The notes under the pieces: generated by a model
The model's input: the letters and a program-made list of their open reading frames with translations, nothing else
Databases searched by the model: none
Told to the model about the DNA's origin: nothing
Part shown: positions 1-64,000 of the stretch, piece after piece
Layout of the letters: each line of letters opens with the position of its first letter
Position numbering within the stretch: position 1 is the first letter of the stretch
Origin: Tribonema minus
Lineage: Eukaryota > Sar > Xanthophyceae > Tribonematales > Tribonemataceae
NCBI GenBank assembly: GCA_017506865.1
Contig: JAFCMP010000098.1
Location: 62,001 to 126,000, forward strand
DNA length: 64,000 nucleotides
Direction: 5' to 3'
Made by a program: the position numbers and the translations under genes

Positions 1-876
1 TGGTCATGTAGGCATGCAATCGCGCATGATGTGAATCTGCAATGTTTGGCCCGGTTGTCTCACTTTCTTTGTTTGTCAGTGGGCCTTCTTGATGCTTCAA
101 GAAAAGATGGCACTCTGCTGACAACACATGCCAGGAGCGTGAAGAAGTGGCTTTTGAGAAAAGGGTTTATGAATCCACACGTGATGCAAACAGCGTTTTT
201 GTAGGCGTTGTTTGACTTTTCACGCAATGCATTCAGGCTCAGCAGTATCTCAGTGGCAACAAGTGCTAGTGACATGATGCATACAAAGCAGGTGTAGCGC
301 CCGCAGAAGCGATGCCTGCACAATGAGTTGCGGCTGTCGAAAGTTGTTCGTGGGATTGAATATGCACCACGCCTAGTAGATCTGCTCTAGGAGTGGCACA
401 TGTAGAAGCGGTTGTGAAAACGGAGGCGGTAAGATCATGCGCTTCCCATCAGCGGGCGGCGCAGACGCCCCAAATGCAATCACCAATATTGAAGTACCCG
501 CAGACGCATGGCCGTTGCAACCAGATGACGCTGAAAGTCGAAGCTTCCTTTTTTGGGCTAGAGGCGCATGCAAGGCAAACAGTGTGAAGCAAACAATTCC
601 CTTGAGAGCACACAACTTCTGTTGCACAGATCATAAAACGTCAATGGCTGTCCCAGCAGTACAGGCGCCATGGTAAGAGCAAAACGCCCCTCACTGCTGA
701 TTACTGGTTTTTAAACAGGATTGCATTTGCGAAAGCGGCGCTGAACGGCGCCAGTGGTGTGGCGTGCACAGGCAGCCGGAATGCGCACAGCCGCTCTGTG
801 CTGCGCCGTCGCGCATTACGCTGGACAATGGGGCTGCCATAAACTGCAGTCACGACGGGCTACTTCAACTGCAGAC
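1..876. other. Region left of the coiled-coil gene, no gene recognised
   Basis: I see no exon with convincing splice sites or family similarity here. A reading frame at 60-323 on the minus strand has a hydrophobic start but no recognisable motif and no clear splice signals. The part nearest 876 is probably the 3' flank of the coiled-coil gene that ends at 877. Confidence 0.4.
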
Positions 877-3800
877 CTACACGGTCCCCACGTGCTGCCG
901 CGCCGGGCTGGCGCTCTGACCGCGCCGCTGCTGCCGCTGCTGCTGCTGCCGCTGCGCATTCTGCTTGTCCGCAGGCGCGCTGGCGCGGCCGTTGCCGTGC
1001 GGCGCCGCCGCTGCCGCCTCGCGCATCGACGCCTTGGCTGTGCGCAGCGCGTGCTCCACCTGCCGCGGCGGTCAGCGGTAGCACGCGTCAGCTAACGTGC
1101 GCCCCGGTGTTGTCAACACTGTCGTACAGGTATCGAGGTGCATTGTAGCGACAACACCTGGGCGCACACTAACAGCGGCACGCACACTGCAGGAAGGAGG
1201 ATGCTTCTGCCCAGGGCACACCCTCGTGGCTCGGTGGGCGGGGTGCACTCTTGGTGGCGCAGTGGCGCGCGGTGATGGCCGCCAGCAGTCCAGACGCAAC
1301 TTGAAGACGATGAGAAGCATCTCAATGACTGGCACGCCAGTCTCGAGACATGGTGCTCGAGCAGTGCATGTCTTTGAGAGGCAGCCGGCAAGCAGCATTT
1401 TTGTACAGCGTCAACGGCAACAAACGTACTGCCGTAGCCCATATGATCAACACAAGGACTAGTCTACTCCGGTGTTCACGTTTGTACACACGTGTTTATA
1501 ACCACAAAAACTGGACTACTCTAAAGTTTACGTTCACAAGGGCAGCTGCTGGTCAAACGCATCAGCGCCCCCCGCCCAGCACAGTCTTAATGCACACAGG
1601 AATCTGTGTCACAGGTGTGGCCACAGCAGGAGCATACTTGGTGGTCCTGGGACCAAATTATCAGATTGGCGAGGAAATCAGCTCTCATCACTTCACACTC
1701 ACATCTTCCACAGTGTCGAGCACTGCCGCTCTCTCAGATGGTTGTAGTGCCACCGGAAGTTGCTGCAGTTTCTGAAATCTGCGGCAGCGCACGTTGCACC
1801 AGGCAAACAGGGATACTGTGAGAGAAGGGCGTGCACGGCACGAGTACCTTTGTACTGATGCATATACCTCGCTTGCCATGTCTTGATGAGGCATGTGCAG
1901 ACATGCACGAGCTGAGCGATGATGAGTCTGAGCACTGCCTCTCTGGCGACAGTTCGTCGTCGTATGGCCCGCAGCCGCGCACTGATGCAGCGCATCCCAT
2001 GCGATGTGCACGCCGGCGCCAAAGATGCGGCGCCCGATGCCGCAAAAACTTCAAGGCCAGTCCTGACGAACGCACACCGGCTTCCACTTCCGCGCCCCCA
2101 GTCCTCCAAACGCAGCCGTGCACAAGAGCTGGCACTTCAACTGGTACCGGAAGTACACTCCAACCTCAACCGATGACGTACCTCCGCGCCAGCTCCGCCG
2201 CGTCGCGCCGGAAGCCCTCCGCCTCCAGCGTGCAGCGCCGCTTCAGCTCCGCGTGCTGCGCCCTGACAGCCCTGCGCTCAGCGAGGCACAGCGCGACGGG
2301 GAGTAGGCCTTAAGAGTGTGAAGTTTTTGCAAAGATTCTGGGAGAGGCAGCAGCATGTGCAGCACTCCTTGCATGGCACCGACCAGCACGGGCATCCCTC
2401 GCATGGCCCCGACCAGCAAATATAGGCACATGGCTGCAGCAGAGTGCTAGCTGGTAGGCTAGCTGCGAGGCACAGCGAGACACGATTGCACAACAGCGCA
2501 ACCTTTGAGCACTGGGCACATGTGGCCTTTGACTGGCTGAGCGCTGTGCATGAGGAACTTCAACTTGATACACTTCGAAGCAGCAGCGAGGGCGCGCGTC
2601 GCTAGTACGCCGCCTCTTGCGCGCATCTGGTGCGTAAATTGAGCGCCGCGCGCTGCCCTAACCCTAACCCTAACATCAAACATAACCGTGCTTGACTGCC
2701 CCCCGTGCGCACGCGGAGGCACGTTGCGCGAAAAACAAAAAAACTAGACTGCGGTTCAAGACATCTGCCGAGTGGCTTGGTACGTCTGGTGTGAGTAGCT
2801 CAGCGCGCCCACCGGGGGCGTGGCGACTGATAAGGCAGGTGCGGAAGGTGTAAGCAACGCCGCTGTGACCCCAGTCCGCAAGAGGTCCATCATGGAGGGC
2901 GAGCCTTAACAAAGTAGCAAGTAAAAAGTGTAGTTTTTTTTTGCCATGACCGCGATGTTGGAGGCACGGGGAGTGCGCATTTCAGCAACGAAAGAGTGCA
3001 TCAGTGCTCAATCAATGTCACAGCGCTCAGCTTCTAGACAGCACAGGGGAGAGTCACCGACCTGAGCTCTTTCGACAGCGCCTGCTTCCGCTGCAAGAAG
3101 ACACGCTCCGCCTCCCTCTCCTGCTCAGCGAGCATGCACAGCTGACAGACGGTAGCAGCAGCACGTCAGCAGCAGGGGACAGCAATAATCACCATCAGCT
3201 GGCAGCAGCAGCAGCAATCATCAGCAAACAGCAGCACTCAGGAAGACCTGCCAAGATCTTCAGTGCTCAGCTCCCGCGAGCGCCACCGGCATTCACACGG
3301 TGTGCTGTTTTGCTTTCCGCCTCCGCTTTGCGAGAGCTGACCAGTACGCGGCGAGCGAGTGCGACGGAGATCATCCCTGAACAGCAGCACTCAGCAGCAC
3401 CAGCAACATCACACTAACCTGACGACAAGAGATCAGAGAAAACAGCGGTCAGCGATGCACTACGTTTACGCTCCCTGTTTAGCAAGGACGCACCCTCGGC
3501 AGCAGCGACCCAACAGAGCTGGTCACAACACGCTGTAAGCGGCCACAAGCATGGACTTGAACCATCCTGCAAGACCGATGCACCTGCAAACGCATGCCGG
3601 CACTTGAGCCTCCGCTGTTGCGGCTCGCTGCTGCAGCCCCCGCTCCGCATGCACACACCATATACACACAAGCGTCCATCGCTCGTGTTGCACATGCCTT
3701 TAGAATTAGACGAAAAGCTGGTGCCCCTCCACGCACCCCCGCCTGAGCCTCCGCTGTCGCGGCGCGCTGCTGCAGCCCCCGCTCCACACGCACACTCCAT

Positions 3801-6800
3801 ACCTACATGCATACCTCGAGCTGTGTGCCCTGCCTTGTGTCCTCAACTATGTACCCACATGCCTCCATCACATGCGCCACATGTGCCACAAGCTCATCCC
3901 CCGCAATGTGGCCCACCTGAGCCTCCGCGGTCGCGGCGCGCTGCTGCAGCCCCCGCTGCAGCGCGGCGCGCGCGCGCACGGCGGCGGCCGCCACCGCCTC
4001 CCTCTTCGCCGCGAGCCGCGCCGCCGCCGCCGCAGCGCGCCGCCGGTGCCGCTGCGTCGCCGCGCGCGCCGCCTCGCGCTCCTCCGCCACCGCGCGCTGC
4101 GCGATGCGGTCGCGGCGGCAGCATGCGGTCAGAACAGGGTGACAGCAGGCGGTAACTCCGCCGCTGCGTGCAGATGTATTTGACAGGGTAGGGTGTACGC
4201 ATGTGCCGAAGCCAGGCGGGAACTCCGTCGCTGCGTGTGGACGTGGTCGACAGGGCGTATGCATGCGCCGCCGCCGCCGCTGCTGCTGCTGCTGCTCGTT
4301 GCGAGTGCGCCTGCAGCCTCCGCCGGTTGAGCGCTGCGGTGCAATGGCATGGAGCGTCACCACCATACTTTCAATTTTTTGAATCAAACTTCAAAGTTCA
4401 ATACACAAGTTCAACTCATCTCGACCACCAAAACGCTTCAACACTCTTGTCAGACATGACCATGTTCCCCTCCATGCGAGCAGGGGCAGTGAGCTACATG
4501 CCGAGCGCTGCTGCACCCGATCCTCGCTCAATCCCAGCACATCAGACTCTCAAAGTGCTCAATGCTACTGCGCGCGATTACAACTCTTGTGCGCATGCAT
4601 GCTGAGCACGAAGACATCCAGTGCCTCCCCCCCCCACATGCGCCGGCCGCGTCCCACCCTAATCCTAACCCTAACCCTTTCCCTACCGCATCCGGCACGG
4701 CACAGCTGCGGTGGCGCGACAGTGCAACGTGTGTGTGTGCGCGTTGCATTTTTTTTTGCCTGAATTAACAACAAGAGTTCTCAACATGGCACATTTGCAG
4801 TGGTGCAGCGATCCAATGTGTGTGCGTGTGCGTGGCTACTCCATGTGCCTAGAGTCTTGACGGACAAGAAGCCTTCTCGATATCTCGAATCACTACGTGG
4901 TGTGGGCGCGCTATTGGCGGCGGCAGCGGCGGCGGCAGTACCTGCGGTGAGCAGCGCGCCGTGCGGCAGCCGCACTTCATAGACGATCAACAAGACTTCT
5001 CGATCATCTCAGATCACCAGTGCTGGGACGGGCTTGTGAGACGTACGTACCTGCGTGATCAGCGCGCCGTGCGGCAGCCGCAGCGTCTGTGGCTAATCCA
5101 TGTGCCTAGGCGGCCAACAAACCTTCTCGAACATCTCAAATCACCACGTGGTATGGGCGCAAGCGATGCGTACCTGTGTGAGCAGGGCGCCATGCCGCAG
5201 GCGCAGCGTGTCGAGCACTGTGGCGCCCAGCGCCGTCTCCGCCTCGCGCAGCTGCGCACGCAGCGCGTCCGCCTCCGCGTCGCCATGCCGCGCGCCATCG
5301 CGGTCCGCCCTCTCCTGCGCAGCGCGCCCCTGCGGAAAACGCGGGGGGGGGGGGGTGGTTGGGAGCTGAAGTAGCGCATGCAGTAGGTATAATGTTCATG
5401 TCGCGCGCCCTCGCGGTCGGCCCTCTCCTGCGCAGCGCGCCCCTACGGGCGGCGGGGGGGGGGGGGGGGGATGGGCAGGGAGAGAGTGACGATGGAGTAG
5501 AGTTGAAGTAGGGCCTGCGGTAGGTATGACAGCGTGTCCGCGTCCGCGTCCGCGTCGCCGCGCGCTTTTGCGGTCGGCCCTCTCCTGCGCAGCGCGCCCC
5601 TGCATGGGGGAGGGAGGGGGCAGAAGACCTGCATTGAAGTAAGTGTTGAAGTAATGCATTTGGTGGGTAACCTGTAATATGGACAAGGCACGTGCCCTCA
5701 CTGTGGTCAGCCGGGTACACAGCGCATGAGCGTCATGCGCGTTGTTGAAGAAAGGTACTTCAAGGACTTTGTTGAAAAACAGTACTTCAAGTACAGGGGT
5801 AGTTTTAGAGCATCACGTATATTGCATGAGCGTCACGCACTGATAAAGTACAGTACTTCAAGTACTTTTTCTAAGGCTTCAAGAATGGAGCGCATGAGCA
5901 GCACCAATCACTTCCAGTCGCGACGCGAGTGATACTTCAAGTACAGGGTACTTTCTTCGATACTTCAAGTATATACACAGCATGAGCATCACCACTCACT
6001 TCCAGACTGCCTCGCGCGTGCGCGCCATGCACCGCCACACGTCTGCGTCCACCGCATTGAAGAGCAGTACATGTACCTCATGTACGCTGGTACTTTTCAC
6101 CTAGTGCTTCAAGTATATGGCATATGAGCATCACCACTCACTTCCAGGCGCGACGGGACTGCCTCTCGCAGCTCAAGTGTCTCATGTCTAAAGGTTTTAT
6201 TTTGCCACGCGCGCCACGCGCCTAACCCTAACCCTAACCCTAACCCTACGCCGCATGTCCGCCTCCACTGTGTTGTTGAAGAATGGTACTTCAAGTATAA
6301 AATACTATTTCCAACACTTCGAGTACAGAGCGCAGATGAGCATCACCACTCACTTCCAGGCGCGCCGCGACCGCCTCGCGCGTGCGCGCAACGCGCCGCT
6401 GCACATCTGCCTCCACCGCGTCCGCCCTCGCCTCCAGTTCGCGCACGCGCTCGGGCGGCACGTAGGCGCTGCTGCCGCCGCTGCCGCCGCCGCCGCCGCT
6501 GCGACCGCGCTGTCAAGAGGGCACCACCGGCGAAGGGCGGGGATTTCATGCCAATATGGCATGGGAGGAGCCATATAATTTACCTATCAGTGTGATTTTT
6601 TCTGACATGCAGCGTCGCCGCCGCCGCCGCCGCTGCGACTGCGCTGTCGAGAAGGCATCACCGGCACGGGGCGGGGATTGCATGTCAGGACGGCACAACA
6701 GGAGCCGGTAGAGATGGTTGGTGGGTTCCATGTCAATACGGCATGAGAGCAGCCGGTAGGGGTTGGTTCATGTGATTCCGTCGCAGAGACGGACGACGGC

Positions 6801-9800
6801 ACTGGCGTAGTCAGTCGCTGCTGCTGCCGCCGCTGTCAATGGACCTGCCGTCTTGCGCGTGTGCACCAGCATCGGGCATGCCCTTCAAAAAACTTACTTC
6901 AAAGTATGTGAGATTGAGCCGGCAAGGGCGCGGCAATCGTGCAGCACAGCAAGTGCGCGCGCAATGCTGCCGGAGCACTGGTGCTGCGGCAGACAGCGCT
7001 GCGAAGCCACCGCGACAGGCTTCACAAGATTGACCAGATGTACTAGAACAGTAGTGCAGATACTTCGAGAAGGAGATTCTCGATGTACATGCCGTCATAG
7101 GAAGCCCATGACCATTGAATACGGCAGACGCCCGATTAGGTTCAGGTGAGCGGCGGCATCGATCACAAAAGTTAGGCTCAGGACTAACGTATTGTGGTAT
7201 CAGGAGGACGGTGTCATCAGATAACAGTATATGCATGTAGCTCGACATAATGCTGGTGCCTAAGACATTTGCCGCAGACGAAAAGTGGTAGGTGCCAATG
7301 GCTTTGCACGACACCTGGAGTGTAGCTGCCAGCCAGATTCAAAAAGTCGTTGTTCATTAAAATAATGAATCCGCACTCAATCAACAACGACAAGAAGAAA
7401 AACAGTGAGATGCAGTCACTTTCAGTCAGGCCTGAAATAGGGTTTACAGATCCGGAGCTGATCACAACGACAACACACCAATCTAGCTCTGTCGTGGTTT
7501 AATGAATACTCCCTAAAAAAAATAACTCGAAAAAGTCAGGCATGCAAAGATTCGATACAGCTCCGTCGTGGTCCGAAGACAGTCATTCAGGCTGGCTGAT
7601 TTGGGTTTGCAGATCCGGAGCTGACTTCATTGACAACATGCTCTCATCTAGCTCGAAGTGCCTTGGATTGACAAAACAGTAACTACAGTACGCATTCACA
7701 GCGCAGGCTGTTAACAGGCAGTAGGTGCAGCAGGGCATAATCGTGCGCCAACATAGCCATCGCTGCACGCAGTATATCCCAGACTGGCACTACAGTAAAC
7801 ACGACGAACCCACGAATTTATTTTGCAGTGAAACCACGAACACCGCGATGCCGTAGCCACGCCAAACGCGGCGTCGCGGTCTCTTCTGCGTGTGACAAAA
7901 TTCGGCAGAATAAACACCTCTCATCATCGTGGTGAGGGTTGCTGGTGAAAATTGGTTGCTGAAGATCGAAAAACAGCATCAACACGGCTGCTCATTGTGG
8001 TGTGAGTAAGCACTACTCCTGTACCTCACAAATTTGAAATCTACCAAGCATGGACCTATGTGGGAGTCAGTCCTCAGACAGAACAGCCGCAGGTTTACGT
8101 GATCCGCTTGACCAGGAGGTATCTAATTCCGCCCTGCTCGAATGCGTGCTGCTTGGTTCACCTGTTCATGATGGTGAGCAGCCGCTCCTGCTTGAATAAA
8201 CACTACTTACAAAACTCGCATCTTTAAAAAAGTAACATGTCCAGGTTGTATTGCATCATTCGACAACAGGACAGCACGTTTGAGATACTCTCCAGCATTT
8301 GACTCCGCCACGTTGACCATATCGGCCTTTTGCCCACCCCCAAGAGAGGAGCCGATATAATTACTGGGTGAGGGGCGGCAACCTTCAAGGTCCCTGGCCT
8401 GTACACGACCGCTTTCATAGCACAGCAGACGGCAGCGCAGAGATGATGCACGCTGCCATGTGCTTGTGTGCAACCCGCTACCGCTTCCATGGCGCACGGC
8501 AGACAGCACTGCAGAGGGTCACAAAACCTGCTGCAATGCGCTGGCGTGCACAAAAGCTTTAGCTTGCACTAATTATGTAGTCGTTTGGCTCCTGTGGATA
8601 TGGTGGCGCTGTTTGACTCGTGTGGCCAATTGGCGCAGCAGCGGCGACCGCGGTCATTGGTGGAAGGCATTTGCGGCTAACCACACCTTGTCACCTACTT
8701 GAGCTCTTCGATCTTTTGAGTTTTTTCCTTACATACCTGCCGTCTGCTTTGAGGTGGCGGCGCATCTTGTGTGCACATACATACATACCTGCCGTCTGGT
8801 CTGAGCGGGCGGCGCATCCGGATCCGTCGCCTCCAGCAGCTGCAGAAGCCTCTCCTTATCCAACGCCCTGCTGAGCCGTAGCTGCTCCAGCTCTAGCCGC
8901 TGCTCCACATCCACGAGCGCCTGCAGCACCGAGTTGCACTCCACAATTTCATACATGAAAGTACATCTGAACCATACATGTAATTTATAATAAATTAAAT
9001 CCCATTTGTGGCTGTAAAAATGCCGTACATGCATACATACTTCTAGCTGCTGCAGCTCCAGCTGCTGCTCCACGTCCGCAAGCGTCTGCAGCACCAAGTT
9101 GGACGCCACAATGTCATACATAGAACTACATCTGGGGGGGGGGCACATGGACGAGGACGCGGGGGATCTCGAGATGCCATTTGGCTGTGGCGTCGTTTGA
9201 GTGGTTGTCATCAAGACACTTTGGGACTGTCACACGACATGTAGATTCTGTACAGCAAGCTTAGATACCATTCATCCGGGCTTTTCGCGCCCTGAGCAAG
9301 AATTAATGAAAAGTACATCTGCAGCACGCATGTTGTTTTATCAAAGCCCACTTGTGGCTGTGGAAATGCCGTACATACCTGTACAACTCGTAGCTGCTCC
9401 AGCTCTAGCCGCTGCTCCACGTCCGCTAGCGCCTGCCTCGCCAAGTTGAAAGCCACAATATCACACTTCTACAGTACTTCGCTATACAGCCGCCGAGGCA
9501 TCTTTTTGGAGTCATGCCACATGACATTGCAATCTTACTTGAGCTGCCCCAGCAAGTGCCCCAACCGGGTCAGCAAGCGGCGCCGCTCTGCCACCCCAGA
9601 GACGCAAATGTCTGTGCTTGCGAGCCTACTTTGCCGTGAGTACAAGCAGCGGTGCGAGCTGCGAATGCAAGGCGCACACCCAGTGAGTGTGTCCTTCGCG
9701 GCATGCGACCACGATGAACGACCAGCGCCGCCGCTGCTCGACCGACCTCTCTCAGCTGAGCCATTACATACCCTGCCTGCAGAGACTGCATCGCGCATGT

Positions 9801-10496
9801 GGACGTGCGTACTCGTGCCGATACACTTCAAAGTACATGAGTACTTCCATATGTCTTGACGCGTGGCCAATCGCCGCAGCAGCGGCGACCAGGGTTTACT
9901 GGTGGAAGGCACTGGCGGCTCACCACACCTTGTCGCCTAGAGCTCTACGATCTTTCGATTTGTCTCCATTCGAATCGTGCGTTTTCGATTAATGCAGTGG
10001 CGCCGTTCACAATTTGGCACGACACAACTTGAAGGAAGGCTACTTGACCTCGGCGTGGCTTTTCTGCATTCGGGTCGGTTTTCACGACATTCAGGGCCTA
10101 CAGGCACTGTTGACACATGTACACATGTGCGTATGCACACCTGCGCCGCCTCCACATGTACTTTCTCTACATAAAAGTTGCATATAGATATATGCGTATG
10201 CGCACCTGCGCCGCCGCGAGCGCGCGCAGCCCCGCGCACTCCGCCTGCGCCTCGCGCAGCCACCGCCGCGCGCCGCTGAGCGCGTCCCTCTCCGCGTGCA
10301 GCTGCGTCAGCAAGCAGCGCCGTGCTGAAGCGTGCTGCGGCGCCGCGATTGCGGGCGGCGCTGTGTCCTCCGCTCTCAGTGCTGCTGCTGCTGCTGCGGC
10401 TGCTGCTGCTGCTGCTGGCGGTTGTGGCTCAACATTCGGCTTTTCCGCTAGGAGATCTTGCAGGACCTGACGCCGCGCGCAGGTGCCGAGACGCAT
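877..10496 (-). CDS. Coiled-coil protein of unknown function, nine-exon model
   Basis: Role unknown. Proposed exons, in transcript order: 10496-10206, 8920-8789, 6509-6354, 5329-5174, 4096-3917, 3141-3062, 2271-2182, 1981-1909 and 1059-877. Reading phases fit at every junction and give about 446 residues. The first exon holds a run of 11 alanines; later exons are rich in Glu, Arg, Leu, Gln and Ala with heptad-like stretches (ALVDVEQRLELEQL, RVRELEARADAVEADV, LAEQEREAERVFLQRK), so a long coiled coil is likely. The last exon is Gln/Arg-rich and ends in TAG. Start is the ATG at 10,496, but upstream exons cannot be excluded. The 1981-1909 exon and the acceptor of 4096-3917 are the weakest parts. 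No family was recognised; a centrosomal, flagellar or structural role would be a guess. Introns hold degenerate copies of the exon edges. It is divergent from the BASS gene. Confidence 0.6.
1097..1167. mobile_element. Short foldback element, GGTGTTGTC family, copy 1
   Basis: Inverted arms (GCGCCCCGGTGTTGTC and GACAACACCTGGGCGC) enclose a core with TCGTACAGGTATCGAG. CTAAC occurs on both sides. Related copies are at 23,742-23,930 and 48,456-48,528. It lies just outside the last exon of the coiled-coil gene. Confidence 0.55.
3600..3790 (-). repeat. Copies of coiled-coil exon 4096-3917 end
   Basis: The plus-strand text GAGCCTCCGCGGTCGCGGCG with CGCTGCTGCAGCCCCCGCT (live, 3,917) recurs near 3,742 and 3,603, including the reversed donor side. 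Confidence 0.88.
4930..5620 (-). repeat. Copies of both edges of coiled-coil exon 5329-5174
   Basis: On the plus strand the exon start (TCTCCTGCGCAGCGCGCCCC) is copied near 5,441 and 5,599. The exon end with donor (GTACCTGCGTGATCAGCGCG) is copied near 5,051 and 4,941. Confidence 0.88.
5740..6510 (-). repeat. Exon-edge copies and ACTTCAAGTA cluster in coiled-coil intron
   Basis: The live donor at 6,354 (reverse of CATCACCACTCACTTCCAG) has copies near 6,143, 6,001 and 5,913. Between them the near-palindrome TACTTCAAGTA recurs about ten times. A telomere-like CCCTAA run is at 6,221-6,248. Confidence 0.85.
8606..8715 (+). repeat. Dispersed ~105-bp repeat, copy in coiled-coil gene
   Basis: GTTTGACTCGTGTGGCCAAT, GCAGCAGCGGCGACCGCGG, GGTGGAAGGCAT and CCACACCTTGTCACCTA match the CPOX 3' copy and the copy at 9,858-9,965. 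It lies in an intron of the coiled-coil gene. Confidence 0.8.
8735..9440 (-). repeat. Copies of both edges of coiled-coil exon 8920-8789
   Basis: The reverse of the exon start (AGCTCTAGCCGCTGCTCCAC) is copied near 9,085 and 9,432, with shared upstream intron text (TGTGGCTGTGGAAATGCCGTAC). The donor edge (ACATACCTGCCGTCTG) is copied near 8,739. Confidence 0.88.
9858..9965 (+). repeat. Dispersed ~105-bp repeat, second intronic copy
   Basis: GTGGCCAATCGCCGCAGCAG, GGTGGAAGGCACTGGCGGCT and CACCACACCTTGTCGCCTAG, followed by AGCTCTACGATCTTTCG, match the other copies. It lies in the first intron of the coiled-coil gene. Confidence 0.8.
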
Positions 10497-11443
10497 TGCT
10501 CAGGAGACGTGTGTATCTCTGTGTGTGTTGTCACGTGCGCTTGCGCATGCGCGACGTAGAGCCTGTACGACTCTTTGACTTGGCGTATATGCATGTGATG
10601 TGCGTTTCCAACCTCATGATGATGTGCGTTTCCAACCTCATGATATGAGTGTCTGGCAGGCAAAAAGCATTACGGTAGCTATGGGCATGCCGACAGATCA
10701 TGCCAGTGTGTTCTTTTGCAAGTTGGTGGTGCTGCACAAGTATGGACCTCGTGTGCAGCCGCATGCGCATGTGCCTCGCACTTGCCAGGCTTGCCATTTG
10801 CAAGCTCTTAAAACACAAGTGCATGCAAGCAACTTGCAGGAAACTCAACCTTCACATTGCATCATGTGAGGAACCAGAGCGAGGGTTGATACCTATGCGG
10901 CAGCTACTAACATATCTCCTGTGCATAAGATGATCCTGCTGCCGTGCACGTGTCGTTGCTCTTTTTCGCCGCACTCAGGACTTCTAAGTAAATGCTGTTG
11001 CTCTGAGGCATCCGACATCACCGCTGATGTCGTTTTCTGGCGTGTGCTCTAGCCGCTCTTGCAAGCTTTCAGGTGTGCACCTGAAGGTAGGATTGCCGGT
11101 CTCGCTCTCCCGCCAGCACCTGCGCCTTCCACTGTTCCAGCACCCTTAGTGCGCCTGTAGGTCCCGCCATCGTCAACCTCCAACTGCCACTTTACGTCGG
11201 GCCCCTCCTCCAGTGCCCTCCCTCACAGTGATGCCAACTGCGATGCCTGCAGATGTAATCACATGCAGTGAGGGCGAGCGCCTTTGATGCCACCACCTTG
11301 TCGTACCCAGGGTCTTGCTGCCTTCCCTGCACGTGACCTCGTCCCTTAGCTGAGCAATGTTTTTCATCTTACGTTACGTCACCACCTCGCTGTCCGCCAA
11401 ACGAGCAGACCAGGGAGCTGTGTGAGAGCAGGCAGGGCAAATC
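10497..11443. promoter_or_regulatory. Divergent promoter region between coiled-coil and BASS genes
   Basis: This 947-bp interval separates two genes reading outward and should contain both promoters. A 24-bp unit (TGATGTGCGTTTCCAACC and following bases) is repeated in tandem near 10,597-10,646. I see no clear TATA box or other named element. Confidence 0.4.
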
Positions 11444-14400
11444 ATGAAGCTGCTGTGCCTGGCGACGGTCCTGGCATGCTGTGGCACGGCGCAGTCCTTC
11501 AGCGCTCTGCCCGCGAGCAGAGCTGCCTTCGTGCGGCCTGTAGCAGCTGCTCTAAGCACCGGGTCCAGGCGTATGATGGCTATCCAAGGTAAGGCATCGT
11601 GTTGACACAAAGCTATATACTAGCTGTACCCCTGCATCACACTACCTTGCCCTGGTGATTTCGTTGTCAGGCGCGTAGGCGATCCTGTTGTAGAGGTGCT
11701 GCAGAACCGCAGGATTCTGCGAAGCTCGAGTTGCATGTTTCTTGCAGGTCGTCACAAGGTCATGCGATGCAGAAACACGCAGTCATAGCTGATGCTTGCT
11801 CACTGAATAAACAGAGCACACATGGCAAGACATGCAGCCTGATGCATTGGTGAGCAGAGATTCTGTGACAGTTGCACTTTATACCCTCACGAAGCTAACG
11901 AGGCAAAGAGCTTGGTACTACTTCAGTCCTAGTCCGCTGCTGATTACAGGCCGGTCCTGAATGCTCGATTCAATCATTTTTGAGCTTGACGGTCGGCCAG
12001 TTGCTTCAAAGATGTTTGAGGTGACATGATCCGAAAAAACCCAGAACGCCCCGAGCCGCGCACCACCTTCGCCACATACTGTTTGTAAAGACGTCCATCG
12101 CAGTGTGCTGGTTTGTGCGTATGTCCAGCATATATCAGGGTGTTTATGTGTGGATGGGCTGTGCAGTGACTGACGCGAAGGTTACCTCAACAGTGTGGCT
12201 GGAGTGCCCATATCCATTGCATCTGCTGATGTCACCATAGGCCCAGTCCATGCCAACGTCAATCGCCATCCAGAGAGCTTACATCTAGTGTCACAGAGTT
12301 GACTCAAACCTGCGCCTGATGCATGCATGCATGTGGCGCACTGCGGATGCAACATTGCTGTGTGGATCGCTTTTTTTTTTGTGAAAACAAAAAAAGAGTT
12401 TGCCTGGGGTAGACTTGTCTAGATGTTTGTATATGATTTCGAAGCTTATCCATACCCATCAAAAAGCATGGGTGCTGGGTGCTCTTCACAGAAGCATGTG
12501 GAGGCAGTGTGCTGGGTGCAGCCCTCAGGAAAAAAAAATGCAAAATTAGCATACGTTCGCGCTGACAAACACATTTTGCAAGTGCGCCCCTGCGTGTGGC
12601 ACACCAATGTATGCAACAGAGTTTGGTCAGGGGGTATTTTATGTAATGCGTTGAAGCTAAGAATCAATCAGAAAGACGTGGACGTGGCCAGTCCCTGCCA
12701 CTGCTGAAAGGGCACTGCTTAAGGAACATCATTCAGCACCTGGAGGGGGGGTTAGATGTGAGCAGGGGCACCAACATTCAGTGCTCATGAGGTACGCGGG
12801 CACGTCACCACTAAAACAATGTAAATTGAAGTAGCGACACACCAACCTGAAATTCAACTAGTTTCAGCAGATATGAACGAATTTGACTGCATTAACTTCT
12901 GGTACAGAGCCATCGAGAACACACCAACTTGAAGTTCAGTAAATGGGGCAGCAGACACTGATTGCAGCCAGTGAAAGACCTGGCTGCATCATGTTTTGTT
13001 ACAGAACCATTGAGAAGGGACAGTGCGGCCTCATCCCAGCACCTCGCGGAAAGATATGTGTTCATTGAAGCAACCTGAAGTAACCCTAACTCTTGCAGAA
13101 TGGGACCACAGCTGAGTGTGTGAATTGGCATTGCACAGCAGCAGCTGATGCACCATTGCAATCATGATCGTGTACTTTCTGATGTTTCATGAAAAATCCA
13201 CTGGGTAGTGTCACGTGATGTATGACATAGCGCGCAGTGCATACCCGCAGCCATCCCACAACCTGACAATGTGCGCCTCGATGCGGCGGCAGAGCAGATA
13301 GTTGAGTGGGGCAGCCATCAGCGATGCGCGCGGTGAGCCATGAAAACGTGTCGGCACCGTCTAGCAACTGCCCTTGCCCATGTCGGCATTGTCCAGCAAC
13401 CAACCGCCTTTGCCTATGCGCCCAACTTCACCAAATACTTCAACTGACGTGGCCAGCCATCAATCCACTCGACATGCAACAAAAAGCTTTCCTCCGTTGT
13501 CATGCGCGTCGCCGCGACCGCAGGTCCCGTGATGAGCGCTGACGCGGCGCCGGAGAGCCGGGCGCAGCTGATGGTGATGCAAGCGGAGGCGGCGGCGGGG
13601 GCGGGGGAGGGGGGGCAGGCGAACACGGGCAGCAAGTTCATGGAGCTGTACACCAAGGCGTCCGTGGTCTTCACCAACCTGTTCCCCGTGTGGCTGACGC
13701 TGTTTAGCGCTGTCGCGCTCAAGGACCCCGCCATGTTCGCCTGGTGAGCACTGACGCGATGTGGCATGCCTCAGCAATGTGGCATGCCTCAGCAGCACTG
13801 TATCGTTTGCGCTCGAGGACCCCGCCATGTTGGTCCGGTGAGCGCTGACGCGATGTGGCATGCCTCAGCAGCACTTCGAGAAGCGTTAAAAAACTGAAAC
13901 TCACCTGTGTAACCGAGGGTCTTGGCCAAGAAAACAACAACGACCGATATGAAAGTGACTGTGTCATTGAGTACTTGCGGGGCGCATGGCAGCGGCTGGC
14001 TGCACAGGGTGCATTATGCTGTTCAGCGCGGCCGCGTTCAAAGACCCCGCCATGTTCGCCTGGTGAGCGCTGACGCAATGTGGCATGCCTCAGCGATGTG
14101 GCATGCCTCAGCAGCACTGTATCATTTGCGCTCAAGGACCCCGCCATGTTCGCCTGGTGAGCGCTGACGCAATGTGTGTGGCATGCCTCAGCAGCACTGG
14201 GTGAAAAGAAACATTGACAAATAGCTGCTTTGAAGTCACCCTGTAACTAAGGTTGTTGGCAACAAAACAACACACACAAAATTGCTTTAAAGGTGACTGT
14301 GTCATTGAGGTGTTGCGGGGTGCGTGGCAGCAGCTAACTGCAGAGGGCGCATTGACGCTGCTTGGCAAGGTTTACAGTTAGGGTTAGGGTAAGTAACCCT

Positions 14401-17400
14401 AAGTGGCGGTTGTGCTCAGGTTCCTGGTCCCTGGGGTGGATGCTGGACGGGCTTGCTGTAGGTATGTATGTATGACGCTGTGTTAAGCAAAGGGCGCTGC
14501 AGCACCGGAATGCATATGCCGGCCGAGCCTGTGCAGAGGGCCCATTAACGCTGCTTAATCGCGTTGCCGGACGCGCGTCGCCACAAGCCAAGGGCCAGGG
14601 TTACGGTGACGGTTATGGTCAGTCAGTAAACCTATGGTCAGTCAGTAACCCTAAGTATCAGCCGTAAGTAGTGTCGGTTTGTGCTCAAGTTTCCTGGTCC
14701 CTTGGGGTGGGCGCTGGGCGGGCTGGATGTAGGTAGGTATGTATGTATTGCGCTGCGTTAAGCAAGGGCGCTGCAGCACAGAAACGCGTACGCCGGCCAA
14801 TGCTGCGTATCGAAGCATAACTCGTGTTGGGCACTTCATGTGGTCGCCATTGGTTTATGAGCTGGCACGTAGGTGCTCATTGTTGCTTGTTCGGATTGGC
14901 AAGACCTCATGCCTAATGTCAGAGAGTGTAGTGCGCGTTTGGCAGCCTTAAGTTCAATATGGAAGTGACACAGTAAGTGCTGCTGTCACTTTGAAGCTAT
15001 GTGAGTGGTGGATGTTAGATGCGCATATGATGCTGGGTGATCTTCATCTGCTGCTGCGTTTTCAAAGTGGTTAGCGGCCCAATTTCTGTCTTCCTGTCAC
15101 TTTCGAAATGCATTTGCTCACTCGTGCCCTTAAGTTTTTGACATGGCGGAGCCAAAAGCAGTGTTAGACATTGATTAATTTGCCCTGACCTCAGTGCATG
15201 GCGTGTTTGTCAGCGCACTTATCACATATAAATGAGACAAGAGAGCAGAATATGGCAGGCAGGCACATGCAGCAGTTCAAACCTTACAATCGGCACTGAT
15301 GACCATAGTTTAGCACCCTACCCCAGCGCGCACAGTACCATATCGTATTGCACACAATGCGGTACATATCTTGCACTCAACCCTAATGTGCAGATGAGTC
15401 AAGTGAAGTGCTGATGTAGTTGGGCCTGCAGCAGAGTATTGTATATATAAACAGCCTGAGTGTCTTTGTTCATACCCCAAGGCTGGCAGTACTGAAGTTT
15501 ATGTTGCGCATGCTGCAACAAAATGTTCAAAGCTTTTGCCCCTTTCACGAGCCGCACATGGTAGATTGAAGATGGAGTGCTTGCCCTCATCCCAATGCGC
15601 GAGCCTACCATTTCCCTTGGTCTCTGGCTAGGGTCACAGTGTAGGTAGGTTCACACGGAGTACTTCACAGGCGGCCTCCCTGGCGCTATTCAATGCTCAT
15701 CGCGCTTGGTGAAGTTCACTGTTGAAGTTCAAGTGCCATCAACTGACCTCTGCGTTGGCACTGGCCGTGTTGACCCCGTAGGTTCACCACCGAGTACTTC
15801 ACAGGCGGGCTGGCGCTGCTCATGCTTAGCATGGGCATCACGCTCTCGCCGCGTGACTTTGTCAACGTGCTCAAGCGGCCCAACGCGGTCGTGGTGGGCT
15901 TCGGCTTCTGCTACGCAGGTCAGTGCTCTGCATTGCAACTACTGTGTCAAATTTTTTTAATATGTGACAGTGAATTAGGTAGTCCTGATACAACGCTCTA
16001 ATTGTGGCTGGGCTCATGATGGAATTTATGCTGTACCGTTGCAACACAGCTCCTTCGCCCCTACAATGTGTTCCTTGCCACCCTTGGCAATGAGTATGCT
16101 GAGACCCGTGGATAGCACAACCTCCAAGACCAGCGCCACACGGCAACTTCAAGTACCTCGTGACGTCCAATTCTGCACTGCCGCGGCGACTTGCAGCGAC
16201 GCCGAAGCTCGCTTAGGGTTAGGGTTAGGGTTAGGCTTCTGGCCGTTGCAACGTGGTCATGGAGCACGCAGTGACAAAAACCCAGACGATCCTCAAGTAC
16301 GCGCTCATGTACATGGCCAAAGAAGGTAAGAGAAACAGACTCTCTGATGCGGCGGCGCCGCATGCCGGCGCTCGCTCGTGTACCAGGCGACGCCGTTGGG
16401 CTCTCCCCTGTGCTTCTGGCCGCTGCAACGTGGACATGAAATGAAGCACATGAAGCACGCAGTAACAAAGCATACACTGCAGCATATGGCCAGAGAGGTT
16501 TAGACAAACAGAGTCTCTGATGTGGCAATGGCAGTCGTGCCGGCGCTCACGTACGCGCTCGACATGACGGCGGGGCAATGTGCTGTGACAGAAAGGCATT
16601 GCTATGCGTATTCGTGCCAAGAGACACGTTCCAATTCTTCGACGCAACTTGTGATGTCGGCGCTTGCGTACACGCTCGGCATCGCGGCGGTGTGCAAAAT
16701 ACTCCACAGTCTGCAATTTAAACTATATTGTTCGAGCTGCTCTCTAAACACTGGTTGTCCCAGCGCAGCAGTGGTGGGCAGCACAGAATGGTATGCCGGC
16801 GCGCGCGTACGCGCTTAGTGTCGCTGTGGGTCTCTGCCCTGCGCTTCAACATGCCGATGACAAACGCGTTGACCATGTCATCCATGTGTTGAAGTATGAT
16901 CTTGAAGTCACTCAGCGATCTATGGCTGTGCGACTTGCCGCGCAGTGATGCCGGCGCTCGCGTACGCACTGGGCATCGCCGCGGGCCTCTCCCCCGCGCT
17001 GCATGACTCTCACTACGCATCGTTGGCCAAAGTATAGCAATACATGCTCAGGCACACTCTGACTGATTTAGACCTTTGATTTACATCGTCACCAATGGCT
17101 TTGACTCGCAGTGATGCCGGCGCTCGCGTACGCCCTGGGCATCGCCGCGGGGCTCTCCCCCGCGCTTCAATTTAAACCCACGCTTTTCTGACAGTCAGAA
17201 TGTCAACAATAACCAATGTGTGAATGCTACGGTGACTTGCCACGCAGTCATGCCAGCGCTCGCGTACGCCCTGGGCATTGCCGCAGGTCTCTCCCCCACC
17301 CTCCTGGCCGGCCTCGTACTTGTCGGCTGCATCAACGGCACACATGTTGAAGTTTGAACTTGAAGTAACTTCAGATCTATGACACTGACCCTCCGCACGT

Positions 17401-20400
17401 TGTCGACTCGCAGTAATAGCAGCGCTCGCGTACGCCAGGGCATTGCGGCGGACCTCTCCTTCGCGCTTTATGCCCATTACCCGGGCATTGACCACGATAC
17501 ACATAAAGCCCATGTTGAAGTATGAACTTGAACTAACTTCAGCAATGTATGGCTGTGTGACTTGCTGCGCAGTGATGCCGGCACTCGAGTACGCCCTGGG
17601 CATCGCCGCGGGCCTCTCCCCCGTACTTCAAACCCACGCTTTTCCAACAGCACGTATCTCAAGCAACGTCACAATCACTGATGCGTGAATGCTACGGTGA
17701 CTTGCCACGCAGTCATGCCGGTGCTCGCATACGCCCTGGGCATCGCCGCCGGGCTCTCCCCCGCGCTCCTGGCCGGCCTCGTCCTGGTCGGCTGCATCAA
17801 TAATACATATGTTGAAGTTCATACTTCAGCAGCCATTTTATTGCTGTGTGGCTCGCCACGCAGTCATGCCGGCGCTCGCGTACGGCCTGGGCATCGCCGC
17901 GGGCCTCTCCCCCGCGCTCCTAGCGGGCCTCGTCCTCGTCGGCTGCATCAACGGCGGCCAGGCGTCCAACCTGTGTACGTACATTGCCAACGGCAACGTC
18001 GCGCTGAGCGTCATGATGACCACCATCACCACGCTGGGGGCTATCGTGATGACGCCGCTGCTGTGCAAGCTGCTGCTCGGCGCAGTCGTGCCGGTCGACG
18101 CCCTCGGCATTGCGCGCTCCACTGTCGAGGTGAGTCGACGAAATGCTATTTGAAGTACATGTACCTCTGCCGTAGGAGTTATAGTTACTATTGGAGGTCA
18201 TGTATGCTCATGAGGACCACCATCACCACGCTGGGCGCCATCGTCATGACGTCGCTGCTGTGCAACCTGCTGCTCGGCGCGGTCGTGCCCGTGGACGCCC
18301 TCGGCATTGCGCGCTCCACTGTGGAGGTGAGCGAATGTATACCTTTCAAAGACATATACTTCTGCAGGAGTCCTGGTCAACAGTAGTGTATACTTATTTT
18401 TTGTATGATGAATGGTCTCGAGTCCTGCCTGTGGACGCCCTAGGGATTGCGCGCTCCACCGTCGAGGTGAGATGATGCACATTTGAGCAATATGCGCTTG
18501 TGATATCAATCTAATGATGAAGTAGGTCTCGCTCAGGGCGCAAAGTATATATACTTCCAAGTACTTTGAGGTATAAGTAGTGCAGACTACATATAGAAGT
18601 GTGTAGACTTATTTTCGTATGATAGGCGCTCATACGTAGTGCCCGTGGATTGCGCGGTCCACCGTTTAGGTGCGTGTATGTATGTATGTATGGATAAGTG
18701 GAGGTATGGATGGATGTATGCGTGCTTGCATGTATCTAGGGCTAGGGTCAGGGTGCTTGCATGATGAGTATTCGTACGTCGTGCCTGTCAACGCTCTCGG
18801 CATTGCGACTTGATGCATGCATGCGTTTGAGCAATACTCCTTTTCAAAAGGCCCTTTTGTTATTTACAATACTAGTTGAGGTGAGTGTATGTGTGGAAGG
18901 ATACACGGATGTCTTTTGTAGATGGCCCATCACGAGGCCTGAATGCACATGCTTGTGCGATACCAGCGATTGCGTCTTGTTGCGTGTACATGTTGCTTTG
19001 GCAATGACCGCGAATGCTGTGCACGTATGCGCCACTGCCATCGAGGTGCTTTTGACGCTCTCTCTCCCATTTTTCGCATCAGGTGGTCCTGGCACCGATC
19101 GCTGTGGGCATGGCTACCAACAAGTATTTCCCCAAGCTTGTGAAGGTGAGAAATATGCTAATACGTAGAGTTACATAACGAATCAAAAAACAATGCGTTG
19201 CTTCGTTAGTTATTCGGTATTCGTTATACAACGAATAACTAACGACGCCTCTGAAGGCGATTCGTTGTTTTCGCATTTTTGAAAAATGCCCCCCTGCGGC
19301 TCGTTGCCGAGCTTATTACGCGGTGTAAACAGTGAAGACTGCACGCATGATGTTGCGCTGACGTGCCAGCAACAGCAGCACCAGCACAGCAGCACATTGC
19401 TATCACCAAATCCGGCTTTGTGGTTGCCAGCCTCGCCAAAAGCACGACCTGCAAGTAGCCGCGCATGAAGGCATTCGCCGAGTGCTTGCTTCATGCTGGT
19501 TGGCAGCAACACACGCCGAAGCCATCATGGCATTGATCTTCAGACTTCTGACCACCGGCTTTGTAGCCTTAGCTTTCAGCACACACACACACAAAATGAA
19601 CTTCAACAGTTGGTGGAACCTCAAGTAGGGTTTAAAAACCTCATATGCACACTGGTGCTGTGAGACACGCCATGCTTTGATTTTACAGGCTGTATAACTG
19701 CTGAAGACAAAGATAAGAGCAGCCATAATACATGGAAGTCCCACAGAAAGAACTTGAAGGCGCTCTTTCACCCTTGACCCATTTTTAGGGTGGCGGTAAG
19801 TGAATTTTGCTGGTGAAACCATCAATATCAATCAAAAACGATAAAATAACGAGTATATGTAGAATAACGAATAATTAACGAATAACTAACGAATGGTCCA
19901 GCAGGCATAACGAATAACTAACTATTGCAATAGTTGCGCAACTCTACTAATAAGCACAAGCTTGTGCATGTGGGAAATGTGCTATTTAACAAGGCAGGGA
20001 CGCGCGTGTGTCAGCAAGAAATATGATTAGGGCTAGGGTTAGAAGTGGGTGCCACCAGTATGTTGGCGGGCTCCCTTCAAACAAACACTTTAGTGAAGAG
20101 GGCGGTTAGGGTTAGGGTTAGGAACAAGTAACAGTGTACTCAACACCGAACTCCATATTTGTTTTGGTATGCTTGGCTTTTGTCTAGATTGCCTGCATCA
20201 TATGCTGTGGTTGCCCATGCTGCGTTCATCACTATTAAGTGAGCATCGGCCCTGCTAACTAAAAGAGCAGTGTCCCGCTCTCGCTGCCCCCTTGTCCCCA
20301 CTTAATCCGCTGTGACAATTTCACTGCCTTGGAATCAGCGCACGCACTTTGTCGCTCTCCGACCACTGCTGCCTGACGCACTGAGATGCCGCACGCGCTG

Positions 20401-20479
20401 TTTTCCTGCCCCGCATTTGTCTGCCTTAAAAACGCTGCATCAAGACACAATTGAGTTTGCTCACCATTGTGATTTTGGC

Positions 20480-20512
<33 letters not shown>

Positions 20513-23500
20513 CGCTCTGCTGGTCTGCATCTGACCCCCAAATCGTCCGCTGTGATGTCGTTCACTGGCTGCAGGCGGTGCTGCCCATCACCCCTGTCGT
20601 CGGCGTGCTCTCGACCTGCTTCCTGGTCGCTTCCGCGGTCGCACAGGTGAGCATTGCTCAGGCAGCACTCATATCATGGTACATGGCAACTCATGTACCT
20701 ACTGCATGAACCTCTGTGGCTCAACATTCCATTTCAGCAAAGTCTGCATCACCAGAACCGAAGGTGTGTCAGCGGCTTTGGTCGCACAGCGGACAGTGAA
20801 AGCGAAGTGCGCAATATCCGCGGTCGCACAGGTGAGTAATGCTCAGCCAGTACTTGTGCATAGCATCTCATGAAGTATCTGCTGCCAGCATTAGGGTGAA
20901 GCCTCTGTGGCTCAGCTTTTTATTCGGCAGAGTTTGGTTGAGTCACTAGAATTGAGGATGTGTCAGCGGCTGTGGTCACAAAGAGGAAATCTGGATTTGC
21001 CCATGATGCCTTCGTTGTGCAAGTTGATTGTCCATGTATGTAGATGAAACTTCTGTTGCATGTTGCAGAATGTCTTGCGCAAAGTTGTTGTTGTTGTTGG
21101 CAGGGCATGCACCACAATCGTTGCGGCAGCATGTAAGAAGCTGATGCCCTACCAGAGCTGAGTTGATAAACTCGGTCAACGCACCAAGGATCACACTCAA
21201 TTTTCATCATACTCAACTTGTCCTTTCTGCACTCTCTTCAGGTGGCACCCACCATCATCTCTGCGGGCATCGCACTGCAGGTGAGACGGCCATTGTTAGA
21301 TGAAATTGGCAATGTCAGCTTAGGCTTCATGGACTTAGCAATGTTCGTATACAGCGTGCATTTAAGCGCTCCCACTGCAGCTTCATCGCTTGCAGCGTTT
21401 GCAAGCTGCAGCTACTGTTTTTGGTTTTTGTATTTATTTTTCAAAGGCCCGAGGTTGGTCTTACTTCAATGTTGCAGTCTGGCCACTACGGCAGCCCCCC
21501 GCCCTCCTCTTCTTTGCCAGCGCTAGCAGTCTTTTGTGCCTTCCGTATGAGCCTCATGAGCAGAGTCGTTATCAAAATTGTTAATTATTTATTGTAACCA
21601 CTACCTCACCGCTCGACGCGCAGATTCCCATCATCCTGCTGCACCTGGTGGGGGGGCTGCTGGGGTACCTCGTGCCGCGCAAGCTGGGCTTCAGCGAGGT
21701 ATGTATGTACGTACATTTGCTAACCCTAACCCTAGTTATGCACATTACGCTGGCTAGACGAGCTCACTGCCCATTGCTGGTGTTTTCATCAGACAAATTG
21801 GCCTGCAGCCCCTCTGGGCAGAGTCTGGCACGACTAGCACTCACTGCCATTTCATGCGTCTTCACCTAACAGATTGGCTTGCATCCCTGGGGGCAGAGTA
21901 TACTGGCCGGATTAGCCCACTGCCATTGCTTGTGTCTTCATCAAAAAAGTTGGCCTGCAGCCTTGGGATGCCTGGCAGTGTGCGCGTTGACAGCACAACG
22001 GGACCTTGTTCGGTTAATAACTCTGAAAGCAGGTGGCTCGTGGTGAGGTTTGGCAGCCTCCCCAATGGGCACTCCACAAGTGCCCATTGTGTAGCAACAA
22101 TCATTTAGGCCTGCGGCCTTGCGATGCCTGCCAGTATGCGCGTTGACAGCACAACGGGTACCTTGCTTGGTCCATGAGGTGAAAGCAGGCTGCTCGGAGT
22201 GCGTTTTTTTTGTAGGGTTAACCCTAACCCTAACCCTACCCCTAACCCTAACCCTAAACCCGGCCCACCGCAGGCCCAAATTGTTTCATTAGTGTAGCAC
22301 TATCCGTTCATGCTGGTCAAGAGTACGCTATGGTCATGTTTGATGGGGCAACGCAATGCATCCTACAATAACTGCATGTGCTGAACATGAGTGTAAGGCC
22401 AGCCTCTTGTGTGTTGCGCAATGATGTTCTGCTGTATTGCAACTCTCTCCTGTTGCAACTCTTGGACATGAAGCCATAGCCACGGATGTTCTGCCTCAGT
22501 CATCATCACTACACCGCTGCCCAAACGCAAAGGCTATCCTTATGCACGCACATGAGTGTTAAACGGTGTTGCAAACTACTGTAGTTGTGTGATAGGTTCT
22601 ATTTTACATCACATGACATCAGATATGTTCATGCCGTCTGGTCAGCTAGACACGCCATTTGCGTCGACATGTCGGTCGTGAGCGTCGCCCTACTGCACCG
22701 TACGTCATTGTGCGTGAATGCCAGATACAGCAAGTGGCACGTGAGTGGCACGTGAGTCGTACGGAACGGCACTCACTGTGTCGCAAGCTCTCCACCTTCT
22801 CATACATGCCTACTCTCCTCTGCGCACCTCAGGTGTCTTTGCGCACAGACATGCTCTTTGCTTTGAACGCATCGCGTGTGAGTGCCACTCTGCTGCATCC
22901 AGCATCATATTAACAGACATGTGACACGTAGAAGTCGTCAACAACGCTGTGTCTGCATGCTTTCTATCCGATCGTTTCAGGTGTCTTCGCGCACCATGGC
23001 CATTGAAACATCCATGAAGTCCAGCGCCTTTGGCTTCCTCCTGGCAAAGGTAGGTCACAGCCCTACTTACACATTTCAAGTCCACACGTGCATGCGTGCA
23101 GTATGAGAGAGGTACATTTTGAGTTTGAGAGCTGACCTTTTGTGCCTGCAATAGCTCGGCATGCGTCAGTATGATCCTGGCAAAGGCAAGTCGTGGTGCT
23201 AGCCGTTCCACTGTTTTGTACGTCCCCGCGCACACTCATGTGCACGTGGGTTGAATCAGGGATTCTGCGCACTTCTCAAGCATGTGCTTCCACCATTGCC
23301 GTACCCTTTGTGCAGCTGCACTTTGGGTCATTTGAGGCGCGCGTGCCCGCGGCCTATACCCACTTACGTGCCTGCCGCATGATGATCATGCTTACACCAT
23401 CGGTGAACCAATTTCACTCATGTAGGTATTGGGTGCACAGGGTATGCTACCGCGCACCTTTTGCATGCGAAGCAAGCGCTTTTATCAATTTGATCAACAG

Positions 23501-24624
23501 TCCATCAACCCCGTCCCCAGCTTCTAAAGCATGCGTCTATCATACTCGTACCCTTTGTGCAGCTGCACTTTGGGTCATTTGAGGCGCGCGTGCCCGCAGC
23601 CGTGTCGGTGGTGTGGATGGCCATCACCGGCAGCCTGCTGGCAATCGTGTGGCGGTACATCCCCGTCAAGGCGCCCAAGTTTGACCGCGGCGTGAAGGCG
23701 CGCTTTGAGAAGGTATGTATGCACGGTGGTCGCTCCCGATGGGCGCCCAGGTGTTGTCAGTGCAACGCATTTCGGTACCTGTATGCCAAACACAATCTCG
23801 GTACCTGTACGACACTCGAGTACCTGTACGACACTCGAGTGTCGTACAGGTACCGAGATGCGTTGTATCGACAACACTTGAGTGTCATACAGGCACCGGG
23901 ATGCGTTGCATCCACAACACCTGGGCGCACACAGAAGGCATGCGCCGCACACTGCGTGCAGAGCACACTTCAGTCTGAAAGACAATCGTAGGGACATTCA
24001 TTACCCACTGCGTGCATTGTTTTTTTCTGATTGCAGTCTTAGAAGTACTCACGAAAACAAATGCAAGCCGCAGGGCGTCGCTTTGTTGTCGTCGTCACTG
24101 ATAAAGACAAGGCAGCAAGCTGTTGTTGGGCCGGGCGGTCAAGTCGCTGGGGAACTGGGTAACTGCCCTTCGAGGGAGTGGTCTGAACTACGCATATGAG
24201 CTATGTGGCACGGCGATCGCTGGGGTGATGCACTAGTTGCACCTCGATCAAGGCTCTGCATTGACTTTCACTGGTCAGCTGCGTGTCCAGCCAGCCGCCT
24301 TAGGGTTAGGGTTAGGGTGAGGTTAGGGTTATAGTTAGGTTAGGGTGACAACGGCGTCATGCGCGTGCAGCAGCACAATGCGGGTTGCATTTTTGAGTGC
24401 CACCTACGCAGTTGACCACGGGTCGCATTTGTGCAGGCAGTGTGGCAGATGCGGATCGAGGGCATTTGTGTGTGATTTTGTTGAACTTCTGAAGTGACAC
24501 TACATGCCCTTGCACACCGCCGCCATCTGCAACAACTCACCCCAAGAATGCTGCGTCAATGCACCTTTTGCTGCCAATGCAGGTGAACCTCCTCAATGCC
24601 TTCAAGAAGAAGGACGCCGCATAA
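11444..24624 (+). CDS. BASS-family sodium-dependent transporter, plastid-targeted
   Basis: Probable Na+-coupled carrier of the bile acid:sodium symporter (BASS/SBF) family, in the plastid envelope by inference. Exons: 11444-11588, 13524-13743, 15782-15918, 17864-18129, 19083-19145, 20575-20646, 21242-21280, 21624-21698, 22981-23049, 23563-23712 and 24583-24624. Phases close exactly and give 425 residues. The N-terminus is a signal peptide (MKLLCLATVLACC) followed by a Phe-type transit motif (AQSFSALPASRAAF). The core shows family hallmarks: TLSPRDFVNVLKRP, GGQASNLCTYIANGNVALSV, MTTITTLGAIVMTPLL, a late RTMAIETSMKSS motif and 8-10 hydrophobic segments. BASS members move pyruvate, glycolate or other organic anions; substrate is not decidable here (BASS2-type pyruvate is one option). 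The CDS occupies 1.28 kb of 13.2 kb, and most introns carry copies of neighbouring exon edges. Confidence 0.93.
13700..14175 (+). repeat. Copies of BASS exon 2 end and donor
   Basis: The real donor is at 13,744. The exon end (AAGGACCCCGCCATGTTCGC) plus GTGAGC recurs with boundaries near 13,838, 14,063 and 14,157, each followed by the same GTGGCATGCCTCAGCA intron stretch. Four copies in all, one functional by phase. Confidence 0.9.
15640..15700 (+). repeat. Copy of BASS exon 3 start and acceptor
   Basis: A TAG acceptor-like site followed by the exon 3 start (GAGTACTTCACAGGCGG) lies about 135 bp before the real acceptor at 15,781. Similarity stops after roughly 45 bases and there is no donor, so it is not a complete exon. 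Confidence 0.85.
16340..17863 (+). repeat. Ladder of BASS exon 4 acceptor/start copies
   Basis: The exon 4 start (ATGCCGGCGCTCGCGTACG) with a preceding AG recurs near 16,357, 16,530, 16,650, 16,790, 16,942, 17,111, 17,247, 17,413, 17,570 and 17,711; the live exon starts at 17,864. Spacing is about 140-170 bp in the last seven. Copies extend 40-95 bases into the exon and then break off without a donor. Several are mostly third-position variants of the live exon. Each is preceded by a related intron stretch containing TTGAAGT and a CTTGCCACGCAG-like acceptor. Confidence 0.92.
18130..18870 (+). repeat. Ladder of BASS exon 4 end/donor copies
   Basis: After the real donor at 18,130 the exon end (GCCCTCGGCATTGCGCGCTC and the following GTGGAG) recurs with donor boundaries near 18,327, 18,467, 18,669 and, more degenerate, 18,800-18,880. 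The first copy covers about 125 bases of exon. Confidence 0.9.
19165..19947. mobile_element. MITE-like element in BASS intron
   Basis: Ends are inverted (GTAGAGTT at the left, AACTCTAC at the right, partly matching for about 19 bp) and are flanked by TAATA on both sides, a possible 5-bp target duplication. Inner arms repeat CGAATAACTAACG in both orientations, forming a foldback at 19,203-19,243. No transposase frame is seen, so it would be non-autonomous. It begins 20 bp after the exon 5 donor. Confidence 0.6.
20482..20511 (+). repeat. Poly-C tract
   Basis: An uninterrupted C run of about 30 bases lies in the BASS intron before exon 6. Its length is likely to vary and to be error-prone in sequencing. 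Confidence 0.9.
20810..20872 (+). repeat. Copy of BASS exon 6 end and donor
   Basis: The sequence CCGCGGTCGCACAGGTGAG recurs about 185 bp downstream of the real donor at 20,647, followed by a related intron stretch. Confidence 0.8.
22820..22870 (+). repeat. Copy of BASS exon 9 start
   Basis: CTCAGGTGTCTTTGCGCAC resembles the live acceptor and exon 9 start at 22,981 (CAGGTGTCTTCGCGCAC). It breaks off after about 25 bases. Confidence 0.7.
23295..23355 (+). repeat. Copy of BASS exon 10 start
   Basis: About 255 bp before the live acceptor, CCCTTTGTGCAGCTGCACTT and the next 30 bases repeat the exon 10 start almost exactly, then diverge. Confidence 0.9.
23742..23930. mobile_element. Foldback element, GGTGTTGTC family, copy 2
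   Basis: It begins GGGCGCCCAGGTGTTGTC and ends CAACACCTGGGCGC. The core holds several inverted copies of GGTACCTGTACGACACTCG, making a nested palindrome. It lies in the last BASS intron, 30 bp after the exon 10 donor. Confidence 0.6.
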
Positions 24625-26175
24625 GCGCAGGGCACTCCTGCAGTTACATGTCAGTTACATGTCCGCTGCTCAGCGCTGCACCCAGCAGACACACGACGCT
24701 GCACGCGACGACAACACAACGAGGGCAGTGGGCCGTACGACGGCTGCGCCACCTGCCTAGTGGCGCACGCGCACGCACCATAGCTAGGGTTAGGGTAGCC
24801 CTAACCCTAACCCTAAGTCAGGTCCCTCGCACACACGCGCCTGCGCCTGTCACCCTACACAAACACACACCCCAAATCGGTTTAGGACCCTGCACAAATG
24901 AAAACAGTCTGTTACTTCCCTTTCGTGGCATTACTTGAGTGACGGTGAAATGCCTGACTGATGTACATGGTGTTTGTGTGCAAGCTGATGTGCTTTGATC
25001 ACCATTGATTTAACTTGAAGCTGACCACATCAAATTTGAAGATGAACACTGTGGCATGGGCATGTGGTGTGTCAGCCTGTGCATTCCCGTTTGCCTTTTC
25101 AGCGCAAGTGCTAGAGGTTGACTTTGCTCTTCACCTGCAGAACTGCTCACTTCGCCATACTGCACGTGCTGCCAGAGACAATGCGCATCTTACGTCATGG
25201 CCTGCTTCTGGCATGATGGAGTGCGGTTCGTTGCTGCCTCTAATGCATCATTCTGCAACATTTTGTGCATGGCCTGTGTACATATCATACCCGCAAGTAT
25301 TACCTGGTGACCAAGGGAACATCACACTGGTGAGGGTATTCACACCGTGCACAGGGTGCAGGAGCGCCCTAGGCTTAGGTCTTGATGTTCGCTATTTTGG
25401 AGTGTTCATGCTGGCCCCTTCTCCCCGACCGAGCCCTCACCAGCCCGCGACGCGATGCGGACGTGCAACAAACCGCAAAGGGTGGTGCAGCACGCCGGTG
25501 AGTGCGTCCGTGGGTCATCGCAGCTTGGCCTCAAAAAAAATTTCGATCACCGGCCTGTGCTTGCGAGCCTGCCATGGCTCAACTCCTGGACGTGACCCCC
25601 CCCACCCCCCCCTGCTGCATTCTGTAGTGCAGGGGCGTGTCGACAGACCTGACAACTTCTCTACGGGCATGGCATTCCCGAGCATCTCCAATGTGCTCAG
25701 CGTTGTCCAACATGGGCACAAGCGGCACGCAAGGCAGCATCACGCGGCAGATGCTGCAGTTCGCACTCTGACACGTGCGCTAATTTCTGGTTGCGCAGTA
25801 CCCGGGCGCAGCGCTGCCCCCCGGTAACTGTACAACACGAAACGACCTGGTGCACTTGAACCTGACCTTGATGCCACAGCCCTTGTGCGCCACAAGTCAG
25901 CACCGCTGTGCGCTGTTGCCCCCCCCCCCCCGCCCCCCTTCCCCGCACTCATCCTTAAAGTCAATCCCAGTGATGTTTTGCAACAGCGCGTCGGCTCTGC
26001 CCCAGCCTTCCAGCCCCGCCCACTTCGCTCAACCGTGCACGACCACGCTGCGCGCGTTCGGCTCCGGCCGCAGCCCCGCGCGCCCGAAGTCGTACAGGAT
26101 GAGATCGCTGCGCAGCATAACCTTGGGGGTTAGGGTTAGGGTGAGCACCAGCACCCGCTCAAATGTCGTCCTTGT
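24625..26175. other. Convergent intergenic region with telomere-like repeats
   Basis: This lies between the BASS stop and the unknown minus-strand gene. It holds a head-to-head TTAGGG/CCCTAA junction at 24,785-24,815 and a TTAGGG run near 26,128. Long frames at 25,015-25,827 (plus) and near 26,020-26,110 (minus, LRSDLILYDFGRAGLRPEP) have no supporting splice pattern or family match, so I do not call them genes. Confidence 0.4.
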
Positions 26176-26345
26176 TCAGCTGCACTGTGCGCAGCGGGTC
26201 GTCACTCGCCTGCATCTACCCCAGCAGCGGCTCGCTGAGGGTTAGGCTTAGAGTTAGGGCTCAGCGGCTTGCTTAGAGTTAAAGTTAGATTTAGGGTTAG
26301 GGTTTCGCTTCGGGTTAACGTTGGAGTTAGGGTGAGGGTAACGAA
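26125..26345. repeat. Degenerate interstitial telomere-like tract
   Basis: Runs of TTAGGG and variants (TTAGGCTTAGAG, TTAGGGCTC, TTAGATTTAGGG) fill most of about 200 bp around the end of the unknown minus-strand gene. It is the longest degenerate stretch of this motif in the window. Confidence 0.8.
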
Positions 26346-28256
26346 TAGGCCCGGTTGACCTGCCCGCCATGATGCTGCCAACACCCGCAACCGCGAGCGG
26401 CAAACCGAGGTACTGCTCCACCGTCGCCACGTGCATGCGGAGCGCCGCCCACTGCCGCACCGCCGGCAGCTGCGCAAAGCCCTCTGGATCAGCGTGGCGG
26501 GGGTTGGCGAACCGCGATGGCACCCGCTTGGGCGGGTTCATGCGGTTCTTGCAGTGGCACCACAAGTGGCAGTAGGCGCGGCATGCCGCGCAGCTGTCTG
26601 TGGTGAAGCTGTCCGGGCAGCAAGGCAGACGCGTGTTCCTTGGTCACATGTACTACATGGTGGTTCTCAGACAGTATGTTCATGAAAGCTCTAGGACTGA
26701 TCGACGAGGCGCAATGCAACGGCGCGCGCCTGCTTGTGGAGCACCGCTTGCAGCAGACTGACGAACCAGCTGTGCGCCGACCAGCTATCTGCACCGATGC
26801 CAGAAAAGCGATGGAGCAGTCGGCGTGCCAACAGCGGCATGCCATCTGGCTAGGGTGGTATGGTACTGTGTATGACAGCATGCACATGATGAGAGGAACT
26901 GTCAAGAAACGACCTCCAATTCATACTGCGTCTGGTCTGCTTACGTATACGTGTGAGCAGCAGAGGAAATCGGCGTGGCAGGGGAATGCAGCAGCTCATC
27001 AGAGCCCATATGCTCGGAGAGTTGGCGCGCCTGCACGGCACGCATGACAGCCGCAGCGCTTTTGGCACCCATATCCAACATCCATTGGTACACGTCAGGT
27101 GGTGGGCAGACAGACTGGTTGCTGCTTGGTGGATAGCCCCATGTGATACTTGCACAGCAGGTGCGGGGGGGGGGGGCTGGGTGGGGGGGTGATGGGGATG
27201 GGATTTGACGAGTGTGGGTTGGGTTGGGGGGGTAAGGTAGATGGATGGATTAGGTGGTGGGTGTAGGTGGTGTAGGTGTAGGAGTGGCTTGCAAGGCAGG
27301 GCGTGCTGGAGCGGCGTCAGCGATAGATCTATATTTGTACCCACACTGTCAACTCCAAGTCCTGTGGCCCAAGCGCTCGTTGATTAGTTTCCGTAACAAG
27401 ATGCATTCACTAGCAGATGCGACATACTTGGAGCATCTACAGTTCTGAGGGGGGGCCACAGACGATGTTACTGTTCATGATGCACAGCGAGGCTGGCAGG
27501 CAGGCATGCAAGCAGGCAATGCACCTTATACACGCCCCCAGGCGATCGGTGCGACCCCCCCCCACCCGTGTACTGTTCATATGTCAGCGACAGTCTGGGT
27601 TGGTGTTGATCGCTTTCGACGCTCGAAGCACGTCCCACCACGGTTTGCTGGTGCGCTATGAAACCACGGGTGTGGCAAATTGCAAAACCACTCGCAAATC
27701 ATGCTCGACTCCACATGGGCAAGTATGTATGTACCAGAACTTAAATGATTGTCAGCGACCCGTTTTCCCATGTGCGATGATGAGGGAGTGAGCGTGAAGG
27801 TGCAGCTCTGTTGCAGGTTGCGCTTGCAGCGGGTCGAGATCACTACACCATTCCACGTTTGTGTTTTGCGTTGAGCCAGGGCCTTGCATCAGGCGAACAC
27901 ATGCAATGCCATGCTGCGGGGAGGCAACGTCGTGCCTGACAGACGGCAGCACCAAATGTCCTGCCTCTGCCGCTTTTCGGGTAACACCACATCTAGCGCG
28001 AAACACACACAAAAGTTTTTTCGGCAACTTCAATCGTTACCCGAACTTCCGAGAATAAAAAATGCGCTGGCATCGGCATCGTATCTGCATCGATGAGATG
28101 TCTCACCTGCATCCATCTGAGCATCGTATCGTGGCGCGTGCGTTGCGGCGGGGTTGCAGTGCGATGCCAGCTGAGCCCTACTGCAGATTCGAGCGTATTC
28201 AGCGCATTCTCTGCAGCAATACCACTTGCGCTGGAGGGCTCCTCGCGAGCAGCCAT
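26176..28256 (-). CDS. Small Cys-rich protein of unknown function, four-exon model
   Basis: I do not recognise this gene. Proposed exons: 28256-28107, 27114-26945, 26608-26360 and 26209-26176. Phases close and give 200 residues. Exon 1 starts at an ATG (MAAREEPSSASG) and ends in a strong donor (CAG|GTGAGA). The third exon carries a tight cysteine cluster, DSCAACRAYCHLWCHCKN (C-x2-C-x3-C-x3-C-x-C), that could bind zinc, then a basic, Pro-rich stretch and a hydrophobic tail (VEQYLGLPLAVAGVGSIMAG). No signal peptide is evident. The terminal exon is very short; reading on past 26,360 into telomere-like repeats would give another C-terminus. The model rests on open frames, splice sites and phase only. 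Confidence 0.45.
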
Positions 28257-28404
28257 GTACTAATGTGAACCCTAAGATTTGATGCGCAGATGCGCATCTC
28301 TTCATCAAACCAACACACGCCTTGGAGATTAAACCCTTCGCAGATTTGCGTAGTTCACATGTCCAGGAGGCTGGTGTCCTGAAGGGATCTGTGCCTGCGA
28401 AAAC

Positions 28405-28644
28405 TCAAAGTGCTGATTCCAGGCCGCGCAAGCGACTGCACCACATGTTCAGAGGCTCATATGCCCAAATGATTTCTTTGCCTGAAAAACCTCCAAAGTA
28501 CTCATTCCAAGCTTCGACTCTGTCACACCACGTGTCAAGGCCCTCTTCAATGCTCGTCAGCAATGCCTGCATGTTGAAAGCAGAGCGTCTCCCATTCACG
28601 TTCACAAAGTTTGTACGCATGGTGAGACTGCTGGGCTGCTGCAC
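28405..28644 (-). CDS. Unassigned reading frame, possible exon
   Basis: A 79-residue frame with protein-like composition (TSIEEGLDTWCDRVEAWNEY, FGGFSGKEIIWAYEPLNMWC) sits upstream of the Cys-rich gene on the same strand. An acceptor-like CAGCAG precedes it, but no convincing donor was found and the frame ends in TGA. It may be a small separate gene, an exon of the neighbour, or chance. Confidence 0.2.
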   Translation of the reverse strand: MQQPSSLTMRTNFVNVNGRRSAFNMQALLTSIEEGLDTWCDRVEAWNEYFGGFSGKEIIWAYEPLNMWCSRLRGLESAL

Positions 28645-29162
28645 TGAGCATCAGCTAGCAGAATCTTCACAAGTCGTCAGACAACCTGCATCACAGCACG
28701 CGCAGGCGCACTTGCAGCAGTATGAGCCGAGCATCAAAGAGCTACTACACGGCAGCTGTGAGTTATTGACAAGCCTCTCTCTGTACTGGCCTGCGCCCAA
28801 TGGAACGCGGGCAATCTCGTGGCGTGTCAAGCCTCAGATGGGCTGCGATTGATGCAGCTGCCATCGGCCCCAAACGCCGTCAGCTTAGGCGGCGCAACAG
28901 CCACGCGCTGCAGCGCCCTGTGAGCCGCCAATGCCTACATGCCCGCCAGTCAAAATTCCCGCTGGCGTTCGCGCGCGAGAGCTGCGAGGCATCCGTATGG
29001 GCTGCTGCGCCTTGTGTACAAACGAGCATGCGGTTCGCGAGCCATCGCTCAGCCAATGTGCGCTGAGACACAGACGCGCTTTACGTCTGCCCATCCGAAC
29101 ATCGCCGCCGCCGCAGTTGACGCGTCTGAGCACCATTCACACGCGCTCTCATGATTAGAGTC

Positions 29163-32100
29163 TCATCCCCTCCGCAGGTTGTTGAGCCGTGCTTCGAGCT
29201 CGCTCATCTGCGCGTCGCCGCCGCCGCCGCCGCCGCCGCCTGCTGGCGGCGGCTCGTCCCTGTCGTCGCCGCCGCCGCCGCCTCCGCCCATGGGCTGCGC
29301 CACCTGCTGCTTCTGCGCAGCGGGTTCGGCGGCGGTGTCCAAGGCGCCACCGCCCTGCGGCGCCACCGGCACGTTTTCGCCTGCATCGCGGCGGCGAGCG
29401 ACGAGGCGCCGGTGAGATGGGGGGCACAATGGGGCGGCCATGGCAAGAACTGCATCGCGAGTGACATACACAGCATCGAGTGCACACCTGTACTACCACT
29501 GTACATGGTGTGTTCAGGCGCACTGGGCATGGTCGTGGTTCGCAGTGCCAGCGTCGCAAACCCACCGCCCTGCGGCGCCACCGGCACGTTTTTGCCTGCG
29601 TCACGGGGGCGACCGACGGCGCTTCGGTGAGACCGGGCGTACTGGGGGCTGGCGTGGGCAGAAACAATTTTTCCGTGCACGCAGGTGACGTATGCGGCAT
29701 ACGAGTACCTGTACTAGCAGGTTCTTCAGGCGTGCTGGGCAGAGTCGCCGTCCTTGACCTGATTGACGAACATTTTACCTGATGCATCCCAGCCCTAACC
29801 CTACGCCGACCCCCCCTTAACCCGAGCTGTGACACAAATTCAGCCCCCAAATTTGCGTCACAGCTCGGGTTAAGCCCCAGCCCCCAGCCGCGCTCGCCCA
29901 CCAATGGTGATGTCGATCTCGTCAAGGACGTGATCGACGAACATACTCCCTGATGCACCCTAACTTGAACCCTTCACCTACTCCCAATACCCCCCCCCCC
30001 CCCAAACCACAACCTCAACCCAAACTAATTCCTAGCCCCCAGCCGTGCTCACTCACCCATGGTGATGCCGATCTCGTCGAGGACGTGGCTAACAAACATT
30101 CTACCTGATGCATCCCAACTCTATCCCTACACCTACTCCTAACCCTACTCACCCCCCCCCTTTACCCTACCCTCCCCCCCCCCCCCCCCCCCCCCCCCAA
30201 ACCCTACTCAACCCCTCCCTTAACCCTCCGTGCTCACTCACCCATGGTAATGCCAATCTCGTCGAGGACCTGGTTGACGATGGCCTCCTACCTGATGTAT
30301 CCCAACTCTTGCCCTAACCTTAACTCAGACCCAATCCTAGCCCCATCCCGCGCTCACTCACCCATGGTTATGCCAATTTCGTCGAGGACCTGGTTGACAA
30401 CCGTTCTATCTAATGCATCCCGACTCTAGCCCTGTACCTACGTTAATACTACGCTCCCCTAACCCTAATCTTAAGCCAAAGAAATTCCCAAGACAGCCTT
30501 TCTCACTCACCCATGGTGATGCCAATCTCGTCGAGGACCTGGTTGACGATGGCGTCCTCCGCGTCGGCGTCGCCCTCCTCGTTCATGACGTCGTCCAGGG
30601 CGTCCCCCATGAGCTCGCTCGTCATCTGGCAGCGCGGGGGCAGATGAGCAGCAAAAGGAAGGAGCGTCAACCCCAGCCTTGACCCTGGTATCAAAACTGA
30701 CCCCCACTTTGCGTTCGTGAGCACTGGGTTGAAGTGCACAGCGCGCTCGTCAACCGGCAGCGGCGCAGGGGCGGCGGGGCGTGAGATGTGGCATTAAATA
30801 CTGACCCTTGAGCAAGGTCCAGGTGTCGCCTGTGGGCTCGCTCGTCTTCTGGCAGGATCGCAGGCGCAGGGGCGAGAGCAGAAGCATTCAACAACTCAAA
30901 ACAAACCCTAACCCTGAGTGGCGTCGCGCACGTGAGACCACGCCTCAAGCATCAAACGCCTCAAGCAACCCTACCCTAACCTAACCCTGACCCTATCCCT
31001 AACAGAGCTTCAGAATGCCGCCACTCGCGCTGCCTTGATACGCGGAATATGGTCCAGAAAGGGCTGCGTGACAGGCTCATGCAACAGTTGTATGAATATC
31101 ATTTGTTGGAGCAACCACCTAGATTATTTGTAACATAAAAGGAGTGCCTTTTGCAGGGCCCAGGGCACAGCAAAAGTGCATTTGTGGCCGGCACAACGCA
31201 CTGCGTGGCCTGTGTGCAGGGTGCACAATCAATGTCTGGCCAGTCGCTTCACTAGCTTGTGATCAGAGTCACTGAGTTGTAAGTCGAGAAGTGGTGCCAC
31301 GTACCTCTTGCCGCTCGTTCTCCCTGGCAAACTCCATCATGATCTTCTGCAGCGCGGGCACGTTGACCTGCTTGTTGAGCTGCACCATGGCCTTGGTCAC
31401 GTCCTGTGCACAGGTGCAGAGAACAGTTCACATGTGTGCGTGAGAGAGTGAATGTTGTACTCCCCCCTGTTTCCCCCCCTCCGTGGGTGAGGAGGAGAGG
31501 GTACTCAACTTCAAGAGAAGTATAGAAATGGTGTCTTGTTGAGCTGCACCATGGCCGTGGTCACGTCCTGTGTGCACACGCGCAGAGAACAGTGCACACG
31601 TGTGAGTGAATGAGATTGAACCAAAAGATCGTAGAGCTCGAGGTGACGAGGAGGGATGGTGTGTAATCCGAGAGAAGTATAAAAATGGTGTCTTGTTGAG
31701 CTGCGCCATGGCCTTGATCACGTCCTGTGCACACGCGCACAGAGCAATGCACATGTGTGAGTGAAAGGTGTTATCTCCCCCCCCTTCCCCCCTTCCCTCC
31801 CGTTCCCGTGGGTGGGGTGGTGTGTAAGTCAAGAGAAGTATGAAAATGGTGTCTTGTTGAGCTGCACCATGGCCTTGGTCACGTCCTGTGCACACGCGGG
31901 GAGAGGAATGCACATGTGGGAGTGAATGTCATGCTCCCCCCCCCTTCCCCCCTTCGCTCCCCCTCCGTGGGTGGGGAGCAGGGGGTACTCTACTTCAAGA
32001 GAAGTGTGAAGACAACAGGGTTCATCTGAGGACAGCGTGACATGAGCGCCGGCAACCGCTGTCAGCAAACGCCACTCGGAGGACTTATTGCGCGCATGAT

Positions 32101-34259
32101 GGACTTGTTGCTGAATCCCAAAACAGGCCACAACAAGTCCGGCGAGAAGACGTCCGCAAGGGGGGCGCCGGCAGTCGCTAACCCTAGCCCTAACCCTAAC
32201 CCTGACTCTAAGCACACCAACGGTGGCAGCAGCATGCAACAGCACAGCGTCGGTACATGGTCGTGGCGAGGCAGTGCACCTCGCATGAGCACGATGACAC
32301 GGCGCATCATGTTGAAGAGATTCTGAAACTTCAACAGCACTTCGACAGCACACCACGTGACCTCAGATCACAGGATGCTACAGGAGTGCATCGCTCTGAG
32401 CACTGTTGCCAGCGCAGCAGCAACTGTGCGAAGGCGCTCGTGGAAGGGTAGACGCGGAATCAAAACATCCACAGGACATGGAACGTCGCAAACAAGCTGT
32501 GAAGCACATGGCGCAGCGGAGGACCCCAGCTGAGCTACTGACGCTGCATGCGTCAACGCATCACAGACACAGACACGGCTGCAAAGCAGTCAGCTACGCA
32601 GCTTCTTCCGTCTGCAACAAGCTTCGTTTCTGCTTGCACCAGTACAAGCTTTCGTTTACTCAGACGTCATTGCTAGCACTACCTGTATCAAGCGTGCATC
32701 GACAACAAGCTTACTTGTGACTGCACCATTACACGCTCGCCTTTACTCATGCGTCATTGCTAGCAAAACTTGTAACAGCGCTTACTCATGCGTCATTGCT
32801 AGCAATACTTGTAACAACGCGTGCATCAACAACGAGCTTGCTGGTGATCACACCATTACAATACACGCTTTCGTTTACTCAAAAAAATCGTCATTGCTAG
32901 CACTGTTAGAATATGGACCGGTTCCTGCTTCTGTCACAATCATCTAGTACGCGGGGGTTCAGACCCAGCAGTTTCATAGCACGTATCAGGCGTGTTCTCG
33001 GCAATGTCCGTTACTTGGCGGTTACATCTACCGTCTGACGGTTCATTCTGCTTTGTTTGTCTAGTAGTATTCACTCTCGTAAGCCCAGCAACCACGGCCT
33101 GGCAATGCCTCTCAGCCTCCTCTGCTGCCTGTGCTCGTGCGCAACACCGCATTCCTAACGGTCATGAGCACCACCTGTAGTAACGCGTGCATGGACACGT
33201 ACCTTCATGGCGCTGGCCATGGCCTCGTGGCTCCGCACCACCTCCAGCTTGAGCGCCACGCCCTGCAGGTGGCTGCGGAACTCAATGAACTTGGTCACGT
33301 AGTTGCGCGTGCGCACCAGATCCTTGGCCAGCACCTGCACAGGACAATACATAGATGTTGATTTCGAATATGGATTGTCTCGGCTGCAGACCTGTGGTGA
33401 GCGTGAGCGCGTGCCGCATCATTACTTCGACAGGAGGACTGCGCACATGGCATGCGTACTGAAAGCCAGATCTCACGGGGCCAATATTATAGAGGCAAAC
33501 TAGATACGACAATGCACTGCACCACCGACATGCACAAATACATGGGAGGGCTTGACACGCTCTGGTGCTGAATACGCCATCGCTCAATGGAGTTGCCAGT
33601 GCAACGCAGTAACCTTGCTACAGCAGCGTGTCGTGCTAGTGCACTGTACACAGCCTCTACTCTCACTCCTGCTTTGCTTGTGTTACGTATTCGTACATAG
33701 CTGCAGCGCCTCTGTCGAAGGCCGTGCGCAGCCTGCTCTGGCATTGCCTCTGAAAGTGCTACACGTGTCATGTATGCTGCTACAAATTACACAGTGTGTT
33801 TTGTCAGCAAAACGCTAACAGTTTGACAGATTGTCATGATATACACACAAAGCAAACCACTTCCCGCAACGGTGTCTGGGAGGACCACGGACACAGTTTC
33901 TCATGGTGATGAAAATGCAGCATCTTTTGCATCACCAGTACTTGCGAAGTAAGTGGCAAAAGAAAAAAGGCTGGTTGTGCTGGGTTCAAATGGTGACGGA
34001 GTTTGATCAGCTAGCCCACTTCCAGCTCAAGTTTTATCGCTGGACAACAATGAAACTGCAAGTGTGGCAGGCTGCTCACCCTGACAGCGCCCATCTGGTT
34101 AGCAGCAGCCGCCTTTTTCATTTCAGATATGATCTTTTTTTCCTGCTTCTCCAGATTCGTCTTCTCCCTATCGAGCTCCCTGATGGCTCTGTTGATAGTG
34201 CGCTTATTCTCCCGCATTATCTCTTTCAAGGGCTTCTTCTTTCCCATCACATTGCCCAT
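29163..34259 (-). CDS. VPS2: ESCRT-III subunit VPS2/CHMP2
   Basis: Component of ESCRT-III, which polymerises on membranes in multivesicular body formation and cytokinesis and is disassembled by VPS4. Exons: 34259-34080, 33334-33203, 31403-31305, 30625-30511 and 29380-29163. Phases close and give 247 residues, against about 222 for human CHMP2A. The basic N-terminal helix matches the family (MGKKKPLKEIMRENKRTINR, IRELDREKTNLEKQEKKII), followed by LAKDLVRTRNYVTKF and the acidic helix DDVMNEEGDADAEDA. The C-terminal MIM1 motif (SELEARLNNLRRG), the VPS4 MIT-binding helix, is intact. The extra length is a linker with two poly-Gly runs in the last exon. Start is the only ATG before the helix. It is divergent from the CDK gene. 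Confidence 0.95.
29560..29640 (-). repeat. Copy of VPS2 exon 5 start
   Basis: The plus-strand text CCGCCCTGCGGCGCCACCGG, followed by the reverse of an acceptor, repeats the start of the last exon (29,380) about 210 bp upstream in the transcript. It is in the intron. Confidence 0.85.
29745..30511 (-). repeat. Ladder of VPS2 exon 4 end/donor copies
   Basis: Reading plus strand, CTCACTCACCCATGGTGATG and the following TCGTCGAGGACCTGG (reverse of exon end plus donor) recur near 30,361, 30,241, 30,061 and 29,908, with a remnant near 29,757. The live junction is 30,511. Between copies lie CCCTAACC-rich and poly-C stretches. Confidence 0.92.
29817..29873. repeat. Long near-perfect hairpin
   Basis: Arms of about 24 bp (TTAACCCGAGCTGTGAC then CAAATT, and its reverse) surround a loop of about 9 bases. 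It lies in the last VPS2 intron. It could be a foldback remnant or a stable RNA structure. Confidence 0.75.
30820..30885 (-). repeat. Copy of VPS2 exon 4 start
   Basis: The plus-strand text GGCTCGCTCGTCTTCTGGCA resembles the live acceptor and exon start at 30,625 (GAGCTCGCTCGTCATCTGGC). It lies about 230 bp upstream in the transcript. Confidence 0.7.
31404..31900 (-). repeat. Ladder of VPS2 exon 3 start/acceptor copies
   Basis: The plus-strand text GTTGAGCTGCACCATGGCC with GTCACGTCCTGTG recurs with boundaries near 31,568, 31,722 and 31,884, about 160 bp apart. Each carries the same flanking intron text, including TATAGAAATGGTGTCTT. The live junction is at 31,403. Confidence 0.92.
32650..32905. 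repeat. Tandem GTCATTGCTAGCA repeats
   Basis: Four units built on TTACTCATGCGTCATTGCTA followed by GCA, some with CTTGTAACA and CGTGCATCAACAAC spacers, lie in the VPS2 intron between exons 2 and 3. Confidence 0.8.
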
Positions 34260-34704
34260 GGTTGCTGGCAGCAGCCTGCTCGCGGTTGCTGCCAGCGCGT
34301 GTATGCTTGATCAGTCTTGCGCGGCCGGCGATGGCTGTAGAGGAGATTTAGGGTCACTTGCAAGCAGCCAACAACGCTTTTGGCCAGTGCGGGCGGCAGG
34401 TGGTCAACCGCAGCTCGCGGAAGAGCGAGGCGAGTTCTGTTCTTCAGGTTGAGGACCGCGCCGAGCTTGAGATTCACGCAGAGAGAGAGAAGTGTAAGTG
34501 TGTTTGTGTGACACCCGACACCAGCCAGCAGTGCTCTCTGAATCGAAGTGCTGTCCCTAAAGTGCGCTTTTCGTGTAAATTCACAGACAACAGCTGCAGC
34601 AGCAGGACGAAGCAACTGAAGCGCGGTTGATGGCGCTTCACCTAGGTGCTGTCCTAGCACGCAGCTAGTGCATCGGAGCTGCTACGGGCTAGTCAGGAGG
34701 GGCG
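34260..34704. promoter_or_regulatory. Divergent promoter between VPS2 and CDK
   Basis: Only 445 bp separate the two start codons, so transcripts probably start within this interval in both directions. No TATA box is obvious. Confidence 0.5.
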
Positions 34705-37700
34705 ATGGCTGGTACTCGGGCTGGAAGTGTCTGGTACGAGAAGGTGGAGCAGATTGGGGAGGGTACCTACGGCCAGGTGCGAATTCGGATTATTCATTAG
34801 ATCATGTCACATCAGCGATCCACTTTTTGCTGAAATATTTGTAATATCAGTCAAGGTGGTGCAGTAAGCTGTACTCCCCCAATGATCCGGCAGCTGTTCA
34901 TAAAACCGAACTTGCATTGGGAGTTCGCATGTATTGTAAGGTAGCAACTTGTTCACATCTGCTCAAAAAGGCGACAGCTGCACCAGACAAGCATCATGAC
35001 CTCAAGTTATCCACTTCTCCGCATATGCTTTGCAAATGATATACGTGTTCATCCCATAGAAGATAATACACCATCCCGATCTGTGTCTGCAGCAAAGTGG
35101 TTGAGCCCAGCATTTCCCATGTCGCATACACACACACTGCGACTCTGCAACTGTGCGACCCATGTTGTTATGGTCAGGTTTTACAAATTGACAGGACCCG
35201 CTGCCGCTTGGTTGCCGCTTCAATGCTCAATGATATCGTCGTCGTTGGAAAGCAGAGAGTACACGTTGGTATGCATACATTTGTGCATGTTGCATTGCAA
35301 TCACGTTCGGCCCCCTCTACAAGCGCGCGACATGGTGGTGCTGAACGATGAGCACGTCCCTAATGTGCACCAATCGGACAGAAACAACCTCTGTTCACTG
35401 CCTGATGGACCAAACTGGCACCAGAACTCGTCGTCTGCCACTTGCACCTTAACACACCGTGTGAAGTATCACGCTTGTGCTGTAGTACTGCTCATCTAGG
35501 CGTGTGCACAAGTCATTGAAGCACTATGACAAGCGGTGCCAGTTGTTTATTTGCCGAATGAGCAATTAGACGTATGTTTCACGAATCACATGTTACATAT
35601 AGAAGTATGCACCACTGAATACGTAGCCCAGCTTCTCTCCATTGCTGTGATCTGGGGCAGTAGATTAGGTACCAATGCTGTCACAGCACAGGGCTCTGGT
35701 GGAAGCAGAATGGCCATGGCAGCAATGCGTTTGTGAAGCCAGCCGCTGTTGTCGCATTGTTGCAAGGCGCATGCGCATCTTCAAGCCGATAACACCGAGT
35801 TTACCGCTGCTTTGGCGGTCCTCACTGAAACCGCAATGTGGGCTTTTCACTCAACAGACGGATTCTCTGCGAGCCGATGCGGGCAGAGCCGACTGGAATG
35901 CACTCGTAAAGTTGTTAGCGGAGTACTATACTGCCCCTGTACTGTCTCAGCAAGGGCAGTTGCTGCATGCATTGCTGCTGTGCTATGAATATGTGGCTTC
36001 TCTTCACCAGGGGTTTGGCGCGTCTCAACCGCAGTCCATCTGTGAACTTATCGTGAACTCTCTGCTTGTAAGGTGTACCGTGCGCGCCACCGCGTCTCAG
36101 GGAAGGTCGTGGCGCTCAAGAAGATCCGCGTGCACAACGAACACAATGGTGAGGGAGAGTGCGTGCAGCCTGGCACTGTCGTTATCGCTGGGGCCACCCT
36201 CGTGCGCTTGCAAGAGTACGTGCAGAAGTGCTGGGGTTGCATGCGGGGTGGCGGCAGCGGCTGCTGCTTCATGCCCCCAGAGGGGAGCACCGGACGAGTG
36301 CAGATGCAGTTGTGAAGCTATATGTTGGGTCCGTCGGCAGTGTGCCGCAAGTGCAGAATGTGAAGAGAGAGCATCAGTGGCAACTCACGTGTACCATCTT
36401 GAGCACCCATGCATGTCACTGAAGCCACGGATTGTGCTGTCGCGCCAAGTGGTGACGCTCATCACAGCATGCCCGTGGTGATGCTCATCTGTCGTGCTGG
36501 CGCGCAAAGCCTTCAAAATGCAAGTTTGTGAGCTGCCGACACACTGCTCACATGCTCATGGCGGTGCTCAACCGCGTGCACTGCAAAGCCCTCAGACAAG
36601 CAAGTTCGTGAGCTGCCAACACACTGCGCATGTGCTCATGTCAATGCTCATCGCGCACGCGCTCTGCGTGTCGCAGGCCTGCCCCTAACGGCGATCCGTG
36701 AGATCAAGATTCTCAAGGAGCTGTCGCACCCGAATATGGTGGAACTTTTGGAGGTGGTGACGTCGGGGGGGCAGGAGGATGAGGAGGAGGAAGAGGCTGC
36801 CGCTGCTGCGGACGCGAAGGGGGGGGCGGTGGTCAGGACGGACAGGGGGAGGCGCGGCAGGCAAGTTGAAGTTGACGTTGCTCAGCTGAAGGGCAGCTTT
36901 AAGGTGAGGGATGAGCGTATTGTGCATCAGGCATAGCAGGCAGCTGCTGCTGCTGACGCTAAGGGGGCGGTGGTCAGGACGGAGAGGGGGAGGCGCGGCA
37001 GGCAAGTTGAAGGTGTTGTGTGCGTCACTGAAGTTGCTTAGCTGAAGGAGGTGAGGGTGAGCATACTTGTGCATCAGGCGGAAGAGGCTGTCGCTGCTGC
37101 TGACGCCAAGGGGGGGGGCGGTGGTCAGGACGGAGGCAGGCGCGGCAGGCAAGTTGAAGTTGGAGTTGTGTGCATAATACTTGAAGTTGAGCCGTGCGCG
37201 CACTGTTTGAGAAGGAGGATGAGCCTGTTGCTGCAGATGGGGGGTTGACGGTGGGCGGAACAGACAAAGGGGCAGACGTGCCAGTTAGGGTTACCCTAAC
37301 CCTAACCCTGAGAAGAGGCCGCTGATGCTGAAGAGGGCACAGACTGCCTCGACAGACCAGCGCTTCTGACGATGTACTGTTTCCAGTAGGCTCCATGTGG
37401 GGATAAGTATGTGTCTACCGCTGGCATGCAGGGGCGAGGGTTGCTTCTTTAGGGAGGGTTGACTTTTTTCATTGAGGTTAGGGGGTGAGGAAGATCGCAG
37501 CGCTCGTGAAAGACGCGCGGAGGTGCGAGGCATGATCGCTTTGGTGTACTACCGCTGAGATGTCATGCACACACAACACACTGCATTGATCACAGTCATC
37601 ATCTGCAGATGTTCAGAGACAGGTCAATGCACTCTATCTGTGAGGGGGCATATAAGGTGAGGTTTCATCAACAACCGAAGTGGGGTACGTGGACCACGAG

Positions 37701-40700
37701 TGCAGTGTCAGGACATGTTCTTGTCATTGTCTCCATAAATGAACCATTATCCAGCTTTCTGTGTTTATATTGGTATTCAAGTACGCTGAATGTACCTTTT
37801 TTGCCCCTTCGTCTAACTGTGCTGTTGCTGCAGCCTGTTTCTCGTTCTGGAGTACGTGGATCACGACCTGGCGGGCCTGCTGGACATGCACTACTGCTTC
37901 TCGCCGCAGGCCATCAAGATGATCATCAAGCAGCTGCTGGAGGTGAGCAGAAACTGCTTCAAGCACAACTTTGAACTCCTTTGAACTCTTCTCATGTGCA
38001 CACTTGTGGCGTCACTTGAAGTACTACTTCAAGTTTGTGCCTTGTCACCTAGAGCTCTACGATCTTTGGATTTGTTTTCATACTTCGGAAGTATATTTTC
38101 ATACTTCGAAGTATGCTTTTAACTGTATTCATGTGGACACTGCTGGCGTCGCTGGATCAACAAGCAAGGAACAAGCAAGTACTCACAAACTGGCGTTCGA
38201 GCATGTGCTTCATATCCTCACACGGGACTTTGGGAGGCGAGTGAAGGCACCCCTTTAGAGGTGTTGCCTTATGTCATGTTCAATGAAGGAAGAAAGCAAG
38301 CGCATGCACGAGCACTGCAGCGCAGCTCGCCCCTTGCTTGCGCGCGCCGAGCGCAGCCATGCGCACCACCGTTTGCACATGCTTGTACCCCAGACAGGCG
38401 AGTGCTTGAAGCTTTGTGCCGGGCGCGAAGCAATGTCAATTGGTTGAAATGGAAGCCGTGTCATTAATCAGTTTGGGCTCTTGGCTCAGCTCCTTATCAC
38501 AAAGCATGGGGCGGGTAGCGACGCGATTGTGGCTTGCGATAGTGCACCCTCTGCTTGAGAGTAGGCCCAGTGACGTGACTACACACCGTGAATGTACCCT
38601 TGCTGCTGGGTGCAAGAGTGTTCACAACAAACCTCACATCAATGTTGAACAAGTGAATCGGATTGTGCGTGAGCGCTGCATCGTCATCAGCAGTCGCCGC
38701 CTTCAAGACCACTTGGCAACTGTCATTTTTCTGCAACAGAGCAACAGCGAACAAAATCTCTGAGCAAGCGGACACAACAGCTTCTCAATGTTTCGTTGCC
38801 TCTCGGCGTGCGCAGGTGCTGCAGCACATGCATGAGCACATAACCATCGATTTCTACATCACAGAGCAACGGAGACCTACAACGGAGGCCGCGCGGCCAC
38901 TACAGCTTCTTCCTAATGGTTCGTTGTCCTCGGGGCGTGCAGGTGCTGCAGCACATGCACGAGCACGTAACCATCAATTTCTATATCACAGAGCAACCGA
39001 GAACACAACCGAAACCACGCGGCCACTTCGCCTTCTCAATGGTTTGTTGTCCTCGGGGCGCGCAGGTGCTGCAGCACATGCACGAGCACCGCTACACAAT
39101 TGAAACCACGCGGCCACTACGGCTTCTTCCAAATCTATTGTCGTCCTCGTAGGTGTTGCAGCACATGCACGAGCACCGCTACGTGCACCGAGACATCAAG
39201 TGCAGCAACATTCTACTGGACAACCACCACCGCCTGAAGCTCGCCGACTTCGGTCTCGCGCGGCGCCTGTGCGAGGACCAGGACAGGCAGCTCTCCAACA
39301 AGGTCATTACGCTGTGGTACCGGCCGCCAGAGCTGCTGCTGGGGGCGCGCAGGTGAGGGGGCGGCACATCCGGGTGTTGTCTGGCATCTGCTGTAAAACG
39401 CCGCTGCTGCTGCTGCTGCTGCTGCTTCACAGGCAGAGTACAGCATGGCATGTTTGAGAGCAGATCTGGGCCAGTGCTGTGGTACGCGGTGGTGCACGTA
39501 GAGTTAGGGTTAGGGTAGGGTTAGGGTTAGGTAACCCTTTCAAGCCGTATTCTGTCGGCGCGCCACTGGGAGACCTGCCACGTGGCGCCCTCAATGGCAA
39601 TCGGAGCTACCTGCTCCTTACTGTGTTGCAAGTGGTCTTTCTCTATCGTAGCGATCAAAGGCTGAGGGTCACGGTCAGACTGTGTCCGCTACTGCGCAAG
39701 TCTAGGCGTGAAGATGTTGGGGCGCAATTGGGAAACCTGCCGCTTGGCGCCCTCGAGGGTGCTCGGAGCTAACTGCTTCTTACCTTATTGCGAGTGGTCG
39801 TTCACAATCTGAGGGTTAGGGTTAGGGTTAGCTTGTGACCGCCCCGCGTGTCGCGCACGCAGCACATGCCACCCTTGTCCTCATTTTACCAGCGCTTTGC
39901 GCCTGTGAACATGCGCGGCAGTTCCGACACTACAGTACAGTGCATTCAACTGTGAATCATATGCTGCAGCAAGAAAAGCCGCGTCTCGCATGTGATTCAT
40001 GCTGACTACCGTCCATCGGCGCACTGCGTTTCTGACATGTTTGATGCTTCGCCCGCTGCATGCTGACGTTGTTGTGGTCTTTTGTGTGCAGCGTGCTGAC
40101 TCTTGGGCCCATCGCCCTTCACGTACCTACTGGTCACGTAGTCCATCAGATGCAGCATGTTGAGCATGTACAATTGTCAATGACGCACACCATACTGATT
40201 GCGAGGCCCACTTGCTGCTTGTTTGCTTTCAAGTGATAACTTCCAAATAAATAACTCGCTTACTCTTGTTAATTGCATCGCGCGCTTAGATACGGGCCAC
40301 CAGTGGACATGTGGGGCGTTGGCTGCATACTGTCAGAGCTCATACTGCAGAAGCCGCTGCTGCCGGGCAAAGTGGTGAGTCACCAATCGAAGTTACATAG
40401 GGCAAGTCACCGGTCAGATTTCCACAGGCAAGGCCGGCACGCTGACGTTCAAATTGAAGTAGCTGATGACTCAAGCCGCATGCCGGCACAGCTCAGCTGC
40501 TGTGATGCAGCACCGGCGGCGCGACAAGCGCTAGCGCAAGAACTTGCACGTGGAGGCGGACCAGGAACTTCAACTCAAGTGTGCACCGTCGTGGCCAGCG
40601 TGGCTCGCACCAGAGACGGGCTACATGAGCGCATCTCTTCTCATCTCAAGACCGCATTGCATTCATTCATTCATCCATCCATCCTTTACTCATTCATCTG

Positions 40701-43700
40701 TAAATTCACATGGCATTCATTCATTCGTCCATCCATCCTGTGGCACGCGAGCGCATCATCTTATCTGCGCCAGCCGCGCAGCATACTCTGCTTGCTGTAG
40801 CTGAGGCAGCTGGAGATGGTTCGTGCTAGACCTCTATTCGTTCACTCACGCATTCATTGATCATTCATTCATCTACTCACTGCCATGTGCTGCGCCCTCA
40901 ACGTCTCCTCTCCATCACATCGTGATGATCTGGAAGGGGTGGTCGGCACGTCCAATGCACACGACCACATTCGTCCATTCACTCACACGTTTATTTACTC
41001 ATGCCTGCAGGAGCTGGAGCAGCTGGAGATGATCTTCAGGGGTGGTCGGCATGCGCACCAACATGGCCACGGTTCATTATTCAATCACATGTCCATTCAT
41101 TCATTTCACGCGTGCGCAGGAGCTCGAGCAGCTGGAGATGATATTCAAAGTCGTCGGCACACCCACCGAGAGCGCGTGGCCGGGGCACGCACATTACTGC
41201 ATTCATTCATTCACGCATTCAATCAATCATTCATTCACTCATTCATTTCATGCGCGCGCGCGCGCAGGAGCTGGAGCAGCTGGAGATGATCTTCAAAGTC
41301 GTCGGCACGCCCACCGACAGCGCATGGCCGGGGCACGCAGAGCTGCCGCTGTGGCAGGAGATGCAGCCGCCGGTTTTCTACCCCAACGTCCTCAAGTCGC
41401 ACCTGTTGGAGACGGCACGCAAGGTACAGTGGTGTACTGGTGGTGAACTAACCCTAATCCTAACCCTAACCTAACCCTAGGGTGGTGCCCGCGCCCGCTT
41501 GCAGTTCATTACGGCAGCGAGCGAGGCACACGTGTGCGTGCTCAAGGTTGCTTAACACAGCCCGGCAGTGTATCCCAATGTCCTCAAGTCGCACCTGCTG
41601 GAGACTGCCCGCAAGGTACAGTGGTGATATGGTGCCGCGTGTGTTTGCAGTGTCCATTACGGCTGCGAGACACATGCGTGTGCATGCTGAAGTTGCGTTT
41701 GACAGTCTAGATGCTTGCTGCCGGTAGCGCAACGTGAGGTGGGAAATATCAGGTTGGGCAGGACAGCTAAGGCTGAAGTGTATCACTGTGCATGGGCATA
41801 TTTTTGCAGCGAGGCGCATCATGTGCCCTCAGCAGTGCTCAGCATTGGAACCTGCACTGTACGCTGCAGTCCCACATTGCGTAAGCCGTTCTATGTACAT
41901 CACGGCGCCGAACAGCAAAGTCAACGTACACAGACAGGTGTTGAGATTAAGGCAACATCGCCGCTTTGAGTGCCCGCATCATGGCGGACTCATGCAGCTA
42001 TTTCACGTACCACAGGGGATGTAGTGCACGCACACCGCCTATCACGGCCAAGCTCTTTGTTTTTTCCAGGTGCTGTAAATAAATAAATAGCTTGGACAAC
42101 CCTAGATGCATCACAGCCTTGTGTTGCTACAACTTCAACCAAGCGGTGCGCCCTGTGGACGCAATCTCTACCTCAAGATACATACTCTGAAGTTTGAATA
42201 TATACAGTATACCAAAACACCTCGAAGTACTCACAAAAGCTGCACCAGTACCAGTGGTTATACCTCTGCACGATGTCAAACTTCAACTTCAATCAGTACG
42301 CTCCCGTCCCGCGCGCCGCGGCAGATGGGCACGCACTCCAGCATGACCCCGGAGGCCGTGGACCCGACATGTCTCTCTCTAAATACATTATTTCCAAGCA
42401 AAAATCAACAGACAATACACCTAACAAAAAAGCTGTACCAGTGCTATATGTACTAGACAGTACTACTCTACATACTGTAGCCAATCTCAACTCTGACCCA
42501 ATCTGTATGCTCATCGTCACGGCGGCTGTTGCACGCCGCTGCAGATGGGCACGCACTCCAGCATGACCCCCGAGGCCGTGGACCTGATAGCGCGCCTCAT
42601 GACGCTCGACCCGCAGCGCCGCATGAGCGCCAAGACGGCGCTAGAGGGCAGGTAGGTAGCGGCGGCATGGCTTGCGCGCTGCATACGTACATACCGCTTC
42701 ACTTCCGTCGACCTGATACATAGCGAACCTCATGACGCTCGACCCGCAGCGCCGCAAGAGCGCCAAGACGGCGCTCGAGGGCAGGTAGGTAGTGGCGACA
42801 TTGCTCGCGCGCTGCGTACATACATACCGCTTCACTGAGTACAGCAGCGCTCAGCGGCTTAGAGAGAACCTGCGGCGGGCGCGCTCATGCTGATTTTTTA
42901 AGCGTGGACCAAAAGTGGCGCTCCCATACTTGAGGTTGAAGCCGACCAACTTTGGGTACCGTAAATCACGGGGTATAAGACCGTGCCTCTGTATAAGAAA
43001 CGGGTGTCTTATACGGCGTATAAGTCACCCGTTTCTTGCAGCATTTTGACAGGCATGTATGTAAGATACTAGGTTTGCTGTATAAGAAACTCCCTTTCTT
43101 ACAGGCGGCATAAGGAACTCTTGCGTGTAAGAAAGGGGGTTCCTTACGCGACGGTAAAAGAAACTCGTACCTTGTGCAGCAAGCAAGGCAACTAGCAAAT
43201 TTTAGCAAGGAACCAATGACAGGCATGCAGCAAGCAGTACATGAGCCTCTGAGCTTGGCAGGCCCTCGCTTGCGCTTAGCAGAATGCTCTGGTGCTGGTA
43301 GCGTTCATCTGATTCACCATCGCTGGTGGCGCTGCTGCTGCTGCTGCTGCCGCTAAATCGGCTAAACCAGCTGCACTAACATCAGCGGCATTCATTGTTC
43401 AGCCGTACTACTCAATGCCTCACTGCCGCCTCTCAACTTCAAGACCCCCAAAACCGTTTGTGACGCACGCAATGCCGTATAAGATACCTGCTTCTTATAG
43501 CATGTTAACAATTGTGTATGTAAGATACTAGGTTTGGTGTATAAGATACTCCCTTTCTTATACGCCGTGTAAGAAACCTGTATCTAAGAGGGCCAAAAAG
43601 CTGGCGTTGTTAAGGAACGGGTGTCTTATACGTGATTTACGGACCTCGCACAAGCTGACCTCGTCGGGCGATGCTTCAGAGGACTTGGCTTCTTCCGCCA

Positions 43701-46700
43701 CCGTTGTAGCTCAGACTGAGGGAGACAGTACTGGGGTGTGCAGAACATCATACTTCGAAGTATCGTGCCTGGCAAAACGGGCCAGCAGGCCCGAGCTATC
43801 GCCGATTATTGAAACCACGCGAGCTTCCGAATTTGCAGCTCCTTCGAATGCGCTGCTCACGGACGTGCTGCTCATTGTCCGCGCTATGGTGCTGTGGCTA
43901 TGGCTTTCTGGTCGTTGAGCCTTCACGTGTCACTATCACTCACCTTGAGACCTACAGGTAATGAGAGGCCTGCACAACGCCACCTTTCAGCTCCTGAACC
44001 CTGTGTCGTCCACTGTTACAGGCACTTCACAGCCCTCTCAGGAGCCGTCACTCCTATCATATCAGAGAGCAGGTCTGCTGGTCTGTGCGAGGTTTTGTAC
44101 AACACCACCATCTTGCTCATGAAATCTCTGTCGTCCACTGTGACGCTGGATTGCACAGGTACTTTATAACGCCGCCGCGGTGTCCCGACGACTGCCGAGA
44201 GCTAGGGGACCTACAGACGCCTGGGGGATCGTATCACGAGTTCCAGACCAAACACCGCAAAAAAGAACATGCTAAGGTGCGTGAGTGTCATTGTCTACTC
44301 GGTACCTGTGCAAGCATACTGTTCTGGCTGCTGCGCCCTTGCACCACTTGGAAGTATCCATTCGGCGCCATCCGTATAGTCGTAAAAAGATCTGATGTCT
44401 CAAAATGATCGTTGAGGTATTACGCTGCAACAATTGCCGCAAGGTATTACGCTGCAACAATTGCCGCGTTTCACCGGCAGGCACCGGTTGTACGGCTCAT
44501 TCATGTGCACGTTCCAGTGCATGCACCGAGCCCCTGCAGTACATCCACAATACTTCGCAGCATACCCATAGTACATGGCACATGCGGCGCGTGTCAAGCT
44601 TGTGGCCGGCGCGCCAGCACGATGAAACGCGTTTAGCGTCACCTGCAGTGCGCGGCGCCATGTGACCCCGCAGCACGTCAGCAGTACATCGCAGTGGTAC
44701 ATGTACAGTACATCGCACGCGAGCGCCGCGGGTGAAGCTGGACTCTGCGCGGCGGAGGGCGACAGCGGAGGGGACGGCAGTGCTCACTTTCCGCCGCGCC
44801 ACCCAACTTCACATTTCATCAAGCCCACAGTGCATCTGCAACACATCATGTAAGCCTGCGGTACATTATGGTACATGACAGCACCGCGCTGCAGGTCAAG
44901 CTCAATGCCGGCGCGGCCAACGGCGGCAGCGGCGGCGGCGGCAGCGCTCAGTCCTTACCTCCCAGAACGATTTCAGTACATCTGCAGTACAGCACAGTAC
45001 ATGACCAGCTCACTGTGCCACGCGCTGCAGGTCAAGCTCGACGCCGGCGCGGCGGACAGCTACGGCGGCAGCAGCACTCGGTCCTTGCCGCGCAGTTCAT
45101 ATTTAGTACATCTGCAGTAAATGACCAGCTCACTGTGCCTTGCGGTGCAGGTGAAGCTCGATGCAGGCGTGACGGACGGCGGCAGCGGCGGCAGCGCTCA
45201 GTCTTCGCCACCCAGTACATACTCAAGTACATCTGCAGTACATCACAGTACATGAACACACCGCGCTGCACGCTGCAGGTCAAGCTCGACGCCGGCGGCG
45301 GCGGCGGCAGCGTTCGGTCCTCGCAGCCCATTACAGCTGCAGTACAACACACTACATTAAAAAGTGCACTGCGCCGCACGCTGCAGGTTAAGCTCGACGC
45401 CGGCGCGGCGCAGGGCGGCCGCGGCACTCCGCGCTCCCCAGTACACATTCAGTACATCACATATACGCCCGCAGCACATGATCAGCACACCGCGCTGCAC
45501 GCTGCATGCAGGTCAAGCTCGACGCCGGCGGCGGCGGCGGCAGCGCTCAATCCTCGCCGCCCGCGCTCCCGCGCACGGCATCAGACCTGCAGTCGGCGCC
45601 ATCCTCTGCGCATTCCGCACCGCACCACTCCATGGTCAAGCAGGAGCCGCAGCTTGAGCTCAAGCAGGAAATGGTGAGTCGCCGGTTGAGGTTGGCGGAG
45701 TTAGCATTGACGTGCGCAGCGCTCTCCCTCGCTTTGAGGCAGCGGGTGCTGAAGAGTGCATACGGCTGCATCGTTTAATGCCAAGGGTGCTGCACCTGGT
45801 ACCTTACCTACACATGAGGTGCTATTTGGCGCGCCCAGTTTATAGATTGATGCCCGCTCTGCGGCTCGAGAACGATTGGCAGCTGCTGCTAGCAGCAACA
45901 CGATCGCCGAGAAGACAGAGTCGCTACTCTCTCTCGCTCTATGTGTTGTACCCCCCCCCTGCCATCCTTTTACACGGCATCATTGACATACTGCTGCGCT
46001 GAGCACTGTGCTCAATACAAGTACTTCAAAGTATATTAAAATATGTGACAGCGCTCATCTGACGCGCGGTGTCATGCTCAACGCGCCGTCGGTGGTGATG
46101 CTCAGGAGCCCGGGCCGCCGGACGGCAAGTGAGGCATCATCGCCATACTGCTACGCTGAGCACTGCGCTCAATACAAGTACTTCGAACTATATTATGATG
46201 TGACAGCGCTCATCTGACACTCGTTGCAACGCGCCTTGGCGTGTGATGACGATGCTCAGGAGCCCGCGCCGCCGGACGTCAAGTGCGAGGAGCGCAGCGA
46301 GGACAACGATGTCGACATGGACCTCGACGGCAGCGGCGACGACGCCGCGGGGCGCGGTCACGGCAGCCATACACGCCATCATTCAAGGTGGGTGCACATA
46401 GGGTATGTATGTTGTGCACTTATACTTGGGAGGTATAGTGGACATGGACCTCGACGGCAGCGGCGACGACACCGCAGGGCGCGCTCACGGCAGCCATACA
46501 CGCCATCCCTCGAGGTGCGTGTGCAGAGGTTGTGCATGTTGTGCATTTACGTGCACTCATCAAATACTGCTCAGGGCGCCAAAAAGCCTGGAGGGCTGAC
46601 ATGCGCGCAGCGAGTACAACAACAACGACGTGGACCTCGACGGCAGCGCCGACGACACCGCAGGGCGTGATCACAGCCATACACGCCATCCCTTGAGGTG

Positions 46701-49665
46701 CGTGCACACAGGGTATGTACCTACGTACTGGTAACTCTCGCTCAGATTGCGGGCAAGCCCAGAAGGCTGATGTCAGCGGCGACGATGCCGCAGGGCGCTG
46801 TCATCACGGCCAACTCCGCCATCCCTCAAGGTGCAGGCACACATGTTATAGGTGTTGTGCGCGTCTATATGCACTTATGTAAATTGTGGCTGAGGGCGCT
46901 CAAAAGCCCAGATGACCTTTATGCGCGCAGCGATGACAACGACAGCTACGTAGACATGGACCTCGACGGCAGCGGCGACGACACCGTAGGGCGTGGTCAT
47001 CACGGCCAACCCCGCCACCCCTCGAGGTGCGTGCGCAGAGGTTATGAGTGTTGTGCGTCGGCATACACTTGTGTGAATTGTGGCTCAGGGCGCGCAAGAG
47101 CCCAGAAGGCTAGCACTCGCGCAGCAGGGACAAGACGTGACACAAGACGGGCAGCGGCGGCGGCGCCGGACGACCACGCTTGTGGTCTGGCGAAGAGAAA
47201 GCGCTTTTCAAACCTCCAATCAACAGCAAGTCATTCGCACATGTGCTGTAGGTTTGCAAATTGAAACTAGCCTGTGAAGCATGGCGGCGCACATGTGCAG
47301 GCGCAATTAGTTGCAGGTATCAGAACGAATTTATAATCATGACACCCAAACTCCCGACTCTGATCACGGTCAAGCGGCGGCTTCCTGCTGCTGCAAGTAG
47401 GGTTAGGATTAGGGTTAGGGTAAGTTCCAAACGCTGTTTGCATCGCTGCAGCACGTGTCAAATGCGCGCCGCCCCCATGCACCTGCGGCGTCCGCCGCTG
47501 CCGCACGACACCATCAGTTCCGCCGCCAGCAGGCTGCAGCAAACAGGTTCTAATCGCAGCCGTTATTGGTATCTAGCCGTAGCCGCTCTTTCCACTGCCA
47601 GAGAGCGTAACGTTTGCTGCTACCGCATTGCGCCACCGTGTCAGCAGAGCGCGGAACGGCGTCAAGCGCAGCCCGCCCTCGCCGCCGCCCCCGGGCGCCG
47701 CGCCGCCGCCGCCACCGCCCCCGCCGCTGTCGACGGCAGAAGCGGCAGCGGCAGCAGCAGCAGCAGCGTCGTCGGTCAAATCCGAAGGCAGCGGCGCCAC
47801 TGCCCACGGTCGGTCAAGCGACGGTCGAAAGCGCGGACGCGGCGGGGAGGAGGGCAGGGGAGGGGGGGTGCACGCGTCGCCAGAGTCAGGGGAACCCAAC
47901 GGGCGGTCGCGGCACGGCGGAGAGAGGCTGCATGCGGGTGTGAAGAGCGAGCTGAGGCGGCACAGGGGGCATTCCGCGGACAGCAGCGGGTGAGCACCGT
48001 CCCACGCAGCAGTAGCCAAATTTCAACTGAGGGCCGCGAGGCGTGATGGTGTTTATGAGCGGTGATGCGGCGGAGGCATAGTGCCATTTCTGTCTAGGTG
48101 AGGCGATGCCTGAGTCAAGGTGCTATTCAGCAGCGCAACGCTCAGTCGTCGGCGGTGCATCAACTTCGCCTGCCTGCATGGCCGCGTCCCTCGGTACCGC
48201 AGCTGCAGGGCCGCCGTTTCGCAGCCGCCATGGTGCACTTTGAATTGTGACGTCAGGGCGTGTGAGAAATCTGGTGCTTCTGCTTTTTTTGCAACCGGCA
48301 GCCACACGGCCGCAGGCGCCATGACAGCAAACCTCCAAACCCTCCTCACACAGCACGGTTCGACGCTTTGCACAGCGGCCTGCCTTCGTAACATGGCCTC
48401 GGCGCGCTGCGCACGGCGAGACCAACGCAATGCCCCCGAGCACTCTGTTCTGTACGCCTAGGTGTTGTACCAACAGTGTCGTACAGGTACATGCCGAAAC
48501 GCGTCGCGTCGACAACACCTTGGCGCAATACGCGCCATGTAGCCCGCGACCCGACCGCACACTGTGCCGCATACATACACCTTGCAGTAAATCGTCCAGC
48601 CGGCGGCGGCACGACAGCAGCCCTGCGCGGCACGGCTCCGCCCCGCGGCGCGGCAGCGGCGGCAGCGGCGGCGGCGGCGGCGGCGGCGGCCGTCACGACG
48701 AACGCGTAGACTACGCCCGAAGCGCCGTCGGCGGCGGCGGCGGCGGCAGGGAGCGCGCGCGCCACGGCGACAGGCGCGACGGCGGCGCGCGCAGCGGCGG
48801 CGGCGGCAGGTTCAGCGGCGGCGGCGGCGGCGACCGCGACTCGCGCGACCGCCGGAGGGCGAGCGGCGCCTCGGGGGATGCGCCCCGCAGCAACTTGAAG
48901 GTCAATGGGGGGGTGGTGGCGGTGGGGACGGGAGGCGCGGGCAGGCAGGCGCGAGTGGACCGGGGAGGCGAACTCGCTGCGCATTCCGAGCGGCGACAAG
49001 GACAGGTGACACTCCGCTGATGCGGGTGCACGCGAGCTGAGGTGTGTATTGACGACGGCTGTGGGGGGCAATGGGGGGTAGGGGGTAGGGGGGGGGGGGA
49101 TATGAGTAGTGTCCAAGCATCGGGAGCATGGTGTTTGGGGGGGTTGAAACGAACTCTCACTGTACGTTCGCTGTGAACCGGCTACATGTGTGCGCTTTCG
49201 GTACCTGACGCAACACTGGCACGCCACGCCACAGGCTAGACCGACGTGGCAAGCCACAAAGGCGAAGCGCCATTAAATCTGAGTGTCAAGGGCACCGAAT
49301 ACCACCAGATTGTGCCACAACAGACGATACCCACAGCATGATACAACAGACGATGCCCAGCATGATTGTGGTCGCTGTTATGTTAGTCTTGCGCAATCTT
49401 CGCGCAACAGCCCAAGCAGACCTTCTTTTCTGTGCAGTGCACCTTCAACTCAAGTCGAGATCAGTCCAACCCCCTGCATAGCTGCTCTCAGCACACTTGC
49501 ATGCACATTTGCTCGCTCCTGCATGACTGCCAGATGCTGTCTGCAGGGCCGCAAGACAAATACTTTAAGAAGTACTCTTTGTTGGAGGGGTGGACTGGTG
49601 GTGGGTATGGGAGCCCTTACATGCCCAATGTAGAGTTGCACGAGAAGCGCGTCACCTGGTGCTGA
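34705..49665 (+). CDS. CDK9/CDK12-class (plant CDKC-like) cyclin-dependent kinase
   Basis: Ser/Thr kinase of the type that phosphorylates the RNA polymerase II C-terminal domain with a cyclin T/K partner; nuclear by inference. Exons: 34705-34776, 36073-36148, 36677-36903, 37609-37622, 37834-37942, 39153-39352, 40290-40374, 41268-41423, 42545-42651, 44159-44276, 45512-45673, 46260-46387, 47648-47989, 48588-49005 and 49534-49665; about 781 residues. Visible motifs: GEGTYG loop, VALKKI lysine, PLTAIRE helix, [22 protein letters not shown] and the CDKC-type SYHEFQTK tail. The usual activation-loop Thr is Ser ([10 protein letters not shown]). An acidic, Ala/Arg-rich insert follows LEVVTSGG. The C-terminal third is low complexity: Pro runs, RRRHDSS and Gly/Arg repeats, as in RNA-binding or condensate-forming tails. 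An in-frame TAG precedes the ATG. The last two exons are less certain than the kinase core. Confidence 0.92.
36905..37200 (+). repeat. Copies of CDK exon 3 end
   Basis: The stretch GCTGACGCTAAGGGGGCGG through GGCGCGGCAGGCAAGTTGAA and the following GTGAGG-type donor is repeated near 36,940-37,050 and 37,085-37,165, in decaying form, after the live donor at 36,904. Confidence 0.85.
37609..37622 (+). CDS. Proposed 14-nt micro-exon of the CDK gene
   Basis: The exons 36677-36903 and 37834-37942 are in different phases. ATGTTCAGAGACAG, bounded by CTGCAG| and |GTCAAT, is the only open piece I found between them that restores frame, giving [21 protein letters not shown] across the beta-4/beta-5 region. 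Extending to the next donor (48 nt) would not restore phase. Confidence 0.6.
38810..39152 (+). repeat. Ladder of CDK exon 6 start copies
   Basis: GCAGGTGCTGCAGCACATGC with ACGAGCAC recurs near 38,815, 38,939 and 39,064 before the live start at 39,153 (written GTGTTGCAGCACATGCACGA there). Intervals are about 124, 125 and 89 bp. Confidence 0.92.
40795..41267 (+). repeat. Ladder of CDK exon 8 start copies plus CATT microsatellites
   Basis: GGAGCTGGAGCAGCTGGAGA (or near forms) occurs near 40,800 (weak), 41,011 and 41,118, then live at 41,268. The 41,118 copy continues about 80 bases into the exon. The sections between are rich in CATT/CATC microsatellite, which was copied along with them. Confidence 0.92.
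41560..41630 (+). repeat. Copy of CDK exon 8 end and donor
   Basis: TATCCCAATGTCCTCAAGTC through GCCCGCAAGGTACAGTGGTG repeats the live exon end and donor (41,424) about 195 bp downstream. Confidence 0.9.
42300..42800 (+). repeat. Copies of both edges of CDK exon 9
   Basis: GCAGATGGGCACGCACTCCA at 42,322-42,375 copies the exon start. After the live exon (42545-42651), the exon end (CTCATGACGCTCGACCCGCA through GAGGGCAGGTAGGTAG) is copied at about 42,728-42,790. Both sides of one exon are duplicated. Confidence 0.9.
42959..43643. mobile_element. Foldback/MITE-like element in CDK intron
   Basis: The left end CCGTAAATCACGGGGTATAA and right end GTCTTATACGTGATTTACGG are inverted copies. The arms repeat TATAAGAAA, CCCTTTCTTA and GTATAAGATAC in both orientations, giving a multi-hairpin. 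No transposase frame lies inside and no clear target duplication was found. Confidence 0.6.
44720..45511 (+). repeat. Ladder of CDK exon 11 start copies
   Basis: GCAGGTCAAGCTCGACGCCG and variants recur near 44,734 (weak), 44,894, 45,031, 45,150, 45,278 and 45,388, then live at 45,512. Spacing is 110-137 bp. Each copy is followed by a poly-Gly (GGC) stretch and a CAGTCCTCGCC-like piece, then breaks off with no donor. Confidence 0.93.
46080..46140 (+). repeat. Copy of CDK exon 12 start
   Basis: GATGCTCAGGAGCCCGGGCC precedes GCCGGACGGCAAGTGAGGC, copying the live exon 12 start (46,260) about 165 bp earlier. Confidence 0.85.
46388..47050 (+). repeat. Ladder of CDK exon 12 end/donor copies
   Basis: The exon end ATGGACCTCGACGGCAGCGG through CAGCCATACACGCCAT and a GGTGCGTG-type donor recurs with boundaries near 46,522, 46,697, 46,832 and 47,027 after the live donor at 46,388. 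Some copies carry variants of the acidic segment (AACAACGACGTGGACCT). Confidence 0.92.
48456..48528. mobile_element. Short foldback element, GGTGTTGTC family, copy 3
   Basis: Arms CCTAGGTGTTGT and ACAACACCTTGG enclose GTCGTACAGGTACATGCC, matching the cores of the other two copies. It lies in the CDK intron before exon 14. Confidence 0.55.
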
Positions 49666-50980
49666 ATTGTAGTTTTGTATCATTCACTGCAACCTCAACT
49701 TTGACTTTTCCTCCGGCTCCACAGTCAACCTCAGTACGCCCTGCCCACATCGCGCGCGCAGGTGCAAATCCAGCACGGCGCACGTCTCACGCCGCATGAA
49801 CTCACATCTCACAGGGCCAACAACCTCCCACCTCGATGCCACGCACGCGTGCTCTTGCTGCCGCGCTGTACACATGCAGGCGGTGACAGAGCTTCCTTAG
49901 GTGCACCCTGATCGGCCCTGCTCCATATGCAGCGCGAGCGCGCGCAGGAAAGAGGGAGGCGCGGTCGACGGCCGGCACTGAGGAGCTGACTTGCGGCAGC
50001 GCTCAAGTTTCCGCTTCTGAACGCTCTCAGAGTCAGCAGTGATCGCGCCATTGCCTCACCAGCGGGCTTTAAGAGTCAGCAGTGAAAATGCCGGTGCCCA
50101 CCAGTAACCAGCGGCCTTGGCGTCACATCATACTGAGCGCCGGCACACAGTGCGGTCGCGGCACGGCCGCGCAGCGCTGCTCAACTGTGGCACGGCGGGA
50201 CGGCTGCCTGTAAATCATTGTAAACAATATGTGGCTCGCCGCGCCATCCGAGGCATATACATATACATGCCTCATCACTCACGCGCACAAGTTGTCCCGA
50301 CTTTGTTATTGCCATGATTGCACTCCTACTTGTAATGTGTGCTTGATCGTGTGTGGTGGGAGGAGTGTCACCGTCAGACATCAACAGCTGGTGCCACAGT
50401 TTCAGCTGCTGTTTGTATAGATCGCGGCACAGCAAACTGGAATGCAGTAAGGCCTGATTGGTTTTCAAAAACAACTTTCAGCAGTGCGCAAAGGCCAGCC
50501 TCCACACGATTTGCGTATACGCGCTGTGAGCCTTGATCTGACAATGAGCGTGCATATGCCATTTGGATGCGCCTTGCACTGATTGCTGCACATCTTTGCC
50601 CTGTTGAGCTGGCCACATCATGTGATGATAATATTTGCGCATAGCATGTTTCAGACACCACGTCTCTTCATCAATGCGCACTACCGCTTATATGCCAGGG
50701 TCTAACACATTGTTGGCGAATCGCCTTCGTGATGACTTTGCTGCAAAGACACAACTGATTTCCTCTGCGCCAGGCTGTGTGTAACCCAGTGCCTCCAGGC
50801 TATTCAGACCCCACCTTGGCAGCACCAGTATAGTGTGTCATCACTGCTTGCGTGATTGCGCTGTAATTAATTACTCTATTGCTGAGAGCGGAGAGAACGC
50901 AGCTTTCGCCATCGCGTCACCAGCCCCTGCATTGTCACCAGCCCCTCCAATGGCATGGTGGTCAGCCGACAAGTGTCGTT
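49666..50980. other. 3' flank of the CDK gene, no gene recognised
   Basis: An open stretch at 49,724-49,910 (plus, QPQYALPTSRAQVQIQHG) follows an acceptor-like CTCCACAG and could be an alternative last CDK exon. I do not include it because the upstream exon already ends in TGA. The rest shows no coding or repeat structure I can name. Confidence 0.3.
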
Positions 50981-50984
50981 CAGG

Positions 50985-52170
50985 CCCCAAAGTTCACGTT
51001 CAGTGAGGCTCTCGTCACGACTCTACACGGAGGTAGACCAGAGGACACACGCAGAAGGTGAGTCCAGGCATCATTCATACAGCATTTGATTGCGCACACG
51101 TGTGCTGCACACACTCCCAATGGCAACAGCGCGCGACCTTTGCTACAGCCTCAAGAAGCCAGAAGCAACGTGACGGCAGATGCTTTTGCGCGGTGCCGCT
51201 GCTCGCCTGACGCGTCGTTGTGTCCATGCACCAGAGTGAAACCAGGGCGGGTAACAACGCTGCCTTCAGTGCAACTACGAGCCTCTCTCTCTCTCTCTCT
51301 CTCTTGTTGAAGTGACTGTTCAAAACACTTTCCGCAGCGAACCATCGATATTTAGTGTGTGTTCTTTGCAACGCGTCAAGTCAAGCTGGACGGAAAAGAC
51401 GGTACTCCCATGCCGCCTGCAGTACCGCGACCGGCAGCACCGCCACAACAATGTGCCCGCTGATGCAGAGAGGACAACGCACCACATTTGCCGCGGCGCA
51501 GCAGAACGCGAGGCCCGTGTATTTGGGTTGGAGCAGCACCCAGAGCATGCTGGCTCTGCACTCTGCAATAGCCAACATGGAGCCCTTGATCATTGAGGTT
51601 GCGGACTACCCCACGTCTTCTTCGTCTGACGACAGCACGGACGCATCCGATCGCCGGGAGGAGTGCTTGGAAGGAGGCGTCGAGATGGCGACAGTGACCT
51701 CTTTTGACGACATCAACGTGTTCCTCAGTGGCGCCCTCATTGCCGTGGAGCTGCGTGCGCCAGGCGCACACGACAATCAGCAGCCGCTAGCCCGATTCAC
51801 CTGCGAGACTCTCAGCGTTCCCAACGACGCCTTGTGCGGCGGGATGAAGCTGGTGGACCGCATCGCCGATGCGTGCAGCGTTTGCTCTAGCCTCAGAGTG
51901 CTAACAGGAGCAGAGATCACCATCTTCAGCACTGCATCCTCGTGGCTGAGAGCGGAGCCGCTGCTCCTTCGCATGGCGTCAGTTGGGCACCTTCTCAAAG
52001 ATCGCCGCCCCAACGGCTCATGTGCTCCGCCCTGGGCAGCCGATGATGGCAGCAGCTGCGCACCTTCTGCCTCCAGCAACACCTCACCCCCGCCTGGCAG
52101 CACGGTCTCCAGCAGCTCGTGCTTCTCAGCCGGCAACGCGTCGCCGGGAAGGAGGGGGGACGTCCGGTGA
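50985..52170 (+). CDS. Candidate gene of unknown function
   Basis: Not recognised. A short exon-like piece ends at a strong donor near 51,058 (APKFTFSEALVTTLHGG, AG|GTGAGT). After an acceptor near 51,380 an open frame runs about 790 nt to a stop at 52,170, in compatible phase. The product is Ser/Asp-rich early (PTSSSSDDSTDASDRREE), then has a globular-looking part (SFDDINVFLSGALIAVELRA, GGMKLVDRIADACSVCSS) and a Ser/Pro-rich end. A further open frame starts 25 nt later (52,195-52,542). A G run near 52,155 could hide a frame change. The minus strand is also open over much of this GC-rich region, so strand is uncertain. Confidence 0.35.
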
Positions 52171-52542
52171 CGAGAGCAGATTCCACCGTCGACCATGAAC
52201 ATGCGGTACGTCAAGCAGTGCTGCGCAGGACACGACTGCAAAGCTGCTGCGAAGAAGCCAAGGTGGCGCAGGTACGATGCAACAGTTTCGATGCACCATG
52301 AGACGTACGCGCAACTTGTTGATGCGCAGCGGTTCGGTGCCTTTGAGGTACTGCTGCCCCGCACGCACACCATATCAACCGCTGGCGCGCAGTTTGTGAC
52401 AGTCGGCCGCAGCACCAGCCACGTCTGCTGCGTGCCGATAATGGCAGCACGGCGACGTACCAGCGGCGGCAGCAGCGGAACAAGCAGTGGCAGCCGGCCA
52501 GACACGCAGGTGCAGCGAATAGATAGAATTCACGCCGCGTGA

Positions 52543-53957
52543 TAGCACAAGGCAGATTTCAAGCATGCACGAACTGCACCGGCGCAGTGTGTGGTTTTTC
52601 TGTCGCAGCAAAACGAAGCGCAGCTCGCCATTAGTTATGACGTGTGTCGAGGAAGTGCGTGCCAACGCCGATGTGGTCCATAGTCATTGAGCAGCGTCAG
52701 GTGCACTGCTGCGCACGCAGGGATATTTTTACATACGTTAGCAGCAGGCTTATGCCATCATTGCTCCTCCGTAGTAAAGTGGTTTGAGCACAGGCCGCAT
52801 GCAATTAAGGTGACAGTTTGATTCAAGGAAACTTTAGAGTGTGTAATGAAGGACCTGATTTTGCTGTTCGGCTGCGCCATGCAAACTGCCCTTCGCTTCA
52901 CGCCTGCTCTGCTTCAACAAATGCCGGTGTGCAGCTTGCAGCATGCATTGTCACGTCCAGAGACGCGCTGCGTAGTCAAGTGGTTGCTTTGCTCTATTTG
53001 GTTGGCTTGAGTGGTCCACTTGTGCTGCCGCACACCTGCCCGATTTGATTTGCCTGGGGGATGGCATACTGCAACTCATTGCGTTTGCATGTTTGGCATG
53101 ATTGCAGCGCATGCATGAGCTTACGTATTATCGCTCAAGTACACCATCTGCACAAATACTGCGCCTGCGCAACCCAGCTAGTTTACAGGACTTAACCCAT
53201 CGGACAATGGCGTGGCACCACCGGCAGTTGCGAAGAGCGCCTGTACTCAGAGCCTTGTTGTTAAGTCGCTCCTGCGCCATGCTTGATGAATGCTCCTGCG
53301 CCGTGCTTGATGAATGCTGGAGTGGCGCATGGCGAGTTTTCTTGCAATGATGTGTTTATTGACAAGTTCGCGGCCTTTCCAGACTTCCACAGTGCATGAA
53401 AGCTGGTGCAGGATGCACTCCCAAGCCTCGCTTCAGTGCAAGCATAGTGACGTGGAATTGACGTCACTTCAACGTTACTTGTGAAAATTGGTAGCTTTCG
53501 AGATGTCATCAAGTGTCCATCGCCGCTCTCCATGGCTACTTGAGCATTTGAGCACCAGAATGAGCAACAGGACGGAGAAGTGTGATTCATGCCTCAAGAA
53601 AACCGGCAAGGTTTGTCTCAATTCAATGTCCCAGCTGCTGCCAGTTCTCAACGGCTATGACCACTACTACTCCTGGTGCCAGTGGACTAGGTATGTAGGT
53701 ATGCGCCACTCTTTGTCAACTCACATAGTGCCCCAGGGGGGTGCTTGCAAGTCGTGACCATGGCCGTAGCCAGCAGCGCGTGATAGCTGCAATGCACAAG
53801 ACGACAGGGTAAAGCACACCCCACGCCTCATATGCATGCAGAGGTAAACCTTCATGATATATTGTAAACCTCATCCCAGCGACTAGCGCTCATGCATGCA
53901 GAGGTAAACCCTCATGAACTTGTAAACCTCCTCCCAGCAACAACATAGCGCTAAACA
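52543..53957. other. Region with one possible exon
   Basis: Mostly featureless. At about 53,562-53,692 (plus) a frame reads KCDSCLKKTGKVCLNSMSQL and YDHYYSWCQWTR and ends at a good donor (AG|GTATGT). The cysteine spacing looks protein-like, but I could not link it to other exons. Confidence 0.25.
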
Positions 53958-54037
53958 GGCATGTTGGCCCAGTCTAGGGGCTGTTTGAGCACTGACAGCA
54001 GGCGCTGCTGCGGCGCGCTCAGCTGAACGGGCATGGA
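53955..54037 (-). repeat. Copy of CPOX exon 7 beyond the stop codon
   Basis: The plus-strand text GTTGGCCCAGTCTAGGGGCT with CTGTTTGAGCACTG (reverse of [14 protein letters not shown]) occurs at 54,161-54,230 inside the live last exon and again here, about 205 bp further 3' and past the stop. Confidence 0.9.
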
Positions 54038-54039
54038 AA

Positions 54040-54150
54040 TGCACCAAAAGACCGTAGAGCTCCAGGCAACAAGGTGTGGTCAGCCGTCGCATTGAATGCC
54101 TTCCGCCAATCACCGCGGCCGCCGCTGCTGCGGCAACTGGCCACGAGTCA
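54040..54150 (-). repeat. Dispersed ~105-bp repeat overlapping the CPOX stop codon
   Basis: Read on the minus strand, GTTTGACTCGTGGCCAGTTG, then CGCAGCAGCGGCGGCCGCGG, then GACCACACCTTGTTGCC and GAGCTCTACGGTCTTTTG, matches 8,606-8,715 and 9,858-9,965 (plus strand). Shorter matches lie at 38,034-38,076 (plus) and 31,621-31,656 (minus). The TGA of CPOX is part of the shared text. Confidence 0.8.
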
Positions 54151-57100
54151 AACGGTGCCCATGTTGGCCCAGTCTAGGGGCTGTTTGAGCACTGCCAAAA
54201 GGCGCTTTTGTGGCGCGCTCAGCGCTGCGCCGGATGCCTGATCCGTGCCCGTGTACTTCCACGCTATCAGCGGCGGAGCGCTGACCATGATGCTCTCCAC
54301 GCGCCCCCCGCCCGTGAGGCCAAACTTGACCCCCCTGCGCGGCATTGGTCGCATGCAAGGGGGTAAGTCAGCGCTGGTTGACGCACGCATTTGGCATTAA
54401 GGGCATGTGCAGAGGTGTCGGCAAGGGGGCAAGCAGAGCAGATTGATGTGTGCAGTGGGGGTTGAGCGCAGATGCAGTGGTGTGGTGCCCAAAGCGATGC
54501 GAATTGGTATTCGGTAACTATGCTGCTCTGTTGGCACTGCGATGCGCGCGCATGCACGTGGAATTCCATGCGCAGGTGTGCACATTGCTCAGTTGCTCTC
54601 AACTTCGGTTTTTGTTTCAACCGGCACTATGTTGTCAATGCCTTTCACACTGGGGGAGCCAAGAAATAAACGGCTGCAAGGTGCCGAAGCAGCAAAAGGC
54701 CGGCACGGAACTGCCCTGAACACGCGCGCACACGCACGTTGCTCACAGGCTTGCTGCCCAAGCACTTGAAAAGTGAGCTTTCGCAATGAGCATCTGAGCA
54801 CTGACTATGGTGCTCTCCATGCACCATATGCACCAGGGGAAACGTACAGGTCACGCTTCAGCGTAGGCTTAAAAAGAAAATCTGTTGACCTGGGTACTAC
54901 ATGAGCCCTCGACGCAAGAAATGCGCGTGTGCACCGCGCTCACGCGTGCGTCTGACCTGTCATACAGCAAGTTGAACTCCAGGTACCGCCCTCGCCGCAA
55001 CAGCTGCCATTGCCGCTGCTCCTCTGTGTACGGCTGCATGGCATGCATGGGGGGGGGGGGAGGGGGCAAGAGCGTATCAGCTCACGCTCACGCGGCGCCG
55101 TCTGCTGATGCATGCCACTTGGACATATGAGTTCATGTAAGACGTGTCCGCGATGTATTGCACATTCAGTCATGAATTCATTCATGAACTAGAATATACG
55201 GCCCTGTCACTGTACATCACACGTGCGCTGGCAGAGCAATCACGTGCCAGCAACGCGACCGCCGGCCTGCTGTTGCGCAGTGGGCTGCGCAGCAGGCGCG
55301 TCAAGGATACGGGGATGCTAACTTCATGCAAGAAACAGTAACAGCCCCCCCTCCCCCCCCAACGCGGCAGCAATGTCTGCCTATGCCCAATGCCATGCAA
55401 GTACTGCCAACAAAAAATTTTAAAGTGCATCACACGGCGACACAGCGGCGCACCTCCGTGCCGCGCTCCGCCGCCAGCGGCAGAAACGAAGGCATGAATG
55501 CCTCCGCAACGTCCCTCACGAATGCGCCCACGTTGGCGGCGCCGCCGCTGCTGCCCTCGGTGTTGGGCCCCATGGTCTCCAGGTCATCGAAGAAGATGCC
55601 CCCCACCCCCCTGTGCTCCCCCCTCATGGGTATGTAGAAGTACTTGTCCGCCCAGCCCTGTGCATCACGCATGTGCAAGAGTGCGCAGTTCAGCATAAAA
55701 ACGGTGTGAAGCACATACTGCAAAGTTGTCCGATGGCAGGTGTCAGCTACTTTGCCATCAGCTCCTGCGCGTGCGACCATCATCACGGATGACATGCATG
55801 AATTGCCTGAAGACCCCCGCCCCTTCCCCACGGTCCACCCCTTGCTGAAGAAGGTATGTACAGTACGCACAAGTGTACTGCATCAGAATATGGTGAAGCG
55901 CTGCCCCTGCGACGCGAGGACATACATCAATGTTGAAGTTGCGGTTCAAAACATCCTCCCTCCCCGTAGTTCAGCTTCATTGTAAATCGCGCGGACGTAC
56001 AAGTTTCTTGTTGTTGTGCATAGCCGCCATGCCACGCACAGACACCAATCGATGCTGAATCGGTGCTGAAACTGCAGTCCACACACAGCGAGCAGCTGGT
56101 CACTGGAGGAAAACTGCGAGTGCGCTGCAGACTGATGTATGTGCTCTGGCAGTGGCATTCAGTAAGCGCCCAGGCCGTTATATCATGGGATCCAGTGGCA
56201 CAGTCCATCCTGCAGTGAGCACATGAGCTGCAACTGCGCGGTTGTGTGGTGCTATTGCGGTCTCGTCACTACGCGCGTACCTTGAACCGGACATAGTCTT
56301 CCGTGGTCCCGTGCCTCTCGCATATGGCCCTGTACAGGCGGTGAAACGCTATGATATCGCCGTCGGTCAGGTAGTAGGGCGTGAGGTCAGCGCCGCCGCC
56401 GTACCACCTCTGCCGCAATAAAACACATGCGCACAACGCAGTGATGGTATCAGTGCTCAGGCTGATACCACAAATGTATAGCTCGCAGCAAGTGCGTTCG
56501 CGATTATGGCACATGGGAGTTCCCGCAGCGTCACGGTCCTTATGTTGCGACACTTGTGTGTGAAGTATGACCCGGTTGCGCCTGATGTTTCCGCGCGGCG
56601 TGCGCATGGCACAACTAGACGTTGGCAGCGGCAGTCATGTACTGTTGTGAAGTCGTATGGGCATGACGCTGTGACGAAACAAATTTTGTTGTCTGTTGGA
56701 GCATATGGCAGTGACATGCTCATTCTCATTGCCGCTTTTCACGAGGGGCGGTTACGGCAGTTACACTTGCCGGTACACAGACCCAATACAATCACTTCTA
56801 GCAGCACACGACTGGCGCCGGATTTCTGTTGCAATGGTCACCTCGATGTCTACCTCTGTCGGTGTGGAGCAACAGGCTAGTGAGCAGCAGCTCTCTACGC
56901 CGCAACACTGTCGTCCAGGTAAAAAGCGGTGCCGCAGCTCTGGCAATGGCATGTACGGCAGTGCGTCGATGGTACATAGGTATACGGGCCAGAACACTCG
57001 CTTGCGACGCAGCAGATGTGTACTGAGCACACATTCATTATACATATTCATGACCGAAGGCGTGGCATTCGCGAGGCACGCGCAGCTGGCAGCAGGCTGT

Positions 57101-58670
57101 TGTATAACGCTACAGCGGACGCACACATACAGTATTCTGACTAAGCAGACGCAAACAAATAAAGATCATGTCACGTCCCAGCTGAGCATACATGCATGCT
57201 GGCCGTGCGATCGCTAGTTCTATTCTGGCGTAAAATTGATGCTGTATGCGCACCTGGCCAGCCACCTCAAATAGCCGTACGTCCGCACGGAACGTTGGCA
57301 CCAAGGGACTGCGGCAACGAGCGAATAGGGGGAACTTGCGTCAGGTGGGAGGCTTGTGGCTTGGTCAAAAACTGCGGCACACAACTGCATGCTACGCTTC
57401 GGCCATGCAATCAAAGGGACTCCATGGTGTGTGGCATTGTCACTGCGTTTGCTGAGCATGAAACTACTCTGTGATGAGCAAGTGGAACCACTGCTCAGTG
57501 GGGCAAGGTAATGCCAAGACTCTACTGGTTCACAGATGTCATGCATCGACACCGTAGTGGCGGAAGTGCGCATGCTATATGCACATAAGGCTTAAGTCAT
57601 AAGCGCTAAATTAGCACAGTCTGGTGGGGTCTCGTTGCCAACAGTACTACAGGATGTACGCACTCTTTCTTCAGAGCAGGCACCTGCTGCACCGGCTGCA
57701 GAGCTAGCTGCGGCTGCTGCATGAGTGCCATGGCAGCTGGCGCAGGTGCTGCCTGAAGGCCTAATATAAGTGTTGCGAGTTGCAACACTACATCCCAGCT
57801 GCAGTGCGCAAAGCACAAATGAAATGCTGCAGGGTTTCCCGCCACCAAACTTCAACAACAGCGCCTGATCAGCGCTTTTACGACCCATGACACTTCGCAG
57901 CACTCTAGCCACCACTCCACGATGCCTCGACGAACTGCAATGAAAACCTCAAACCTCCTCACCTTCGTGAGTGAAACACGAGCGACAGCGCCGCGGCGCT
58001 GTACGGCTGCCCCCCATTGGCGTCGATTCCCTCCCGCCCACGCCCCGTCATGGCCTTCGCTCTGTCTGCAGTGAGCGTGCCGTGTATGATGGACACGCTG
58101 GCCGCTGCCTTCTCCAGCAGCCGCCCACCCTCCAGAACGCGCGTAATGCCAAACCCCCTGCTGCCCTCCCCTCGCTCCCATCTGGTGTACACGAGAAGTG
58201 ACAGCAGCACAGGTGGTGAGGTCCAGGTGTCTCCTGAAAGGCGGATATGGGTTTTGAGGTGCCACGCTGGTGGGAACTTGGCAGTCGTCATCTCTATGCT
58301 CCACCAGCTCATGCGGCACATACAAAAACACTGGAGTGCAGAAGTCAGGGCGAGGCATGCATGAGCTTTTACAGCATGCTGCGAACCTGTCTACGCAGAA
58401 CGTGGCCCCAGATGCATCTGCTTCCTCAGCCTGGCTGCAAATGGTGGCTTGTGTGTCGACAATAAACTGGGCGAAGCTCTGGAAGTCATCGCTGCCCTCG
58501 CTCTGCGCCAGCTGTGGTGCAGCTTCAATTGTGTTAGCTGCATGCGTTCGAGAGAGACCTTCGCGAATGCTGCGTTGCGGCGCGTTTGCGCCCAGCGCAG
58601 GGCGTGCGAAGGCACAGCATAGTTGTGGCGTCCACAGCAGCAGCCCGAGGGCTACTATCTGCGACACCAT
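54148..58670 (-). CDS. CPOX: Coproporphyrinogen III oxidase, oxygen-dependent, plastid-targeted
   Basis: Oxidatively decarboxylates coproporphyrinogen III to protoporphyrinogen IX in heme and chlorophyll synthesis; plastid stroma by inference. Exons: 58670-58387, 58181-57963, 57308-57254, 56409-56281, 55657-55454, 55033-54957 and 54334-54148. Phases close and give 384 residues. The N-terminus is a signal peptide ([19 protein letters not shown]) then AFARPALG, a Phe-type transit motif. Family motifs run in order: [80 protein letters not shown] and [17 protein letters not shown]. One usual stretch is altered: EKAGVNVS reads EKAAASVS. The first donor joins the acceptor at 58,181, giving FCVDRWERGEG. 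The stop codon lies in a dispersed repeat. It is divergent from gyrB. Confidence 0.95.
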
Positions 58671-58883
58671 GTGCTCCAAAGAAACTCAAAGCATGCACCA
58701 ACACGAAGATGACTCGCCATTTTTATTTGCGCTGAGCCACAACGCGCTGCCGGCCTGGAGGCCGACGCAATTCGCATCACGCTTTGGAGTCGGAACCTCG
58801 CTGCTGTTAGCAACAGCAAAGGCAAGAACCTGCTATACCAGCGGTGCCGAAACTTCACTTCTCTGCCTTGCCACAGCGTAGCC
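58671..58883. promoter_or_regulatory. Compact divergent promoter between CPOX and gyrB
   Basis: Only 213 bp separate the two start codons, both of nuclear genes for plastid proteins, so co-regulation is plausible. No named element was recognised. Confidence 0.5.
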
Positions 58884-61800
58884 ATGCGTGCTGTCGGCAG
58901 AGTCACTCAGGGTGGCCTGACATCATGCCTGGCGTTAATGGTGTCGCTGCTTCCAAGAAGGGGGCAGTGCTTTGCGCCAAGCGCTGCGCAAGGCAGCTTC
59001 CTGGCTCGCGCCAGGTTGCACACCCTGGCCGCCGCCGCTGCTTCATCTGCACAACATCGGGGTAGCAGAAGAAGGTTGCTAGTGATGAGTGCGGTGCAGG
59101 CGGAGGAGGCAAGCAGCACAGGCAAGGCAAAGGGGAGAGGAAAGCGGAACAGCAGCAGCGCCACAAAAGTGAACACGGACTATGGCGCGGATCAGATCAC
59201 GGTGCTGGAAGGCCTTGAACCTGTGAGGAAGCGGCCTGGCATGTACATTGGCTCGTCGGGGACGAAGGGTTTACATCATTTGATATTCGAGGTGAGGGCA
59301 CGGCAATAGTGTACCAAGGAAGATACAACACCTGCATAGAATTTCATGATTGTTCAACGTCCACGTGGACTGCGTTTCGGATGCAAAGTGTGGTGTCATG
59401 TTTTACACCACTTGCTAGTGGAACTACCTAGTATAGCTGTCGTCACCAGAGCAATTGCTCTTGACCTTGTGCTATGCCAAGAGCTGCACTTGCCTGACTG
59501 AAAACAGAGCCAGCACCTGAGCATTTGTTACCAATGCTTGCCAACACACGCCAGCCAAGCTTCTGCATTATCACTCATCAGCCTCCGTTTGTACGCAGAG
59601 CACACGTAACATGTTACAGGCTCATGTGGCGCATCTGGTGTGCCGCTATGCCAATGTGCTGTGGCGGCCTTCGCAAGCCAGTAAATGAATTCTATACACC
59701 CACGGCTCTGCAGGTTTGCTATTCATCGGCAGGTATGTCCAAACTACCCAAGGCAGCTCTGGTTCTGTACCTTCAAGTTTATACCGGCCAGGTTGTATTC
59801 GTTCAATCCGGCAACAACAGGCGCACGCATATGAAGCATGCGACCTAAACTTACAGACAATAGGGGAGCCTGTGCACTGTGCCATCATGGCATGCACGCC
59901 GCAGCCATGCGGTCACCTTGATCACCCCGACAACAGCCCCTGCATCCAACAGAGCGCGCTTTCAGCACAGTCGTGCCGGCCTGCCGGCCCAATGCTGCTG
60001 CGATTTTTGCTCTCATAACAGTCCGGTTGGTGCTGTGCAAACGTTTGCTTCATCGGCTGATGGCAGAATCGTATTTGTATTCACTACATTCAACTCTACA
60101 TGGCGGCATGCAACTTGTGCGCGCTGTGTGGCATGGAGCCCTTACTGCACGTGCCGAGACATCACACCGTCCATTACTGCCGCCCCCCCCCCCCCCCCCC
60201 CCCCCTCCCAGGTGGTGGACAGCTCCATCGACGAGGCGCTGGCGGGGGGGGGGCACTTTACTTATTTCCACCTGCAGGCGCCCCCCTCATTGCCCCCTCC
60301 TCTTTCCCTTCTGCCCATTCTCAAAATCACCATCCCCCCCCCCCCCCCCCGCGCCTTCTTCTCCTCTGTTCCCCACACGCACCTCTGCCAGGTGGTGGAC
60401 AACTCCATCGACGAGGCGCTCGCAGATATACTTCTTCTCACCTATAAGCCAATGCCCCCCTCATTGCCCCCTCACTGTCCCCTTCTCCCCATTCTCAATG
60501 ACCATACCCCCACCCCACCCCGCCCCCCCTTCCCCTTTCCCCACGCTGCCCCCCCAGGTGGTGGACAACTCCATCGACGAGGCGCTGGCGGGGCACTGCG
60601 ACGCCGTCTTTGTGACGCTAGAGACGGACGGCAGCTGCACGGTCAGCGACAACGGGCGCGGCATACCGTGCGCGCTGCACCCGCAGACGGGCAAGAGCGC
60701 GCTGGAGACGGTTATGACCGTGCTGCACGCGGGGGGCAAGTTCGGCGGCGACGGCAGCGGCTACAAGGTGTGCAACGTAGCGGTGTGGTTTCTGGTGTGT
60801 GCGTGGAGCAGGGTGCAGTGTGTGGCGCAAACGCGGGTGCTGTATAGGGTGGCGGGGACGTGTGGAGCTGTCTTGCATAGCCAGAGGGTGCGTATGCATG
60901 CTTCACGCGGGGGGGAAGTTCGGCGGCGACGGCAGCGGCTACAAGGTGATGTGGCGCCGCTGTGTAATTCCTGGTGTGTGTGGTGCGGAGGGTGCAGTGT
61001 GTGCTGCGAAGCGGGGTCCAGTCTTGGGGTGTGAGTGTGAACAGTCTTCCATGGGCAGGGGGCGCGTATGCGTGCCGCACGCGAGTGGGAAGATCGGCGG
61101 CGGCCTCCACGGGCGTCGGCCTCAGCGTGCCATTCATGCATTCAGCTGGTGCGTCCACCCACTTCACTTCATTAACGCGCGTTCCCCACCCGGTCACTCT
61201 CCAATCCTTGCCCCCCCCCCCCCACACACACACACATCAACATACAGTGTCATACACACATACCAGGGCAGCGGCGGCCTGTACGTCATCGGCATCAGCG
61301 TCTGTGCGTTCATTCACCTCATCCATTCGCCCATGCACGCGCATTCACCCCACTCACTCTACATACATGCATACCAGGTCAGCGGCGGCCTGCACGGCGT
61401 CGGCATCAGCGTCTGTGCGTTCACTCGCTTGATATACTTAACGCGCGTTTCCCATCCATTAACGCCCGTTTCCCACGGAGTCGCCTGATCCCTCCCCCTC
61501 CCCCGCCATCTACATACATACATACCAGGTCAGCGGCGGCCTGCACGGCGTCGGCATCAGCGTGGTCAACGCGCTGAGCGAGTGGGTGAAGGTGGAGGTC
61601 AGGCGCGGCGGCGACCTCCACACCATGGAGTTTGCGCAGGGCAAGACGCAGGGGCCCATGGAGATTGTCAAGGGGGGTGCCGACGGGACAACAGGTACCG
61701 GCGTCTGCTGCTTGAAGTTTGAAGTTTGAAGTTTGTACTCATCAAGGGGGCGCTGGTACAACAGGTACCGGCGTCCGCTGCTCGTTTTGTGGACAATCAG

Positions 61801-64000
61801 CTATTTGTCTACTGTTTTACTTCAATGTTGTCGGAGTTTGAAGTTTGATGTTTGTGGTCGGCAAGGGGTGCACCGACAGTACAACAGGTACTGGCATCTG
61901 CTGCTCGCTTTTGTGGACAATCAGCTGTTTCTCTACTGTTTTACTTCAATGTTGTTGAAGTTTAAATGTTAAAGTTTGTGGCCGGTAAGGGGGGCGCGCC
62001 GGGGGGACAACAGATGCCGGGCTTCTGCTGCTCGCGTTATGGACAAGCAGGGTCAGGGTTAGGGTTGCGACCCGCAAGACCAGGCATGCACCTGTGGCAG
62101 AGTACCTACTACCTGGTAGGCTCGCATGCAGTAAGTCTCTGTTTTCGTTGCGCGTTGTTGAAGTTTTGCATGGGGAAACAACGGGGAGAGCCAGCTGGGG
62201 GGGGGGAGGGGGGGGGGGGGGGGGGGGGGCAACATACAAGGACCCGCCACCGCGGCGCGCTTCTCTGGTGACGTAAATGGACCGGTTGGCTGAATTTGCG
62301 GATGCCCTGTGTGGTATGTCAAAGCGAATCTGCGAATGTACAGATCTCTGCACAGATGTCAGGACAGAGCAGACAGTGTCTGTGGTGCAGTTGGCCCGGG
62401 CGATGCGACCGGCTAACCCTAGCCTAACCCCAAGTTCCTACCGGTTTGTCCCGCAGCTGTGTGTGATGGCTGCAGAGCCTTCAGGAATCGAAGCACGACC
62501 ACGCAGTACAATCAGAATGAGTCATCACCATCTGATTGTCTGTCAAATGTGTGTTCTGTGAGTAGGCAGTCCGCATAACCTGCCCGGTGTTGGCCGCATA
62601 CGCACACTGTACCTCCATGGACCACATCCTTGTATTGCCGTGTCTGCGCTCTGATGGTAGTGCGATGCTCAACAGCAAACTTCAACTTCAATGTCACATG
62701 TACTTTTTTGTGTTGTTGGCGTACAACAGCTCGATGGCGCCAGCAAGCGCATGCATCGTTGCTCACTGTCTACCCGTCGCGCTGCTGCTTCTGCTGCTGC
62801 TGCTGCAGGCACCAAAGTGCGCTTCAAGCCCGACGCCGAGATCTTCAAGACCACCACGGTGTTCGAATTTGACAGGTCAGCGTGAGGGCAGCCGCCAGAA
62901 GTGGTGGCTCAAGATGCAGGCAGAGCGCGTTGTGGTACTACTGACAGCACACACTGCGAACCAATTTGGCATTGCTTGACGTTTTCTGCGCGTTGCATGT
63001 GTTGTGCTATGTTCCGGTGCGAACTGTGAGGCATGGCAAGTTTTAATAGTCGGAGGTCACTTTGACATCTGTGCATGTTTGCCGCACGGCACCGCAGCCA
63101 GGTGGCTCCATCTGCAGACTGCTTGACGCCACAACTATGTGACATAAGACGCTGGCAACGCCAAATGCATTGCGACACGCCGCCACCTAATTTGATTCGT
63201 GTCCTGTCCATTGTCCTCGCTGCTTCTCGCTCAGGGCGTGAACAAGCCCAAATGGTCAGCGTCAAACTCGCTGCTGAGATTCATACCCTTGCGTCTCATA
63301 CCCTCGCGTCTCACTGCTCGTGGCGATCACCCGGGATGATTTTGTCAAGCAGCAATCAAAAATCATAACCGCATTTTCCCCGCACTGTACCTGTGTGTTG
63401 GCGCAGGTTGTCATCGCGAATGGACGAGCTGGCGTTCTTGAATGCCGGAGTCAGGCTCATCATGACCGACATGAGGGAGGGCCTCGATGCGGATGGCAAG
63501 CCCATCAAGCAGCAGGAGTACTTCCATCAGGTAGTACACATGCAGTACAGTGCCTGTACTCTTTGTATCTCGTGGTAATCATGTACTGCATGTGTACTCT
63601 GTAGAACATGCTTGTGCTTCCTGTCTGAAAAACTGTGCTTCGGCAACCCTGCTGCTTCGATCTGCTTGATTTTGGCCAGGTGAGGAGGGAAGGCCTGCAT
63701 ATTGAACCGTGTGGGGTTTACCTGCAAGTGCGCACAGCAGCCACTACTAACTGGTTTGAAGTCCTAGATGCACGGACACGTACTTCAACTTCAACTCCAG
63801 CCTACGCTCCAAGGCTGGTGTCTGTTCGTAGTTGAATAGGCCTGTTGTCTTTCTGTCGCCCGCAAACGCCGTTCTGAATCGTCTGCTGCGCTTTTTCTTG
63901 TGCTGCAGGGCGGCATGCGCGAGTACGTGGAGCTCATGTGCACGGAGAAGACGTGCCTGCACCCAGAGGCAAGTTCAACTACTTGAAGTGTACTATTACA
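58884..64000 (+). CDS. gyrB: DNA gyrase subunit B, plastid-targeted, 3' end outside window
   Basis: ATPase subunit of bacterial-type type II topoisomerase, supplying negative supercoiling in the plastid (possibly also the mitochondrion). Exons seen: 58884-59291, 60558-60767, 61529-61694, 62809-62875, 63407-63530 and 63909-63968; the gene then runs off the window. The first 100 or so residues are a presequence (hydrophobic [12 protein letters not shown], then [11 protein letters not shown]). The GHKL ATPase domain is intact: [63 protein letters not shown] and [17 protein letters not shown], followed by [20 protein letters not shown] and the transducer start. The last visible donor is GC rather than GT. 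Poly-C and poly-G tracts and exon-edge copies fill its introns. Confidence 0.95.
60205..60557 (+). repeat. Copies of gyrB exon 2 start
   Basis: CCAGGTGGTGGACAACTCCA with TCGACGAGGCGCT occurs near 60,212 (AGCTCC variant) and 60,392, then live at 60,558. Spacing is about 180 and 166 bp. Each copy is followed by a CCCCCTCATTGCCCCCTC stretch. Confidence 0.93.
60768..61110 (+). repeat. Copies of gyrB exon 2 end
   Basis: After the live donor at 60,768, CACGCGGGGGGGAAGTTCGG through GGCTACAAGGTGATG recurs at about 60,903-60,955, and a more degenerate copy lies at about 61,078-61,105. Confidence 0.88.
61262..61528 (+). repeat. Copies of gyrB exon 3 start
   Basis: ACATACCAGGTCAGCGGCGG with CCTGCACGGCGTCGGC occurs near 61,269 and 61,378, then live at 61,529. 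Both copies diverge at the same point, GCGTCTGTGCGTTCA in place of GCGTGGTCAACG, so one was probably copied from the other. Confidence 0.93.
61735..62035 (+). repeat. Copies of gyrB exon 3 end and donor
   Basis: AAGGGGG, a degenerate Ala-Asp-Gly stretch and ACAACAGGTACCGGCGTC recur near 61,762, 61,888 and, degenerate, 62,014, following the live donor at 61,695. Each is followed by CTGCTGCTCG-type intron text and TTGAAGTTT. Confidence 0.9.
62200..62229 (+). repeat. Poly-G tract
   Basis: An almost uninterrupted G run with one A, in gyrB intron 3. Comparable C or G runs lie at 5,455-5,470, 30,176-30,198 and 60,183-60,206. Confidence 0.9.

What the first reader, a model, noticed from the sequence alone, without database searches (positions are those of the whole stretch)
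877..62035. Window-wide exon-edge duplication ladders beside live splice sites
In at least six unrelated genes on both strands, introns hold degenerate tandem copies of the adjacent exon edge together with its AG or GT. There is a strict polarity: copies of exon starts lie upstream of the used acceptor, and copies of exon ends lie downstream of the used donor. About two dozen junctions show this, with 1-10 extra copies each. Copies stop partway into the exon, so they are not whole alternative exons. The simplest reading is recurrent junction-spanning tandem duplication, kept only where splicing can skip the extra copy. That would be a mutational engine that enlarges introns and records past exon sequence. 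I know of no described genome where nearly every junction carries such a ladder.
Basis: partly seen in the sequence, partly recalled or inferred. Interest (0 to 1): 0.95.

Follow-up and report, generated by a model that had tools for sequence, protein, structure and literature searches.

The report
Tandem duplications straddling splice junctions
In this yellow-green alga many introns hold decayed tandem copies of the neighbouring exon edge, left by a widespread habit of duplicating short stretches of DNA in place, which is harmless at a splice junction because splicing removes the spare copy.

Summary
The ladders are real. The window is from Tribonema minus. Its gyrB, CDK and bile-acid-symporter genes carry 1-7 intronic copies of exon starts (upstream of the used acceptor) or exon ends (downstream of the used donor), splice site included. 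Polarity is strict: 0 of 27 internal exons break it. A transcript-derived gyrB protein crosses 14 introns with no copy included. Similar copies occur in two HSP70 genes on other contigs.

Two claims fail. Ladders are not at nearly every junction: 8 of 62 junction sides outside the window (13%), 0 of 28 in a cytosolic HSP70 pair. They are not clearly junction-specific: length-matched positions elsewhere score 13% too; E. coli stretches 0.2%, Markov sequence 0.07%.

Copies look neutral: no codon periodicity in arrays of the 20 other stretches, and copy-exon divergence a third to a half that of control pairs, as expected if mainly the copy drifts. Best reading: widespread local tandem duplication, probably from break repair (inferred), silent where it spans a splice junction. 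Known in kind; striking in density.

The parts
59153..62875 (+). plastid-type gyrB, first exons (59153-59291, 60558-60767, 61529-61694, 62809-62875); gene continues past the window
   Evidence: spliced alignment to transcript-derived P0001 (555/558 identical, 14 introns; P0001 starts inside exon 60558-60767) and to Chrysoparadoxa P0003 for the first exon
60203..60423 (+). two upstream copies of the exon start at acceptor 60557 (60203-60247, 60369-60423)
   Evidence: exon part 35/36 and 31/32 identical, AG kept
60899..60948 (+). downstream copy of the exon end at donor 60767
   Evidence: exon part 45/47, GT kept
61091..61412 (+). three upstream copies of the exon start at acceptor 61528 (61091-61129, 61251-61301, 61358-61412)
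   Evidence: exon part 32/36, 31/35, 35/35
61067..61129 (+). chimera: decayed copy of the end of exon 2 fused at GGCGGC to a copy of the start of exon 3
   Evidence: blocks 61067-61102 and 61091-61129; sequence read
61742..62032 (+). three downstream copies of the exon end at donor 61694; the last has lost GT
   Evidence: exon part 20/23, 21/26, 22/25; period about 124
34705..42651 (+). cyclin-dependent kinase gene, exons 34705-34776, 36073-36148, 36677-36761, 37834-37942, 39153-39352, 40290-40374, 41268-41423, 42545-42651
   Evidence: exact spliced alignment to T. minus protein P0121; Pfam Pkinase pieces
38811..39095 (+). three upstream copies of the exon start at acceptor 39152
   Evidence: exon part 22/24, 23/24, 29/30
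41007..41191 (+). two upstream copies of the exon start at acceptor 41267
   Evidence: exon part 46/52, 67/72
41571..41634 (+). downstream copy of the exon end at donor 41423
   Evidence: exon part 40/45, intron part 18/18
42311..42367 (+). upstream copy of the exon start at acceptor 42544
   Evidence: exon part 41/43
17864..18129 (+). exon of a sodium/bile-acid symporter (SBF) gene
   Evidence: Pfam SBF 1.3e-20; all 9 genome matches found lie at this locus
16531..17800 (+). ladder of upstream copies of the SBF exon start (16934-17000, 17107-17166, 17236-17339, 17403-17467, 17561-17623, 17701-17800; two weaker at 16531-16574 and 16793-16845)
   Evidence: the block at 16793 does not include the junction
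18208..18471 (+). two downstream copies of the SBF exon end (18208-18331, 18421-18471)
   Evidence: 92% and 87% identical over the exon part, GT kept
54500..58800 (-). coproporphyrinogen III oxidase gene without a detected ladder (negative case in the window)
   Evidence: Pfam PF01218; spliced alignment to E. coli HemF, small exons uncertain; no direct match listed between 54223 and 60180

Best explanation
The genome of Tribonema minus carries many local direct (tandem) duplications, mostly 50-200 nt per unit, spread unevenly but nearly absent from exon interiors. When a duplicated segment happens to straddle an exon-intron junction, the downstream copy of an acceptor (or the upstream copy of a donor) stays joined to the rest of the exon, so normal splicing yields the old mRNA and the spare copy becomes intron. 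Repeats of this give a ladder with forced polarity and a longer intron. The spare copies then drift while the real exon edge is held by selection, which makes exon edges the best preserved part of each unit. Shown: direct adjacent copies, polarity, absence of copies from one mature gyrB product, decay that fits neutrality, and a frequency outside the window equal to that at length-matched positions. Inferred: the duplications come from end-joining of staggered breaks after fill-in synthesis, as in the published CST/Pol-alpha-primase route; the many interstitial telomere repeats hint at break repair too.
For: Direct against inverted within 1 kb: 102 to 0 in the window, 227 to 5 summed over 20 other 10-kb stretches (5 flanking on C98, 15 on five other contigs; 0 to 41 direct per stretch). 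45-nt segments at 3000 positions in these 264 kb: 15.9%/15.8% have a direct copy within 600 nt upstream/downstream, 2.1%/2.2% in reverse complement; a second draw of 1500 gave 13.1% and 2.7%, E. coli stretches (35 kb) 0.2%, Markov-1 resample 0.07%. Junction sides outside the window 8 of 62 against a length-matched 13%. Polarity 0 of 27 broken. Exon interiors 6 of 210, reverse complement 0. Transcript-derived protein crosses gyrB introns 2-15 exactly. Copies against real exon, 38 alignments: differences by codon position 47:41:103, close to the 1:1:2 expected when the copy drifts freely and the exon only at synonymous sites; without SBF 35:23:48. No codon periodicity in 248 segments of the 20 other stretches (z=1.0). 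Identity at 21 real acceptor copies against 160 pseudo-junctions: 0.90 against 0.81 at +3..+7 and 0.94 against 0.83 at +8..+15, i.e. divergence cut to a third to a half; intron side -6..-15 0.55 against 0.49-0.53. Near-perfect duplications: overlap minus period -4 to +5, median -1, 25 cases. Telomere dimers: 38 in 264 kb against 0.03 expected.
Against: Young long duplications are scarce: by TRF 0 of 31 arrays with unit >=50 nt are >=95% matched, against 29 of 156 shorter ones; by self-BLAST 6 of 215 nearest pairs are >=95% identical. A steady neutral process should leave young ones commonest, so either it has slowed or the assembly collapses them. Sides inside the window exceed their length-matched background (9 of 24 against 17%, p=0.013). 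AG at acceptor copies is kept at 39 of 42 base positions (21 copies), against 0.64 at pseudo-junctions, a little more than halved divergence predicts. SBF copies differ from the exon more at codon position 3 than 1:1:2 (12:18:55), though they share changes of the real exon and are not independent. Codon periodicity is weak but present in the window (z=2.3), in L009 (z=2.3) and over all 372 segments (z=2.2). Pace et al. state that tandem duplications typically form by a mechanism other than break repair, against my inferred step.
Confidence: 0.8

Rival explanations
1. A junction-directed engine: duplication is triggered at splice junctions themselves (for example by R-loops or nicks at exon edges), so ladders are enriched there.
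For: Window genes show 9 of 24 junction sides with copies against a length-matched 17% (p=0.013); outside, leaving out the ladder-free HSP70 pair, 8 of 34 against 14% (p=0.13). Copies are found for 17% of exon windows 0-30 nt from the junction and 8-12% of intron windows within 150 nt.
Against: All outside sides: 8 of 62 against a length-matched 13%. The window was chosen for its ladders. An exon-side excess is expected from the frozen real exon. The most array-rich of the other stretches show no coding signature.
Confidence: 0.1
2. The copies are functional: alternative splice sites or recursive-splicing steps kept by selection.
For: 34 of 41 junction-spanning copies keep AG or GT; AG kept at 39 of 42 base positions of 21 acceptor copies; SBF copies differ from the exon mainly at codon position 3; several exons begin with GT, so an acceptor copy reads AG|GT.
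Against: No copy appears in the transcript-derived gyrB protein, which covers introns 2-15 of one gene. Distances from copy to junction fall in all three frames (10, 19, 12). Codon pattern without SBF and reduced divergence fit neutral copies. No codon periodicity over the 20 other stretches.
Confidence: 0.08
3. Assembly artefact: false tandem copies made by the assembler.
For: Few near-identical long units (0 of 31 arrays; 6 of 215 pairs) is odd for a living process.
Against: Most copies differ from each other by 5-30%, and one gyrB unit carries an 18-nt telomere insert that its neighbour lacks; artefactual copies should be near-identical. Contigs reach 2 Mb.
Confidence: 0.03
4. Introner-like mobile elements that carry splice sites.
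For: Many introns hold repeated units with splice sites.
Against: For the one exon tested, all 9 matches found in the 158-Mb genome lie at its own locus (the tool scores best candidates only).
Confidence: 0.02

Closest known systems
Intron growth by a tandem duplication crossing an intron-exon boundary (potato RdRp gene, Ma et al. 2016, PMC4974935; abstract and outline seen)
   Same: Tandem duplication crosses the junction; splicing signals of the parent are duplicated and a former exon piece is spliced out.
   Different: One event in one gene, with a new intron whose donor comes from the former exon; here many events, several copies per junction, and the original exons stay joined.
Repair-mediated duplication of proximal DNA in vertebrates (Pace et al. 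2009, PMC2671141; abstract and passages seen)
   Same: Local copies of up to 619 bp made in break repair, including splice sites.
   Different: They removed copies within 50 bp of each other as tandem duplications of another origin, and counted over 1,000 cases only inside interrupted transposable elements, so densities cannot be compared.
Small tandem duplications from CST-guided Pol alpha-primase fill-in at breaks (Schimmel et al. 2021, PMC8355091; abstract and passages seen)
   Same: Tandem duplication by fill-in of complementary overhangs to near-blunt ends followed by end-joining.
   Different: Shown for overhangs of 43-50 nt in cell lines; the older units here are mostly 100-200 nt and the enzymes were not examined.
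Intron gain by tandem duplication of coding sequence with a proto-splice site (Drosophila, Lehmann et al. 2010, PMC2891723; abstract and outline seen)
   Same: Tandem duplication reshapes intron-exon structure.
   Different: There a new intron arises from duplicated exon sequence; here an existing intron grows.

Membership tests
Junction-spanning tandem genomic duplication | copy contains exon edge plus intron with splice site, same strand, next to the original | tested here: met
   41 of 47 copy blocks in the five genes with hits span the junction; 102 direct, 0 inverted within 1 kb
Junction-spanning tandem genomic duplication | mature mRNA unchanged | tested here: met
   one gene only: transcript-derived gyrB protein crosses introns 2-15 exactly, 7 of them with ladders
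Junction-spanning tandem genomic duplication | an outgroup or sister strain lacks the copy | not testable with these tools
   no relative of this genome is held
Proto-splice (AGGT) exonic tandem duplication giving a new intron | intron 5' part resembles the downstream exon start, intron 3' part the upstream exon end | tested here: inconclusive
   start against donor-side 600 nt 5 of 22 and end against acceptor-side 600 nt 2 of 22, but most of these introns are short enough for these stretches to overlap the ladders
Whole-exon duplication / mutually exclusive exons | copies carry a complete exon with both splice sites | tested here: not met
   junction-spanning copies reach 7-111 nt into the exon; 0 of 27 internal exons >=90 nt show copies on the wrong side
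Introner elements | one sequence family in many unrelated introns | tested here: not met
   SBF exon: all 9 matches found lie at its own locus; one gene tested, best candidates only
Break-repair tandem duplication (CST/Pol-alpha fill-in and end-joining) | joints with little microhomology | tested here: inconclusive
   25 near-perfect duplications, overlap minus period -4..+5, median -1; units <=48 nt, and I did not check whether any lies at a junction
Break-repair tandem duplication (CST/Pol-alpha fill-in and end-joining) | dependence on Ku, CST, Pol alpha | not testable with these tools
   needs mutants

The most novel reading that the evidence does not exclude
Tribonema has, or recently had, an unusual way of mending broken DNA ends in which fill-in synthesis and telomerase act at breaks over much of the genome, leaving local duplications at about one position in seven and telomere repeats about every 7 kb of the sample. 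Introns then grow mainly by duplicating their own edges, so intron length becomes a neutral record of break repair.
Probability: 0.3. Interest if true: 0.75.

Novelty: new variant of a known kind. Interest (0 to 1): 0.5.

Why it matters
Where intron length comes from is an open question. Here one source can be read directly: frozen exon edges act as clocks for duplications in the intron next door, so rate, size and age of the process could be measured genome-wide from one assembly. It also gives a natural test of how the spliceosome picks one of several near-identical acceptors or donors, and a warning for gene annotation.

Tried and rejected
1. Junction-directed duplication: rejected as the main cause, because the rate outside the window (8 of 62) equals that of length-matched positions (13%); a mild excess is not excluded. 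My first comparison (16%) gave random positions a full 600-nt flank, more than short introns offer; one search corrects this. 2. Coding constraint on copies: suspected from the SBF gene by eye, tested by codon position, by periodicity over arrays and by a pseudo-junction control; the control removed most of the signal. 3. Faster decay of the intron part of units: pseudo-junctions show nearly the same drop; only acceptors were compared. 4. Divergent haplotypes or paralogues as the source of SBF copies: no second locus found. 5. Clustering of telomere repeats in arrays: not seen (4 of 36 runs overlap arrays, coverage 16%); the systematic search for empty sites listed 3 of 36 runs at its threshold, none of them a clear case; the one clear example came from reading the sequence. 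6. Pfam scan of two of the six frames of window 1-15000: no family. 7. No paper describing the ladders was found in the searches; the T. minus genome note is recalled and not held.

Rows dropped before counts: the spliced HSP70 alignments gave 55 candidate introns in 12 loci; 25 passed a filter (33% identity and 30 nt on both exons, intron of 60 nt or more), with 4 hits in 50 sides. One search used 21 of these 25, leaving out 4 introns of L036 and L042 with weak alignments, none with a hit. L033 and L034 were not used again, being the same genes as L045 and L046. SBF and the coproporphyrinogen-oxidase gene are not in the 43-intron count: the first was noticed for its ladder, the second has uncertain small exons.
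Full report
WHAT THE WINDOW IS. The window is C98:62001-126000 of a 158-Mb genome in 554 contigs. Its CDK gene encodes P0121, listed as Tribonema minus on a contig of 277,006 bases, the length of C98 (taxonomy). T. minus is a filamentous yellow-green alga (Xanthophyceae). The window holds a plastid-type gyrB, a CDK, a sodium/bile-acid symporter (SBF) and a coproporphyrinogen III oxidase gene.

GENE STRUCTURES. I wrote a spliced protein-to-DNA aligner and set exons with close proteins. P0001 (EukProt, a Trinity transcript; species not shown in the listing) matches gyrB at 555 of 558 residues and fixes 14 introns, numbers 2 to 15; the first intron comes from the Chrysoparadoxa protein P0003. P0121 fixes the CDK exons. 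HSP70 genes on other contigs were set with human HSC70, recalled from memory, and E. coli DnaK.

THE LADDERS ARE REAL. Self-BLAST of the window gives 102 direct and no inverted matches within 1 kb. Junction copies are listed: of 47 copy blocks in the five genes with hits, 41 span the junction, 34 keep AG or GT, and 4 more match a real GC donor. Median spacing is 140 nt. The SBF exon has a ladder at both ends: six clear and two weak copies upstream, two clear copies downstream. Polarity is strict, 0 of 27 internal exons breaking it. This follows from the geometry of tandem duplication: only one of two duplicated junctions stays attached to the rest of the exon. In two HSP70 genes on other contigs, three donor sides and one acceptor side score; one copy keeps its GT, two have lost it, and one begins 12 nt inside the exon.

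HOW COMMON. Test: does the 45-nt exon edge have a local match of score >=26 in the adjoining 600 nt of intron? Over 43 introns (gyrB 15, CDK 7, HSP70 21), 17 of 86 sides and 15 of 43 introns do; reverse complement 1 of 86. Inside the window 9 of 24; outside, 8 of 62. Two sister cytosolic HSP70 genes have none in 28 sides. So ladders are widespread but far from universal.

NOT CLEARLY SPECIAL TO JUNCTIONS. The sample is 264 kb: the window, five 10-kb stretches of the same contig and fifteen at set places on five other contigs. At 3000 random positions in it the same test gives 15.9% upstream and 15.8% downstream, reverse complement 2.1-2.2%. A second draw of 1500 gave 13.1% and 2.7%; E. coli stretches gave 0.2%, Markov-resampled T. 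minus 0.07%. It is uneven: 0 to 41 direct pairs per 10-kb stretch. With flank lengths matched to the introns, positions on other contigs give 13.3% against 12.9% at junctions outside the window (p=1.0); inside the window it is 37.5% at junctions against 17.0% (p=0.013); outside without the HSP70 pair 23.5% at junctions against 13.7% (p=0.13). The window was picked for its ladders, and a frozen exon makes copies easier to see, so I read these mild excesses as no proof of a junction effect, but they do not exclude one. Exon interiors are nearly clean: 6 of 210 tests, of which 4 are ladders reaching in from an edge, by my reading of the rows. Local duplication therefore strikes broadly and is purged from coding sequence, but survives when it straddles a junction. 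Introns with a ladder are longer, 1018 against 447 nt median, though short introns also offer less to search.

THE COPIES LOOK LIKE NEUTRAL FOSSILS. If only the copy drifts at codon positions 1 and 2, and both copy and exon drift at position 3, differences should run about 1:1:2. Observed 47:41:103 over 38 copy alignments; by gene 27:17:33 (gyrB), 8:6:15 (CDK), 12:18:55 (SBF, whose many copies share changes of the real exon). Mismatches between array members in the 20 other stretches show no three-base period (248 segments, z=1.0), including the most array-rich ones L013, L014, L016, L017; the window (z=2.3), L009 (z=2.3) and the whole set of 372 segments (z=2.2) show a weak one, with SBF and CDK pairs among the strongest. 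At 160 random pseudo-junctions, found in the same way, identity is 0.81-0.83 on the chosen side (+3..+15) and 0.49-0.64 on the other (-1..-15); at 21 real acceptor copies it is 0.90-0.94 on the exon side, 0.93 at AG, and 0.55-0.71 further into the intron. So the exon side diverges about a third to a half as much as pairs in which both members drift, and the intron side is near the control.

MECHANISM. Duplicated units are direct and close, 118 of 215 nearest pairs with spacing of 100-200 nt. Twenty-five near-perfect duplications, all with units of 48 nt or less, show no microhomology on average (overlap minus period -4 to +5, median -1). Interstitial telomere dimers number 38 in 264 kb against 0.03 expected, and in one gyrB ladder an 18-nt insert of three telomere repeats sits in one of two units with the empty site in the other. 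Telomere inserts at repaired breaks are known in mammals (PMC7215372, abstract seen), and tandem duplications arise by CST-guided Pol alpha-primase fill-in and end-joining (PMC8355091, abstract and passages seen). I infer break repair of this type; no gene of the pathway was examined, telomere repeats do not cluster in arrays (4 of 36 runs), and Pace et al. hold that tandem duplications typically have another origin.

WHAT DOES NOT FIT YET. By TRF, 0 of 31 arrays with units of 50 nt or more are >=95% matched, against 29 of 156 shorter ones; by self-BLAST 6 of 215 nearest pairs are >=95% identical. A steady process should leave the youngest class largest. Either long duplications have become rare or the assembly has collapsed them; raw reads would tell. 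AG in acceptor copies is kept slightly more often than halved divergence predicts (39 of 42 base positions).

COMPARED WITH WHAT IS KNOWN. Single junction-crossing tandem duplications are published (potato RdRp, PMC4974935, abstract seen), as are local repair duplications that include splice sites (PMC2671141, abstract and passages seen). The kind is known; the density in one genome, and its reach into the intron-exon structure of ordinary genes, I did not find described (searches; one limited library). No eukaryote other than T. minus was measured here, so how unusual the density is among eukaryotes is not shown.

Noticed in passing
window and 20 sampled stretches: Very frequent short interstitial telomere repeats (TTAGGG): 36 runs in 264 kb, roughly one per 7 kb, and TTGAAGTT / GGTATGTA words 20-26 times over expectation.
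   Followed up: partly
window:45387-45654: The public T. minus CDK model (P0121) ends with an exon that starts at an acceptor inside the array at 44856-45562 and reads an arginine-rich tail; possibly a misannotation caused by the array.
   Followed up: no
L009:2700-8000: By eye, the 6.5-kb gyrB intron 7 holds a long GC-rich stretch that may be a mobile element; the acceptor ladder of that intron lies 5.7-6.0 kb from its acceptor, as if split by an insertion.
   Followed up: no
window:61067-61129: A gyrB copy that fuses exon 2 end to exon 3 start without the intron, joined at GGCGGC; looks like a deletion between two ladders rather than a cDNA copy.
   Followed up: partly
G000:C522:953001-960000 and 980001-987000 (L045, L046): Two inverted sister cytosolic HSP70 genes, aligned blocks 78-91% identical, without a ladder in their 14 introns.
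   Followed up: partly
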